A stretch of 64,000 nt of DNA from contig WIUZ02000007.1 of assembly GCA_015956445.1 (NCBI GenBank), positions 930,001 to 994,000 on the forward strand. Direction: 5' to 3'. Made by a program: the position numbers and the translations under genes. Origin of the DNA: Thelephora terrestris (Eukaryota; Basidiomycota; Agaricomycetes; Thelephorales; Thelephoraceae). Each line of letters starts with the position of its first letter. Position 1 is the stretch's first letter. The notes beneath the pieces are model-generated. The model made no database searches, was not told the origin of the DNA, and saw only the letters and a program-made list of their open reading frames with translations. Positions 1-64,000 of the stretch are shown here, one piece after another.

Positions 1-299
1 GAGACAATGGAACGCTCCGAGTGATCACAATAGACCAAAACTAGGACACCGATATAGTTGGATGCTGTATTAAACCGGCAAAGGACAGGGCAAGGAGGCC
101 GTTTGTCTGAATGGAGGTACGTAGCAGGGTGATAGATTAAAGCAAACAGCCGAAAATTATGAATGGTCAGCGGCAAACGCCAAAATCGAAAAAGATGGTC
201 CTGTTCGATGGGACCATGTCTCAAGGTCGAACTCGCGTCCATCGCGGAGGAATGGATCCAAGGCAGTTTACAGCGCCAGTTGTAGGGGAACGCGATTAG

Positions 300-870
300 A
301 AGGCGATGAGGTCGACCGAAGAGCGATCCCTTCTATCGCGTGAGATACGGGTTCTTCCAGGGTCTTCCCAGCATCGAGCGGTCCGCCTTCCAGCAGGGTA
401 TATATAGCCGAGGCCGTTCAGTAAATTTGCCTCTCCCCTTTTCTTACCGACCGCCCGAAATTTTTTGATGCCTCCTTCGCTTGTCGTCTCCCTTCCTCCC
501 ACAGCGTCCTAGCTGCCGGTTTGCGCAGGCAGATAGCAAACCGATGCCCAAGCGACCAGTACGACGAACGTAAGGAGTCGTTTTCGTTCTGCGAGAATCC
601 GCACAGGCTGAAAACATCCTTCAGCGCCTGAACCACCGCTCGGCCCCCCATTATTTGGCCCCAAAGTCAGCTTTCCGTAGCCCGCGCCAATAGAAGTGCT
701 GTATGAAGTGGACACATGCATCCCAGACTTCACCCGAGGTTGTTTCGATGGACGTGAAGTTATCGAGCAGGTGCTCAACCGCTCAATGCCCACATCTTCC
801 GACATTTTCCACCACCCCTCAGCACTTAGCTTGGGCTTAGTACTCGACGTCAGCTGAAAACAGTCCGAAG
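300..870 (-). pseudogene. Possible decayed TPR-type repeat fragment (NACHT-TPR-like)
   Basis: Several short minus-strand frames in this stretch resemble, in order, the tetratricopeptide part of Agaricomycete NACHT-TPR proteins. One piece around 690-790 reads like 'HFIQHFYWRGLRKADFG', the next carries AERKRLLTF, and a third carries LWEEGRRQAKEA. They lie in different frames with stops between them, so no single open gene exists. The assignment rests on my recall of the family's repeat wording and is weak; it could be chance. No start or splice structure could be worked out. Confidence 0.28.
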
Positions 871-909
871 GAATCATTCTGTTAGCACATTGGATCCTGG
901 GGCTCAAAG

Positions 910-1523
910 TTGTCCCGGATTGGAATCAATATTGTGGTGAAGGCGTTGCTCCGATGCGTCAATTCAGAATCTCCCGAGTCTTGCAGAAGGCGGTCAGGAT
1001 CACTTAAGGTTGTTCTCTTCAAAAGTGCAAGGTTGGCAAACTGCGGCGGTCGGCCTCGTCCGTTCGTCCCTGCGTGGCTTGACCTGACATGTCGTACTAT
1101 TCAGTTCAGCATTCAGGGCAATTACAAACGGTCGAAGTGAGGCTGTTGCCGGGGCATGCTTACACATCCACGATGCGCAACAGTCAAAAAGTGAAGGTTA
1201 TTGAGGCGGGGGTTGATCTAAGCGCCTAGATTCCTGCCAAAGTTAGCGCCAGTACATGAGTACGCCCAGATGGGGCAGTACCAGCCACACCGGTCGTGAT
1301 TCCATACAGTTTCATTGAGTACAAAGTACAGGAGAGGAGATAGCGAGATAATCGAAACGAGAACAACAAACAATTACGAAGGAATGCAACAGGGAAAGCA
1401 CGTCGACAACCGTGGAAGAGTCCTACTCATCGAAGAGGGGAAGTTACAAAAGGACTGCGAACGTCCAGGAAACAGGGAAACAGGAGGCAAGAAACCCAAC
1501 CTACGCGTCCTCCACTCCAAATG
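910..1523. other. Intergenic, nothing recognised
   Basis: Only short overlapping frames without family resemblance occur here. The stretch lies just past the 3' end of the minus-strand gene at 1524 and probably holds its 3' UTR and terminator region. Confidence 0.5.
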
Positions 1524-3423
1524 TTACTTCAGCAACAACTCATCATCCGACTCTTCGGCTTTCTGAGGTGAGAGCGGTAATCCATCATCAATCTCTGTAA
1601 CCCTCCCATCCTTACAAACCCTCACGCTTGCTTGAAAGTCTCTTTGAGTGACAGTACCACTCCTCTTCCTCGCCGGAGCCTTTCGTTTGGGGGCGGGAGC
1701 AGGCTTCAACCAAACTACTCTCGGCTGCGGGATCTTGCCGGGATTATAGTCGCTGGCTTTGATCGTATCGCTCCGCTTTCGACTGGCGCGTTCCGCCGCA
1801 TTCTTGCTCGACCCCGCCACAGGTTTCTCTCCTTGTTGTGCCTGATTGTTTTCAGGCACTGTCGGCATCGAACGAGCGCGATTCAAGGGAGCTATGGCAA
1901 CGTCAGCACACCAGCGTAAAACAACATGCGATGGGATGAACAAGACCTTCTAGGTTCATTTCCGAAACTTTAGTTCCCAGCGCTTCCAGGTCGTCAAGGC
2001 AAGCGGAGGACGACCTCCTGTGGCTACTCTGGCCTTTGCGCTGATCCTCCGCGAGAGCGTTTGGCACACCTTCCTGGTCGGCCATCCAGTCAATCCCGCC
2101 CGCGTCATCGGGCGCCTGTCCGAAGGCTGGGGAGAGATTTAGTAGTCCCTTGGCATCAGTTGGCTCGAGCGTTCCGGTCAAGGACATAAGCGAGTTAAGT
2201 GCAGTGGAGGTAGACGACTCGTTTCCCGTGTTTCGGTCGCTAGAGACGGGAGCCGGGACACAAGTGATCGTAGACGCAGAACTAGAGTCAGAGATTTCCA
2301 TCGAAGAGAATAGACTATCATGTGAGACGTGGACGGTTTGTCGGCGAGATTTTGAAGTACGTGGCATGCGTGAAGCAGAGTCCGGGGTGAAGGGTTCAGC
2401 ATCAGCCATCTCCACGTCCTCGACATCCGTATCCAAGAATTTCTGAGCCAAGCAAATTCCGCTCCAATTCAAAGAGTCGTGGGGTGAACTATCAAAGCGA
2501 CGATTGGTAGGTGGAGTCGAGAAAGCGAGGGGTAATTCGAGCGAAAATGAGGGATGATGGATAGGCAACAGCTGAGGCCGCGGTTGAGACCCAGAGCTAG
2601 AGACACTGGAGATCGAGCGAGGTTTCCCTCGAACATTCCTGCGAACGCCTCCACGAACGAGTTTCCTAGGTTTTGCTTCCGCGTAGTTCAACCAATCGGG
2701 GGAGTCATCGACAGCAAAAGAGGGCAACGAAGGGTTCCTGCCATGGTGCAGCGTTTTTGTTTTCTTCCTATCAGGAGACGGAGCAGCGTCCGTCGCAGGA
2801 GCGGAAAAGTCGCGATTTTCGGACAAGTGGGCAGATAGCGTACGAGATTTGGCTCGCGGTCGTTTAGTCGGCTTAGGTTTGGACTGAAACTTTATCGGAG
2901 ACGCATCTCGAGAATTTGGATGACTGTTGAAAGGGGAGGCGAGATCAGTGTGAGGCCGCGAGGTGACGAGATTTTCCTTGTAGTCAGAATTGAAGGCAGG
3001 TTTTGTGAGAGGAACTGGAGAGAGCGAAGAAGCAGAGCGATGGTTCAAAGACCCAGAGGACGTGTGTTTTGCGGGCGAGAAAGCAGAGGTCACAGGCGTT
3101 TGAAAAGAGTTGGCGTGGAGTTTGGCGTTGAAGACGGTGGAGAGTGTGCCAGAAGGTACAGCTGGGACATTCGCAACGCGAGGCCGTTTCGAGCTCTTCG
3201 CTGGTACCGGATCTTTTGTAACAACAGCGGAAGGGTGAGGGACAGAGGTAGCAGCGTGAAGTCGGGATCGTTTCCCTATCCTGCGGCTCATTTCCGTGAG
3301 GGTCGTCTCGTCCTTATCTATCTCGGACAAGGGAGATGTCAGAATCGAATCCGGCTCGTCATCTTGGTCGCGTTTCCTTCTGTTTCGGCTCTTGTATGTG
3401 ATAACCTTACGCCTGGTTTGCAT
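1524..3423 (-). CDS. Ser/Pro-rich, probably nuclear protein of unknown function (614 aa)
   Basis: Two exons, 3423-1947 and 1891-1524, with one 55-bp intron (donor gtcttg, acceptor catag) that joins the frames in phase. The start is a real ATG opening MQTRRKVITYKSRNRRKR, a basic cluster that could be a nuclear localisation signal. The body is low complexity, rich in Ser, Pro, Lys and Arg, with short acidic blocks (DTDVEDVEMADAEPF) and many S/T-P sites, so it is likely disordered and phosphorylated. The C-terminus is basic and ends in an acidic SDDELLLK tail. I do not recognise a family. The layout recalls fungal chromosome-associated regulators, but no diagnostic motif is visible. The next gene upstream on the same strand ends about 255 bp away. 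Confidence 0.72.
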
Positions 3424-3678
3424 CTAGCAACAGAGAGGAAAGACGGATAAGCGACTGGGGATATTTCACCATGAGATGGTGGTGAGAAAAGGTGAGACGG
3501 GGTGAGAAGCGTCAGAAAGCGATAGCACGTGTCGATCGACAACATATAGTACAGGGGAAGCCAAATGACCTGTGGTACAGTCACAACAATCAACAAACCA
3601 AGAAAGAAAAATCAAAGCAGCCAAAAAGCAAGGTACGACCTCGTAGGACTAGATGGATACAACAACGTGGGTTCAGCT

Positions 3679-5700
3679 CTACAACTGACCATGTACAACC
3701 AGACCTGCGTGGAATAAGCTAACATCCCAGCCCAACTCGGTCAACTTGTTCTTAAGTGCAGGTCTGAGAACACCAACTCCGTTGGCGGAGTGTGCCCCAC
3801 GTCCGGTAATTATTTGCAGAGGTTTGGCTGCCGAAAAAACGAATTTGAGAAGGTGCTGTACTGCGGAGAACAAGAGTTTCTCACCCTTCGTCGGGGGAGT
3901 TTCGTAAACCATTTCCTCAACGATTTGGAAGGCCTCTGCGAGGGTGGCTCCGTGGAGATCGATAGCAGTGCGGCCGTTGACGATTTTCCTACATCCCTGC
4001 TCAGAAGTCGCTCAAGGTGATCCCTTCGAGATAGAGATACCTTGTGGAGTAAACCATGTCACGAACGATCTGCAGCTCTTCCTCTTTTGCCTGAATCTGA
4101 GCTTGTCTTGCCTAAGTCCAAAGAGAAGTAGAACGTGGTTAGTGAAGTCACGTCCTCGTAGATGAAGTGGGACACCCTACCCTGTCAGCAAAGTATTGAG
4201 CAACCTCCCCTCCTCTGTTACCCGCGTTCCCTCCTTTCCAATACCTGGTCGCCTCACGCAAAATTCGGTTTCGACTCTTATGCAATCGCGCTATGCGTTG
4301 CATAGGACCAAGTTCTCCGATATCTCCCTTCCCTCCCTTGCCAAACCCGTTCCCAGATCCTTTCACTCTGGCCTTGCGGTTTGGGTCATAGGCGGGGATT
4401 GATTCGGCGAGGTAGTGTGGCCCATTCTTCGGCTTCTCGGGGATATAGTTCCAGTCCTCACCAAGGTCGTCGTTCTTGTTAACGGGGCTGACGGGTGACA
4501 TTGCGGTCGATGCACTTGTTGCCCACTGAGACGAGCTTGGTCGGGGCTTGGAGTGAGGGGAAGTGGGAGATAACAAGGTGGGTGATAGTGGGATGGAAGG
4601 GGCTGAGTGGTATATGCCGACATCCAAGTCGCAGTCAAGCTCCAGAAGCTTCAAGATGATATCCAAAGCCAAGTCTGGGACGCCGCCCGTGGCTCGTAGA
4701 GCCAATCGAGCATCAGAGAGAAGTTGATCTTGCTGTTGAGCGGTCATGGATTCATAAACTGGAAAGGCGCGTAATGCATCAAACAACCCGAACAAGTGCT
4801 GGGTTTCCTGCTCGGAGAGTTCATCGCTGCGGGGATGGAGTGTGGCGTTGATCTGCTGGAGGGTGTGTCTCAGAGCCTTGCAAGGAGATGGATGTTTGGG
4901 ATCGTGGAAGGCAGATTGGAAATGATTTGCGCTGCAGGAGGGTACAAGGGTCGCTAGATGAGTGGAGAGGGACACGGTCTGCGCCCAAGGGTTGGGTGGG
5001 GCGGAACCTTTGAGACTGTTCGGGGACAGCTGGTGCTGCTGTCGGATATCGTTGATAACCAGTTTGATTCCTTTCTTCTTTTTTGCGGAGGGAACAGTAC
5101 CGACCCTGGGCTTGTTCTTTGGGCGGTCATCCAATAACGTGTCCACGTCGATCCCTCGCTCCTCACGCTCCCGTCTGTTTTCACGATTCAGCACCTCCTC
5201 AATCACATCTTCCATATCAGCGGATCCATCTGGACCCCCGACGGCACCAATTATGGCTCGAAGTAGTGTTGGTTCAATGTGGGGGAAAGCTGCCTGCAAA
5301 AAGGCGAACTGGGGAAAGTGGGCATTGGAAACCTCCGAGGACGAGGTCGTGACGTCTCCGGATGACCATTCCGGTGTATCATCGGAGGACCAGACAGAGC
5401 GTGGGGCATCACTGAGCGCGCCGTTGAGTTGACCGTTCGGGTCGCCACAGTTCTCTGCCGCGCCGGCGGAAAGCGTTGACAATGTCTTCTGAAGTTTGGC
5501 TATCTGTTGTTTTGTCGGTTTGGATATCTTGCTGGTCTTGCATTCGTCTTCTAGATCGGCGAACAGAACGGCGAATAACGATGTGTCCAGGGGTGGGCAG
5601 TAAATCGACTAGATCATGTGGCGAGTCAGCAAAGGTGAATTCCCTTGCCCACTGCATGAGCGGTCAGATGCACCTCCATTCGTTCGCGTAACGCGTCCAT
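3679..5700 (-). CDS. CUE - DUF1771 - Smr domain protein (618 aa)
   Basis: Four exons: 5700-5653, 5608-4181, 4111-4041 and 3988-3679. Introns are 44, 69 and 52 bp and all phases agree. The first exon encodes only 16 residues; the second opens with IYCPPLDTSLFAVLFADLE, typical of this family in basidiomycetes. A CUE-like ubiquitin-binding helix set (FLQAAFPHIEPTLLRAIIG) lies near residues 112-155. DUF1771 (helical, KSRNRILREATRYWKGG) is near 450-515. The Smr domain fills the last 100 residues with its signature blocks DLHGATLAEA, IITGRGAHS and VLRPAL. Smr domains bind or nick nucleic acid; eukaryotic CUE-Smr proteins (Cue2/N4BP2 type) act in no-go mRNA decay at stalled ribosomes. That role here is inferred from family only. 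The reading frame looks intact. Confidence 0.88.
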
Positions 5701-6080
5701 GATGATATGTGATATCTTGGATAGAGGTAATGGAGGGAAATTTTGGCAGAGTTGCAGAACACAGATGATCGAGGTAGAGACCCAAGCGAAGCCGCAGTTC
5801 TCGAAAGCTTTACAGCTGCAGTGAGACGCCGCTCCCTCGTGTTGGCTAGGAGCACGCCACTCGAGGACAGGAGCCCGCGCTGGCTCCATAGGGGGTTTGT
5901 AGGAATAAGATAGCATTACATACTTGTTTGTTACGAAGTCCATTAGCGATGGCAAAAAGAGGAAACAAAAGATGGACGGAGTGCATCGGCGTTGGTACAA
6001 AATTGATAAATATGAAAAGATCATGGGCCTGCGTGGGAGAGGGGCAGAATGAGAGTAAATGCAAAGTCCAGTAAGAGTGA
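5701..6080. promoter_or_regulatory. Spacer between two minus-strand genes
   Basis: This 380-bp stretch must hold the promoter and 5' leader of the Smr-domain gene (start at 5700) and the 3' end of the UPF0357 gene. Open frames on the minus strand here have no family resemblance and are crossed by the neighbour's introns. No clear TATA box seen. Confidence 0.4.
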
Positions 6081-6661
6081 TCATAAGCGAGTGATAGCCT
6101 TGGAGTCCAATGGCATCCCTGGGTCGCAATCGTAAGCAATGCAAAAGGAGACAGAAGCGGATCACACGTTACAAACCTGAGGGATCGATGCCATTCGCGG
6201 CGAAGATACGATTTTGTCGAATCAACCTGGCTTGGTCGAAGCTGTGGCGCAGTCAGTTCGCCGCCGGGAAAGATAGAGGGGGTCGAGTGCTCACTTGACA
6301 CGTTCCCGTCTCATGATATCCAGCACCTCCTGGGTTGCGCGCTCATCCAAACCACTCCTCGAGTCCCCAGCCACAATATTCGCGGCCTCGATGTCGAAAT
6401 TGCCAGAAGACAACCCTGCGTTTGCTTGCTCGGCGAAAGTAGCGACAGGAGTGTAATAATTGAGGGAGGGGAAGAAAGACCGCAAGCGGTTCGGAAGGGG
6501 AAGTTGAGCACGGTAGTGAAAGGAAACTGTGAAGATAACGGTCAGTCTTCACATTCGTTTCTCGAGGGTTGTCCGACAGCGATTGACTGCGGATGAGGGG
6601 GGATGGGGGGACACTCACGCATTACCAGTAACGCAAAGGCTGCAAGATAGAAGAACAACAT
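6081..6661 (-). CDS. UPF0357 / DUF2015 small membrane-anchored protein (125 aa)
   Basis: Four exons: 6661-6619, 6526-6295, 6241-6177 and 6118-6081, with introns of 92, 53 and 58 bp. The protein opens with a hydrophobic anchor (MLFFYLAAFALLVM), then a short loop with YTPVATFAEQ. It continues with the family core: NFDIEAANIVAGDSRSGLDE, MRRERVNFDQARLIRQ, NGIDPSGMPLDSKAITRL. These blocks are characteristic of the fungal UPF0357 (DUF2015) family, which is about this length and has no settled function. The small exons are too short to be seen as open frames alone; the splice sites restore exact family wording across each junction, which supports the model strongly. It is divergent from the gene at 7204. 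Confidence 0.9.
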
Positions 6662-7203
6662 TCTTATATGCGGCGTCGCCAAGAAGCTCGGATGGTTTAC
6701 GGTGTCTTTTGCGAAGTTCGGAGGTCCAGAAGTTCACGCAGTTTTCAAAGGCTTGTGCGCTGAGCGTTGCGAAGACCGAAGCCGAAGTACTCGCACTACT
6801 GAGAATCCCCTTTGTCCAAATCCGTACATCGCGCACGCCGCACGCCACCGTCAGCCGCCTCTCACGTGATTACGATGCGCGTGCTCCGCAAGATCAATCG
6901 ATCAAAATTGAACATTGAACGTTCAAACGTTCAGGCGCGTCGCATCCATCGCCCCGGATGGGAGAACTCAAGGCATTCCAAAGTCCTCTCTTCTTGGGGG
7001 TACGCATAGCGTGTGCTTACGGAGGCGCGTTCTTGGCTCGGGAAGACCCCCACCTGCCATAAGCGGCAATGGGCCATGGGGATTCCCAGACCGTGGGCGA
7101 CCCCCTACAAAAGCCACCACGAGAGTCGGACCTCGCCGAGCTCTTCCTCTGTGATTGACAGCCACCACGCTATACCTCTCCTTCCCTCTCTCAGCATATA
7201 TCT
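6662..7203. promoter_or_regulatory. Divergent promoter region, 540 bp
   Basis: The region separates the minus-strand UPF0357 gene from the plus-strand gene at 7204, so it should drive both. A pyrimidine-rich tract (about 7165-7195) sits directly before the plus-strand start, as is common at fungal transcription starts. No well-placed TATA box is obvious. Confidence 0.4.
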
Positions 7204-8157
7204 ATGATGTCTTCGAGCAGATCAGAGTTTGCAGAACTTTTACATCTCCTCACGGCTAACGACCGCCACCGTCCTGCCCCAGGCGATCTTTCTCTCTACC
7301 TTTCTCAGCTCGCCAAGAACGATGAGCTCACTCCCTCCAAATTTTCCCCAAGCGGCAGAAGCCAGGCTTTCTCCCCTGCTGTCGACACAGAATTCCCCTT
7401 CACGTTCAAGCAGATGATCCACACCCTCTACGACGCGCCAACCTGGGCCGAGAAGGTCAAGGACGTGATAGGAGAGTCTAAAAGTCAGTTCAAGCCCCTA
7501 CCGGAAGAACTCAAACCCTCCGGTCGTGAGTCCTCCGGCGAGGAGGGGTCCCAGATCCGCACTATCAAGAAGAGGTGCACCGGCCGTACTCACGTTCCCG
7601 ACCCCGTCTTTGTCCCCAAACCTACCTACGTTAGCCATAACGCCCGCACTGCGACCGTCGACCTCAAAATCGAAGGTCGAAAATCGGACACTTCACCTAG
7701 CCCAACTAAACGACGCCGCTCCCAGAGCAGAGCCGCTCGTCCTACCCTCACTATCAACACTGCGGCTCGTCGGCCGCGTCATCAATCCCTCACCCAGTTG
7801 GATGCGCGATCCCCTCTTTGGGGCAGATTGACTCCCTTCAGCGATTCCGAAGACTCGGAATTCGACACGCTTGTCACACCTCCTGACACCAAGCCCGTTC
7901 CTATGCTTCCTCCCGCGCTTCCTCCTTCCAAGATTCCAACCCGCTCCAGCACAACTTCAACCCTTCCAAACAAACCGAGCACTGTCGGGGACCATCGAAA
8001 GACTGGTCGTGTCAGGTCCTCGAGTTTCGGTGGCTCCACCCGTTTTCTCGTTTCCCCGGTCTTCAGGACCTTTGAACCTGATGGTGAGCGATCAACACTC
8101 CTGTTATGATGTATCGATTCTAATCGCGATGCTGCAGTCGTCCCCATGGACAAATGA
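7204..8157 (+). CDS. Disordered hypothetical protein (299 aa)
   Basis: Two exons, 7204-8083 and 8138-8157, with a 54-bp intron (donor gtgagc, acceptor ctgcag) that replaces a short read-through tail by VVPMDK and stop. The N-terminal 100 residues look folded: FPFTFKQMIHTLYDAPTWAE suggests helices. The rest is Ser/Pro/Arg-rich with a basic KRRRSQSRAARP stretch (possible nuclear signal) and an acidic patch DSEDSEFDTLVTPP. Many S/T-P sites suggest phosphorylation. I recognise no family; it may be a basidiomycete-specific regulator. A second ATG one codon downstream is an equally good start. The neighbouring gene is divergent and 540 bp away. Confidence 0.72.
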
Positions 8158-9100
8158 TAAGATTCTTTCAACAATGAATTATCAACCATGGCTCCAAGGC
8201 CATACGTTGTGTCCCCAGAATACCGAGGATCTTCAACCTGCTTGTTGTGTGTTGTAAAATTAGCGAAAGTCAGGATATGTAAACCTAACCAAATTTTCCG
8301 AAACTCTTAGCTGTTCGGGCTTGATAGTATACAGCGACTGTTGCACGTAGGGTCACAATGGCTCGTGACCTTGCACACGGTTTTTAAGCAAAGTATCACA
8401 TAGTTGTATTAAGCATGCCAAAGTAGGCGTACAGATGTGTATTTACTCTGTTCCGCTCAAAAAACCTTCTCCAGCCCTTGTTTTTGGTATATTTAATAGA
8501 GGGCCTGAGATCTTTGCGCTTGCGAAAACTCCAGGCTCTCAAATCCAGTTGTCAGTCCAAGGGTTGTGGTCTACCCTTTACGCATTACTAACCCCCCCCC
8601 CCCTGAAGCATTCGGACAAATCCAGGCGACTTGGGCTCGAAGCAATGGCTTTAGCAAAGTGCTTCTTTTGGTACGTTGAACAACCCGAGAGTTGTGGAAG
8701 AACAATGGGTCGAAACGCTTGAATCTATTCCCCATCGCGCCTATACATGAACCCAGTTTCGCGATTGTTAGCACGGGCCGTTCCCACCACAAATTTCCTT
8801 TCTTACAGCTTCCAACAACGTATCACCCAGAAACGTTGAACCGACAAATTGAATAACCCATACGGGCAATTGAGTGTATGCTGCGGGGTGTGCTTAGCCC
8901 CAGTAGTGTCAGGTTACTGGTTGGACTGACCTGTCCGTAGGATCCTCAGCTGTCTTAGGCCAGATATTTCTGATCTCGTTTTCAGTTCCCCAGTCAAATA
9001 TCTCGGTGGGGCACCCAACCCGAAGGTCGTCCAAGAGTTCTGTTAGTGTGGGATAGCCTTTCAGGCGGTCACATTCAAAATCTTCGGGCCCACAACCGCG
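8158..9100. other. Spacer left of the amplified array
   Basis: No convincing gene. A minus-strand frame at 8909-9112 reads like real protein (PEDFECDRLKGYPTLTELLD, then GCPTEIFDWGTENEIRNIWP) but I know no family and it has no visible neighbours in phase; it may be a relic exon cut by the left edge of the array near 9100. A run of about nine C residues lies near 8592. Confidence 0.35.
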
Positions 9101-9735
9101 TACAAGGCTCACAATCGCTTTCCCTCAGCCACGAGTTCCTCAAGAACATTGGAACGGATGCAGGCTTTGGAAGTTTGTACCCTTACTTGTCTGTATTTTG
9201 GCCCTGGTTGCTGATACTATGTTTTCGTATCTTGCAGTTTACCGTTCCTGACGTGGTTAAAAGGGCCAAGTATGTAACAGGAAACATCATTTCGTACGTA
9301 TTCGATACGATAGCCACAACGACACCCAGTCCTCCGCCGCAAACGTCTTTGAGGAAATAAACTCGGAAATTCTCTCTTGCCGAAGGAACCCAAGACGTCA
9401 GGAAGGACGTCCAAGTCGCAAGTCCGTTTTCTGCCTCCCTTCGAGATCACCCGTCCAATTTGAACAACAGACCGACTTTCTCTCCGGCAAACAGTGATCA
9501 ATGTATTTTGCTCCTACGGTTTCGAGCTTGTCGGCCTATGCCCAGATGGAAATTCCGGGCATGTACTGTCCGCGTTCTTGCAACAGGTCCCAGAATTGGA
9601 GAACCCTTTGGTAGCGTCCCCCCAACAGCAGTCCCCCCCCTCAAATCCTCCTCCGAATTCGCTCTGAAATTCGAGGCTGGATTCCAGCCTACCTTTGGTC
9701 AGACTTCCCACGACGTCCCGATCCAGTAGAGTTCT
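9101..9735 (+). pseudogene. MDR oxidoreductase relic 1 (C-terminal half)
   Basis: Fragments match the second half of the intact MDR gene at 12971-14435: SHEFLKNIGTDAGF corresponds to NHEFLKSLGADAVF, and DVVKRAKYVTGNIISYVFD corresponds to DMVKKVKDVAGNNISHVLD. Homology starts abruptly near 9101, inside the coenzyme-binding region, so the N-terminal half is missing. Frames are broken and the exon ends are eroded. It is closest in wording to relic 3 at about 15.2-16.2 kb, with which it shares distinctive changes. It marks the left boundary of the tandem array. No product is expected. Confidence 0.72.
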
Positions 9736-10180
9736 GTCGCGACTTCATTCCTTCAACATCCCTTGTGTCGAATGCAGGCTGTAGAAATTCCCGGGCCTGT
9801 GAACCTCAGACCTTGTGACGCGCACCAATTTCCATCTGCTAGATGCTGACCGGGACGCCGCGCCAAATTTTCGCAAATCCAGATCAAGCCGTGTTTCCCT
9901 ATGTCAATTTTCTCTTGGCCCATACCGCTTGCATACCACGTTTGGTCCGGGCGCTTGTATCTTATCAGGCACCTGCTTCGCGCCAATCCAGCTGCGCCCA
10001 GGTTTTCTGACCACATCCGAGCAAAATTGTACCCCTGCCCTTTGTTGTCCTTGCATCCACTATGCGTCGCTGTTGAAAGGATCCTCGACCAGGCCGACGA
10101 TCAGTCCACCCCCCATACCTACCCCTCCGGTCGTTGAGGCCAGATTTATCGAATCGGAACATCACGAACCCGACAGGAGA
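9736..10180 (+). pseudogene. STAND (NACHT) gene remnant with internal deletion
   Basis: The 5' flank and first ~20 codons match the two longer STAND genes (start context CCACTATGCGTC, then LLKGSSTRPTISPPP and PTPPVV). About 10134 the sequence jumps straight to the block ARFIESEHHEPD, which in the copy at 16.8 kb lies in exon 5 beyond the NACHT core. Nearly 1.7 kb of genomic DNA, including the P-loop, is therefore missing. Near 10180 it is cut again and fused to the minus-strand GATA relic. It cannot encode a working receptor. The upstream TATA-like element of the 16.5-kb copy is mutated here. Confidence 0.75.
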
Positions 10181-11640
10181 GGAAGGGGATGACCGATGAT
10201 GGGGAGAACCGTTGCCGTAGCTACCAGGGTTCGCGTAGTGCAAGGGTGGCAAGACGTTGCTCGGTGAATGGGCACGACTTGGAGCAGCGCTTCCACTGCG
10301 AATGTAACTCGATCCAAAGACCCTGGGAGCTCCGACATAGCCAGCAGAGGTGGGGAAGAATGCGCGAGATCCGTGTGGCTCATCTCAGGGGCAGCAAGAG
10401 CAGCGTTCAGCGGAGGTAATCGAAACCGCCCACATGAGGGGCCGAATGGATGGATGGCGAATTTGCAGTGTAGCCCCTCCCGTATCGGTCCATATGTAAG
10501 GCAGCGCGGCTGGAGCTCCTCGAAAGACTTCCCGCACGGCTCTCGGCCAGAAGGATATCGCGCTGAGACCCCTTCCTTCACCTCTTACTACCAGAGTCAG
10601 CGCCGTCATCCTCGTCATTCTTATCTTCGGGAGTAGGTTCGCGGGTGGAAACCTGGGTCCTCGCGCTCCTTCGCCTAGCAAGAGAAGCGGCGGTGTTACC
10701 GCTAGCACCACGCTTGACGCGCTTCCTTCTGGGCGTCCTCCTCCTCGTCTTCATCATCATCGACACCACTCTCTTCACCGGAAGCACACTCCTGAACGCG
10801 TGGAACGGAATCAAGGGCCTCGGCTGCTGCTTGTTCGGTCAAACGAATGTTGGCGGCAGGGGAAGTGTTGGTACTAGCGCTAGCCCCGGAAGCAGCAGAC
10901 GCACGCTTCCGGCGTTTGATAACGGCCTTTTTCATAGAGTTCGGACGGTGGGTGCCATGCAACTTGTGATAGAGACCTAGAGATAAGGGTGACATAGACG
11001 GAAAGGGTGGGAAAGTTTCGGGATTATATATCGAAAAGATTGGGATAGAGTTTGGGGGACCAGATGCTTACCGCACGCGTTACAGATGTTATTTCCAACG
11101 TCATCCTTTCGCCACAAGGGAGTGGCACAAGACAAAGCACCGACAGAATTAGAATTAACGGCGCCCTTTCCACCCTTTTTCCCGTTCGTGGGGGGATTCT
11201 TGGGAGGAGGAGGGATCTGAGGTGCCGGATCATCCTTGACAGTTTGATCCGCGGGTTCGTGTTCAACAGCGAGACGGGCAGCCTGATGAGCATTGTTGAA
11301 GGTCGGGCAGCCGTCACAAGCGTCCGCACCTACCGTCACCGGGGCATGTGCCCGCGTGCGGTTTTGGTGGAGGAGAGGCGGCGGGAGTAGGAATGACCTG
11401 CGTGCGCATCGGTTATACGGGAACGGGGGAATCTGTAGTGGGTTCCGTGGAGGTGGAAGGAATGGGAGGGGACGCGTCGAACGTGTCATTTGGTTGAAGG
11501 TGATGTAAAGAGCTAAATAAATGTGAGATAAGGAAGAGACGCGCTCGAGGTGCGTGGAGGACGTACCGCAGTTGTTGCAGACGAAAGACCCAGCCTTACG
11601 CCTCCAATGAAGCGGAGATGTGGATGCGCACTACAAGGTG
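10180..11640 (-). pseudogene. URBS1-like GATA factor, relic A
   Basis: Matches the intact GATA gene at 35237-37269 but is incomplete at both ends. The C-terminal coiled-coil part is cut off by fusion to the STAND remnant near 10180. The 5' end is lost near 11625, where the first zinc finger is interrupted by unrelated sequence also seen in relic B. The cysteine-rich block between the fingers keeps only its last pair (ADACDGCP). The second finger has lost its first CxxC pair: it reads [20 protein letters not shown]. Several frame shifts separate the remaining pieces. Even if transcribed, the product would lack both intact fingers. Confidence 0.78.
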
Positions 11641-12970
11641 ATGACGAGGGTCTCAATGCACTGAGGATCGCTGCGGGTACCTTTGGGCTGAGTATCGCGC
11701 GAACTCGAACACTTGAAGCCAGAGTAAACTAACCGAGAAGAGGGGATAGAATCGCCCTTTTCGTTGAAGACCACAGCACCGCAAGCGAGGGCCAGAATGC
11801 GGGATTCAAAAGGAGATATATAGAAGGCGGAGAGCTGGCATTGAGCGGATCTGGTGAACTGAGGCTCCGGAAGACTTTGATGCGAGAAGTGACCAAGTCA
11901 GACCTTTTTAAGTTGGTGGACTGGGCACTAACCTCCTAGTCGCAACGGGTGTTATGACCGGGGTCCCTGTGCGGATTGAATATTGAGACGCAGTATCGTC
12001 TCATGTTCATCTAAATGCAAGACGTCAACCAACTCGTACCGCTCTGCGAACGCGGCGGTTCGATCGTGTTCCGGTTTAATCGTTCTGCTGATGCGGTTCA
12101 ACCGTTTTTCTGTTGCTGTGTTCCAGGTCGCGCCGAACCTCTAGATGCGAAACTTGCTGGGTCTCTCGCTAACTATCCAGCGTACTCATCGTAATCAAGG
12201 ACTACCCGGAAATCCCACTGGAAAAGGGGTTGACATCATCGTGTTCAAACATACAATCGGTCACTCGGACTCACGAAGAAGTGGACTTCCAAACTCGTCT
12301 GCATGAACACCGGTCACGGTTGCAACTGATTAAGAGAATAAGGAGGGCGGGTTCTCCATCACTCGCATTAAAACCAGTCGCCTCGCGGAACGCAGGGATG
12401 CGAGCCGAGAAAGACGAAGATCGGTACGTGCACACATCAAAGAGGGTGGGGTGAAGGAGGTCGGTTTGCAGTGGATGTCGCTCCCAGACCCTGTCTGCTG
12501 GTTGGCGGAACATGGGCGAATCAGAACGACTTCAATTATCTTGCTGACTCACCCTCGAACAGAACACAAGTCTGATGATGCCGCATAAGAACTTGAGTAC
12601 TTGAGTAACTGGGCGGTTGAGGTAACTACAAATGGAGAGGTGGTGTGGAGAATCTGGTCCCCAGAGGAGCGCCAATCTGACCCATGTGCTGATGTAGCGG
12701 CCCAGGCGTCGGCTTCCCCTCCCATCATTCAACGAGGATTCTATTTGGTCTTAAACCGACCATGGTCAGACATTGGTCACCCAGTGCACTAAATACACCC
12801 CGGCCGCGCCAGGAGAGGGCCGCGTAACCCACCATGTACAGTTGCTCTCCAAGGGCTTGCGTCACCCCCCTGTCGGCCCCATCAGTGATGACGAACTCTA
12901 ATATCTGGATATGAAGGAGGTATTTAACGGGAAGACAATGGTGCAGTCTGACCCAACTGCCCGCTTCGCC
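11641..12970. repeat. Array spacer between GATA relic A and MDR gene 2
   Basis: The stretch is homologous to 26151-27408, the equivalent spacer downstream of relic B, including the sequence that replaces the lost GATA 5' end and the segment just before the MDR start. It must hold the promoter of the intact MDR gene at 12971. No coding region with family resemblance is visible on either strand. Confidence 0.55.
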
Positions 12971-14435
12971 ATGTCTGTCCCCTCAGAAAATATTCCGACC
13001 ACCTGCAAGGCGCTCGTCCAAGAGGTTTGTCGCACCGACTTGGGAATCTCACAATCTCAAACCTATCTTTGCTGCCAGGGAAAAGAGATTGTCCTCAAGG
13101 AGACCCCCACCCCTTCAGTAGGGGAGAACGAGGTCCTGGTTAGGGTACGAGCGATTGGTCTCAACCCCATCGACGTGAACAGTGCGTCGAGCCCATTTCT
13201 CGCCTTCCTCGGCGGATCCTAACGGTCACTTCCCGAACCTTATCCTTCCATGCTCGATATCCAGCCTACAGGTTCTTCCCCACGGAAGGCGCTTACATCG
13301 GGTGCGACTTTACGGGGGAAGTTGTCAAGCTTGGACCGAACCTCAAAGTCGATCTCAAGGTTGGGGACAAAGTCAGTGCCACCATCGTTGGCAGTAAGTG
13401 TCCGGGGTGCATGTTTGCAGACCCACAGACTTAACGAAACCTAGACTCCGTGGGCGGGCGTGGCGCTTTCGCTCAGTATGCGAAGACATTCTCCGATATC
13501 GTCTGGAAGATCCCCGAGGGAACGTTGTCGTTCGAACAAGCTGTGGCTACCGCCTCTCCGTATGTCTCTATCTTTCCATTCGCCCACCTCGCCTCTCGCC
13601 CAAGGTTCTGACATATCCACTAGCCTCAACGCGGCATTCCAAGCCTTGTACGGGGCTAAGGAATTGGGACTAACCCAACACTTCGACTCTGCTCCTTCAG
13701 AGGGGACGAAGAACACGTGGGTTTTCGTCTACGGAGGAAGTTCCGGAGTCGGCCAATTCGCGATTCAACTCGCCAAGCTTTCTGGTTACAAGGTCGTCAC
13801 CGTCGCTTCCCCTCGCAACCACGAGTTCCTGAAGAGTCTTGGAGCGGATGCAGTCTTCGACGTTTGTACCCTCACCGATTTATTTGTTCACCCTCGTGGC
13901 TGATACTTCTGTGCTCGTGTTCGTCAGTATAGGGATCCTGACATGGTCAAAAAAGTCAAGGATGTAGCGGGAAACAATATCTCGCACGTACTCGATGCGA
14001 TAGCCGGGAACGACACCCAACTCACCGCGGTGAAAGTCCTGGCGGAACATAAACCTGGAAAAGTTGTCGCAGTTCTTCCCCTCGCCGAAGGAATCCAAGA
14101 CGTCAGGAAGGACGTCCAAGTCGCGGGTTCGTCTTCTACCTCCCCTCGAAATCACCCATCCGGTTCGAACTGCTGACCAACCTTCTCTCTCGATGACAGT
14201 GGTCAATATCTTTTGCTCCTACGGTTTCGGGTATGCCGGCCTAGGCCCAGATGACGACGCCAGGCGTGTGTTATCCGCGTTCTTGCAAAAGGTTCCAGAG
14301 CTGGTTAAAGACGGAAAGTTGAAGTGCATCCCGGTGAAGAAGTTCGAAGGGGGATTGGAAAAAGTCGTCAGCGATGGGTTTGAGTATATCGCGTCAGGAA
14401 AAGTCAGCGCGGAAAAGGTCGTGTTCACGGTGTGA
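12971..14435 (+). CDS. Zinc-type-ADH-like / enoyl-reductase-like MDR oxidoreductase (357 aa)
   Basis: Seven exons: 12971-13024, 13079-13181, 13265-13393, 13445-13559, 13624-13861, 13928-14126 and 14200-14435. All phases agree, giving 357 codons plus stop. It has the GroES-like N-terminal domain (ENEVLVRVRAIGLNPIDVN, then GCDFTGEVVKLGP and VGDKVSATIVG). The Rossmann fold follows with the glycine motif GGSSGVG at residues 171-177, then LGADAVFDYRD and the C-terminal GLEKVVSDGFEYIASGKVSAEK. No structural-zinc cysteine lobe is seen, so it belongs with quinone reductase or trans-enoyl reductase-like MDR enzymes that reduce with NADPH. The substrate is unknown. It is the only MDR copy of the four that looks whole. 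It is followed by a GATA 3' fragment, not by a STAND gene. Confidence 0.87.
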
Positions 14436-14576
14436 GGTTTCATTCCATTCAGCTTGATCTGTGAGCGGTCGGGCGGGCCTACGAAGTGTATACGTTTGTC
14501 AAATTGTAAATCATACTGCCTCGGTTTTGGGAGAAAGTTGCAAATTGAACTAACACGATAGGACTTTGGCACCAGC

Positions 14577-15150
14577 CGGATGGTCTGGACGTAAGAAAAA
14601 GTAATATGCACATACGATAAGGGAGAGATCAAGAGGGCACGAGGCTGAACAAACAACGACGGGGTAAGGATAACAGGGAAACGCGGACACGAGATGAGAC
14701 CCGGGGACTGGGGCGTATGGAGGTTATGAGATATATGAACGATGATGGGGGGCAGTTGTCCGGCATGTAACACAGGGGAACAAAATTAGACTTTGCACCA
14801 ACAAAGCGAGATAGTGAAATGTTAGAACACAACAGCCGGACGAACGTCCGAGACCCATACATGGGATGAGGGCAAAAATCGGAGCGATCAACGAGGGTAG
14901 TGATACAAAGACAGGACACGGCGTAGGCTCGTTCCAAGCCCCGGCGGTTCTCATCCTCGAGGCGGCCTCCGGCCGTTTCGATCGATGATCGAACCTTCTT
15001 TGTCGAGAGAAAATGGCTCTGGTCTGTGCCTCTGTAGAGAAACAGACACTGGAGGCTGAGAGGAGGGACATTCTTCGGCCCGGCGTGGGGATCGAGGGAG
15101 AAGCCGAGACTGGTCGAGAAGTCGTAGGTTGTCGCGACCGGTAAAAGATA
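14577..15150 (-). pseudogene. 3' scrap of the GATA factor gene
   Basis: From about 14577 the sequence matches the 3' flank and last ~60 codons of the GATA copies (compare 24.0-24.5 kb and 34.9-35.4 kb). It includes the C-terminal blocks [15 protein letters not shown] and SRLLPRSPRRAEE in minus-strand frames. Both ends are abrupt: on the left it abuts the 3' flank of MDR gene 2, on the right it joins inside exon 2 of MDR relic 3 near 15150. It lacks all DNA-binding parts and is a by-product of rearrangement. Confidence 0.7.
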
Positions 15151-16215
15151 TATTTCTGAAGAAAACTGAGGTGGAGAACGAGGTTCTGGTTAGGGTACGG
15201 GCGACAGGCCTAAATCCCATCGACATCATCACTGCGCCGACCCTGCTCCTCGTCTTTGTCGGTGGATACTGACGGTAACTTATCCTTCCATTCTCGATAT
15301 CCAGCCTACAGGTTCTTCCCCATGCAAGGTGCTTACTTAGGCTACAACCTTTCGTGGGGAGTTGTCGAGCCCGGACAGAACCTCAAAATCGATCTCGTAG
15401 AGGTTCTAGTTGATCCCATCCGGAAGATCCCTGAGAGAACATCACTTATTGCCGGAACGAGCTGCGGCTCTTACCGCTGTTCCATATTCCGCCTCGCCTC
15501 TCGTCCAAGGTTCTGACATAACCACTGGCCTCAACACGATAAACTCGGACCCTGTACGGGGCTAAGGAATTGGGGCTAACCAAACGTTTCCACTCTGCAC
15601 CCTTGGAGGGGACGGAAAACACGTGGATTTTCGTTTCCGGGGGAAATTCCGGAGTTGGCCACTTTTTGCGATTCAACTCGTCAAGCCCTCGGGTTACATG
15701 CAGCTTACAATCGCTTCCCCTCAGCCACGAGTCCCTGAAGAACCTCGAAACGGATGCAGTCTTTGGAAGTTTGTACCCTTACTTGTCTACATTCTTACCC
15801 TAGTTGCTGATACTTTGTTCTCGTGTCTGCCAGTTTATCGTTCCTGACGTGGTTAAAGAGGTCAAGGATGTAGCAGGGAACGTCATTTCGCACGTATTCG
15901 ATATGATAGCCACGACGACATCCAGCCCTCCGCCGTAAACGTCTTGGGGGCAATAAACTCGGAAATTCTCTTTTGCCGTAGGACCCCAAGACGACAGGCC
16001 TCCAGGAAGAACGTCCAGGTCGCAAGTCCGTTTCTGGCTCCCTTCTAAAATCAACCGTCCAATTTGGACAACTGACCGACTTTCTCTCCAGTCGACAATG
16101 ATTAATATATTTGGCTCCCACGGTTTCGAGTGGTCGGCCTAGGCCCAGATGAAAATTCCGGGCATGTACTGTCCGCGTTCTTGTAATAGGTCCCAGCGTT
16201 GGTCAAAGACGGTCG
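15151..16215 (+). pseudogene. MDR oxidoreductase relic 3
   Basis: Begins in the middle of MDR exon 2 (ENEVLVRVRATGLNPIDI) and continues through recognisable pieces: FFPMQGAYLGYN, GAKELGLTKRFHSAPLEGTENTWIFVSGGNSGVGHF and DVVKEVKDVAGNVISHVFD. The N-terminus is missing, the glycine motif is altered and frames are broken. It shares distinctive substitutions with relic 1 at 9.1 kb, suggesting the two descend from one MDR subtype, while gene 2 and relic 4 form another. It lies upstream of the split STAND gene. Confidence 0.75.
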
Positions 16216-16772
16216 ATATAACGGAGTGTAAAGTGAGCCACCATGACGGCAATTTACATCTAACCCCTGCGCGATATGATTTTGTCTCGCTTGATTGTGA
16301 GGTTACCGCTGCGAGAATCCCCTATATCCCTGGAATGAATGAGCGTCGTGACGCTCTGTTCTCGCGGGAGAGCTTCACAGACGTTCCACGCGTGCACCGC
16401 GGGAAACCGCGGCATCGCAGCAGACTTCCCACGACCGATTCAGCGGAGTTCTATCGCGACTTCGTTCCTTCGTCCCGTGTGTGGAATGCAGGCTATAAAA
16501 ATTCCCGGGGCTGTAAACCTCGAACCTTGTGGTGTGGACCAATGACCATCTGCTAGATACTGAACGGGGACCCCGCGCAAAATTCTCGTGAATACAGCTG
16601 ATCACGCCGTGTTTCCCCATGTCAATTCTCCCCGTACCACGTTTAGTCCGGGCGCTTGTATCTTATCAGGCGCCTGCTTCGCGCCAATCCAGCTGCGCCT
16701 AGGTTCTCTGACCACAACACCCATCATCCGAGCAAAAGGGTACCCCCACCCTTTGTTGTCCTTGCATCCACT
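16216..16772 (+). promoter_or_regulatory. 5' flank of STAND gene 1 with a TATA box
   Basis: A clean TATAAAA lies at 16494-16500. The whole flank is shared with 29.2-29.8 kb (STAND gene 2) and 9.7-9.95 kb (STAND remnant), but in those copies the TATA box is changed. The distance from the box to the ATG at 16773 is about 270 bp, so either a long leader or an upstream leader intron is likely. Confidence 0.45.
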
Positions 16773-19700
16773 ATGCGTCACCTTTTGAAGGGTCGTTCAT
16801 CGTCAACCAGGCCGATGAGCAGTCCACCGCCCAAACCTACCCCTCCGGTCGTTCAGCCCATAAAGCAGGGCGTTAAGATACTCAATCCCAAGGTCACGGA
16901 TATCAGGCTTCTTCCTGCATTGGCAAATACGATCGCTTTAGCCATCGCCTCTCCATCCTGCGGCTCCAGCAATCCCGCGCTTGATGAGCCTGGATCATCT
17001 AAAGAGTCGTCTTGGAAGGCGGTATATGAACCACTGAAGCTAGCCATCGATGTCGCCAACGCGTCCTCCGATATGTGTTTGCCACTCAAGGCGGTCGTGG
17101 GCGCCCTTTCCGTTCTCGTGAGGAACTACGATGTGAGATTTTCCCGAGTGTCTCATCCGCCGATTGTGTTGACCGTCCCTTGCAGCAAACCACCGATAAC
17201 GCGGATCAGATCAAAGAGATCGAGAGAAGGGTAGTCTCGCTTGGCGACATATTTGAATCCCCAGTGGGTGACCAAGACGATGAGGAGAAGGCCCGGAGGG
17301 ATGCACTTCGAAAGTCGGTGATACTGCCCTTCGATGAAAAACTGACACATTTCTAAACTGCATCGGGCTATTTGCAGGAAGTTGACTTGTGTGATCACGA
17401 AACTCGGTCCGCTTTCCGAGCAAGGCGATATCAAGAAGTTCTTGAATAATGCTGACAATGCCAAGACATTGAACGGTATCGTCCAAGATCTAGCTACTGC
17501 TGTGATAGATTACCAGGTGTGTGCAACCAACGCTGCCCCACAAGCCGTCTAACCTTCCGAATAGACATCATTACAGCAAGATATCTACGGGAGCACGAAG
17601 AAGATCGGTGAAGTTACCCAAAACATCCACAAAAACACGGAGAACATCAGCCAAGACATCCAGGGGTTCAAGGTGAGGCGATTTTGAGGCCAGCGCCAGC
17701 GTTATTGGAAGACCAACTCCACACCAGGAAGCCGCAGATCTCGAGTGGCTAGAAAAGCTGGGCCCTGTGCGCAACGCCGGATACCAAGCTGGTCATCATG
17801 ATCCGTGTCTCCCTGGGACCCGGGAGTCCGTCCTCGATTGGATAATGCAATGGGCCAATAATCCACAGGAAAGACATGTTTTCTGGCTTAACGGGTTGGC
17901 GGGAACAGGAAAATCAACCATCGCCCAAACATTTTCCAGAATGGTCGCAGAGGCCGGGTTCCTCGGTGCCAGCTTTTTCTGCTCTCGTGATTACCTCGAC
18001 AGGAAGGAGCTCAAGAACATCTTTCCCACTCTTGCCTACCAACTTGCGTGTCATTACCCCGCGTTTCAAAACGAGATCATCAAGGTACTCAAGCAAGACC
18101 CTTCCGCGGCTCAGAACTCGCTTATCTCTCAACTCAAAGACCTCATCGTTGACCCCCTCTCCTCTGCTGGTATTGCGTGCGTCATTGTTGTGGACGCTTT
18201 GGACGAGTGCATCGACGACCAACCCGCCTCGGCCATCCTCTCCGTCCTTGGTCGTCATGGCAAGGACCTACCATCGGTCAAGTTCTTCATCACCGGGAGG
18301 CCAGAGCCTCGCATTCGGACCGGATTCCGGCTCCCTCTCCTGGAATCAATCACTGAAATATTCTTGCTGCACGAGGTCGAATTGTCCAATGTTGACAAAG
18401 ATATCCGGTTGTTCCTCCAGGAGAAGCTTACTGCGGTGGCGAGACGAAGAAGTGACTTTGATGTCTCTGACCCATGGCCCTGCGATCAGGACCTCACAAC
18501 TCTCACCAAAAAGTCATCAGGCCTCTTCATTTTTGCGTCTACCCTTGCCAGATTTATCGAATCGGAACATCACGAGCCTGACAAGCGTCTTCAGCTCATC
18601 ATCAACCAGCCAGACAGCACGGCCCATGAGGGGGTAGCAGGTATTGACCTACTATACACCCAAGTTCTGGAGCTCGCATTTTCAGCCATCAATGAGGCCA
18701 AAGTGTTCACAAACTTGAGAAGGGTCTTAGGCACAGTCATCCTGGCATTCGACCCATTGTTGCGCAAGCAGATCGCGATGATACACGGTGTCAGTGCAGG
18801 CCACATTAAGACAATCCTCCGGCATCTCCACTCAGTACTTCTAGTCCCCGATGAAGATCACAAGGAAATCCGTGTCTTCCACAAGTCGTTCCCAGACTTC
18901 CTGCAAGACCCCAACCGTTGTTCTGATCCAAGGTTCCTCATTGACCTGCCTGCTCACCATGGGGATATGGCACTTGGCTGTTTGGAGTTGTTGAAGAAGT
19001 TGGAGCCAAATCCCTGTAATCTCCCTGACTTTGTGATGAATCAGGATGTCCCTGATCTTCCAGACCTTCTGGAGGAGAAGGTGGGGGGTGCAACACGGTA
19101 TGCATGTGGCCATTGGGCCATGCACGTTCGGTCCTCTTCAACGACTGGCCACTATGTCATCCTGCTGATCACCGCTGCAACCAAGTTTTTCAATGCCAAT
19201 GGTGTTCAATGGATTGAAGTGATGAGCCTTGAGAACCAGTTGGAAAATGTGGTTCATAGCATTAACCATCTTTTCAACTGGTTTGGTATGGTGCGTACTC
19301 AATAGAAATGCACAAGTCATTCATTGATTAGAAACAGGTTGATGCCTCTACCTCCGATCTGCATAACCTGGCTGAAGACTACCTCCGATTTATAAAGAAT
19401 TTTTTCTACCTCATTCAGCAATCTGCACAACACATATATCATTCTGCCCTACCCCTTTCACCAAGATTGTCCAAAGTCCACTCCATGAGCCTCCAGGAGA
19501 AAGTACTACTCACTGGATTTTATGGGCGTCCTGACACTTGGGGAGCCGTCATACAAAGCATTGGTGGTGGTAACAACTGGCACTTGATCATGGCTACCTT
19601 TGGCCATTGGATTGCTATGGGCGATGTATGTGATGTTTCAATCTACAATGCCATCACTGGCAAACTGAGGCAGTTCCTGAGGACCAACCTTTTTATCAAT

Positions 19701-22700
19701 GTCCTGGAAGGTTCTTCGGATGGCTCAATCCTCTTCTGTGCAGACAAGTATTATTCAGTCACCTTGTGGGATATTCAAACTGGGGGATTAATCCACACTT
19801 TCCCCTTTGTGAGGACAGTTAGAGACATGGCTGTTTCCTCAGAAAGCCGCTTCCTTGCCTGTAGGATTTCAAGAGGGCTCATCAATGTTCTGGGAGTCTC
19901 AGGCACGGAAAAGGATGTTAATAACTGGGAAGCTACACCAGTTACCTGCTTTTGTTGGCTGCAGCCAGAAAACCAACTTGCTGTCACGAACGCGTGACAT
20001 AGTAGCCAAGATCTCACAAGTAATTCAAGACATTGGTCTCATTCGCAGTAATAATAGTACAAGAGTGGCAAAAAGGAACTACAAACTCAGACAAGAACAA
20101 ACGGATCGATATCACATGAACAGTTCTGAGGGAGAGGACAACGATGAGCGAAATGGTGAGGGTTATAAACACTCTCAGGACAGTAAGACCACTCTCGCGT
20201 CACCGGGTCCTGCCAACACTCCCTACACCCCAACACATCATGAGATAAACTATCATACATCTCCCGCTTCACGTCCGACAAGGCCGCGCTCACTAAGGCG
20301 AACCCATAGCGGTCCTGGAGACCCGCCACTTCCACCTTCAACTTCATCCTCACCTGACGTGACTTGTCGGAGGGACGACAACGTTGACCAGAACGAGTCA
20401 TCGGACTCTTGCGGGTCTTCTTCTTCTGGGACCTCTCCACCATCTGGTGAACTGGGACAGGACTCCAGGGAGGGGATGGAGGGAGAGGAACGCCCTGATC
20501 CTGGCGGTGGCGAAGGGACGACTGGGGACTTGCTAGGGGGGTTGGTGCAGTAAGCTCCGCGACATTGGTGTCCGAAATATCGGAAGAGAGATGCCTGGAA
20601 AGGTCCCCAATGTTCCAAAGCAAAGTGAGAGAAGTCATCATTTAAACTGTTCATGATGACGTACATGAGGTCCACACGCTTCTCCAGTTTCGCAATCCTA
20701 TCTTCCCTATCCCTCTCCATGACGTCCAACAAACGGACGGCTCCAGGGTGGAAGGCTTGAACCTGAGGCCCAGAGAGCCTGGGGTCGTCGTAGCCGGCTT
20801 GCTCCCAGAACTCGGTGGGAGCATCGTGAGCAGTGAGGAAATTGACGGCGACCTGATTGTTGTGGGCGATGTTAGCAGGGGTATCGTACAAGTGTTGCTC
20901 CACATCGTAGGGAGCGTCCGTCTCAAAGGATGGAGTAAAGGGGACGGCGGCAGCGTTGAGAATAACGTTGTTGGCGGCGAAGGCAGACATAGTAGTAGCA
21001 GTGTTTAAGAGGAGAGTAGTGGTTGATTGGTGGGAGTGGAAAGAGGCGATGGGAGGAACGATCATTAATCCCCCTGACTTAAATACCTCCTGACTCAAAG
21101 GCAAACCGGAAAGAGAAAACAATAACCCATTATCCATTAAAGTCCGAATTAGGATAAACAAACCCTTAACCCTGATCATGATCCCATCAAACTCAGAGAA
21201 ATCCCCATCGATCATGGGAAATCCCCACCACGCTTCTATTGCTACCATTGATCCAGAGAAATCCCCATCACGCTTCTATTGCTACCACGAAACACGAGAA
21301 ATCCCTGAGTGCTTCCATCGACCCGTGCCCCTATTGCTCCCGTATGAGTAATTACTATCTGTCGTCCTAAGTCCCCTCATTCTGACTCATCTACCCTACC
21401 CTAAACTACGCACAGACCATGTTGACTCTTGTTTGACTCGTTGTAGAATAATGACTCCTGTAGAGGATTGGGTATATAAGGAAGAGCGTTCGCTCCTTCT
21501 TTTCCCCATTCTCAATCTCTTCTGTACTCCTCTACCCACAACCTGAATAAAAGTAAGCTGAGGAATTCTCCTCACGCCTTACTCCTTCTAACTCATCTCA
21601 GCAGGAATCCTCCTGCCAGTGTATGTTCAGCGCCCCTAATCCTTTCCCCTCTACTAGCCCAGTTCAGCGACCAGTCATCCCTGACGCTAGGAGATCTATC
21701 TGGGAGTATAAACTCATCAGAAGTCTTCAAGTAAACCGAACCGCCGGTTTACTTACCCATTTTCCTTACTATCGACCCTTTGCAGCTCTCGACGCCGGAG
21801 TCACTACTCCTCCCTTTCTATTAGGAGCGGATCATCAATTCCTTTGGAATTCAGATCTTACTGAGAGCGTCCTTGCGACAGTCTACTTCAGTATCAGTCC
21901 GGCCTTCTACTTCCCCTCTCCACGTGTTCACCTTACAACTAACATCCACACCCACTCCCCTGCTATTATCGTTCTTTGGTGGGAAGTCCCAGCTGAATTA
22001 CCTTATTCTGTTATAGAGTATCTTGTCAATTTCGAAAGGCTTAGCGATCAAGACTTCGAACCGTTTGTGCAGCAACTCAATCAGTTCTGCCAAGACTACC
22101 ACTCGCCCGTTCATCCCTATCAGACCGAGTCACCCCTCTCTCTTGATATTCCTCCTCCTCTCATCTCCACACCCGGAACCCCCTTCAAAACCAGACCCGA
22201 CACCCCCCATCCATCTGCTAATCCTCTAGCGCCCCACAAACAGTAAGCAGGCCTACAACCCTGACACTTGCAATTGCAAGGGGGGCACGGGTGAAGATAT
22301 GGAATGTTGTCACGGGTAAAATCCTGCGCAGTTTCAAGATGGTGGACCGCATTCGCACCATGGTCTATTCCCAGAAGCGAAATTGGTTGGCTATTGCCAT
22401 TCATTCACCATCCTCAACTGCTGGTGTAATCATTGACCTTCAGACAGGCACACCCTCCACTTTGTACAAGGTTCAAGGAAAATTGTCCTCCTTCACCTTC
22501 TCTGGGACAGCAGAGGAAATTGTGTGCAGTATGAAAAATTCCAGTGGACTGAAAGTAATCAACCTTTCAACAAAGAGTTGGAGGCATATCAAACACCCAC
22601 AAATTATAGATCTTGTCTCCACCCTGTCAAATGGCGCCATAGTAGTGGATTTCAAAACTGGTGTCCAGCTGTTGAGTCTGGATGACAAATACACATCTCC

Positions 22701-23478
22701 CAAGTCAACTTTGGCAGTTGATATAAAAACTTTTGACAAGGGCAGAATCATTGCTGTACAACCACCTTCCTCTCAAAGTATCCAATTACTGGAATTGTCC
22801 ACCATGTGCAACATTTTCACAATCTCAAGTCAGGATGGTGACGAAATCACCCTTTCTGGCCTCCTCACTGTGTCATTTAAAGATCGCACAGTGGTTTATT
22901 GTTTTGAGAGGCAGGGAACTGCATATATGCGGTTATGCAGGTTTGATGATAAACCATTGGGATGGAACGTGGTAACAAAGTCACTGCAATCAGCAGGGGA
23001 GATTTCACCAGCCAGTACCCGGCTTGTGACTTTTGAAGCCACAGGTAATTGTATCAATGTGTGGGATGTGGGCAATGGACAACTCCAGGCAGAGTGTAAA
23101 ACTTCTGAATACTCTCCTACCCCCTTCATCACATTTGAATCAGAAACACAATTCTACACTTGTGACTACCACTACTCCATCTGTCATGATCTCAAACTCT
23201 TACCTGGGGCAGAGACTACCCACCAGATTGTCCATGGCGAGAGGCAATCAGAGTCGAGAAGTGGGCCACCCTGGACCATGGAGTTGAGTGAGAGGCAATA
23301 TAAATTGGGTGAAAAATGTCAATGGGTGGTTAGGGGCTCAGAAAAGATTTTCTGGATTCCACCAGGATATCTTAGGTCGGGTTGTTGGGCCAGGTCCAAT
23401 ATGCTTGTCATGATTGGTGAGGATACAGTATTGAGGGCATTTTACTTTGCTCCTGGGGGCACCGTTTGTGAACAATAG
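16773..23478 (+). pseudogene. NACHT / WD40-like STAND gene 1, split by an LTR-type insertion
   Basis: Exons: 16773-17132, 17186-17313, 17378-17516, 17565-17672, 17728-19290, then the last exon from 19338, which is interrupted at 19982. After the element the same frame resumes near 22272 and stays open to a TAG at 23476-23478. Domains: an N-terminal helical region (SSDMCLPLKAVVGALSVLV), a short heptad-repeat exon, NACHT with P-loop GLAGTGKST and Walker B VIVVDALDECID, a helical arm, then WD40-like blades (SVTLWDIQTGG before the insertion, RVKIWNVVTGK after). Apart from the insertion I see no damage; every exon has the phase of the intact copy at 29824. Transcripts may still make a protein ending just inside the element, with NACHT and the first blades. 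Fungal NACHT-WD40 proteins act as intracellular receptors in non-self recognition; that role here is inferred. Confidence 0.85.
19982..22266. mobile_element. LTR-type retroelement fossil (2,285 bp) inside STAND gene 1
   Basis: The element starts TGTCA and ends TGACA, so it has TG...CA ends with a 5-bp inverted terminus. It is flanked by a perfect 5-bp target duplication CTTGC (19977-19981 and 22267-22271). Alignment with the unsplit paralogue confirms both edges. Inside lie a minus-strand frame (about 20990-20253, a gag-like size, with a short coiled-coil-like DVMERDREDRIAKLEKRVD) and a plus-strand frame (21623-22246). Between them, on the plus strand, are a TATA box near 21470 and an AATAAA near 21546, the layout of an LTR promoter and end signal. 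No protease, reverse transcriptase or integrase was recognised. It may be an unusually long solo LTR or a non-autonomous element. Perfect target duplication suggests a fairly recent insertion. Confidence 0.7.
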
Positions 23479-24311
23479 AATGTACATTACTTTTTGCTCA
23501 CTTGAGTTATGGATTTTGGTCCTGTCCTGTGTGTAAGGCTATATTAAATATACGCTGTGATTTTCCAACTATGTGATCACAAAGTACACCAAGAAAAACT
23601 TTGTAAACATCAGTCAAGACAAGCCTACTCTACAAACTTGGGGAGATTCTTGCACAGGAGGCTCTGAACATCTAACAAGGTATCTCAAGAACATTCACAA
23701 TGGTACAGAAGGGTAAAAGTATATGACAGGCAACGCCAAAGCCAAAGATGAGACAGCCTATCCAAGGTTTCAGCTTTTTTTTCAGGGGGCGTCCAAATAT
23801 ATATGTGGTAGGATCAAAAGGGATCGAGAAGAGGGAGAAAGTACGTTCAATTAACAATTCCGTGAATGGATGCAGGTAAGATAGCACAGGATTAGGGGAA
23901 CAACTGTCAAAAAGGGAATATAAACAGACAAAAAGGAAGAAAGGTCGGATAGAAAATATACACGACGAAAGGGGGACAAGAAAAAAGTAATATGCACATA
24001 TGATAAGAGCGAGAGCAAGAGGGGACGAGCCCGAATACACAACCACGGGGTAACGATAATAAGAAGACGTAGACACGAGATGAGATCCGGAGACTGGGGC
24101 GTATGGAAGTTATGAGATATAAAACGATGATGGGGCAGTTATACGGCATAAGACAGAAGGGAACAAAATTAGACTTAACACCAATAAAGCGAGATCGTAA
24201 ACTAACACAACAGCCGGACGAACGTTCGAGACCCATACACAGGGACAGAGAGGGATGGAGGCAAGATCAGAGCGATGAAAGAACAGGTAAAGACAGGACA
24301 CGACCGCGAGA
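23479..24311. repeat. Spacer between convergent STAND gene 1 and GATA relic B
   Basis: Homologous throughout to 34388-35236, the same position in the right-hand cassette. It should contain both 3' UTRs. No gene is visible; the open frames on the minus strand are hydrophobic, low-complexity frames repeated in each copy (also at 14.6-14.9 kb). Confidence 0.55.
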
Positions 24312-26150
24312 TCACACGCTGGTCTCGATCGGGATAACGTTCCACACGGTTTCCTTGGCGAGAGAAGATGGCTCGGGTCTATGCCTCTGCAGAGAAATGG
24401 ACACCGGAGGCTGAGAGGGACGACGTTCTTCGCCCTGGTGTGGGGATCGAGGGGGAGAAGCCGAGACCGGTCGAGAGGGCGTAGCTTGTCGCGACCTCTG
24501 AGCCGCGTGCTGGCTGAGAGCGATAGCGAGCTCTCGCTCACGCATCTCATCCATACCACGACGAACGCCCTGCATCAGCCACTCAGTGCGAGCGAGCATC
24601 TCTTCCAGACGAGACTTTTCCTTGCTGAGGTCCATGAAGTGTTTCTCGAGCTCAGCGTGGGTAGGGATTGAAGGAGAGGAGGGAGACAACCGATGATGAG
24701 GAGAACCGTTGCCGTAGATACCAGGGTTGGCGTAGTGCAAAGGTGGCAAGACGTTGCTCGGTGAATGGACACGCCTTGGAGTAGCGCTCCCACTGCGAAT
24801 GTAACTCGATCCATCCCTGGGAGCTCCAGACATAGCTAGCAGAGGTGGAGAAAAATGCGAGAGATCCGTTGAGGACCATATGGCTCATCTCGGGGGCAGC
24901 AAGGGCAGCGTTCAGTGGAGGTAAATCGAAACCGCCCACATGAGGAGCTGAATGGATGGATGGAGAATTGGCCGTTTAGCCCCTCCCATATCGGTCCATG
25001 TGAAAGTCAGCGCAGCTAGAGCTCCTCGATAGACTTCCCGCACGGCTCTCGGCCAGAAGAATATCACGCCGGGACCCTTTCCTTCGCCTCTTACTACCAG
25101 CGTCAGCATGAGTCTTTATCTTCGGGAGTAGGCTCAAGGGTGGAAACCTTGGTCCTCGCGCTCCTTCGCCTAACAAGGGATGCAGCGGTGTTGCCGCTGG
25201 CACGACGCTTGACGCGCTTCCTTCTGGGTTCGTCCCCCTCCTCGTTTTCTTCATCATCAACACCACTTTCATCACCGGAAGCACGCTCCTGTATGCGTGA
25301 AACGGAAACAAGGGCCTCAGCGGCCGCTTGTTCGGTCAAACGAGTGTTGGCAGCAGGAAAAAGTATTGGTACTAGCGCTAGCCCCAGAAACAGTCGGCAC
25401 ACGCTTCCAGCGTTTGATAACGGTCTTTTTCAGAGTTCGAAGGGTGGGTGCCATGCAACTTGCAATAGAGACCTAGAACCTAAAGATAAGGGTGACATAG
25501 ACGGGAAGGGTGGGAAAGTTTCGGGATTAGATATCGGAAAGATTAGGATATAATTTGGGGGACCAGATGCTTACCGCACGCGTTACAGATGTTATTTCCA
25601 ACATCATCCCTTCGCCACGAGGGAGTAGCGCTCGTGCCGCAATTGGCACAAGACAAAGCACCGACAGAATTAGAGTTGGCGGTTCACATTCCGCCCTTCT
25701 TCCCATTCGTGGGGAGATTCTTGGGAGCGGGTGCGGGGGCAGGGTTCTAAGGTGCCGGATCACCCTTGACAGTCTGATCCGCGGGTTCGTGTTCAACAGC
25801 GGGACGGGCAGCCTGATGGACATTGTTGAGAGTCGGGCAGCCGTTACAAGCGTCCGCACCGCCGGTTCCGTCGCATGTGCCCGCGTGCGGTTTTGGTGAA
25901 GGGGGATGACCTGCGTGTGCATCGGTTTTACGGGAACGGATGAATCTGTATTGGGTTTCGGGGAGGTGGAAGGTATGGGAAGGGGACGCGTCGAACGTGT
26001 CCTTTGGTTGAGGGTGATTTAAAGAGCTGAATAAAGGTGAGATAAGGAAGAGAAACGCTCGAGGTGCGTGGAGGACGTACCGCAATTGTTGCAGACGAAA
26101 GATCCATCCTTATCACGCCTCCAATGAAGTGAGGATGTGGATGCGCACTA
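24312..26150 (-). pseudogene. URBS1-like GATA factor, relic B
   Basis: The C-terminal 170 codons remain open (24833-24312) and match the intact gene, including the coiled coil [20 protein letters not shown] and the end [10 protein letters not shown]. Upstream the frame is broken in several places. The cysteine-rich block reads [15 protein letters not shown]: six residues including one cysteine are deleted. The first finger is cut near 26140 by the same foreign junction seen in relic A, removing the CxxC pair and the start codon. The second finger region is better kept. The shared junction means A and B come from one already truncated copy. Confidence 0.8.
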
Positions 26151-27408
26151 CAAGGTGATGACGAGGGTCTCAACGCACTGAGGATCGTTGCGGGCACCTT
26201 CGGGCAGAGTATCGCGCGAACTCGAATAATTGAAGCCAGAGTAAACTAACCGGGCTGAGGGGACAGAATCGCCCGTTTCGCGCAAGACCACAGCACGGCG
26301 AGCGAGTGCCAAAATGCGGATGGAGAAATGGATTCAAAAGGAGGAATATAGAGGGCCGGAGAGCTGGTGTTGAGCGGATCTGGTGAACTGAGGCTCCGGA
26401 GGACTTCGACGCGAGAACCAGGTCGGACCTTTTTACGTTGGGTGCTCTAACAAGTGGACTGAGCACTAACCTCCTAGTCGCAACGTCCCTGTGCGGATTG
26501 AGACGCGGTGTCGTCTCATATTCATCTATGCAAGACGTCAACATGCTCATAGCGCTCGACAAACGCGGTGGTTAGATCGTTTTGCAGATGCGGTTTGAGC
26601 GTTCTGTTCAACTTGTTGATGCGGTTCAACCGTTCTTCTGATGCCTCCGTTCAAGGTCGCGCCGAAACTCTGGATGCGAAACTTGCTGGTTCCCTCGCTG
26701 GCTATCCGACGTACCCATGTAATCACGAAATACCCGGAGAGCGAACGGGGCGAAGGAGTTGACATCGACGTGCTCAAGCATCCAACCGGCCACTCGTACT
26801 CAAGATCGAGTGGACTTCTGCATGACCACCGGTCACCGTTGCACCGATTGAGAGGATTGGGAGTGTGGATTCTATACCAATCACGTCAAAACCAGTCGCC
26901 TCGAGACAACGATCGGTACTCGCACAAACCGAAGAAGGTGGGGTGAAGGACGACAGTTCGCAGTGGATGTTGCTCCCAGACCCTGTCTGTTGGTTGGCGG
27001 AACATGGGTGAAACAGAACGAATCCTGCTGACTCACCCCCAAATTCGACGAACAGTCGTGAGAGCTTGAGTAATCGGGCCAGGTCACTGCAATTGAAGAG
27101 GTGTTCTAGATAATCTGACCCATGTACTAATTTATCGGCCCAGGCGTCGACTTCCCTTCCCGCCATTCAACGGGGATTCTCTGTGGTCTTTCACCGGTCT
27201 TGATCACCCACGGTGCAGTAAATATACCGCGGCGTGACTTGCTGGGAGAGGGCCGCGTGATACACCACGAACGCTTGCTCTCCAAGGGCTTGCGTCATCC
27301 CTGTTGTTGGGTTCATCAGTGATGTCGAACTTAAGTCCCTGGGCATGAAGGAGGGAGGTATTTAAAGGGAAGATAATGGTGTCGCCTGACCCAACTGCCC
27401 ATTTCGCC
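26151..27408. repeat. Array spacer between GATA relic B and MDR relic 4
   Basis: Homologous to 11641-12970. It carries the same replacement for the GATA 5' end and the same pre-MDR segment. No coding region recognised. Confidence 0.55.
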
Positions 27409-28863
27409 ATGTCTGTCTCCTCAGAAATTATTCCATCTACCTGCAAGGCGCTCGTCCAAGAGGTTCGTCGCACTGACTGGCACATCTAACCGTCTCAGAC
27501 TAATCTTTGTTGCCAGGGAAAAGATATCGTTCTCGAAGAAACCCCCACCCCTGCAGTAGGGGAGAACGAGGTTCTGTTCAGGGTACGAGCGATTGGTCTC
27601 GACCCGATCGACGTTACCGGTACGTCGAGCCTGTTCCTCCCCTTTCTCGGCGGATTATAACGGTCACTTCCTGAACCTTATCCTTCCATCTTCGATATTT
27701 GGCCCACAGGTTCTTCCCCACGGAAGGTGCTCACATCGGGTGCGACTTTACGGGGGAAGTTGTCAAGCTTGGACCGAACCTCAAAGTCGATCTCAAGGCT
27801 GGGGACAAAGTTAGTGCCACCATCGTCGGCAGTAAGTGTCCAAGTTGCACGTTTGCGAGACCACAGACTTACGGAAGCACCTCCTAGACTTCGTGGGCGG
27901 GCGTGGCGCTTTCGTTCAGTATGCGAAGACGTTCTCCGACATCGTCTGGATGATCCCCGAGGGAACGTTATTGTTCGAGCAAGCTGCGGCTACCGCTTCT
28001 CCGTATGTATCTACCTTTCCATCCGTCCACCTCGCCTCTCGCCCAAGCCTCTGACATAACCACTAGCCTCAACACGGCATTCCAAGCCTTGTACGGGGCT
28101 AAGGAATTGGGACTAACCCAACACTTCGACTCTGTTCCTCCAAAGGGGACGGAAAACACGTGGGTTTTCGTTTACGGAGGAAGCTCTGGAGTCGGCCAAT
28201 TCGCGATTCAGTTCGCCAAACTTTCTGGTTACAAGGCCGTCGCTTCCCCTCGCAACCACGAGTTGCTGAAGAGCCTTGGAGCGGACGCGTTTGTACTCCC
28301 ACCGGTTGACACGTTCACTCTCGCGGCTGATACTTCTGCGCTCGTGTTCGTCAGTATAGGGATTCTGACGTGATCAAAAAGGTCAAGGATGTAGCGGGAA
28401 ACAGTATCTCGCACGCATTCGATACGATAGCCGGGAACCACACGCAAATCACCGCGGTGAAAGTCCTGGCGGAACACAAACCTGGAAAAGTCATCGCAGT
28501 TTTACCCCTCGCCGAAGGAATCCACGACGTCAGGAAGGACGTCCGAGTCAAAAGTTCGTCTTCTGCCTTCCCCCAAGCATCACTCATCCATCCGGTTCGA
28601 ACTGCTAACCAAATTTATCGGCGACAGTGATCGATATCTTCTGCTCCTACGGTTTCGGGCATGTCGGCCTAGGTCCAGATGACGATGCCAGGGGTGTTTT
28701 ATCCGCGTTCTTGCAGAAGGTTCCAGAGCTGGTTCAAGACGGAAAATTGAAGTGCATCCCGGGGAAGAAGTTCGATGGGGGATTGGAAAAAGTCGTCAGC
28801 GATGGGTTCTGGTAAATCGCATCAGGAAAAGTCAGCGCGGAAAAGGTCGTGTTCACGGTGTGA
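27409..28863 (+). pseudogene. MDR oxidoreductase relic 4 (nearly full length)
   Basis: It follows MDR gene 2 from the ATG (MSVSSEIIPSTCKALVQE) to the end, with most splice sites kept and GGSSGVGQFAIQFAKL intact. Lesions: the acceptor before exon 3 is altered; six bases are missing after the glycine motif; the end of exon 5 (the AVFD codons and donor context) is deleted; and a TAA at 28813-28815 ends the frame 16 codons early. It is probably non-functional, though a slightly altered protein cannot be fully ruled out. It groups with gene 2, not with relics 1 and 3, and sits directly upstream of the intact STAND gene. Confidence 0.78.
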
Positions 28864-29823
28864 GGTTTCATTCCGTCCAGCTTGATCTCTGGAACGGTCG
28901 GGCGGGCGTACGAAGTGTATGTATGTTTTTGTCAAATTGTTAACCATACTGCCTTGTTGTCGGTAGAAATTTGGAAATTGAACTAACACAAAAAGACTTT
29001 GGCACCAGATACTAGCCGTTGGGGATTATCCATGGAGGTAAAGTTGTAATGCACGCCAACCTGCCACCCCGAGCCATCCGCCCAACCGTGTTCTCTCGTT
29101 CCCCATGTCGAGCCTGTCCGACCAGAAGACAAGTGGTACTCGTACATCTTGACACGATTGGTGTAAAACGTCGGCATTCCTAAGCAGTCCTAAGCACTGC
29201 CAAATGGCATCGCGTGCTGATAGTGTGCGCGGCCTTAGTATCTTCGGCTTCGGCTTCGAGGTGCTTGAGTGGGTACTGAGCCAATGATCATGACGGCAAT
29301 TTACACCTAGCCCCTGTGCGACATGACTTGGGCGTTACCGCTGCGAGAGTCCCCTATTTCCCTAGAACGAATGAGGGTCGCAAAGATTCTCTGTTCTCGC
29401 GGGTGAGCTTCACAGACGTACGACGCGTGCACAGAATAGCGCGAGCAGAGTGACTCTTTTGTCAGGCTGCCCACGACCGATGGGCCGGTGGAGCTCTACC
29501 GTGCCTTCGTTCGTTCGTCCCGTGTGTGGAATGCAGGCTGTAATAACTCCCGGGGCTGTAACCCTTGGACCTTGCGATGCGGACCAATGTCCGTCTGTTA
29601 AATGCTGACTCCGCGCAAACTTTTCGCGAATAGATCATGCCGAGTATTCCCCTACGCCAATTTTCTTCGGACGGTTTGCATACCGTGGCGGCGTGGCCAC
29701 GTTTGGTCCCGGGCGCTTGTATTCTGTCAGGTGCCTGCTGCGCGTCAATCCACATCCTTTGACCACGAAACCCATCATACGAGCAAAAGTGTACTTCCAC
29801 CCTTTGCTGTCCTTGCATCCACT
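28864..29823 (+). promoter_or_regulatory. 5' flank of STAND gene 2
   Basis: The first 120 bp match the 3' flank of MDR gene 2. From about 29280 the sequence matches the flank of STAND gene 1. The TATA box of that copy (GGCTATAAAA) reads GGCTGTAATA here, so core promoter strength may differ. No gene seen. Confidence 0.45.
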
Positions 29824-32800
29824 ATGCTTCCCTTTCGGAAGAACCCTTCGTCGTCAACCAGGCCGACGAGCAGTACACCGCCCACAGCTACCCCTCCAGT
29901 CGTCGAGCCCGTAGAGCAGGGTCTTACGATAAGTAACCCCAAGGTCAAGGGTATCAGGGTTCTTGCTGCACGGGCAAACGCGATCGCTTTAGCCATCGCT
30001 TCTCCATCCTTGGGCCCCACGGACCCCGCGCTCGATGAGCCTGGATCGTCTCAAGAGTCGTGTTGGAAGACGGTATATGAAGGAGCGAAGATGGCAATCG
30101 ATATCACCAATGCATCCTCTGACATGTGTTTGCCACTCAAGGCGGTTGTGGGCGCCCTCTCCGTTCTCATAAAGAACTACGATGTGAGATTATCCCGAGT
30201 ATCTCGTCCGATTGTGTTGATCGTCTCCCGCAGCAAACCACCGACAACATAGAACAGATCAAAGAGATCGAGGGAAGGGTATTGTTTCTTGGCGAGAATC
30301 TCGCATCCCCAGTGGGTGACCAGGACGATAAGGAGAAGGCCCGGAGGGACGCTCTTCAAAAGTCTGTGATACTCCCCTGCGATGAAAAACTGACACACAT
30401 CTAAACTGCATGGGGCTATTCGCAGGAAGTTGACTTATGTGATCAAGAAACTCGGACCGCTTTCCGAGCAAGGCGATATCAAGAAGTTCTTGAAGAATGC
30501 TGGCAATGCCAAAACCTTGAACGGTATCGTCCAAGTCCTGGCTACTGCTGTGATAGATTACCAGGTGTGTGCAGCCAACGCTGTCCCACAAGCTGTCTAA
30601 CGTTCCGGGTAGACATCGATACAGCAGGATATCTACGTGAACACGAAGAGGATCACTGAAGATACCCAGAACATTCATGAGAACACAAATAGAATCGGCG
30701 AAGATGTCCGAAAATTTTACCAGAACACGAATAAGATTGACGAAGACGTCCAAAACGTTGGCCAGAACATGATTAAGATTGGTGAAGACCTCCAAAACGT
30801 TATTGTGAGCCGATTGTACGGCTGACACAATATTCTTTGAAAAACTAATACCACCAACAGGGAGCCACAGAACACCACCTGCTAGGGCAACTGGATCCCG
30901 TGCACGATGCCGGGTACCAAGCCGGTCACCACGATATGTGCCTCCCTGGGACTCGAAAGTCCGTCCTCGACGGGATGATGGAATGGGCTAAGAATCCGCA
31001 GGAAAGGCGCGTCCTCTGGCTCAACGGATTGGCAGGAACGGGGAAATCAACCATTGCCCAAACGTTTTCTGGAATGGTCGCAGAGGCTGAGATCCTCGGT
31101 GCCAGCTTTTTCTGCTCCCGGGATTACCACAGAAGGAAGGAGCTCAAGAACATCTTCCCCACCCTCGCTTACCAACTAGCGTATCGGTACCCTGCGTTTC
31201 GAAAACAGATCATCCCGGTAATCGAGAAGAAGCCCTCCATAGCATCAAACTCGCTCATCTCTCAACTCGAAGAGTTAATCGTGGACCCCCTCTCCTCCAC
31301 CAATATTTCGTGCGTCATCGTCGTGGATGCTCTGGACGAGTGCATCGATGATCAACCCGCCTCGGCCATCCTTTCCGTCCTCGGTCGTCACGTCAAGAAC
31401 CTACCATCAGTCAAGTTTTTCATCACTGGGAGGCCAGAACCTCGCATTCGGACCGGATTTCGCCTCTCTCTCCCAGAACCAATCGCCCAGATCTTCTTGT
31501 TACATAAAGTCAAATCGTCGGACGTTGACAAGGACATCCGATTGTACCTCCGGGAGAAGCTCACTGCGGTCGCAAAACGAAGGAGCGACTTCGACCTCAC
31601 TAGCCCATGGCCCTGCGATCAGGACCTAACGACATTAACCAAGAAGTCAGCAGGTCTCTTCATTTTCGCATCAACCCTTGCCAAGTTTATCGAATCGGAC
31701 TATTATGAGCCTGGCGAGCGTCTCCAGCTCATTGTCAATCAGCCGGACAGCACGACCTATGAGGGGGTAGCAGGTATTGACCCACTATATGCCCAAGTTC
31801 TGGAACTCGCATTTTCAGCCATTAAGGAAGCCGATGTGTTCACAAACTTGAGAAGGATCTTGGGCACAGTGATCTTAGCATTCAACCCGTTGTCCCGCAA
31901 GCAGATCGCAAAGATACTTGGCATCAATGCACCCCACATCAAGACAATCCTCCGGCATCTGCACTCAGTTCTTCTGGTCCCTGACGAAGACCACAAGGAA
32001 ATCCGTGTCTTCCACAAGTCATTCCCAGACTTCCTACAAGACCCCACCCGTTCTCCCGACCCAAAGTTTCTCATTGACCCGCCCACTCACCATGGGAATA
32101 TTGCACTTGGCTGTTTGAAGTTGTTGAAGAAGCTGAAGCCAAACCCCTGCGATCTTCCAGACTACGTGATGAATCGGGATGTCCCTGATATTCCAGAACT
32201 TCTGGAGGAGAAGGTGGGGAGTGCAACACTTTACGCATGTGGCCATTGGGCAATGCATATCCAATCTTCTCCAGCCACTGGTGCCCATGTCCTCCAGTTG
32301 ATTGCCTCTGCAACTGAGTTCTTGACTGCCACTGGTATCCAATGGATTGAAGTCATGAGCCTTGAGAACCGGTTAGAAAGTGCGGTTCATAGCATTCACA
32401 GCCTTATTGGTTGGTTTGGCAGGGTATGTACTCAATATGAATGCTCAAGTCGTTTATTGACCAAAAACAGGTTGATGTCCCTACCTCCAATCTGGGTAAC
32501 CTGGCTGAAGACTACCTCCGATTTATGAAGAATTTCTTTCTCCTCATCCAGCAATCTGCACCGCACATATACCATTCTGCTCTACCCCTATCACCAAGAT
32601 CATCCACATTCCACTCCATGACCCACCAGGAGAAAGCGTCAATCACAGAATTTTATGGGTGTCCTGAAACTTGGGGAGCTGTCATACAAACCATACCAAT
32701 CATCAATACTGGGATGGTTCATCCTGTATACACTGCTACCTTTGGCCACTGGATTGCTGTAGCTCAGTTTGGGGAAGTTATGATCTATGACAGCATCACA

Positions 32801-34387
32801 GGTGGACTGACAGTGTCACTGAGGCCTGAACATTCTGTTGATGCAATGGGAGGTTCCCCAGATGGCTCAATCCTCTTCTGTGGGAACCCAGATGGTTCAG
32901 TCACCCTATGGGATATCCAAACTGGTGGATTGGCCCATACTTTCTCCTTGAAGTACAATCTCTCTTACAAAAAGATTGCCGTTTCTGTGGGGGGTCGCTT
33001 CTTTGCCTGTGGGAAGCAGGCCATCATGGTATTTGAAGTTGCAGGCAGGGGGGAGGATGCTTTTATCTGGGAGGCCTCACAGTCTAATGGATTTTGTTGG
33101 CTGGCGGTGGAAGAGCAACTTGCAGTTGCAGATAGAGAAGGGGTGAAGATATGGAACATTGTTGATGGAACAATATTGCAAAGTATTGAAATTGTTGAAA
33201 TTGGACATAAAATCTACACCATGGTCTGTTCCCAGGAAGCCAATCAGCTGGCCATCGCCACTTTCAAAACTGTAGTAATCATCAACCTTCAGACAGGCAC
33301 ATTGTCTTCTGTCCTGTCTCATGATTCAGGGTGGTCCTTTGTTTTTGCCTTCTCCAGAAAAGCAGAGGAGATTGTGTGCACTATGAACACTGGTGGACTG
33401 GGGGTATTCAACTTTTCGACATGTAATTGGAGGTTCCTCAAATACCCAAGCGGGGTGAAATTCATCAGCACCATGCAAAATGGGACCATAGTAGCTAACT
33501 TCCACTCTGGTATCTGCTTGTTGAACCTGGATGTCAGAGATGTGCCATCTTCCCAGTCACTTTTGGCAGATTACATACTCCCTTTTGACCAGGGCAGAAT
33601 CATTGTTGCACTATTAGATTCCACTCACTTGTACAGTACACAGTTACTGTTACTGGAAACATCCACCATGTGCAACATTCTCACAACCACATTTCAATTG
33701 GGCGAAAAGCCTGATAGCCTCATCTTTGCATCACTTAAAGATCGCACAATGGTGTATGGTTTCAAGAGGCAGGGAACCACATATATGCGGTTGTGTAGGT
33801 TTGATGATGATGATGAACGGCCAAAATGGACTGTGGTAACAAGGTTTACACAATTGACAGGCGAAATTTCACCAGCTGGTACCCGGCTTGTGACCATCGA
33901 GGCCGACAGTCATTGTATGTCTGTGTGGGATGCAGGCAGTGGACAACTCCAGGTAGATCGCATGTTTCTCAAAGACCCCAATCCCCCCTCCAACACCAGA
34001 TACTGCCCCATCACATTTGAATCAGAATCACAATTCCACATCCAAGGCAACCACTACATCATCCATAATAATCTTGGACTCTCACCTGGGGCAGAGACTA
34101 CCTACCAGATTATCTGTCAGGGTCAGCAATCAGAGTCAAGGAGGAGGCAACCATGGAATGTCAAGTTGAGTGAGAGTGGATATAAAGTGGATGAAAGTCA
34201 TGAATGGGTCATTAGGGGCTCAGAAAAGATTTGCTGGATTCCACCAGGATATATCAGGTTAGGAAAACCCAAGTCGAAAAAGAGAGGGTATCTTTGGGCC
34301 GGGTCTGATACACTTGTCATGATTGGTGGGGATAAAGTGTTGAGGGCATTTTACTTTGCTCCTGGGAGCACCATTTGTGAACAATAG
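29824..34387 (+). CDS. NACHT / WD40-like STAND receptor protein, intact (1,432 aa)
   Basis: Six exons: 29824-30183, 30234-30361, 30426-30564, 30613-30804, 30861-32423 and 32471-34387. All phases agree. Residues 1-210 form an N-terminal helical domain (CLPLKAVVGALSVLIKNYD). Residues 210-273 are a coiled coil of 14-residue repeats. The NACHT NTPase follows with P-loop GLAGTGKST at 329-337 and Walker B VIVVDALDECID at about 425-436. A helical arm comes next, and the last ~570 residues are WD40-like blades (SVTLWDIQTGG, GVKIWNIVDG, CMSVWDAGSG). This is the NLR-like architecture of fungal incompatibility and innate-recognition proteins: ligand binding by the propeller would trigger oligomerisation through NACHT. 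Ligand and effector output are unknown. It converges with the intact GATA gene 850 bp downstream. Confidence 0.9.
30652..30804 (+). repeat. 42-bp coding repeats (14-residue coiled-coil units)
   Basis: Within exon 4 of STAND gene 2 a 14-residue unit recurs 3.6 times: ITEDTQNIHENTNR, IGEDVRKFYQNTNK, IDEDVQNVGQNMIK, IGEDLQNVI. The pattern I-x-E-D with Asn-rich positions fits two heptads per unit. STAND gene 1 has only 1.6 units in the same exon (17604-17672). The exon is 84 bp longer here, exactly two units. Confidence 0.85.
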
Positions 34388-35236
34388 AATGTACACTACT
34401 TGTTGCTTGCTCAAATTATGCCAGATTTTAGCTCTGTTCTTGGTGTAAGGCTCTTCAATACACACTGTGATTTTACAAGCTATGCTATTAGAAAGCACAC
34501 CAAGAAAACTGTTGAAAAATTCAGTCAAGATAAGCCTATGAACTCTGGGAGAAGGACATAATTCTCACAGGTGGCTCAAAACATCTAACAATATATGCCA
34601 GGAAGATTCCCAAAGGTACAGAAAGGGTAAAAGTATACGACAGGAAACACCGAAGCCAAAGACAAGACAACCTATCCAAGGTTTCGGCTTATTTTTTTTC
34701 AGGGGGCATCCAAATATATATGTGGTGAGATCAAAAGGGATCAAAAGGGTGGGGGAGAAAAGTGAGTTCAATTAACAATTCCGTGAATGGATGCAGGTAA
34801 GATAGCACAGGATTAGGGGAACAAATGTCAAAAAGGGGATATAAACAAACAAAAAGGAAGAAAGGTCGGATAGAAAATATACACGACGAAAGGGGGACAA
34901 GAAAAAAAGTAATATGCACATACGATAAGAGCGAGAGCAAGAGGGGACGAGCCTGAACACACAACGACGGGGTAACGATAATAAGAAAACGTAGACACGA
35001 GATGGGATCCAGAGACTAGGGCGTATGGAAGTTATGAGATATAAAACGATGATGGGGAAGTTGTCCGGCATAAGACAGAGGGGAACAAAATTAGACTTAG
35101 CACCAATAAAGCGAGATCGTAAACTAACACAACAGCCGGACGAACGTTCGAGACCCATACACAGGAACAGAGAGGGATGGAGGCAAAGACCAGAGCGATG
35201 AAAGAACAGTGGTAAAGACAGGACACGACCGCGAGA
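34388..35236. other. Spacer between convergent STAND gene 2 and the GATA gene
   Basis: Homologous to 23479-24311. It should hold the 3' UTRs of both genes. No coding region recognised. Confidence 0.5.
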
Positions 35237-37269
35237 TCACACGCTGGTCTCGATCGGGATAACGTTCCACACGGTTTCCTTGGCGAGAGAAGATGGCTCG
35301 GGTCTATGCCTCTGTAGAGAAATAGACACCGGAGGCTGAGAGGAAGGACGTTCTTCGCCCTGGTGTGGGGATCGAGGGGGAGAAGCCGAGACCGGTCGAG
35401 AAGGCGTAGCTTGTCGCGACCTCTGAGCCGCGTGCTGGCTGAGAGCGATAGCGAGCTCTCGCTCACGCATCTCATCCATACCACGACGGACGCCTTGCAT
35501 CAGCCACTCAGTGCGAGCGAGCATCTCTTCCAGACGAGACTTTTCCTTGCTGAGGTCCATGAAGTGTTTCTCGAGCTCAGCGTGCGTAGGGATTGAAGGA
35601 GAAGAAGGGGACGACCGATGATGAGGAGAACCGTTGCCGTAGATACCAGGGTTCGCGTAGTGCAAGGGTGGCAAGACGTTGCTCGGTGAATGGGCACGAC
35701 TTGGAGCGGCGCTCCCACTGCGAATGTAACTCGATCCAAAGTCCCTGGGAGCTCCGACATAGCCAGCAGAGGTGGGGAAGAATGCGCGAGATCCGTTGAG
35801 AACCATATGACTCATCTCGGGGGCAGCAAGAGCAGCGTTCAGCGGAGGTAAATCGAAACCGCCCACATGAGGAGCCGAATGGATGGCTGGCGAATTGGCA
35901 GTGTAGCCCCTCCCATATCGGTCCATGTGAAAGGCAGCGCGGCTAGAGCTCCTCGATAGACTTCCCGCACGGCTCTCAGCCAGAAGGATATCGCGCTGAG
36001 ACCCTTTCCTTCGCCTCTTACTACCAGCGTCAGCGTCGTCATCTTCGTCGTCCTTATCTTCGGGAGTAGGTTCGCGGGTGGAAACTTTGGTCCTCGCGCT
36101 CCTTCGCCTAGCAAGGGATGCGGCGGTGTTACCATTGGCACCACGCTTGACGCGCTTCCTTCTGGGCTCGTCCTCCTCCTCGTCTTCGTCATCATCGACA
36201 GCACTCTCTTCACCGGAAGCACGCTCCTGAACGCGTGAAACGGAAACAAGGGCCTCGGCGGCTGCTTGTTCGGTCAAACGAGTGTTGGCGGCAGGGGAAG
36301 TGTTGGTACTAGCGCTAGCCCCGGAAGCAGCCGGCACACGCTTCCGGCGTTTGATAACGGTCTTTTTCATAGAGTTCGGACGGTGGGTGCCATGCAACTT
36401 GTAATAGAGACCTAGAAATAAGGGTGACATAGTCGGAGAGGGTGGGAAAAATTCGGGATTAGATATCGGGAAGATTAGGATAGAGTTTGGGGGACCAGAT
36501 GCTCACCGCACGCGTTACAGATGTTATTTCCAACATCATCCCTTCGCCACAAGGGAGTAGCGCTCGTACCGCAATTGGCACAAGACAAAGCACCGACAGA
36601 ATTAGAGTTGGCGGCACCCTTTCCGCCCTTTTTCCCGTTCGCGGGGGGATTCTTGGGAGCGGGTGTGGGGGCAGGGATCTGAGGTGCCGGATCATCCTTG
36701 ACAGTTTGATCCGAAGGTTCGTGTTCAACAGCGGGACGGGCAGCCTGATGGGCATTGTTAAAAGTCGGGCAGCCGTTACAAGCGTCTGCACCGCCGGTTC
36801 CGTCGCACCTGCCGTCACCGGGGCATGTGCCCGCGTGTGGTTTTGGTGAAGGAGAGGCGGCGGGGGTTGGGATGACCTGCGTGTGCATCGGTTTTACGGG
36901 AACGGATGAATCTGTGTTGGGTTTTGGGGAGGTGGAAGGAATGGGAGGGGGACGCGTTGAACGTGTCCTTTGGTTGAACGTGATGTAAAGAGCTGAATAA
37001 ATGTGAGATAAGGAAGAGACACGCTCGAGGTGCGTGGAGGACGTACCGCAGTTGTTGCAGACGAAAGACCCATCCTTATCACGCCTCCAATGAAGCGAGG
37101 ATGTGGATGCGCACTGGTTGCAAGCCGTCCCCGGCGGAGGTTGGGGGGATAAGACGTCCTCGTCCATTGGTTCAGCGGGGGACTGTGGACGGGATGGGTC
37201 ACCAGTGCGGGAGTCAGAGGATGAGGCGTGGTCTGAGGGAGGGGGAGTGTGGATGGCGGCGGCGGACAT
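35237..37269 (-). CDS. URBS1: URBS1/SREA-type two-finger GATA regulator of iron/siderophore genes (627 aa)
   Basis: Three exons: 37269-37047, 36992-36507 and 36411-35237, introns 54 and 95 bp. GATA finger 1 is at residues 50-74 onward (CNQC, 17 residues, CNNC, completed by ALYITFNQR after the first intron). Finger 2 is at about 212-237 (CANC, 17 residues, CNAC, then [17 protein letters not shown] after the second intron). Between them Cys131, 137, 146 and 149 form C-x5-C-x8-C-x2-C ([19 protein letters not shown]), the hallmark of the iron-sensing URBS1/SREA/SRE/SFU1 repressors. A basic cluster PRRKRVKR follows an acidic run, and a coiled coil lies at 513-568. These proteins repress siderophore and iron uptake genes when iron is plentiful. 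I start at the ATG giving [10 protein letters not shown]; the longer frame upstream has no ATG. It is the only whole copy of three. Confidence 0.92.
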
Positions 37270-37391
37270 GATCTTTGGGGGAGAGGGAGGGGGGGAAGGG
37301 GGAGAGGGTTGCGCTGGCAAAGGGAAAGCGAAGGGAAATTGAATATATAATCGCTGTCCAATCGCCTACTGCCCATTCGGGAAATCTAAAG

Positions 37392-37418
37392 ATTAGATAA
37401 TCCTTTTTATTATCTAAT
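37392..37418. promoter_or_regulatory. Perfect inverted pair of GATA sites, candidate autoregulatory operator
   Basis: ATTAGATAAT at 37392-37401 and its exact reverse complement ATTATCTAAT at 37409-37418 are separated by 7 bp. Each arm contains AGATAA, the core bound by fungal siderophore GATA factors, and a further TTATC core lies at 37424-37428. The pair sits 123 bp upstream of the GATA start codon and 70 bp upstream of ARP6, in an AT-rich block that differs sharply from its surroundings. Autoregulation is inferred from position and site. Confidence 0.6.
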
Positions 37419-37487
37419 ACTTATTATCCCGAATCTAATCTCTTTGAATTTCAAATTGAAACCCCGTCGAAATCGAGATTCTCCCTT

Positions 37488-39311
37488 ATGCTCTTCCTTC
37501 TCGACAACGGGGCTCATTCTATCAAAGTCGGTCATGACCACGAGCCAAGGTAGCCCCTTTTGTGTTTGTTTGAAAAACGAAAGATCACATACGTACCACC
37601 GCACACATTCAGCGTGTTCCAGAACGCCATCGTCAGGTCAAAGGGTGACAAAGAGACCTACTATGGTCACGAGATTCCTCTGTGCAGAGACCGCTCGTCT
37701 CTCCATTACAGACTGCCCTGTGAAAAGGTCGAGTACGCCCACAGCCCTAACCCCTTGGCCCTATATGCTCATCCCCATCAAGGGCTATGTCGTCGACTGG
37801 GACGCCCAAAAGGCGATTTGGGACGGAATGTTCCTCCAACTGCTAAAGGTAGCCTCCGCACTCCGGTCACAGGACATCACCTATAACACGATATATGGAT
37901 CAGGCGGACGTCTCGGAATCCTCTGTTCTGATTACCGAGCCTTACTTCAACCTCCCGCAAATCCAACGGATCTATGATCAGTTCGTCTTTGAGGAATACG
38001 GATTCCAATCATACTACAGGTGCACGCGTCCGTACTTTTCTTTTTCGGGGAACCCAAAAAACCGGGGCTAGTATACTACTCCAGATTCACATCCTCTGGT
38101 CAGATAGCCGCGTCGCTAATCCCGCACGGTTCACTGTTCACCGCACCGCACAAAACTCCGGAAGGTGACGCGCCGTCGCCCCCAGAATGTATGCTGGTCG
38201 TAGATTCTGGCTTCAGCTTCACGCACGTCGTGCCCCTTATCTCGGGATCGATCGTTTGGAACGCCGTGAAAAGGTAGATACGCGCGATATTGGGGGAACT
38301 GTTCCGGTCTTTTGAACGCGTGGCTAGAATCGACATCGGAGGAAAGCTGCTCACAAACCACCTCAAGGAGCTCGTCTCTTACCGCCAATGGAACATGATG
38401 GACCAAACGTACATTATGGACGACGTCAAGGAAGCTTGTTGTTACGTGTCTACCGTCTTCAAGGCCGACATGGAACTCTCACGGTGCGTAGTAATCCAAT
38501 GCCGGTCTCGCGTGCTTTCGTTCCGAACAGACACCGCGCTCGGTCTAGGGTCGAGCGGTCCAGGAATCCAATTATCCTCCAATACCTTCTCCCAGACTTT
38601 TCTCTCAATCGACCCGGAGAGTTGCTCGGGCCTAACCAAGTCGTCAAGGACGCGTCCTGGCAGATTCTGGAAATGAACAATGAGCGATTTACGGTTCCCG
38701 AGCTATTATTCACACCGTCCGACATAGGCGAGTTTCTCCCTTCGTCAAATGAACGTGATGTTTACTGAGAACCGAATAGGGTTGGAACAGGTGGGGTTGG
38801 CTCAAGCTATCGCCCACTCCATCTCGCTCCTTCCTGAGGAGCTGCACGGAATGTTTTGGGGCAACATTGGGCTCATCGGCGGGAACACGAAGTTCCCGGG
38901 TTTCGTGCCACGCCTGTGCGTTAAATCCGATGACGGTCAATCTCTGCGTATCTTATCTCCACGATCAGAATGAGCGAGCTTCGAAGCCTCGCATCGGTCG
39001 ATTATGAGATCGCGATATACCAGTCACCCGAGTAAGTGTGCTTTCGCCTCCCTTTCCCCTATCCACTCCCGATATACGGGTACTGTTGCACCCGAAATCT
39101 TAATCCTTCATTCTCTTTCGCCTTTAGTCCGATCACCGAGGCGTATCGTTCCGCTCATCAGTTCGTCACATCCTCGCCATCGGTGTACGCCCAACGATAT
39201 GCCGTCACACGGGAAGATTACTTTGAAATCGGGAGCGACATGACGAGAAAGCGCTGGAAAGGACCGTATTCTGACGTGCCGTTGCGTGTGGACAGTAGGT
39301 TCAAAGAATGA
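37488..39311 (+). CDS. ARP6: Actin-related protein 6 (ARP6), SWR1-complex subunit (422 aa)
   Basis: Ten exons: 37488-37549, 37613-37727, 37783-37848, 37904-38027, 38108-38273, 38328-38483, 38531-38727, 38780-38915, 38969-39031 and 39128-39311. Summed length is 423 codons with stop. The actin fold opens with [12 protein letters not shown] (phosphate-binding loop 1). Arp6-typical blocks follow: [84 protein letters not shown] and [15 protein letters not shown]. Arp6 pairs with Swc6 in the SWR1 remodeller, which deposits H2A.Z. The seventh intron (38728-38779, 52 bp) is GC-AG: only a gcgagt donor restores the family wording 'PSDIG' into 'LEQVGLAQ'. Divergent from the GATA gene. Confidence 0.93.
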
Positions 39312-42300
39312 CGGCACGGCATTTCCAAACGCTACATAGTGTAAGTCATCGAGAGTTCTTCGCCTTAGCTCACTTACACATCTCTGTCGTCTCAGCTGAT
39401 CTTTGTAGAACGCTCCTGAGGAAAAAAGGTGTTCACTCGACGTTCAGATCGGTTGACTCGCCGTCACACGCCAGTGGTCACTCGTATGCGGTTGTACGTA
39501 TTATGTGTGTAAAACTTTGCGGAGAGAACTTTCCCCGAGCTCGCTCAATTATCCTTCTTCGATATCATCTTTCTCTTTCTCTCACTCTTTGCTTTGACCC
39601 CGTTGAATTGTTATCAAGGAGCGTTATCTAGCAGACTTTTTTTTTTTTTTTGAGTCGGACCTAACCGTAGTAGGGTTGAATTGCCCCCGAGGTTTTGGCG
39701 GGTTGGAGAAACCGAGACTTCTAGGGCGGGCTTCGAGCTGGAATCGAAACGCAAGCGAACGCACGTCGTCCACGCGAAAACACGAGTGTGGCACCCTCTG
39801 GGGGGGGGTGTTCATTCGAACCGCCACATCGCGAGAATGAAACGACCGATCTGTTTCCGAAACCCTTCCCCACTCTCCATCAAACACGAGTGTATATATG
39901 AACTGGAAGCTGGCGGTGTGGTACGCCTACATATTTCCGGCCGACGGCATGCTACCTGGCGGATCTTGCTCTCCAGCTTCAGAGTCCGCGAGAGGCCGAG
40001 ATCAAAAAAGGGTCAAACGCCGGGAATTTAACTGGATGCCGCGTGTAAGCGCACCGCGCTCGCGCTCGAGGAAGTGCATGTGCATGTGCACTCCCTGGCG
40101 TTCGCGAACGGGCCTCCAGCCTGAAAGATCTTCAAGAGGATGATACGATGGTCTCAGAAAAAAATAGTGAATCTCATCAGTCGAAGAGAAGAAAAAAAAG
40201 CCATAGAAAGAAAAAAAAGAGGAGGACGGAAGGAATTGGTGGAAGCTTTCGAATTCGAAAGCAAGATATTCGCTCCTGGGCCAGGCTCGAGGCCCTTCCC
40301 CGACAGGCACCACTCGTTCCGTCTCCTCTCCCCCCCCCAGATCCAGATGAAACGCACCCTGGGATCAGAGCGGGGGTCGTTTACATGTAACGGGCTGATA
40401 TCAAGCACAAAATCATAATCTACCCGAGGCGTCGGACTTGTATATCTTACGGCTTCTCTACCCCGCTTGATTCCCTTCCCTGCACGCCACCCCCCCTTTG
40501 TTCTTGGTCGTCGTTCGGTCTTTGGCTTTGGGGAAACGGTGAGCGGTGAGGATCGTACGATGATAATATCTGGTTTGCCCGATGGGGACGATCAGACGCC
40601 AGAGCGTTGACAAAGAGGTTCAAAGGGACCAAAGTCTTTTTCCACGTCGACGTACTGATCTCTCCCCGCTTCCAAATTTCATTTCACGACGACCGCTTTG
40701 AATTGGATCAGCGACCACCTTTTTTCGACACAAGGCAAATCTACAGGGATGGACACAATACGCGACCCTTGGGATGATCCGGCCTCTCGGATGCGGAATT
40801 AAAGATGAGGGCCTCCGGAGATGGGACAAGAGAACGTCTCTGCTAGGGTTCGTTTCATATCGAGAACATCACGAACGCCACCCCACAAATCGCTACGCGT
40901 CGCACACCCCCCCTCCCTCAGAAAATGAACATCAATAGCCCCAGGAGCGGCACAAGGGCGATAACCTCAAACACGACGCCACGCGAACGTGAACGCACAC
41001 GGTTAACGACCCTATGGGTGATTTAGGGAAGAGGCAATAAATACGGCATAGAGCACACACCGCATCGCCGGCCATGTGAATGACGGACCACAAGACCAGC
41101 ACAATTCCGAAATCGTTAAAAAGAGCATGGTCCGACTGTCGGAAGACTATTATGTAGGGCCATGGGTCAAAACCCATCTGCACATGGACGCGTTAGACCT
41201 GCTCTCGTCATTTGCCTCTCAAGTGGATGGCGATAACGATAAACTGTCACGTAAATCCAACCCGTTAGCTAACGCCCTAATCGTCTATCAGTACCTCGGT
41301 ATTCGTTATCCAATGCACCAAGGAGCGTACTGGTCCACACTTGGTGCAAACCAACGAGACTTGAAATGCGTTCATGCCGGAACAGTGCGCAGGAATCTGG
41401 TGTTAGGATAAGCCAGAGAGATCACAGATCAATCATAGTGTCGATCGCGCCTTTGTTCTCTTCCGAGCTCGTCCGCGTTCCCAGCGAACAATCATTCCCG
41501 TCACCGTCGCATCGATATCGTGGAGCGCAGAAGCCTTGGAGGTTCCACTGTATCCCATAATCCCGGTTTCCACGTATGACGCGAAAGCGTGTGGTAAATG
41601 GGTAGTAAACCACGGAAACCTGCTACCAACCGCGTGCCCTCTAAGGACGCTTCACAGCATTGGCTTACGTTTCGACATATCGTATAGGAGCTAACGATAA
41701 CGGTCAATCAGCGCTTCAGCCCGCAGCAAGTACATACCTCGCTGCGGATCCATGCGATTTTAGGATTCGCCGGAGAGCCCACTGTTATCTATACCCAGGG
41801 TCTTATCTATACGAGCGACACGTCAGTCGTGGCGTAGGATTTACTTGTTTCCCACCCATAGTTGGGAACCCTCCCAAGGGGGGATCGATTTCCCATCCTT
41901 TCAGTTTTAGGGTAACAACCGTTTCCCGCGTCCATTCCTTCATGTCGATGATCCGCACCATCCACGAGGCCAGACTCTTCCCAGCGCAACGAGGGAATCA
42001 AATGAGGGATCAAGAAAAGTCCGAAGAAGGGAAGGGCTCTGTCGAACAAAACAAAATTAACCTTTAACTCTTTGGTCTACCGATAAACCTTCCTCCTGAC
42101 GCGTTTTGAGGGTGTGGGGGACACCGCCCTCGTTACACGCACATGCAGTACGCATGGCCTACAAATACAGATACGCTCAAAAGGACAAGGTACGACCTCG
42201 TGGATCCCACGTTACGGGACATGTCGCAGTGCGGCACGTGGGTTATGGGTCGTGTCCGAGATCCACGTCGCACACGAGGCATATAGAAAGTCGACGAATC

Positions 42301-44252
42301 GGGATTCTCGACCTCCCGGTGAAAGGATCTCACCGTGTAACGCGTAACCTCCGACCTCGCGGACTCCCGCCCTCGCTGCGGTCTAAGTTCTAGCTATATC
42401 GAAGACAGCCATCCGCATCCCGTCTCCATGGATTTAAAACACTCGGAGGGAACGGAGGCAAACCCCAAAACGGACGTTTGACCCTGACACGCGTTGATCA
42501 CGGTTAATCGGTCCATCAGAGTCAAGGCTCTGAGGCCTGCGAGTGCCCACTGTTTTCCAACAAACGAGTCGATCCAAGTACCACCATCACACCAAAGGTA
42601 ACGCGTTCTGATTAAGTTCCTTGCTTACATTACCTGGAACGCCTTCCCAGCCTCCAGCGGAAAGCCAGAGAGTTGATCTGATATGTACTGTATCAGCAGC
42701 CCTTTCGGCGATTAGATTTCCATGCATCATGGAATGGTGGCGGTCTCTGCAACCAAGCAACGGAAGTTTCCATCATCCACAAAGAACAACAAAAGGCTCC
42801 GATCCAATCCACATCGTTTCCCCGCTCGGAATGTCTGGGTCGCCCTGGCAGCGTAACAATAGGTAATGAGTTCTGATCACAAAACGGCATCGAAACGACC
42901 AAGCTCTCTGCAGCGTCAAGGATACTACCTATACTCGTCGACATCGTTCCCTCCTCAGGACCCACTACGAAACCGGAACGGGACGAGTGGCGGCTCACCT
43001 AGCTACAACCTCTTCTTTCCACACCCGGCGCCTGCGTTCCAAGGCGATTTTCGATTTAGAAAAACACGATGCCGCATACTGATAAAACGAATCGCCGCAG
43101 CGCCTCCTTCGATGAGATAAAGCGGGATAACGGCTAGATTTGAACCCCCTCGGCGTCACGCGTTGGTATACGATATACTCACACACAATCATCAGAAGCC
43201 AGGAAGAGGGCCCGACAACGTTCCCCGACACGCAGCATGGAAATCCTGTCCTGTCAGCAGAAATGAATGCGCGGAATAAGTACGTAGAGATGGGTGACCA
43301 CCGCATTGAGCAAGGTCGGTCTAGAGGACGTTTCAGCACGCCGCACGTCGCCCTACGGAAGTAAATCGTCGGGGGCAAAAAAAAACTTCCGAAAGAAAAA
43401 AGATATGAAATTTCCGTTTACCCCCGACGACCGGATGTCTTAAATTATACCCGTTCATTTTTTTCTTCCGTATAGCACCCTTAGGCTCAACCAAAAGCTC
43501 GATCCGGAAAATGGCCCCTCGAAAATCCTCGGGCAGTCCTCCACGAGGGTATCAACGATCCACCTGCCGAGCAACGAGTCGGAGTCGGGCAGGATCGGTT
43601 ATATAGGCTCAACGTCCACTCCGGAGCGGTGTGGATCGCCCCCCGCCCCCTCGAGTGCTAGGGTTCCAGAAGACATCGAACGAGTGTCAAGCGTGATTTC
43701 AAACCCGCAGCTCTAACGAAAATGAAACGAAAAGATCGTCCATCAAGAATGGAGGATGAACGGGAACGAAACACTGGCCACAACGAGGCTGGCTGGCTGA
43801 CCCGGGGCAAACGTTTCCTGACCACACAAAAGGAATACAACAAATCACATGACAGCCCCCTCGCGAGCCCAGACGATTCTTTGCAGAACTCTCCCTCAAA
43901 CGCCGACTGGGGGCTGGTGCTGAAAATAGCTTTGCACACAGCCCCCCTTTGCGCATTCAGTCAAACGGAATGAAGCAGAACAGAGAATCTGCATTCAGAG
44001 TTGCGAACGAGAATAGAATTCGCGAGATAAGGGCCACCTCCACCGTCAGGAGCCCTTGTACAAGTCAGTCGAACGAACGCTTCGCGATCGATATCTCTAT
44101 TCCGGTGTTTCCGCATCAGAGCAGCGTGAGAAGTTATATTTTGTTGTACATGCAGTCGCTTTTCGGTATATTTGACCCACTATTGAAAGCTAGGTGGTAG
44201 GCTGTGGATGATAGGGCGAGAAAGCAGAGATGGTGATGTGGGAGCCCCACGA
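39312..44252. other. 5-kb stretch with no supportable gene
   Basis: I read both strands and found only short frames without family motifs or usable splice continuity. Features noticed: a run of about 15 T near 39640, an A/G-rich block at 40160-40240 and a hairpin at 43366-43430. No tRNA, rRNA or transposon domain was recognised. A plus-strand frame at 41076-41411 is the most protein-like in composition but remains unassigned. Confidence 0.45.
43366..43430. repeat. Inverted repeat (hairpin)
   Basis: The arm TCGTCGGGGGCAAA at 43366-43379 pairs with TTTACCCCCGACGA at 43417-43430 with a single mismatch in 14 bp, around an A-rich 37-bp loop. It could be the hairpin of a minor foldback element or a transcript end. 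No target duplication is obvious. Confidence 0.5.
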
Positions 44253-45958
44253 TCAGCTGCGATAATCTGCGTTGATTCTAACATATTCCTATGAGGAAGA
44301 AACGATTCAGTACCCCACGACCCGTGAACGCAACATACAATGATCGATGACAACAAACGAAGAAGGAAGCGTGGAACGAGGCAGAGCAGAGGTCACGTCG
44401 CCATCGTGAGTTCTCAAACCCCCCCTGGAAGGAATTTCGAAAAGAAAGGACGGAGACTCACATAACTCAAATCACACGTCCAATACTTTGCGCTCTCCTC
44501 TCCAATTCCCAGCTGAATCTTAATCTCGAACTTTCCCTCACTAAGAATCTCCTTCGCCCGAACCTCATCCACATTTTCAGGCTCGCCTCCCACCAAGACG
44601 GGCAAAGGAGGTGTGCCATCTTCAGGGACGAACAAAACGTTCACCCGTGCCGGCTCGAGAGGTTTAGTCAAGCCCTGTATCGAACCGACGGCGGCGAGGA
44701 CACGTCCCCAGCTGCATAAGACTGCGTCAGAAAGAGGTGTGCCACGGGAAGGAGGTCATACTTTGCGTCCTCTGCATAAAGCGCCGTTTTGAGGAGAGCC
44801 GAAGTTGACACTTTGGACGCGATCTTGTGAGCATCCTCAAACGTCGCGGCACCCTAGATGATTGGGTCAGCCCGATCCGTAACACGCTATCGGCAAGGTT
44901 GAACCCCTCACCTCTACATTAACGGTAACAAACTTGGTCGCACCCTCACCGTCCCAAACGACCAACTGAGCCAACTCCTGAGCAAAGCTCGTCAACTCGT
45001 CCCGGAAAACCTCGTAACCCTCCCAATCCGTCTCCTGATCGATCTCCTTTTCTTCCGGCTGAGCGGCCCCGTTCGCAAACACGACGACGGTATCGTTCGT
45101 CGACATGTCCCCGTCGACGCTGATCGAATTAAAGCTCCTATCGATCGCGTAGTCCAAAGCCGTCTGGAGGCTCGTAGGTGACACCGCCGCGTCCGTCACG
45201 ATACATCCCAACAACGTCGCGTGCAAACCGGAGGTGGGTGAGGGAGAGTGCACGGCGGCGGGGCCCATGTCGGGATGAATCATCCCAGCACCTTTGTCGA
45301 TACCCGCGATAGCGTACTCCTTATCCCGGATCTTGAACGTCCTCGCGCGTAGTTTCGGGAACGTATCCGTAGTCATGAACGCCCTAGCCGCCTTCTCCCA
45401 ATCCTCAAACCTGCTTCCGAGGGGCCCGCCCTTCAACCCTTCGATAGCAGACGTGATTTTCCCGATAGGAAGCGTCGGGCCGATGACACCCGTAGACATC
45501 ACGAGCGTGGAAGGTTGGGAATGGGAAGGAGGAGGGTCGAGTAGCCCGTCTGTAGATTTCACCATCGCCCAAGCGTCTGAGATACCCTGTTTGCCCGTCA
45601 CGGCGTTCGCGCACCCGCTGTTCACGACCAACCCCCTCGCCCTACCCTCGTTCCTATCAAGCACTTCTTGACAGACGAGGACGGGCGCGGCTTTGAACGC
45701 GTTCCGCGTGAAGGAGGCCGCGGCGGAAGTCGGCCGATCCGAAGTCGACAAGATGACGGCCAAATCCAACGCCGTGGGTTTTTTTACTCCGCAGTGTACG
45801 CCGGTGGCCACGTAGCCCTTCGGAAACAGATTGTCCGAGAGCGGGCCATGGAGGTGGGCTTTTGAAGGGAGCGGTTTGGAGTGGTAGGTGAGCGTGCCGG
45901 TTGACGAGGTTGAAGACATTCGCTTCCAGATAGCTGGAAGTGCGAAAGTACGAGACAT
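44253..45958 (-). CDS. ARG7: Glutamate N-acetyltransferase / ornithine acetyltransferase (ArgJ), mitochondrial (474 aa)
   Basis: Four exons: 45958-44912, 44853-44762, 44711-44462 and 44288-44253; introns 58, 50 and 173 bp. The last exon encodes only EYVRINADYRS. The enzyme moves the acetyl group from N-acetylornithine to glutamate in the arginine cycle, in the mitochondrial matrix. ArgJ marks: GVHCGVKK, VVNSGCANAVTG, STGVIGPTLPIGKI, KGAGMIHPDMGP, then HATLLG, where Thr248 is the expected self-cleavage nucleophile that makes alpha and beta chains, VDGDMSTNDTVVVFANG, and NWGRVLAAVG across the third exon start. The N-terminus (MSRTFALPAIWKRMSSTSS) is basic and hydroxylated with no acid residues, fitting a transit peptide. 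Length and conserved residues look normal. Confidence 0.94.
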
Positions 45959-46445
45959 TTGGACTTAGCCCAGACCGTGAGCCGATGTCCAAGAACGGTC
46001 AAATGGGTGGGAAGGACTTGATCACGAGCGGTGGCGAGGGATTTCTAGCACAATTAGCACGAGTCATGATCGATCCAGGAGAGCGCACATCTCCGATGAC
46101 GCCTTGGGCCCACGCTTCTGCGGAACCAAAACCGTCCTGGCTTGTGCTTCAGGAATTAAAGTACATTTACATTGACAGGGTAATTACATTTTTTGCGAGC
46201 CATGGTAACAAACAACAGACAAGCTCCCAAGGGAATTCGAGGAATGCAGATAACACGTTCAAGCGAAGATTTCACCAGAAATACCAGTTGATGAGGGAAA
46301 AGGGAAAGTGAAGCGTGAAAATTTTGTGAAGGATGTAGCCGGAAACTGAGTGCGGGATTAAATGAATATGCGATGCTCGTGAATGTGAACCGGTGAATGG
46401 GCTAAGACCAAATTTTGAAGGGGACGCGAAAAGGATGACTCCTCG
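45959..46445. promoter_or_regulatory. Spacer upstream of the ArgJ gene
   Basis: This 490-bp gap holds the ArgJ promoter and the 3' end of the membrane-protein gene. No gene or clear TATA box is seen. I saw no Gcn4-type TGACTCA site in it by eye. Confidence 0.4.
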
Positions 46446-47902
46446 CTACGTGAGCACGTCCCACACTGCCAGGCCTCCAAAGAATAAGCCAAGGGCTACA
46501 AGAAGGCTCAAGTATGCAGCCGTATGAACTCCGATCCTTGTCAACACTGGCGGGGTGAACAGCACAGCAAGGCCCATCTGTATCAGGCAGACCAACGGAA
46601 ATGTGACCCAGAACGCGATATTGTCCCGCGGACGGTGCGTGGAATCTTGAGCGTCTGACGATGGAAGAGATATCGATGACCGGAGGTAGGCCCAGGCCAC
46701 AAGGAGAGTCGCTCCGAGGGAGAGAATTATCGAATCGATTCTTTGCAAACAGGTGATAAAAACTGGGATGTTCTGCGAAGCGGGTCATTCATCAGAAAAC
46801 AAACGATAGTACGATGAAGAAGCTTACGATGACGGGTGCACCATACACCTGCTCCAGCTCTTCCCTTGACTTTATACGAACGAGTTTGTCCAGGTTCTGT
46901 TCGAGTTCATCATCTTCGTTGTCCAGCCGCTGTGGTTGCAGCAGCAAGTCTGTGGCTGAAACCCCACAGTTAACTAACGGAGCGGGCGCTATGAACTGAC
47001 AAGCTTACAGGCAGCAAGGTCGGCGACTGGGATCTCGTAGCAATCCCGTTCTTCCGGAGGGACGGCGGCTCTGAGGAACTCCGTGACTCTGGAAGGCGGG
47101 ATCATAACGTCTTTGTAGAGCGAGAGTTGTTCGTATCCCTGCCATATTGCCACGACGACCTCGGCGAAAGACCAGCCCAAGGAAGCCCACCAGACCCGGA
47201 AGAACGCGTAGTCGGTGTGGATTGGGAAATGATGTTGCATATCATCCCGGATGCGGAGGATCGGAAGGATAGCGAGACGGAGCAAGCTGTGAACAATCAC
47301 GTGCGATGAAGCATGAAGGATTGTGGCAACGTTCGGATTCTTGACGGCTGAGGATATCAGAGAGAAAAGGGGAAGACGGAGTTGATGCGAGAATGACCAG
47401 AACGCTGCAGAAGTGATGAATTCCGGGAGGGGAGATGGGAAGAATTTTGGGTGGGGATGGTTGGATTGCTTTGGGATGAAAGCGAGGGGGATGAAGACAC
47501 CGAGGAGAAGCCAGGTGAGGAGAGCTGTCGAGGGAACGAAAGTGTACAAGCGAAGCAAATGCGGATACGAACCTAGAAGGTGAAAGTTGTAGCGGGACAC
47601 GGCTAGGTGAACACAGACCATACATCCTCACCGACGAAGTAGCCTTGATCCTCGAGATCCAACTCAACTTCTTCCTCAGCCTCCTCGAGAGAAATGAAAG
47701 TAGGCGGTCGTTCTTCCGGAACCCTGCCCAGTCTTGGCCCGAGGCTTTCAGATACACGGCTTGCGGGACTTACGGAACCATAGGAACGAGCTGTGGGGAG
47801 CAAATATCCCTTCAGGGGAGCTATTTCCTCAGGTTCTGCAACGTGAGAAGCGGAAGTAGATGCGACGGGGATGGTGGGGGATTCTGACGAAGGATTGTTC
47901 AT
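46446..47902 (-). CDS. Conserved polytopic membrane protein (427 aa)
   Basis: Four exons: 47902-47632, 47572-47009, 46949-46828 and 46772-46446; introns 59, 59 and 55 bp, all in phase. The N-terminal ~90 residues are cytosolic-type and end acidic (LEEAEEEVELDLEDQG). Then come several hydrophobic spans: VPSTALLTWLLLGVFIPLAF, a helical block with WWASLGWSFAEVVVAIWQGY, a soluble loop, PVFITCLQRIDSIILSLGAT, WVTFPLVCLIQMGLAVLF and a final YLSLLVALGLFFGGLAVW. I count roughly six to eight membrane segments. It resembles an uncharacterised fungal membrane family (the GW(S/A)xAEV...GYEQL wording is familiar), but I cannot name a function. A 5' piece of this gene is repeated at 51.8-52.2 kb. Confidence 0.83.
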
Positions 47903-49283
47903 GGCGGCAGAAACCAAGTAGCGAACTTCTGGGGGCGCATTCCTCGTTGGGATATAGGATGGCGAATCTGTCGTTATCCGATCACTGCATCCGATGTCTG
48001 TGTATTGTCTGTGGCCGCCGAACAAGTATCTATTGCCCCCCCGTGGTCCTGTTCCACTGGTTCTTCGCGAATCGTGAGTAGGTCCGAGGATGGATTCTTA
48101 AAGTGGGTCACATTTCATTACTTTTGTGCATCACCTTTGATCGACACATGCAACGGCGTTATCCTGTTTCTTCTTGCGCTTGCCCTAAACTCGGCTGTGC
48201 TACAGTGCTAGACGAGGGGCGTGGGGTCACGGTACTTTCTACTAAGTTCCAATGTCCATTCTTTTCTCGTTTAGTTCAGATGGACATCAAGTCAGATCGC
48301 GCAGATGCGCTTCTTCTGCCAGTCGTCGAGCGCAACTGGCCAAAAAGTGCGTTTCATATGCCATGGGCGGTGAAGGTTTTTTGGAGTTGGGGTTCCTCTA
48401 GAGAAACAAGCACGACCAGATGACTTGCCTCGTAGTTGTAAGTATCGCTAGTCCAGGGTCAGCTGAGGGGAAGATCAATACAATTGTATCAAACCGTGGC
48501 CTGCTGACCTGCGCCCTATGTATTCAAAAGTAATTCTTTTCGCGCCCGACCAGAGTTGGGCTGGATCGATACAGAAGGCGACACTGCTTGCGTCACTAAA
48601 GATGATGCAAACACAGTCGCAATACCTTTCGCAGATCGTAATTAATTCCACCCGTATGCGCGTGGGACCTCATCCTTACTCCACCGAGCACACCTTATCA
48701 CACGTTGGGCTTGTGAAAGACTAGAGTTTCACTCAAAGATCTGGAGGAGCGATCGTGCGAAATAATCTGGGGAGGGTAGGGTTAGGGTTCCGATCGCTCT
48801 GCATCAAATTGAAACACGTCACGAGAGACTTCGAGACTCGAGTCTGGGTTCGGTGGTTTGATAGCTTTTGATAGTCTTGGCGGAATGAGGTACGATCGGG
48901 CCGGGAGCAAAGATAGTATGCTTCCATCTCCTTGCTCTCCGGTCGTCCTCCCTTTTCTCACCCACCCTCCACACCCTCTTCCTTTGAAGACGTTCTCCTC
49001 ACAAGGGGATGTCTCCAAAGCTCGCTGGCCAATGGCCATATAGAGGCGATTCTGAGCCAGCCACCCGCCCACCCAGCTGTCCTCAATCCCTAGTCCTCTC
49101 CTATCTTAGCCTGAAAGTCCCTCCTTTCGCCCAGCGCTCGTCCTTCGTCCCCGCAGTCTCTGCCTCATGTATGGATAAAAATATCACGCTGGTTCTATTT
49201 TAGGATATTCGAGAGCGACCGCCCACAACCACCCCCGTTCATCTCGGAACGGGTGCTCTATCGTTTAATCACCTACCCCCACC
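47903..49283. promoter_or_regulatory. Divergent spacer before anoctamin gene 1
   Basis: Nearly 1.4 kb separates the membrane-protein start (47902) from the anoctamin start (49284). Parts recur at 52.2-52.87 kb upstream of anoctamin gene 2, with several deletions there. A short leader just before the ATG (about 49210-49283) is kept in both copies and likely holds the core promoter. No gene seen. Confidence 0.45.
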
Positions 49284-51649
49284 ATGTCATCTCGTGTAGA
49301 TCTCGTCATCCTGTTCTCTGTCGGGGTCGCCTCAGTCAATAAGGCTCAAGCCAAGGAAAACATCCAACAAGCAGAAGAGCAATACACACGTCTCTTGAAT
49401 CTATTGAAAACATCTGGATTGCACGCTGTGGGGAAGAGAGGGGAGAAACTTGGGGAGTTGATGATCCTCGTCAAATGTCCTCAGCAGGAACTTGACGCGT
49501 TGGCCAGGGCCGAGAGGTTCGTTGTCATCACTTGGATTTGGGGAGATGCCTCTATTGGTTCACGTGGTATTGACGAACTGCTAAATGCACAGGGATTCAA
49601 ATTTTATCCACGGGCTTCCCGTTCACGACCTCGATTCGATCTGCGCGAAGGATGTCATTCTCTCAGACTCTGACCGCCTTCGACTGGTACACGATTACAT
49701 CACTTGGACGGCCGAGGACGGTGGACTCGCTGTCGTTCCTGGAACGGAACAGTGGAGTCGTGTTACAAGTATTATGGCGATTCATGACCAGGAGTTTAAT
49801 GATAAGTGGCTGAAGTCATGGTCTGCTCGAGGGATTGGGTCTGCGTCTGTCGATTTGGACAAGGTCAAGGACCACGTTAGTCCTCTCCCCATTGTTCTTT
49901 TAATCACTTCTTCCTGACCTCTAGCCTCTAGTTCGGAGAAGAAGTGGGCTTATACTTCCACTTCCTCGCAACTTACGCCAAAGCTCTCACTGGCATCTCC
50001 GCGATCGGTGGCGGATTCTGGCTATTCGGGGCATCCTATTCTCCTTACTACTCCATCGCTCTCGTCCTCTGGGCCACCACCTTCGTGGAGTACTGGAAGG
50101 TCCTTGAGCGCAAGATCTCAGTCCGGTGGGGAACTTACGGTGCTTTCCGGGTCGAAAAACTTCGGCACGACTATGTCAGAGATGCCCGCTCTCCTTTACA
50201 GAGGGATTTTCATAAAGCGACCCGCATGGCGGCGAGCCTTCCCGTCATTCTTGGATTCGTCGCTGTGCTTGCCGGCATCTTGTCTACCCTCTTCGCCATC
50301 GAGGCGTTCCTCACAAGGTTGTATACTGGACCGTTGCACCAGTACGTCGTAAGTAGGACGTGTATAAACCACTTCTTTATACTCACAACTCTTTCCTTTC
50401 TTTCCCAGGGTCTTTTCAACACTATCCTCTTCATGGCATCCGTTCCCAACTTCCTCGGGGTGTACGAAAAATATGCCACTAAACTGACAAACCTCGAAAA
50501 CCACAAACATCAATCTACCTACGACTACTCCCTGACGATCAAACGATTCGTCCTCTCGGCGACGGTAGCCCACCTCGGCCTGGTGCTCTCCGCGTTCGTC
50601 TATGTGCCGTTCGGGCAACAGATCATGACTTTTATCCACTTCCAACTCAGTGCTCAGCCTGAGTTGAATGAGACGGCCGAAAATATGAAAGATACCCCTT
50701 CCGCATGGATCTGGCAACAAGACATCACGACGACCATCGACACCACTAGGTTGCAGAATCAGATGTACGCTTATACAGTCACAGATCAGATTGTCGGGGC
50801 GTTCCTCGAGGTCGGCCTTCCGTATATCATGAGGTTCATTGGGCGTGTGCGGGGAGGAGCTGCGGGTGGGAAAGGGAAAGGGAAGCGTGTGGATTTCAAG
50901 GATGAGAGTTCCAGTGTGACGGAGGCGAGCGCGGCGGCTAGTGGAGAAGATACTAGGAAGGAGGAACGAGAGTTGTTGGCCAAGATCAGGAAGGAAGTTG
51001 CTTTGGGGACGGAATACGACATTTTTGAGGACTACCTCGAGATGGTGACCCAGTTCGGTTACGTCGTCATTTGGTCGACTATTTGGCCATTGGCTCCCGG
51101 TGCGTCAAGTAATTCCTCCAACCCCACATTTCCCTGACGTCCTCATTTTCCCTCAAAGTCACAGCACTGATCAACAACTACATCGAACTCCCTTCTGACG
51201 CGTTAAAAATCTCAAAGCACGTTCGCAGGCCCATCCCCGTCCGTGTGGACTCCATCGGTCCATGGCTCGAATGCCTCAAGAACCTCACTTGGATTGCTGC
51301 TCTCATGAACCCCGCCCTCGTCTACATGTTTAACCCTCGGTATAGCGGGAAAATTCCCGACGCCCAGTCGATTATGGAGTGGGTCGTTCTCATCGCCCTC
51401 ATGGCCAGTCACGAGTTCCTCTTCATGAGGGGGGTCATCAGGTTTGTTGTCGAGAGGGTCTTCTGGAGGGGGAGTGAGGAACAAATTGAGAGCGATAGGA
51501 TTGAGCGCCAGGTCAAGGATATCTGCTTGGATTTTCTCAAACGTGATAGGGTGTTGACATCCGATTACCCCGAGGATGTGGACGCGGACGACTTCTGGAA
51601 ACAAGACGAGGGCCTCGATGAGATCCAGAAGGTGTTGAAGGACTCATAG
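49284..51649 (+). CDS. Anoctamin / Ist2-family membrane protein, copy 1 (704 aa)
   Basis: Five exons: 49284-49516, 49593-49875, 49932-50348, 50409-51099 and 51159-51649. The N-terminal ~170 residues are a cytosolic domain (VDLVILFS, ENIQQAEEQYTRLLNLLK). The TMEM16 channel-like core follows with its typical blocks: YYSIALVLWATTFVEYWK, VRWGTYGAFRVEKLRHDY, PVILGFVAVLAGILSTLF, YSLTIKRFVLSATVAHLGLV, VTQFGYVVIWSTIWPLAP, then ALINNYIEL with RRPIPVRVDSIGPWLECL. Yeast Ist2 tethers cortical ER to the plasma membrane; other anoctamins are lipid scramblases or chloride channels. Which activity applies here is unknown. A Lys/Arg-rich cytosolic insert (GGKGKGKRVDFKDESS) lies before the last membrane part. 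The long basic tail of yeast Ist2 is absent. It is one of a tandem pair. Confidence 0.9.
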
Positions 51650-51792
51650 ACGTTCTCGAGGGTATTGCTTAATAAAGCAACGACCCAGGCTTACGAACGG
51701 AACCTTCGTGAATCTTCACGTATTATCGTGTGTACCTTACCAATCGAGCATAGCTCGCGTTTCCCTCGACAGATTCGTACTTATGTAGTCCA

Positions 51793-52175
51793 GAGAAGAG
51801 GGGAAGACGGAGTTGATGCGAAAATGACCAGAACGCTGCATGAATTCCGGGAGGGGAGATGGGAAAATCTTTGGATGGAGATGGTTGGATTTCTTTGGGA
51901 TGAAAGCGAGGGGGATGAGGACACCGAGGAGAAGCCAGGTGAGGAGAGCTGTCGAGGGAACGAAAGCGTACAAGCGAAGTAAACGCGGATATGAACCTAG
52001 AAGGTGAACGTTGTAGCGAGATACGGCTAAGTACACCCGGGCCATACATCCTCACCGACGAAGTAGCCTTGATCCTCGAGATCCAGCTCGACTTCTTCCG
52101 CTTCCTCGAGAGAAATGAAAGTAGGCGGCCGTTCTTCCGAACTCTGCCCAGTTTGGGCCCATTTTCAGAGACACG
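51793..52175 (-). pseudogene. Truncated duplicate of the polytopic membrane-protein gene
   Basis: The stretch matches 47360-47765: the end of exon 1, the first intron and the beginning of exon 2 of the gene at 46446-47902. It includes LTWLLLGVLIPLAFIPKKSNH and the acidic EEVELDLEDQG region. It lacks the start codon and everything after the first ~55 codons of exon 2, and carries small deletions. It was carried along by the anoctamin duplication and should be dead. Confidence 0.78.
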
Positions 52176-52871
52176 GGTCCGGGGATGGTCGATGGATTCT
52201 TGAAGTGGATCACATTTCATTACTTTTGTTGATCGACACGGCGGCCCCCATTACATGCGACGGCGTTATCCTGTTTGTTCTTCCACCTGTGCTAGACGAG
52301 GGGCATGGGGTCGCATTCAGTTCAGATGGACCTCGAGTCAGATCGCGCATATGTGCTTTCTCTGCCAGTCGTCAAACGACATTCTACGCTGCCGACGTGC
52401 GTTTCATATGCCACGGGCGATCAAGTTTCATGGAGTTGTGTTTCCTCCAGAGAAACAAGCACGACCAGATGACTTGCCTTGTAGTTGTTAGTATCGCTGG
52501 GCCAGGGTCAGCTGAGGGGAATATCAACACAATTGTATTAAAGTTAAACCTTGGCCAAGGCGACACTGCTTGCGTCACTAAAGATGATGCGAAAACAGTC
52601 GCAATACCTTTCGTGGATCGTGGTGAATTCCACCCGTATGCACGTGGGACCTCATCCTTACATACTCCACCGTGCACACCTTATCACACGTTGGGCTTGT
52701 GATGAGTAAAGTTCTCCTCGAGGAGCGATCGTGCGAAATAGTAGGGTTAGGGCTTCGATCGCCGCAGCATCAAAGACGTCATGAAGGGCCTCGAGGTGGT
52801 ACTTACGGAGGCACACCACCCCCCGTCCATCTCGAAACGGGTGCTCTATCGTTTAATCACCTACCACCACC
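52176..52871. other. Spacer before anoctamin gene 2
   Basis: A shortened, diverged copy of 48.07-49.28 kb. The last ~70 bp before the ATG are well kept, the likely core promoter. No gene recognised. Confidence 0.45.
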
Positions 52872-55267
52872 ATGCCATCTCGTGTAGATCTCGTCATCTT
52901 GTTCTCCGCACGGGTCTCCTCAGTTAATAAGGCTCAAGCCAAGGAGAACATCCAACAGGCAGAAGAGCAATACACACGTCTCTTGAATCTATTGAAAACA
53001 TCCGGGTTGCACGCTGTAGGGAAAAGAGGGGAGAAACTTGGGGAATTGATGATCCTCGTCAAATGTCCTCAGCAGAAGCTTGACGCGTTGGCCAGGGCCG
53101 AGAGGTTCGTTCTCAATTCTATGTTTTATCGTCATCATTCGGATTTGGGGAGATGGCTGTATTGGTTAACGTGGGATTGACGAATTTTTGAATGCGCAGG
53201 GATTCAAATTTCATTCACGGGCTTCCCGTTCACAACCTTGGTTCGATCGCCGCGAAGAGCGTCAATCTATCAGACTCTGACCGCCTTCGACTGGTACACG
53301 ATTACATTACTTGGACCACCGAGGATGGTGGACTCGCTGTCGTTCCGGGAACAGAACAGTGGAGTCGTGTTACAAGTATCATCGCGATTCATGACCAGGA
53401 GTTCAATGAGAAGTGGCTGAAGGCGTGGTCTGCCCAAGGGATTGGGTCTGGGTCTGTCGATTTGGACAAGGTCAAGGACCACGTAAGTCCTCTCTCAGCG
53501 TTCTTTCAATTACCTCTTTCTGACTCCCAGTCTCAAGTTCGGAGAAGAAGTGGGCTTATACTTCCACTTCCTCGCAACTTACGCCAAAGCTCTCACGATT
53601 ATCTCCGCGATCGGCGGCGGATTCTGGTTTTTCGGGGCATCCTACTCTCCTTACTACTCCATCGCCCTCGTCCTCTGGGCCACCACCTTCGTGGAGTACT
53701 GGAAGGTCCTTGAGCGCAAGATCTCAGTCCGGTGGGGAACTTACGGTGCTTTCCGGGTCGAGAAGCTTCGACACGACTATGTCAAAGATGCCCGCTCTCC
53801 TTTGCAGAGGGATCTTCTCAGAGCGACCCGTATGGCGGCGAGCTTTCCCATCATCCTCGGATTCGTCGCTGTGCTTGCCGGCATCTTGTCTACCCTCTTC
53901 GCCGTCGAGGCATTTCTCACAAGGTTGTATACTGGACCGTTGCACCAGCACGTCGTAAGTACGACATTTAAAACCCACTTCCTTACATTCACGAAATTCC
54001 CCTTCGTTTCCCAAGGGCCTTTTCAACACTATCCTCTTCATGGCATCCGTTCCCAACTTCCTCGGACTGTACCAAAAATACGCCACTAAAATGACGAACC
54101 TCGAAAACCACAAACATCAATCTACCTACGACTACTCCCTGACGATCAAACGATTCGTCCTCTCGGCGACGGTAGCCTACCTCGGCCTGGTGCTCTCCGC
54201 GTTCGTCTATGTGCCGTTCGGGCAACAGATCATGACTTTTGTCCACTCCCAACTCAGCGCTCAGTCTGGGTTGAACGAGACGGCAGAAACCATGAAAGAT
54301 ACACCTTCCGCTGGGATCTGGCAGCAAGACATCGGGAGCATCACGACGACCATCGATACCACTAGGTTGCAAAGTCAGATGTACGCTTATACGGTCACAA
54401 ATCAGATTGTCGGGGCGTTCCTCGAGGTCGGCCTTCCGTATATCATGAGGTTCATTGGGCGCGTGCAGGGAGGAGCTGTGAGTGGGAACGGGAAAGGGAA
54501 AGGCAAGCGTGTGGATTTCAAGGATGAGAATTCCAGTGTGACGGAGGCGAGCGCGGCGGCCAGTGGAGAAGAGAGGAAGGAGGAACGAGAGTTGCTGGTC
54601 AAGATCAGGAAGGAAGTTGCTTTGGGAAGGGACTACGACGTCTTTGAGGACTACCTCGAGATGGTGACCCAGTTCGGTTACGTCGTCATTTGGTCGACTA
54701 TTTGGCCATTGGCTCCCGGTGCGTCAGGCAATTCCTCTAACCCACATTTTCCTGACGTGTTAACTTTCCCTCGAAGTCATGGCACTGATCAACAACTACA
54801 TCGAACTCCGTTCTGACGCATTCAAAATCTCGAAACACGTTCGCAGGCCCATCCCCGTCCGTGTGGACTCCATCGGTCCATGGCTCGAATGCCTCAAGAA
54901 CCTCACTTGGATCGCTGCTCTCATGAACCCCGCTCTCGTTTACATGTTTAACCCTCGGTATAGCGGGAAAATCCCCGACGCACAGTCGGTCATGGGGTGG
55001 GTCGCTCTCATCGCCCTCATGGCCAGTCACGAGTTCCTCTTCATGAGGGGGGTCATCAGGTTTATTGTCGAGAGGGTCTTCTGGAGGGGCAGCGAGGAAC
55101 AAATCGAGTGCGAGAGGATTGAGCGCCAAGTCAAGGATATCTGCTTGGATTCCCTCAAGCGCGATAGGGTGTTGGCATCCGATTACGCTAAGGATGTGGA
55201 CGCGGACGACTTTTGGAAACAAGACGAGGGACTTAACGAGATCCAGAAGGTGTTGAAGGACGCCTAG
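52872..55267 (+). CDS. Anoctamin / Ist2-family membrane protein, copy 2 (708 aa)
   Basis: Five exons: 52872-53104, 53200-53482, 53538-53954, 54016-54718 and 54777-55267. Exon phases and lengths match copy 1, except exon 4, which is 12 bp longer (a QQDIGSITTTIDT insert in the extracellular loop and small changes in the GNGKGKGKRV segment). The same channel-core blocks are present (FVEYWKVLERKISVRWGTYG, SLTIKRFVLSATVAYLGLV, QFGYVVIWSTIWPLAP). No stop or splice damage is visible, so both copies look functional. Differences cluster at the N-terminus (ARVSSV for VGVASV), in the first membrane segments (TIISAIGGGFWFFG) and in the cytosolic insert. It converges with the eL33 gene, whose stop lies 220 bp away. 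Confidence 0.9.
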
Positions 55268-55487
55268 ATGTCCTCGAGGGTATTGCTTAATTAACCGACA
55301 ACCCAGGCTCACGAACGGAACCCTCGTTGATCTTCACGGACTATCGTGTGTACTTTATCGATCGAGCAGAGTTCGCGTTTCCCCCGACAAATTCGTATGT
55401 AGTCCACATGTACATGTCGACATAATCTTATTCTTGCTCGATGCATGCATGAAGGAAAACAGTGGAAATGGCGACTGTATAGTACAA

Positions 55488-56202
55488 TCAAATAGTGGAC
55501 GGGTACAACATCTACGATTCATCGTTGTAAGAATGGTATCGAGAAGTGGAGAAATGCTTGACGTACCACACGAACGCTGGCACCGAAGGCATGTGGTGGG
55601 ATATTGCTCCTGAATTTTCCCTTCACAACTCCCGAATTCCCGTGGGGACGAGTGACACGACTGGAGTTGCACATTCGTCAAATGATGCGAGAAAGGTGTA
55701 GGGGGGAACGCATACCCCCAGATAACTCGGACCTTTGACCCCTGGCGCTCCTTCTTGGCCTTGTAAACGTACGCTACACGCTGGTAAAGCGAAGACAATC
55801 AGGGTTTGTAGGTCGAGGGAGGTGTGTGTGTGTGTGGGGGGGATGACGAACCTTTCCAAGGTAGAACTGAGCCTCTTCTTTTGAGCCGACTCCTTCGATT
55901 TGAAGGAGGGAAGTGTTTGGCCTGCTGTTTCGCTTTGCCCGCTTGTGTCCAAGGACGCGGCCCTTGCTGTAAAGTCTGTCCAACGAATCCCCTCGTCAGC
56001 AAACCGGATCCGGGAGTTTCATACGCAAAGCGGAGCGTGGTTGAAGGTGTGAAACGGCGTGCGGGGGAGAATCATAGACCAAAAGCCCATCCGACGAGGT
56101 GATCTCTCATCCATCCCATTCTCATCTCCACATCGTTCCAAACCCGCCCGCGACGATCTCCACCTACAGCAAGAAACCAATGTCTCACCTTGTAGAGCCC
56201 AT
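55488..56202 (-). CDS. RPL33: 60S ribosomal protein eL33 (L35Ae) (106 aa)
   Basis: Five exons: 56202-56189, 55975-55852, 55780-55716, 55660-55567 and 55511-55488. The first exon is 14 bp (MGSTR split in Arg5) and the first intron is 213 bp, the usual pattern of a short first exon and long 5' intron in fungal ribosomal protein genes. The protein reads [96 protein letters not shown], ending in Ile: the complete eL33 family. It is a core structural part of the large ribosomal subunit. The second intron holds a (GT) run. All splice junctions restore invariant residues, so the model is secure. Confidence 0.96.
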
Positions 56203-58152
56203 TTTTCTTGAGGGAATGTCGAGATCTTACTGAGGATGTCGAGGGGGGGGGCGGAGTGGCGGGGCAACGGTTTGTTTGTGTATCCTTACCCGATTTGGAA
56301 ATCGCTGTCCATACACCCCCACGGCTGCTTCCGGCTTGTTTTTGCTTACCCACCGATGCAGCTGTGGATCGGGAGGACTCGTCTCCCCCTTGGTCAAGAG
56401 CTGCACTCGTTTCTGTCTCACCTCGCGGGCGAAATGGGTAACGGAGCGGTGGGAGATGGATCGTCAATTATTTGCGACTCTGATGACGATTTGTCGTCGC
56501 GGTGGGCTACGGTTGCCCACGGTACCGCGAGGGTGACACACATTGTAACAAGTTCAGCGCCGGACAGACATTTTTGGACTGCCGGTTAGTCACTAGGGCC
56601 CAAGGCGTTCCTCCTCCTCGCTGGCCATTCAAAGTATCCCACCTCTTCGTCATCCCCCGTCCACTCTTTCGGTAGACTTCGCCCCTCGCTACAATGGAGC
56701 CAATTATACTCACAGAATGTTCCCTATTCCATGTGCCGCGTTGAACTACAGCCTCAGGCAAGAATGTGGAGCGCCAATCGTCCTCGATGAAGTGCATGAT
56801 CTCCTTGAGGGCTGAGCCGGCTTTGTTTCCAGTGCTTCATTGCCCGCGGTACGCGCGGCATTCTCCAAGCAGGACGCGTGTAGAGTCTCTGGCGGAAAAG
56901 AAAAGGTGCAAAAGCGCCAGAGAAAGTGGAAGGTTAGTCCTTCAACGCACTCGCTCATCCCGCGATCCAGGTCAGGCGCCAATGGGATCGTGTCTCTTCC
57001 CCAGAGAGTTTTGAGACTCAGCAAAAGGGTGCGGCGGTCCCCAATCTTTGTGATAACTCCTCTGTGTAACCCACCGCTGCGCCGCAGATTGAAACTGCGA
57101 TACCCTCCTGGATAACCCATCATGCACTCACGTCCAATTGTTATGCGGGACTCGGCGATTTAGATGACCGAATGGTACATTCACTACCCCAGGAATTGGC
57201 GTCCGAATATCTGGGACCTTCGTTCTGGAAGATCGCCTCCGATTCGACCACAAAATGCTCACCATCTGTATACATACAGGAATGAATGCGGTTGAACGTT
57301 TCATCCGAAAAGATGTCGAAGACGGTGTGTATTCTTCACGGGAATTTCCAAGCTATTTGCTTCCAGCCGTTCATTCACACGCTTCAGCGCCAACCGCGTC
57401 CTCATTAAGGAGGTTGAGTGTTTCCACCTACAGGACCCCCGAGCATATGGGTGTGAGTTTGGGTTGCGGGGTCGAGTATCGTCGTCCTTCCAGAGCTGGT
57501 GATTGAGGTTAAAACGAGAGGGTCGGCGACTCGGGAATGCTAGGTAGTTGTGTTGGAAGTTTACTGTGTGAGTCCATCTCTCCCATTGTACCCCTTTAAC
57601 TTGGTCTCGTGGATGCAGATGCTTTACTATCTCTTGCGATCACTTCGCGCGACTCGTGTCCCCAATGTCACAACACCCTCCTTTTGCGATCGCCGACGAA
57701 GCGAAGTCTATTCAGATTAGCGTGAGGAAAGCTAATGCTTCCGACTCCACAGGTTTCTCAGGATATACAGCAGGAAAAGAGACATGTTGGGGGACAGGCA
57801 GCAGCTTGGAATGAATAGGCACACGGTGTCACGCGTCGGACTCCGACTGTGCATCGAAGTGCAGGGTCAACAGTGAATTAACTTTCGCGACAGGATTACT
57901 GCGGTATGTATACAAACGACTTCTTCCCCTTTCCCCTGCCCCGTCGTGACACCGGCCGTCGATCGGTCCTCAGACTCATCAATGGATCTCGGCTCTCCTG
58001 GTCATGTCCCGACCACAGCATTCATCAACCTCCCTCCTCATGCTCTAACTCACACTGAGCTATTATCACCGTTTCGTTTCTTCCCTAGCGTTTTACGGCG
58101 CCAGCTTATGCTCATCTCCCGAGGTTCACCTCCGGAGCTTGAGACCGTGAGT
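56203..58152. other. Spacer between eL33 and tyrosinase 1; possible exons of an unknown minus-strand gene
   Basis: No gene can be built. On the minus strand a stretch near 56810-56700 reads KAGSALKEIMHFIEDDWRST, FLPEAVVQRGTWNREHS and ends at a strong GTGAGT donor. A second near 57240-57135 reads VPDIRTPIPGVVNVPFGHLN and also ends at GTGAGT. They may be exons of one unrecognised or decayed gene. The eL33 promoter should lie just above 56203. The right end (about 57.9-58.2 kb) is shared with 60.6-60.95 kb before tyrosinase 2. Confidence 0.3.
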
Positions 58153-58158
58153 TATAAA
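58153..58158 (+). promoter_or_regulatory. TATA box of tyrosinase 1
   Basis: TATAAA lies 65-70 bp upstream of the ATG at 58223, in a block conserved before tyrosinase 2 (60887-60892). Confidence 0.6.
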
Positions 58159-58222
58159 GCATCCTTCAGAGGAGGAGCTGAACTTTGGACACCGTCTCTG
58201 CTTTCTGCTTTCTTGTACTAGG

Positions 58223-59700
58223 ATGGGTTCCCTTCGCTTGCTCCGCCTCGCGCTGGTCTCTGCATTCTTGTTCACATCGGTAAGCGGACACTGTACCACC
58301 CCTCAAGTGAGAAAGGAATGGCGGTGCATCAGCCCCGATGAACGTGCTGCCTGGCTGGAAGCCGTGAAGGTCTTTCTTCTGTTTGCCTGAGTGCTGCCTA
58401 CACTTGCTCAACTCGAAAACTCCAGTGCCTGACTAAGTTACCACACAATCCAAATATCGCTGCCACTGTAGACCCTGCGGTTTCACGGATCCCGCCTATA
58501 AACCCGAACAGTTCTTACTATGACGGTGAGTTGTTTCCCACTCGTATCCTCGCTTTGCTGATGCAAATTGGCAAGATTTTTCTTATGCTCACATGGACCT
58601 CAACATATTGGTGAGCGCCTTACCACATTCACTAACTCATGTGCCTAACTGTCCCCAGATTCACAGCACGGGATTTTTCCTCCCGTGGCACAGGCTGTTT
58701 GTCCAGACCCTCGAAGACGATTTGAAGTCGAAATGCGGATACGACGGTGTACAGCCTTATTGGGACTGGACGAAGGGTACGTCATGCGTAAATGGTACTC
58801 GATCTCGGTTTTGATCCAAAGCTAGACACTGCGGACTTTTACCACGCAACGATCTGGTCCGACTCCGATTACGACGGCCTTGGTTCTTGGGGTGACCCAA
58901 GTAACGACTATGACATCACCACTGGTGCCCTCAAGGACATGAGGATTGCCTACCCCGTTCCGCATAACCTCCGCCGGAATTTTACCCTTCAAATCAGCGG
59001 AGCAGGCCTGCCCCCCGACGGCCCCAACGGGCCACCAGATCCGGACCCCTCGTTGATGCTCAACACGTCGTTCACAAGCGAAGTTGTCAATTACACCGTG
59101 AGCTCGTTCACGGGGGATTATATACGATTCCAAGCGTTTGTTGAGAGCTGGAATGGACCTCACCCTGGACCACACATCATCGTGGGGGCAGATTTATTCG
59201 GATCGTGTCCGTTTGGGTTGGCACCTCCTCAATGCGTCCCTGGCCCGAAATGGTCCCCAAACGGTGAACGAGACTACGTTGAAATGTTTGCATTTGCTGA
59301 TCCACACCCGCTTCCCCCACATAGATCCCATGTTCTTCCTTCACCACGCGGTCCGCCCTCTTGGCAGTCTCATCGAGATAGTGGCTGACGGGTCCGTTTT
59401 GTAGATGATTGATAAGCTCTGGTACGATTGGCAACATCGGGACCTGAGAAACAAGGATGTGTTCGCCGGAGGCACCGTTAGTTGGCAGGCCGGCTCCCCG
59501 TATGCCCAGAATCCCACTGGAGGTCCTCCTTTCCTCAATGTACGAGTCAACGTTTATATTAACCCGTGGTTGTGGTGAGGGTACTAACTTTCTACTCACA
59601 GACGAGTTCTTTAATCCCCGGCGATGGCTTGTGGGAGGAGACTGCGGTTGGTGACGTTCTTAACACGGTCGGCGGAAGACTTTGTTACGTTTATGAATGA
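58223..59700 (+). CDS. Short secreted tyrosinase, copy 1 (365 aa)
   Basis: Eight exons: 58223-58369, 58426-58525, 58576-58610, 58659-58776, 58826-59263, 59325-59350, 59405-59539 and 59602-59700. A signal peptide (MGSLRLLRLALVSAFLFTSV) leads to CTTPQVRKEWRCISPDERA. Type-3 copper ligands: CuA from His88 (YAHMDLN), His96 and His105 (IHSTGFFLPWHRLF); CuB from His246 and His250 (NGPHPGPH) and His286/287 (DPMFFLHHA). All six are present. The usual C-terminal lid domain of long fungal tyrosinases is absent, as is a Cys two residues before His96 that would form a thioether bridge. Such enzymes oxidise monophenols or diphenols; the substrate is unknown. Several N-x-S/T sites fit secretion. One of a tandem pair. 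Confidence 0.9.
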
Positions 59701-60948
59701 GGGTTTGCACTCCCCTTTACCTTCCTACATTGGTTTGAAAAACTTGTACTGTTCTGTGTTTTATGCTTTCGCAACCTATAAACTCTCGCAAGCAAATTTA
59801 TCTGCAAAGTCGTGGTTCATTGTACCCGGAATTCATTGAGGCTTTTATTTGCGTTGCGGTCTCTCCACAGGAACTCACAGGCTGCTCGTTTTAAGCCGTC
59901 CATTCACGCTTTCCGGAGGTTACCGCTTTCTCCCCAGAAGCGCTGACTCAGGAATCCAAGCGCTTCCAGTAGTTACCCGAACCGAGAAAAACGTCTTCGC
60001 GAACTTCCACCGGGACTCACAACTCTCAACGCGTCTCATCCTTACCCTTGCTCTTCATTCGGGCCTTGTCTGCCCATTCTCCCCAGCCCGCGGTCGATGC
60101 ACATCAAATGCAGAGTCCACCACTTTCGACCGTTGGATACCCGCCCGCAAGTCCTCGTTTGGATATCGAAGGTCGAGTGCCGGTGGGGTGTCGTCCTTCC
60201 AGAACTATAGTGATTTAGGGGAGCATTGAAATTCTTCTTCACCCCTTTTCCCGATCTTGCGGGTACAGACACTTCATGACATCGTCTCTCGCGATCATTC
60301 GGTGCGCGGCTCGTATTCTCAGCATCACATCATCCTATTGTTGCAAATGCCGACACTACAAAGTCTGTTCCGAACAATAAGAGGATAGCCAATAATCCCG
60401 CATTCCACATTTTTCTAAAGGTACGCAGGAGAAACGGTGATAGGGAGGTCTGGTGGCACGTCGTGGGTTGCCCTGACCTATTGGGCAATTCTCGAGACCG
60501 AGAAAGAAAACGCAGGCTGGGGCAACCAGCAACCGAGAGCGAAGAGGCACACGGTCTCACGCGGGATTTTGGTTGTGCTTCGAGGTACAGGATCCACAGT
60601 GCATTGACCCCCCGCTTCAGGGTCATGATAGAATTGCTGCGGTATCTATACACGGGGCTCCTTCCCCTTTCTCCTGTGCCACCGTGATACCGACTGTCGA
60701 TTGGTTGCCCAGACCTCATCAGTGGATACCGGCTCTCCTGATAATATCCCGGCCATGGTATCCCTCGGCCACCCTCAGTATGCTCTACACATACTGAGCC
60801 AATATCACCGCTCATCACTATTGGTTCTACCGCGCCAGCTTATGCTCATCTGCCGAGATTCGCTTCTGGAGCTCGAGACCTTACGTTATAAAGTGTCCTC
60901 CAAAGTGTAGGGGCTGGACTTTGGCCTTTTCTACTTCCTTGTACTACG
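59701..60948. other. Spacer between the two tyrosinase genes
   Basis: The right-hand ~300 bp repeat the region directly upstream of tyrosinase 1 (57.94-58.22 kb), so the promoter was duplicated with the gene. The left part should hold the 3' UTR of copy 1. No other gene recognised. Confidence 0.5.
60887..60892 (+). promoter_or_regulatory. TATA box of tyrosinase 2
   Basis: TATAAA lies 57-62 bp upstream of the ATG at 60949, in the same conserved context (GTTATAAAG) as in copy 1. Confidence 0.6.
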
Positions 60949-62439
60949 ATGGGTTACCTTCACATCCTTCGCGTCGCACTTGTCTCTGCCATTTTGTTCA
61001 CATCGGTCGGCGGACACTGTACCTCTCCCAAAGTGAGAAGGGAATGGAGGTGTATCAGCCCCGACGAGCGTGCTGCGTGGATGAAAGCCGTCAAGGTCTT
61101 TCTCCTGCTTGTCTGAGCGCCGTCGAGACTTGCTCAACTCAGAAACACTAGTGCCTTACCAAGCTACCGCACAACCCGGATATCTATGTCACTGTCGACC
61201 CGGCGGTTTCACTGATTCCAGCGATAAACCCGAACAGTTCTTACTACGACGGTGAACCCTTTGCCACTTGTATCCCCGCTTTTGCTGACACAGATTGACA
61301 AGACTTTTCTTATGCTCACATGGACCTCAACATTTTGGTGAGCACCAATTACCTTCCCACCTTCACTGACCCGCGTGCCTAACTTTGGACAGATTCACAG
61401 CACAGGGTTCTTCCTCCCGTGGCACAGGCTGTTCGTTCAGACTCTCGAGGACGAATTAAAGTCGAAATGTGGATATGACGGTGTGCAGCCTTATTGGGAC
61501 TGGACGCAAGGTATGCCTTGCGCCGAAAGGATAGAATCTTGGTTTTGATCCAGTACCAGACACCGCGGACTTTTACCACGCGACGATCTGGTCTGACTCC
61601 GATTATGACGGCCTTGGGTCCTGGGGTAACTCAAGTAACGACTATGCGATCTCCACCGGTGCTCTCAAGGATATGAAGATTGCCTACCCCGTTCCGCATA
61701 ACATCCGCCGGAATTTTACCCTTCAGCCCTTCCTTGGAGCAGGCCCGCCGCCTTCCTCCAATAACTCCACTGGGCCGCCATCTCCAGACCCCACGTTGAT
61801 GCTCAACGCGACGTTCACGAGCGAGGTTGTCAATTTCACCGTGAGCTCGTTCACGGGGGATTACATACAATTTCAAGCGGATGTTGAGAGCTGGAACGGA
61901 CCTCATCCTGGACCACACGGCATTGTGGGAGGAGATTTAGTCGGAGGGTGCCCATTCGGGTTGGCACCTCCCGTTTGCTACGGTGGACCGAAGTGGTCCC
62001 CAAATGGTAAATGAGGCCACGATTGACTAGTCGCGTTTGCTGATTGACATCTATTGTTTTCACACAGACCCTATGTTCTTCCTTCACCATGCTGTACGCC
62101 CCGCGGACAGTTTCATCGAGAAGGTGGCTGATGTGTCCGTTATCTAGATGATTGATAAAGTGTGGTATGATTGGCAACACCGGGACCCGAGAAACAAGAA
62201 TGTGTTCGCCGGAGGCACCGTTAGTTGGCAGGCCGGTGCCTCGTATGCCCAGTATCCCACTGGAGGCCCTCCTTTCCTCAATGTACGAAACAACGCTCAC
62301 ATTGACTCGCGGTTGCAGTCGGTGTACTAACTTCCCACAGACGAGTTCCGTGATCCCCGGCGATGGCTTGTGGGAGAAGACTACAGTTAGCGACGTTCTG
62401 GACACGGTCGGCGGAAGACTTTGTTATGTTTATGAATGA
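60949..62439 (+). CDS. Short secreted tyrosinase, copy 2 (368 aa)
   Basis: Eight exons with the same phases as copy 1: 60949-61095, 61152-61251, 61303-61337, 61393-61510, 61560-62006, 62068-62093, 62148-62282 and 62341-62439. Signal peptide MGYLHILRVALVSAILFTSV. The CuA and CuB histidines are all kept (AHMDLN, IHSTGFFLPWHRLF, NGPHPGPH, FFLHHA). Exon 5 is 9 bp longer than in copy 1, in a Pro/Ser/Asn-rich loop (GAGPPPSSNNSTGPPSPDP) that gains an N-glycosylation site. No damage is visible, so both genes look active. Like copy 1 it ends soon after the catalytic core at LCYVYE and lacks a C-terminal lid. Confidence 0.9.
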
Positions 62440-64000
62440 GACTTCGAGCTTCCCTTTTGCTTCGTTAACCTCTTTTACTTGGAAAACTTGTATAAAATTT
62501 AGGTTGCAAGGGCATAAGAAACTCCGAAATTCCGCACAAAATATACGAACATATCACAAGCAATTTTACCCCCAAAGTTGTGATCCCTTGTATCTAGCAA
62601 TTGCCGACGACGCACCTGCCACGCCAGGAGGGGCGTCGGTGAAACTACACAAGGCGGATTTGGCCTGGCGAAAATTCACCTTATCCCTGTTTCCGTGATC
62701 TCGGCTGGAATATAAGAGGAGTAGGGCATATTTGAAAAGTTACTGGTTTCCTGTGTTGAGTCGAACCCAGTTCTCACGATGTGCATTCAACTCGGAGCGT
62801 CTTCCCTCTAGGTCCGCCCCCTTCTAAACCGCCTCATCCCCGCCTCTGGTTCTAACTCAGAGTGCATATACTTTATATGTGGGTGGGGCGGAGTCCGCGT
62901 CTCTCGTTCAAAAAATCACTACTACCTATAGATGGATACGGTCGGGGCACCTCATGACATCCAGATCAATTCTGCGATGCGGCATGTTTCTTGACGCGTT
63001 GCCAAGGAGTAGTGGTGGCCTCCTAGATATTCTCCGGAACGAAGTCTGTTGCGCGTTTGCGGCTTGCTTTTCGTGAGGACAGGAACACGAGAAATTTCTT
63101 CACCCCCGGAGTTGGAAACTGGGGCACTGACACTTCGATGGGTGATGTATCTCGACAAAACCAGGGGTAAGGTCTACCGGTCAGTCCTTCGGATTGAAGG
63201 TCTTGAGGAGGCCGAGAAACCTGTGACTGCCAATCAATAACCTACTTGCCACTGGAGGCCCCCTCCCGCATCGTTCGATACGTCCCTGAAGAGGATGCAA
63301 GGGGCGCGAGGCCTTGATTCTGGACCCTCACCAGATCCCGACCGCCAAGGAACCGGAGCAGATAAGTCTCCGGCATTACAGTTCTAAATCCCCGATTGAC
63401 CTGTTGTTGATGTTAGTGTGGACACGAACTTATCTGTAGCATGGAATACGGCCTCCGATGAATGCTGTGACCTGGTACGCTACCTCATTAGTCAAGTGTC
63501 TGATTGAGTTCAGTACCCTAGGAACTAACTTCCATCAATGCAACAAGCACTCGGACCCTCCAAGCGTAATTTTGAATTCAACAGACAATATTCTGCAAAT
63601 GCATACCAACGGACGGGGCTTTTCGGCTCAACACTTCAGCCCAGGAGAGCGCAGTCGATTACATGCGAGGCGTCAAAAACTCTACGTTTTCAGTGCTCGG
63701 CCCACCTTTTCGTGGCACGCGTTCTGGAGTTGATTGCATTCCCCCGCCGAAACGGCGAGTTTGAGCCAGTCTCTAAAGTTCTGCATCAGTAAGCGGAATC
63801 TTCGCTCAGTTCTTTACTTACTTTTGCCTGCCCGTTCAACGCCACCTCCCACGGTATCATTCACCCACTGCTCGCAGCCCTGGGTCGAGGCGCAGAGAGT
63901 CACGAGTTCACTACATTCAACGACATACCTCCGATTCCGTTCAGTCACCGCTCTCGCTGCGCGGGGCGCACACCAACTTCACGCTTGTTGAACCCTACCG
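62440..64000. other. Right end, no gene recognised
   Basis: Short overlapping frames only. A TATAA-like element near 62711 and another at 62872 have no convincing gene after them within view. Part of the next gene's promoter may lie here, beyond the window edge. Confidence 0.4.

Follow-up and report, generated by a model that had tools for sequence, protein, structure and literature searches.

A tandem MDR-STAND-GATA array in Thelephora terrestris that looks like ordinary duplication, unequal exchange and decay

Fungal NLR genes evolve by birth and death, and tandem arrays that arise from unequal crossing-over and lose members through pseudogene decay are examples of that process. According to excerpts of two reports, fungal NLR genes are frequently clustered and their repeat domains diversify (PMC4986451, PMC12258605). 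The excerpt of the second report finds paralogous copies in just 16 of 272 clusters, from the Sordariales, so that, on those figures, NLR clusters are not most often built of paralogues (PMC12258605). The N-termini of basidiomycete NLRs are described, again in excerpts, as poorly annotated (PMC4986451, PMC9815663). For the iron-responsive GATA factors SreA and Urbs1, the passage available from one account gives a layout of two GATA fingers with an interjacent Cys-rich region (PMC2610380).

Here we present a locus in which a STAND gene, a member of the NLR-like class, is repeated together with a medium-chain dehydrogenase/reductase (MDR) gene and a GATA gene. The window is the whole stretch of 64,000 nucleotides that was analysed, taken from contig WIUZ02000007.1 of Thelephora terrestris. 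The combination of these three genes was undescribed in titles and abstract beginnings among the matches listed, which is a weak indication. Searches with single exons gave 392 pattern matches for GATA in viral contigs, 5 for STAND in viral contigs and 14 for STAND in bacterial and archaeal genomes, none of them confirmed; these collections are not fungal and have no bearing on synteny.

Layout of the array

Self-comparison of the window showed that positions 9101-37269 form a head-to-tail array, in which MDR (+ strand), STAND (+) and GATA (-) recur in this order in four units, designated U0 to U3, some of them partly deleted. The same-strand repeats have BLAST E-values as low as 0.0:

10175-14575 and 24672-29008, same strand, repeat pair at 82%
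22266-26149 and 33118-37115, same strand, repeat pair at 83%
16224-19984 and 29267-33126, same strand, repeat pair in two pieces at 78-79%
10175-11632 and 35597-37115, same strand, repeat pair at 90%

An initial annotation, made from the sequence alone, had described a cassette of this order and orientation as tandemly amplified and had proposed a self dot-plot as a check. The repeated cassette is indeed present and the four-unit map supports the amplification, although the earlier figure of about three cassettes has to be raised to four on the MDR and GATA traces. MDR leaves traces in four units, GATA in four (in U1 as a 3' fragment only) and STAND in three (none in U1). Gene models came from a home-made finder trained on the window, with approximate exon edges, so that "whole" here means whole by model: one of four MDR copies (U1), one of four GATA copies (U3) and one of three STAND copies (U3). 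The earlier statement that each type has a single whole member, and that these sit in different units, thus holds; STAND U2 is nonetheless open on either side of an insertion.

The right flank of the array holds a further gene, which we take to be ARP6-like:

37490..38768, + strand, actin-related gene, partial model (Pfam: Actin)

The window DNA looks eukaryotic, has short introns and, judged by its content, would be that of a fungus, probably a basidiomycete. A scan of the window found neither a tRNA nor an Rfam match at the gathering threshold.

Gene copies and their junctions

The MDR copies differ widely in their state:

9101..9599, + strand, U0 MDR, 3' half only, a pseudogene with indels in common with U2
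12911..14435, + strand, U1 MDR, the sole copy whole by model, 395 aa
15129..16220, + strand, U2 MDR, a pseudogene with the 5' exon missing
27376..28815, + strand, U3 MDR, defective

U1 MDR carries ADH_N and ADH_zinc_N domains (Pfam), and positions 13025-13078, although they read in frame, are probably a further intron. Its best PDB matches, over 333 residues, are 3gqv (E 1.9e-39) and 3b6z (E 2.6e-39), structures of the LovC enoyl reductase. The gene is in this respect like the LovC-type trans-acting enoyl reductases, but among the window proteins examined we recognised no polyketide synthase. In U3 MDR, a 10-base deletion beside a splice donor shifts the frame, another 6 bases are deleted, and the frame stops early, at codon 379 of 395. 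On the gene model, its splice acceptor is probably changed as well; a stop at codon 46 probably sits in an intron and was left out of the defect count. The U0 and U2 copies have numerous indels. In the MDR 3' region, 58 informative sites pair U0 with U2 and U1 with U3, against 3 that pair U0 with U1 and U2 with U3, and 1 that pairs U0 with U3 and U1 with U2. U0 and U2 also have five indels in common against U1 and U3, of 2, 1, 1, 1 and 13 bases, and four of these fall within exons. A sixth distinguishes U0 and U2 from U1 at a place deleted in U3; indels at alignment ends are excluded from the count. Sites and indels therefore indicate that the MDR of one unit was dead before a two-unit block was copied.

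STAND is represented by one whole copy, one interrupted copy and a remnant:

9693..10142, + strand, U0 STAND remnant of ~0.5 kb, upstream region and first codons
16773..19981, + strand, U2 STAND 5' part, 976 codons without a stop
19982..22266, no strand assigned, 2.3-kb insertion within STAND U2; its ends are TG...CA (TGTCA/TGACA), and CTTGC is repeated directly (5 bp)
22267..23478, + strand, U2 STAND 3' part, open up to its own stop
29824..34387, + strand, U3 STAND, whole, 6 exons and 1428 aa, NACHT/NPHP3_N followed by a WD40-like region

Positions 10139-10175 match STAND 18547-18583, which suggests that the body of U0 STAND was lost through at least two deletions. The insertion in U2 looks like a solo LTR or a short LTR element; the single ORF tested in it had no Pfam match above cut-off. 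The NTPase of STAND is of the NACHT type, scoring 32.7 bits for NACHT (cut-off 26.7) and 98.6 bits for NPHP3_N (cut-off 24.8). C-terminal WD40-type Pfam matches, with E-values down to 1.5e-8, lie under the curated cut-offs, and the best PDB match of this region is 5yzv_A (PkwA, 2.2e-13). An AlphaFold model of the propeller exon had a mean pLDDT of 40.8, a confidence too low for use. For the N-terminal 182 aa of U3 STAND, Pfam gave nothing above cut-off, and a PDB search up to E 10 was empty. When two STAND N-termini were scanned for an effector domain (HeLo/Goodbye/BaMLKL), one was matchless and the other matched DUF7269 at E 0.043, below cut-off.

Codons with gaps were excluded from all dN/dS and replacement/silent counts. 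Between STAND U2 and U3, dN/dS is 0.35 before the insertion point and 0.71 after it (973 and 393 compared codons). By region it is 0.17 in the NTPase, and 0.53 and 0.71 in the propeller pieces; no 150-codon window exceeds 1, the maximum being 0.93, and dS reaches 0.6-0.9 in several windows. Of the three genes, only STAND kept two copies open over a long period, its NTPase region being constrained and its propeller region changing faster.

The GATA copies lie on the opposite strand:

10175..11632, - strand, U0 GATA, without its 3' end, truncated 5' at the common junction, two stops, frameshifts, finger 2 partly lost
14587..15139, - strand, U1 GATA 3' fragment
23976..26149, - strand, U2 GATA, cut at the common junction, four internal stops, frameshifts
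35237..37269, - strand, U3 GATA, whole, 3 exons and 627 aa, two GATA fingers separated by a Cys-rich stretch

PF00320 matched U3 GATA in two stretches, confirming two fingers, of which finger 1 is readable with one intron more than the gene finder spliced. The Cys-rich stretch between them, seen by eye in the translation, has 19 residues. Judged by this layout, U3 GATA is a putative iron-type GATA factor.

The two internal GATA-MDR junctions that survive, at 11632 and 26149, have an identical breakpoint in GATA exon 1. Near both positions the sequence reads ...GCGCACT followed by ACAAGGTGATGACGAGG; this is not found in U3, where GATA runs on to its start codon. Through this cut, U0 and U2 GATA have lost their first 52 codons, so that they have no start codon and their finger 1 is without its first zinc-binding cysteine. 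That these copies are incomplete had been noted earlier; the cause has to be amended, since besides decay there is the common breakpoint. The two spacers begin at this junction:

11633..12910, no strand assigned, spacer between U0 and U1, starting at the common junction
26150..27375, no strand assigned, spacer between U2 and U3, with a junction identical to that of the first spacer

We considered a fusion gene spanning GATA and the spacer and rejected it: as we read them, both copies of the spacer frame run into a stop at the junction, and the frames differ further out; the fragment at the junction had no Pfam match. The joint between U1 and U2 is of another kind. At 15129-15139, GATA 3' sequence meets an MDR exon, and the joined sequences have no long overlap; this may be the joint of a block duplication, a later deletion being equally possible. 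Head-to-tail copies with a common breakpoint, as found here, are the mark of tandem duplication by unequal exchange.

Divergence along the unit and the silent changes in GATA

Divergence between units varies along their length. Between U2 and U3, K2P distances are 0.24 for the STAND N part, 0.35 for the STAND C part and 0.175 after STAND, against 0.084 for the GATA core and 0.048 for the GATA 3' flank. Compared in windows of 200 bases, these two units differ by 2.5-11% in GATA and its 3' flank (from 34812 on), and by 8.5-36% in STAND with its upstream region. U1 and U3 MDR are 0.12-0.13 apart, and the two spacers 0.20. From unit to unit, the GATA tract thus appears less divergent than its flanks, as though it had been converted or exchanged. 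In the GATA introns, each of the three pairs differs by 7-8% (12, 11 and 11 of 149 sites), and since introns and 3' flank share the likeness, we prefer conversion or exchange to constraint by itself. At a distance of 0.20-0.23, the 3' fragment of U1 GATA would lie outside this homogenisation. No tract edges were found inside GATA, where the differences are evenly spread without a clear mosaic. Conversion has also to be added on other grounds: the block-duplication tree predicts that U0 and U2 GATA are nearest to each other, yet they are 0.117 apart and 0.070 and 0.084, respectively, from U3.

RIP-like mutation was rejected for GATA, as C-to-T changes fall in many contexts, with CpG accounting for 6 of 25 in U0 and 18 of 43 in U2. 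U2 has a mild CpG excess among these changes.

The GATA branches of U0 and U2 have replacement:silent counts of 30:29 and 42:36 against a neutral ratio of 2.42 (418 codons; p ~0.001 each). CpG bias does not account for this, as weighting it up to tenfold drops the neutral ratio only to ~1.96. The silent excess counts against free decay over the whole history of these copies, unless there was conversion from functional alleles, which is the more likely source and leaves the excess partly unexplained. By region, the summed U0 and U2 counts are 35:46 in the C-terminal part and 37:19 before it, finger 2 included (Fisher p 0.0095); finger 2, the DNA-binding part, has 8 replacement changes and 1 silent (42 codons). 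Finger 2 should be the best protected part of a working regulator, so a past DNA-binding role of these copies is unlikely. A reading in which the junction-cut copies, which later lost parts around finger 2 as well and are broken now, were once made as C-terminal fragments modulating the intact regulator would account for an excess confined to the C-terminal part; we consider it highly doubtful. Cryptococcus Cir1 is likewise without the first finger, according to the excerpt cited above (PMC2610380).

Origin of the array and comparison with known systems

We favour, at a probability of about 0.8, an origin by tandem duplication, unequal exchange, block copying, decay and conversion, with GATA and MDR as passengers. 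A stretch with MDR, STAND and most of GATA would have been duplicated in tandem with its breakpoint inside GATA exon 1, and from the common junction we infer that the extra GATA was born without a start. One MDR would then have died, after which the two-unit block would have been duplicated by unequal exchange to give U0-U1-U2-U3. Later deletions would have cost U1 its STAND gene, and U0 both its own beginning and the bulk of STAND; STAND U2 would have been split by a retroelement-like insertion. Exchange or conversion would have kept the GATA tract less divergent than what surrounds it. The two passengers would have returned to one working copy each, STAND alone retaining two open, diverging copies for long, which is what birth and death of fungal NLR genes would lead one to expect.

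The initial annotation had left the choice between passive hitch-hiking and selection on linked dosage. One surviving whole copy per gene type fits the former. That selection favoured a higher dose of the iron regulator, or of the cassette as a whole, is scarcely credible: four units and the silent excess in U0 and U2 GATA would suit it, but in this haplotype it is contradicted by the single whole copies of GATA and MDR among four each (STAND has one in three), by the lack of a start codon in U0 and U2 GATA and by the 8:1 ratio in finger 2. It is possible, though less likely than not, that the array was kept by selection on STAND, through diversification of a non-self sensor, and this is compatible with the origin by duplication and decay with GATA and MDR as passengers. 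The long open reading of two copies, the slow NTPase beside the faster propeller, the high dS and the reported clustering and repeat diversification of fungal NLRs speak for it; the failure of dN/dS to exceed 1 in any window, and the loss of the gene from U1, its near loss from U0 and its interruption in U2, speak against it. An assembly artefact, in which two dikaryon haplotypes (U0-U1 and U2-U3) were placed in tandem, is improbable. The alternating pattern of MDR types and the ~7-20% divergence between halves would suit two diverged haplotypes of a dimer, and two further head-to-tail pairs occur in the window. However, the joint between U1 and U2 appears to be without the long common stretch that an overlap assembler would need, and each half would still be a true tandem of the two types with an identical junction.

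STAND resembles the NACHT-WD NLR genes of Basidiomycota in its NACHT/NPHP3_N NTPase, C-terminal WD40-like region, quicker repeat-region change and tandem neighbours, and differs in its matchless N-terminal 182 aa and in WD40-like matches under the Pfam cut-offs. U3 GATA shares two fingers and an intervening Cys-rich stretch with SreA, Urbs1 and SRE, but no siderophore synthetase was recognised among the proteins examined in the partly annotated window, and three broken copies lie near it. Between the putative iron regulator and the STAND receptor, no functional link was found beyond neighbourhood. The locus shows how an array of a receptor gene can take along fragments of a conserved iron regulator with no gain in the regulator's dosage, a warning that additional copies of a regulator of this type can be defective from the moment they arise. 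With its common junction, block duplication, deletions and conversion-like homogenisation, the U0-U3 array shows no essential difference from known arrays built by unequal crossing-over with pseudogene decay; it looks like an ordinary event of tandem duplication, unequal exchange and decay, and is a worked example rather than a new system.

Tandem duplication across the window

Three separate tandem duplications were identified in the 64-kb window: the main array of MDR, STAND and GATA genes, an anoctamin-like gene pair and a tyrosinase-like gene pair. Both pairs were defined by self-comparison, gene models and Pfam, the Pfam test having covered the first anoctamin-like gene and one tyrosinase-like gene only. 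The window also holds an ArgJ-family gene.

44867-45964, minus strand: ArgJ-family gene
47361-55406: head-to-tail duplication, anoctamin-like gene pair
57813-62463: two tyrosinase-like genes in tandem

The copies of the anoctamin-like duplication, which also takes in part of the 5' region of a minus-strand gene at 47.0-47.9 kb, meet at 51792, and the paired genes (702 and 708 aa) are 89% identical. DNA identity within the tyrosinase-like pair is 79%.

Insertion and repeat in the STAND copies

19982-22266: insertion in STAND U2, ends TG...CA
30680-30801: 2.9 copies of a 42-bp repeat within the coding part of STAND U3

The insertion in the U2 copy of this NACHT/WD40-like receptor gene contains a 40-bp tandem repeat (21218-21305). 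It also carries, on the minus strand at about 20.1-21.2 kb, an ORF for which Pfam gave nothing above the cut-off. The U3 repeat encodes a 14-residue protein repeat; the corresponding region of U2 is shorter.

Broken GATA copies

The excess of silent changes over neutral decay in the broken GATA copies (10175-11632 and 24672-26149) is confined to the C-terminal part.
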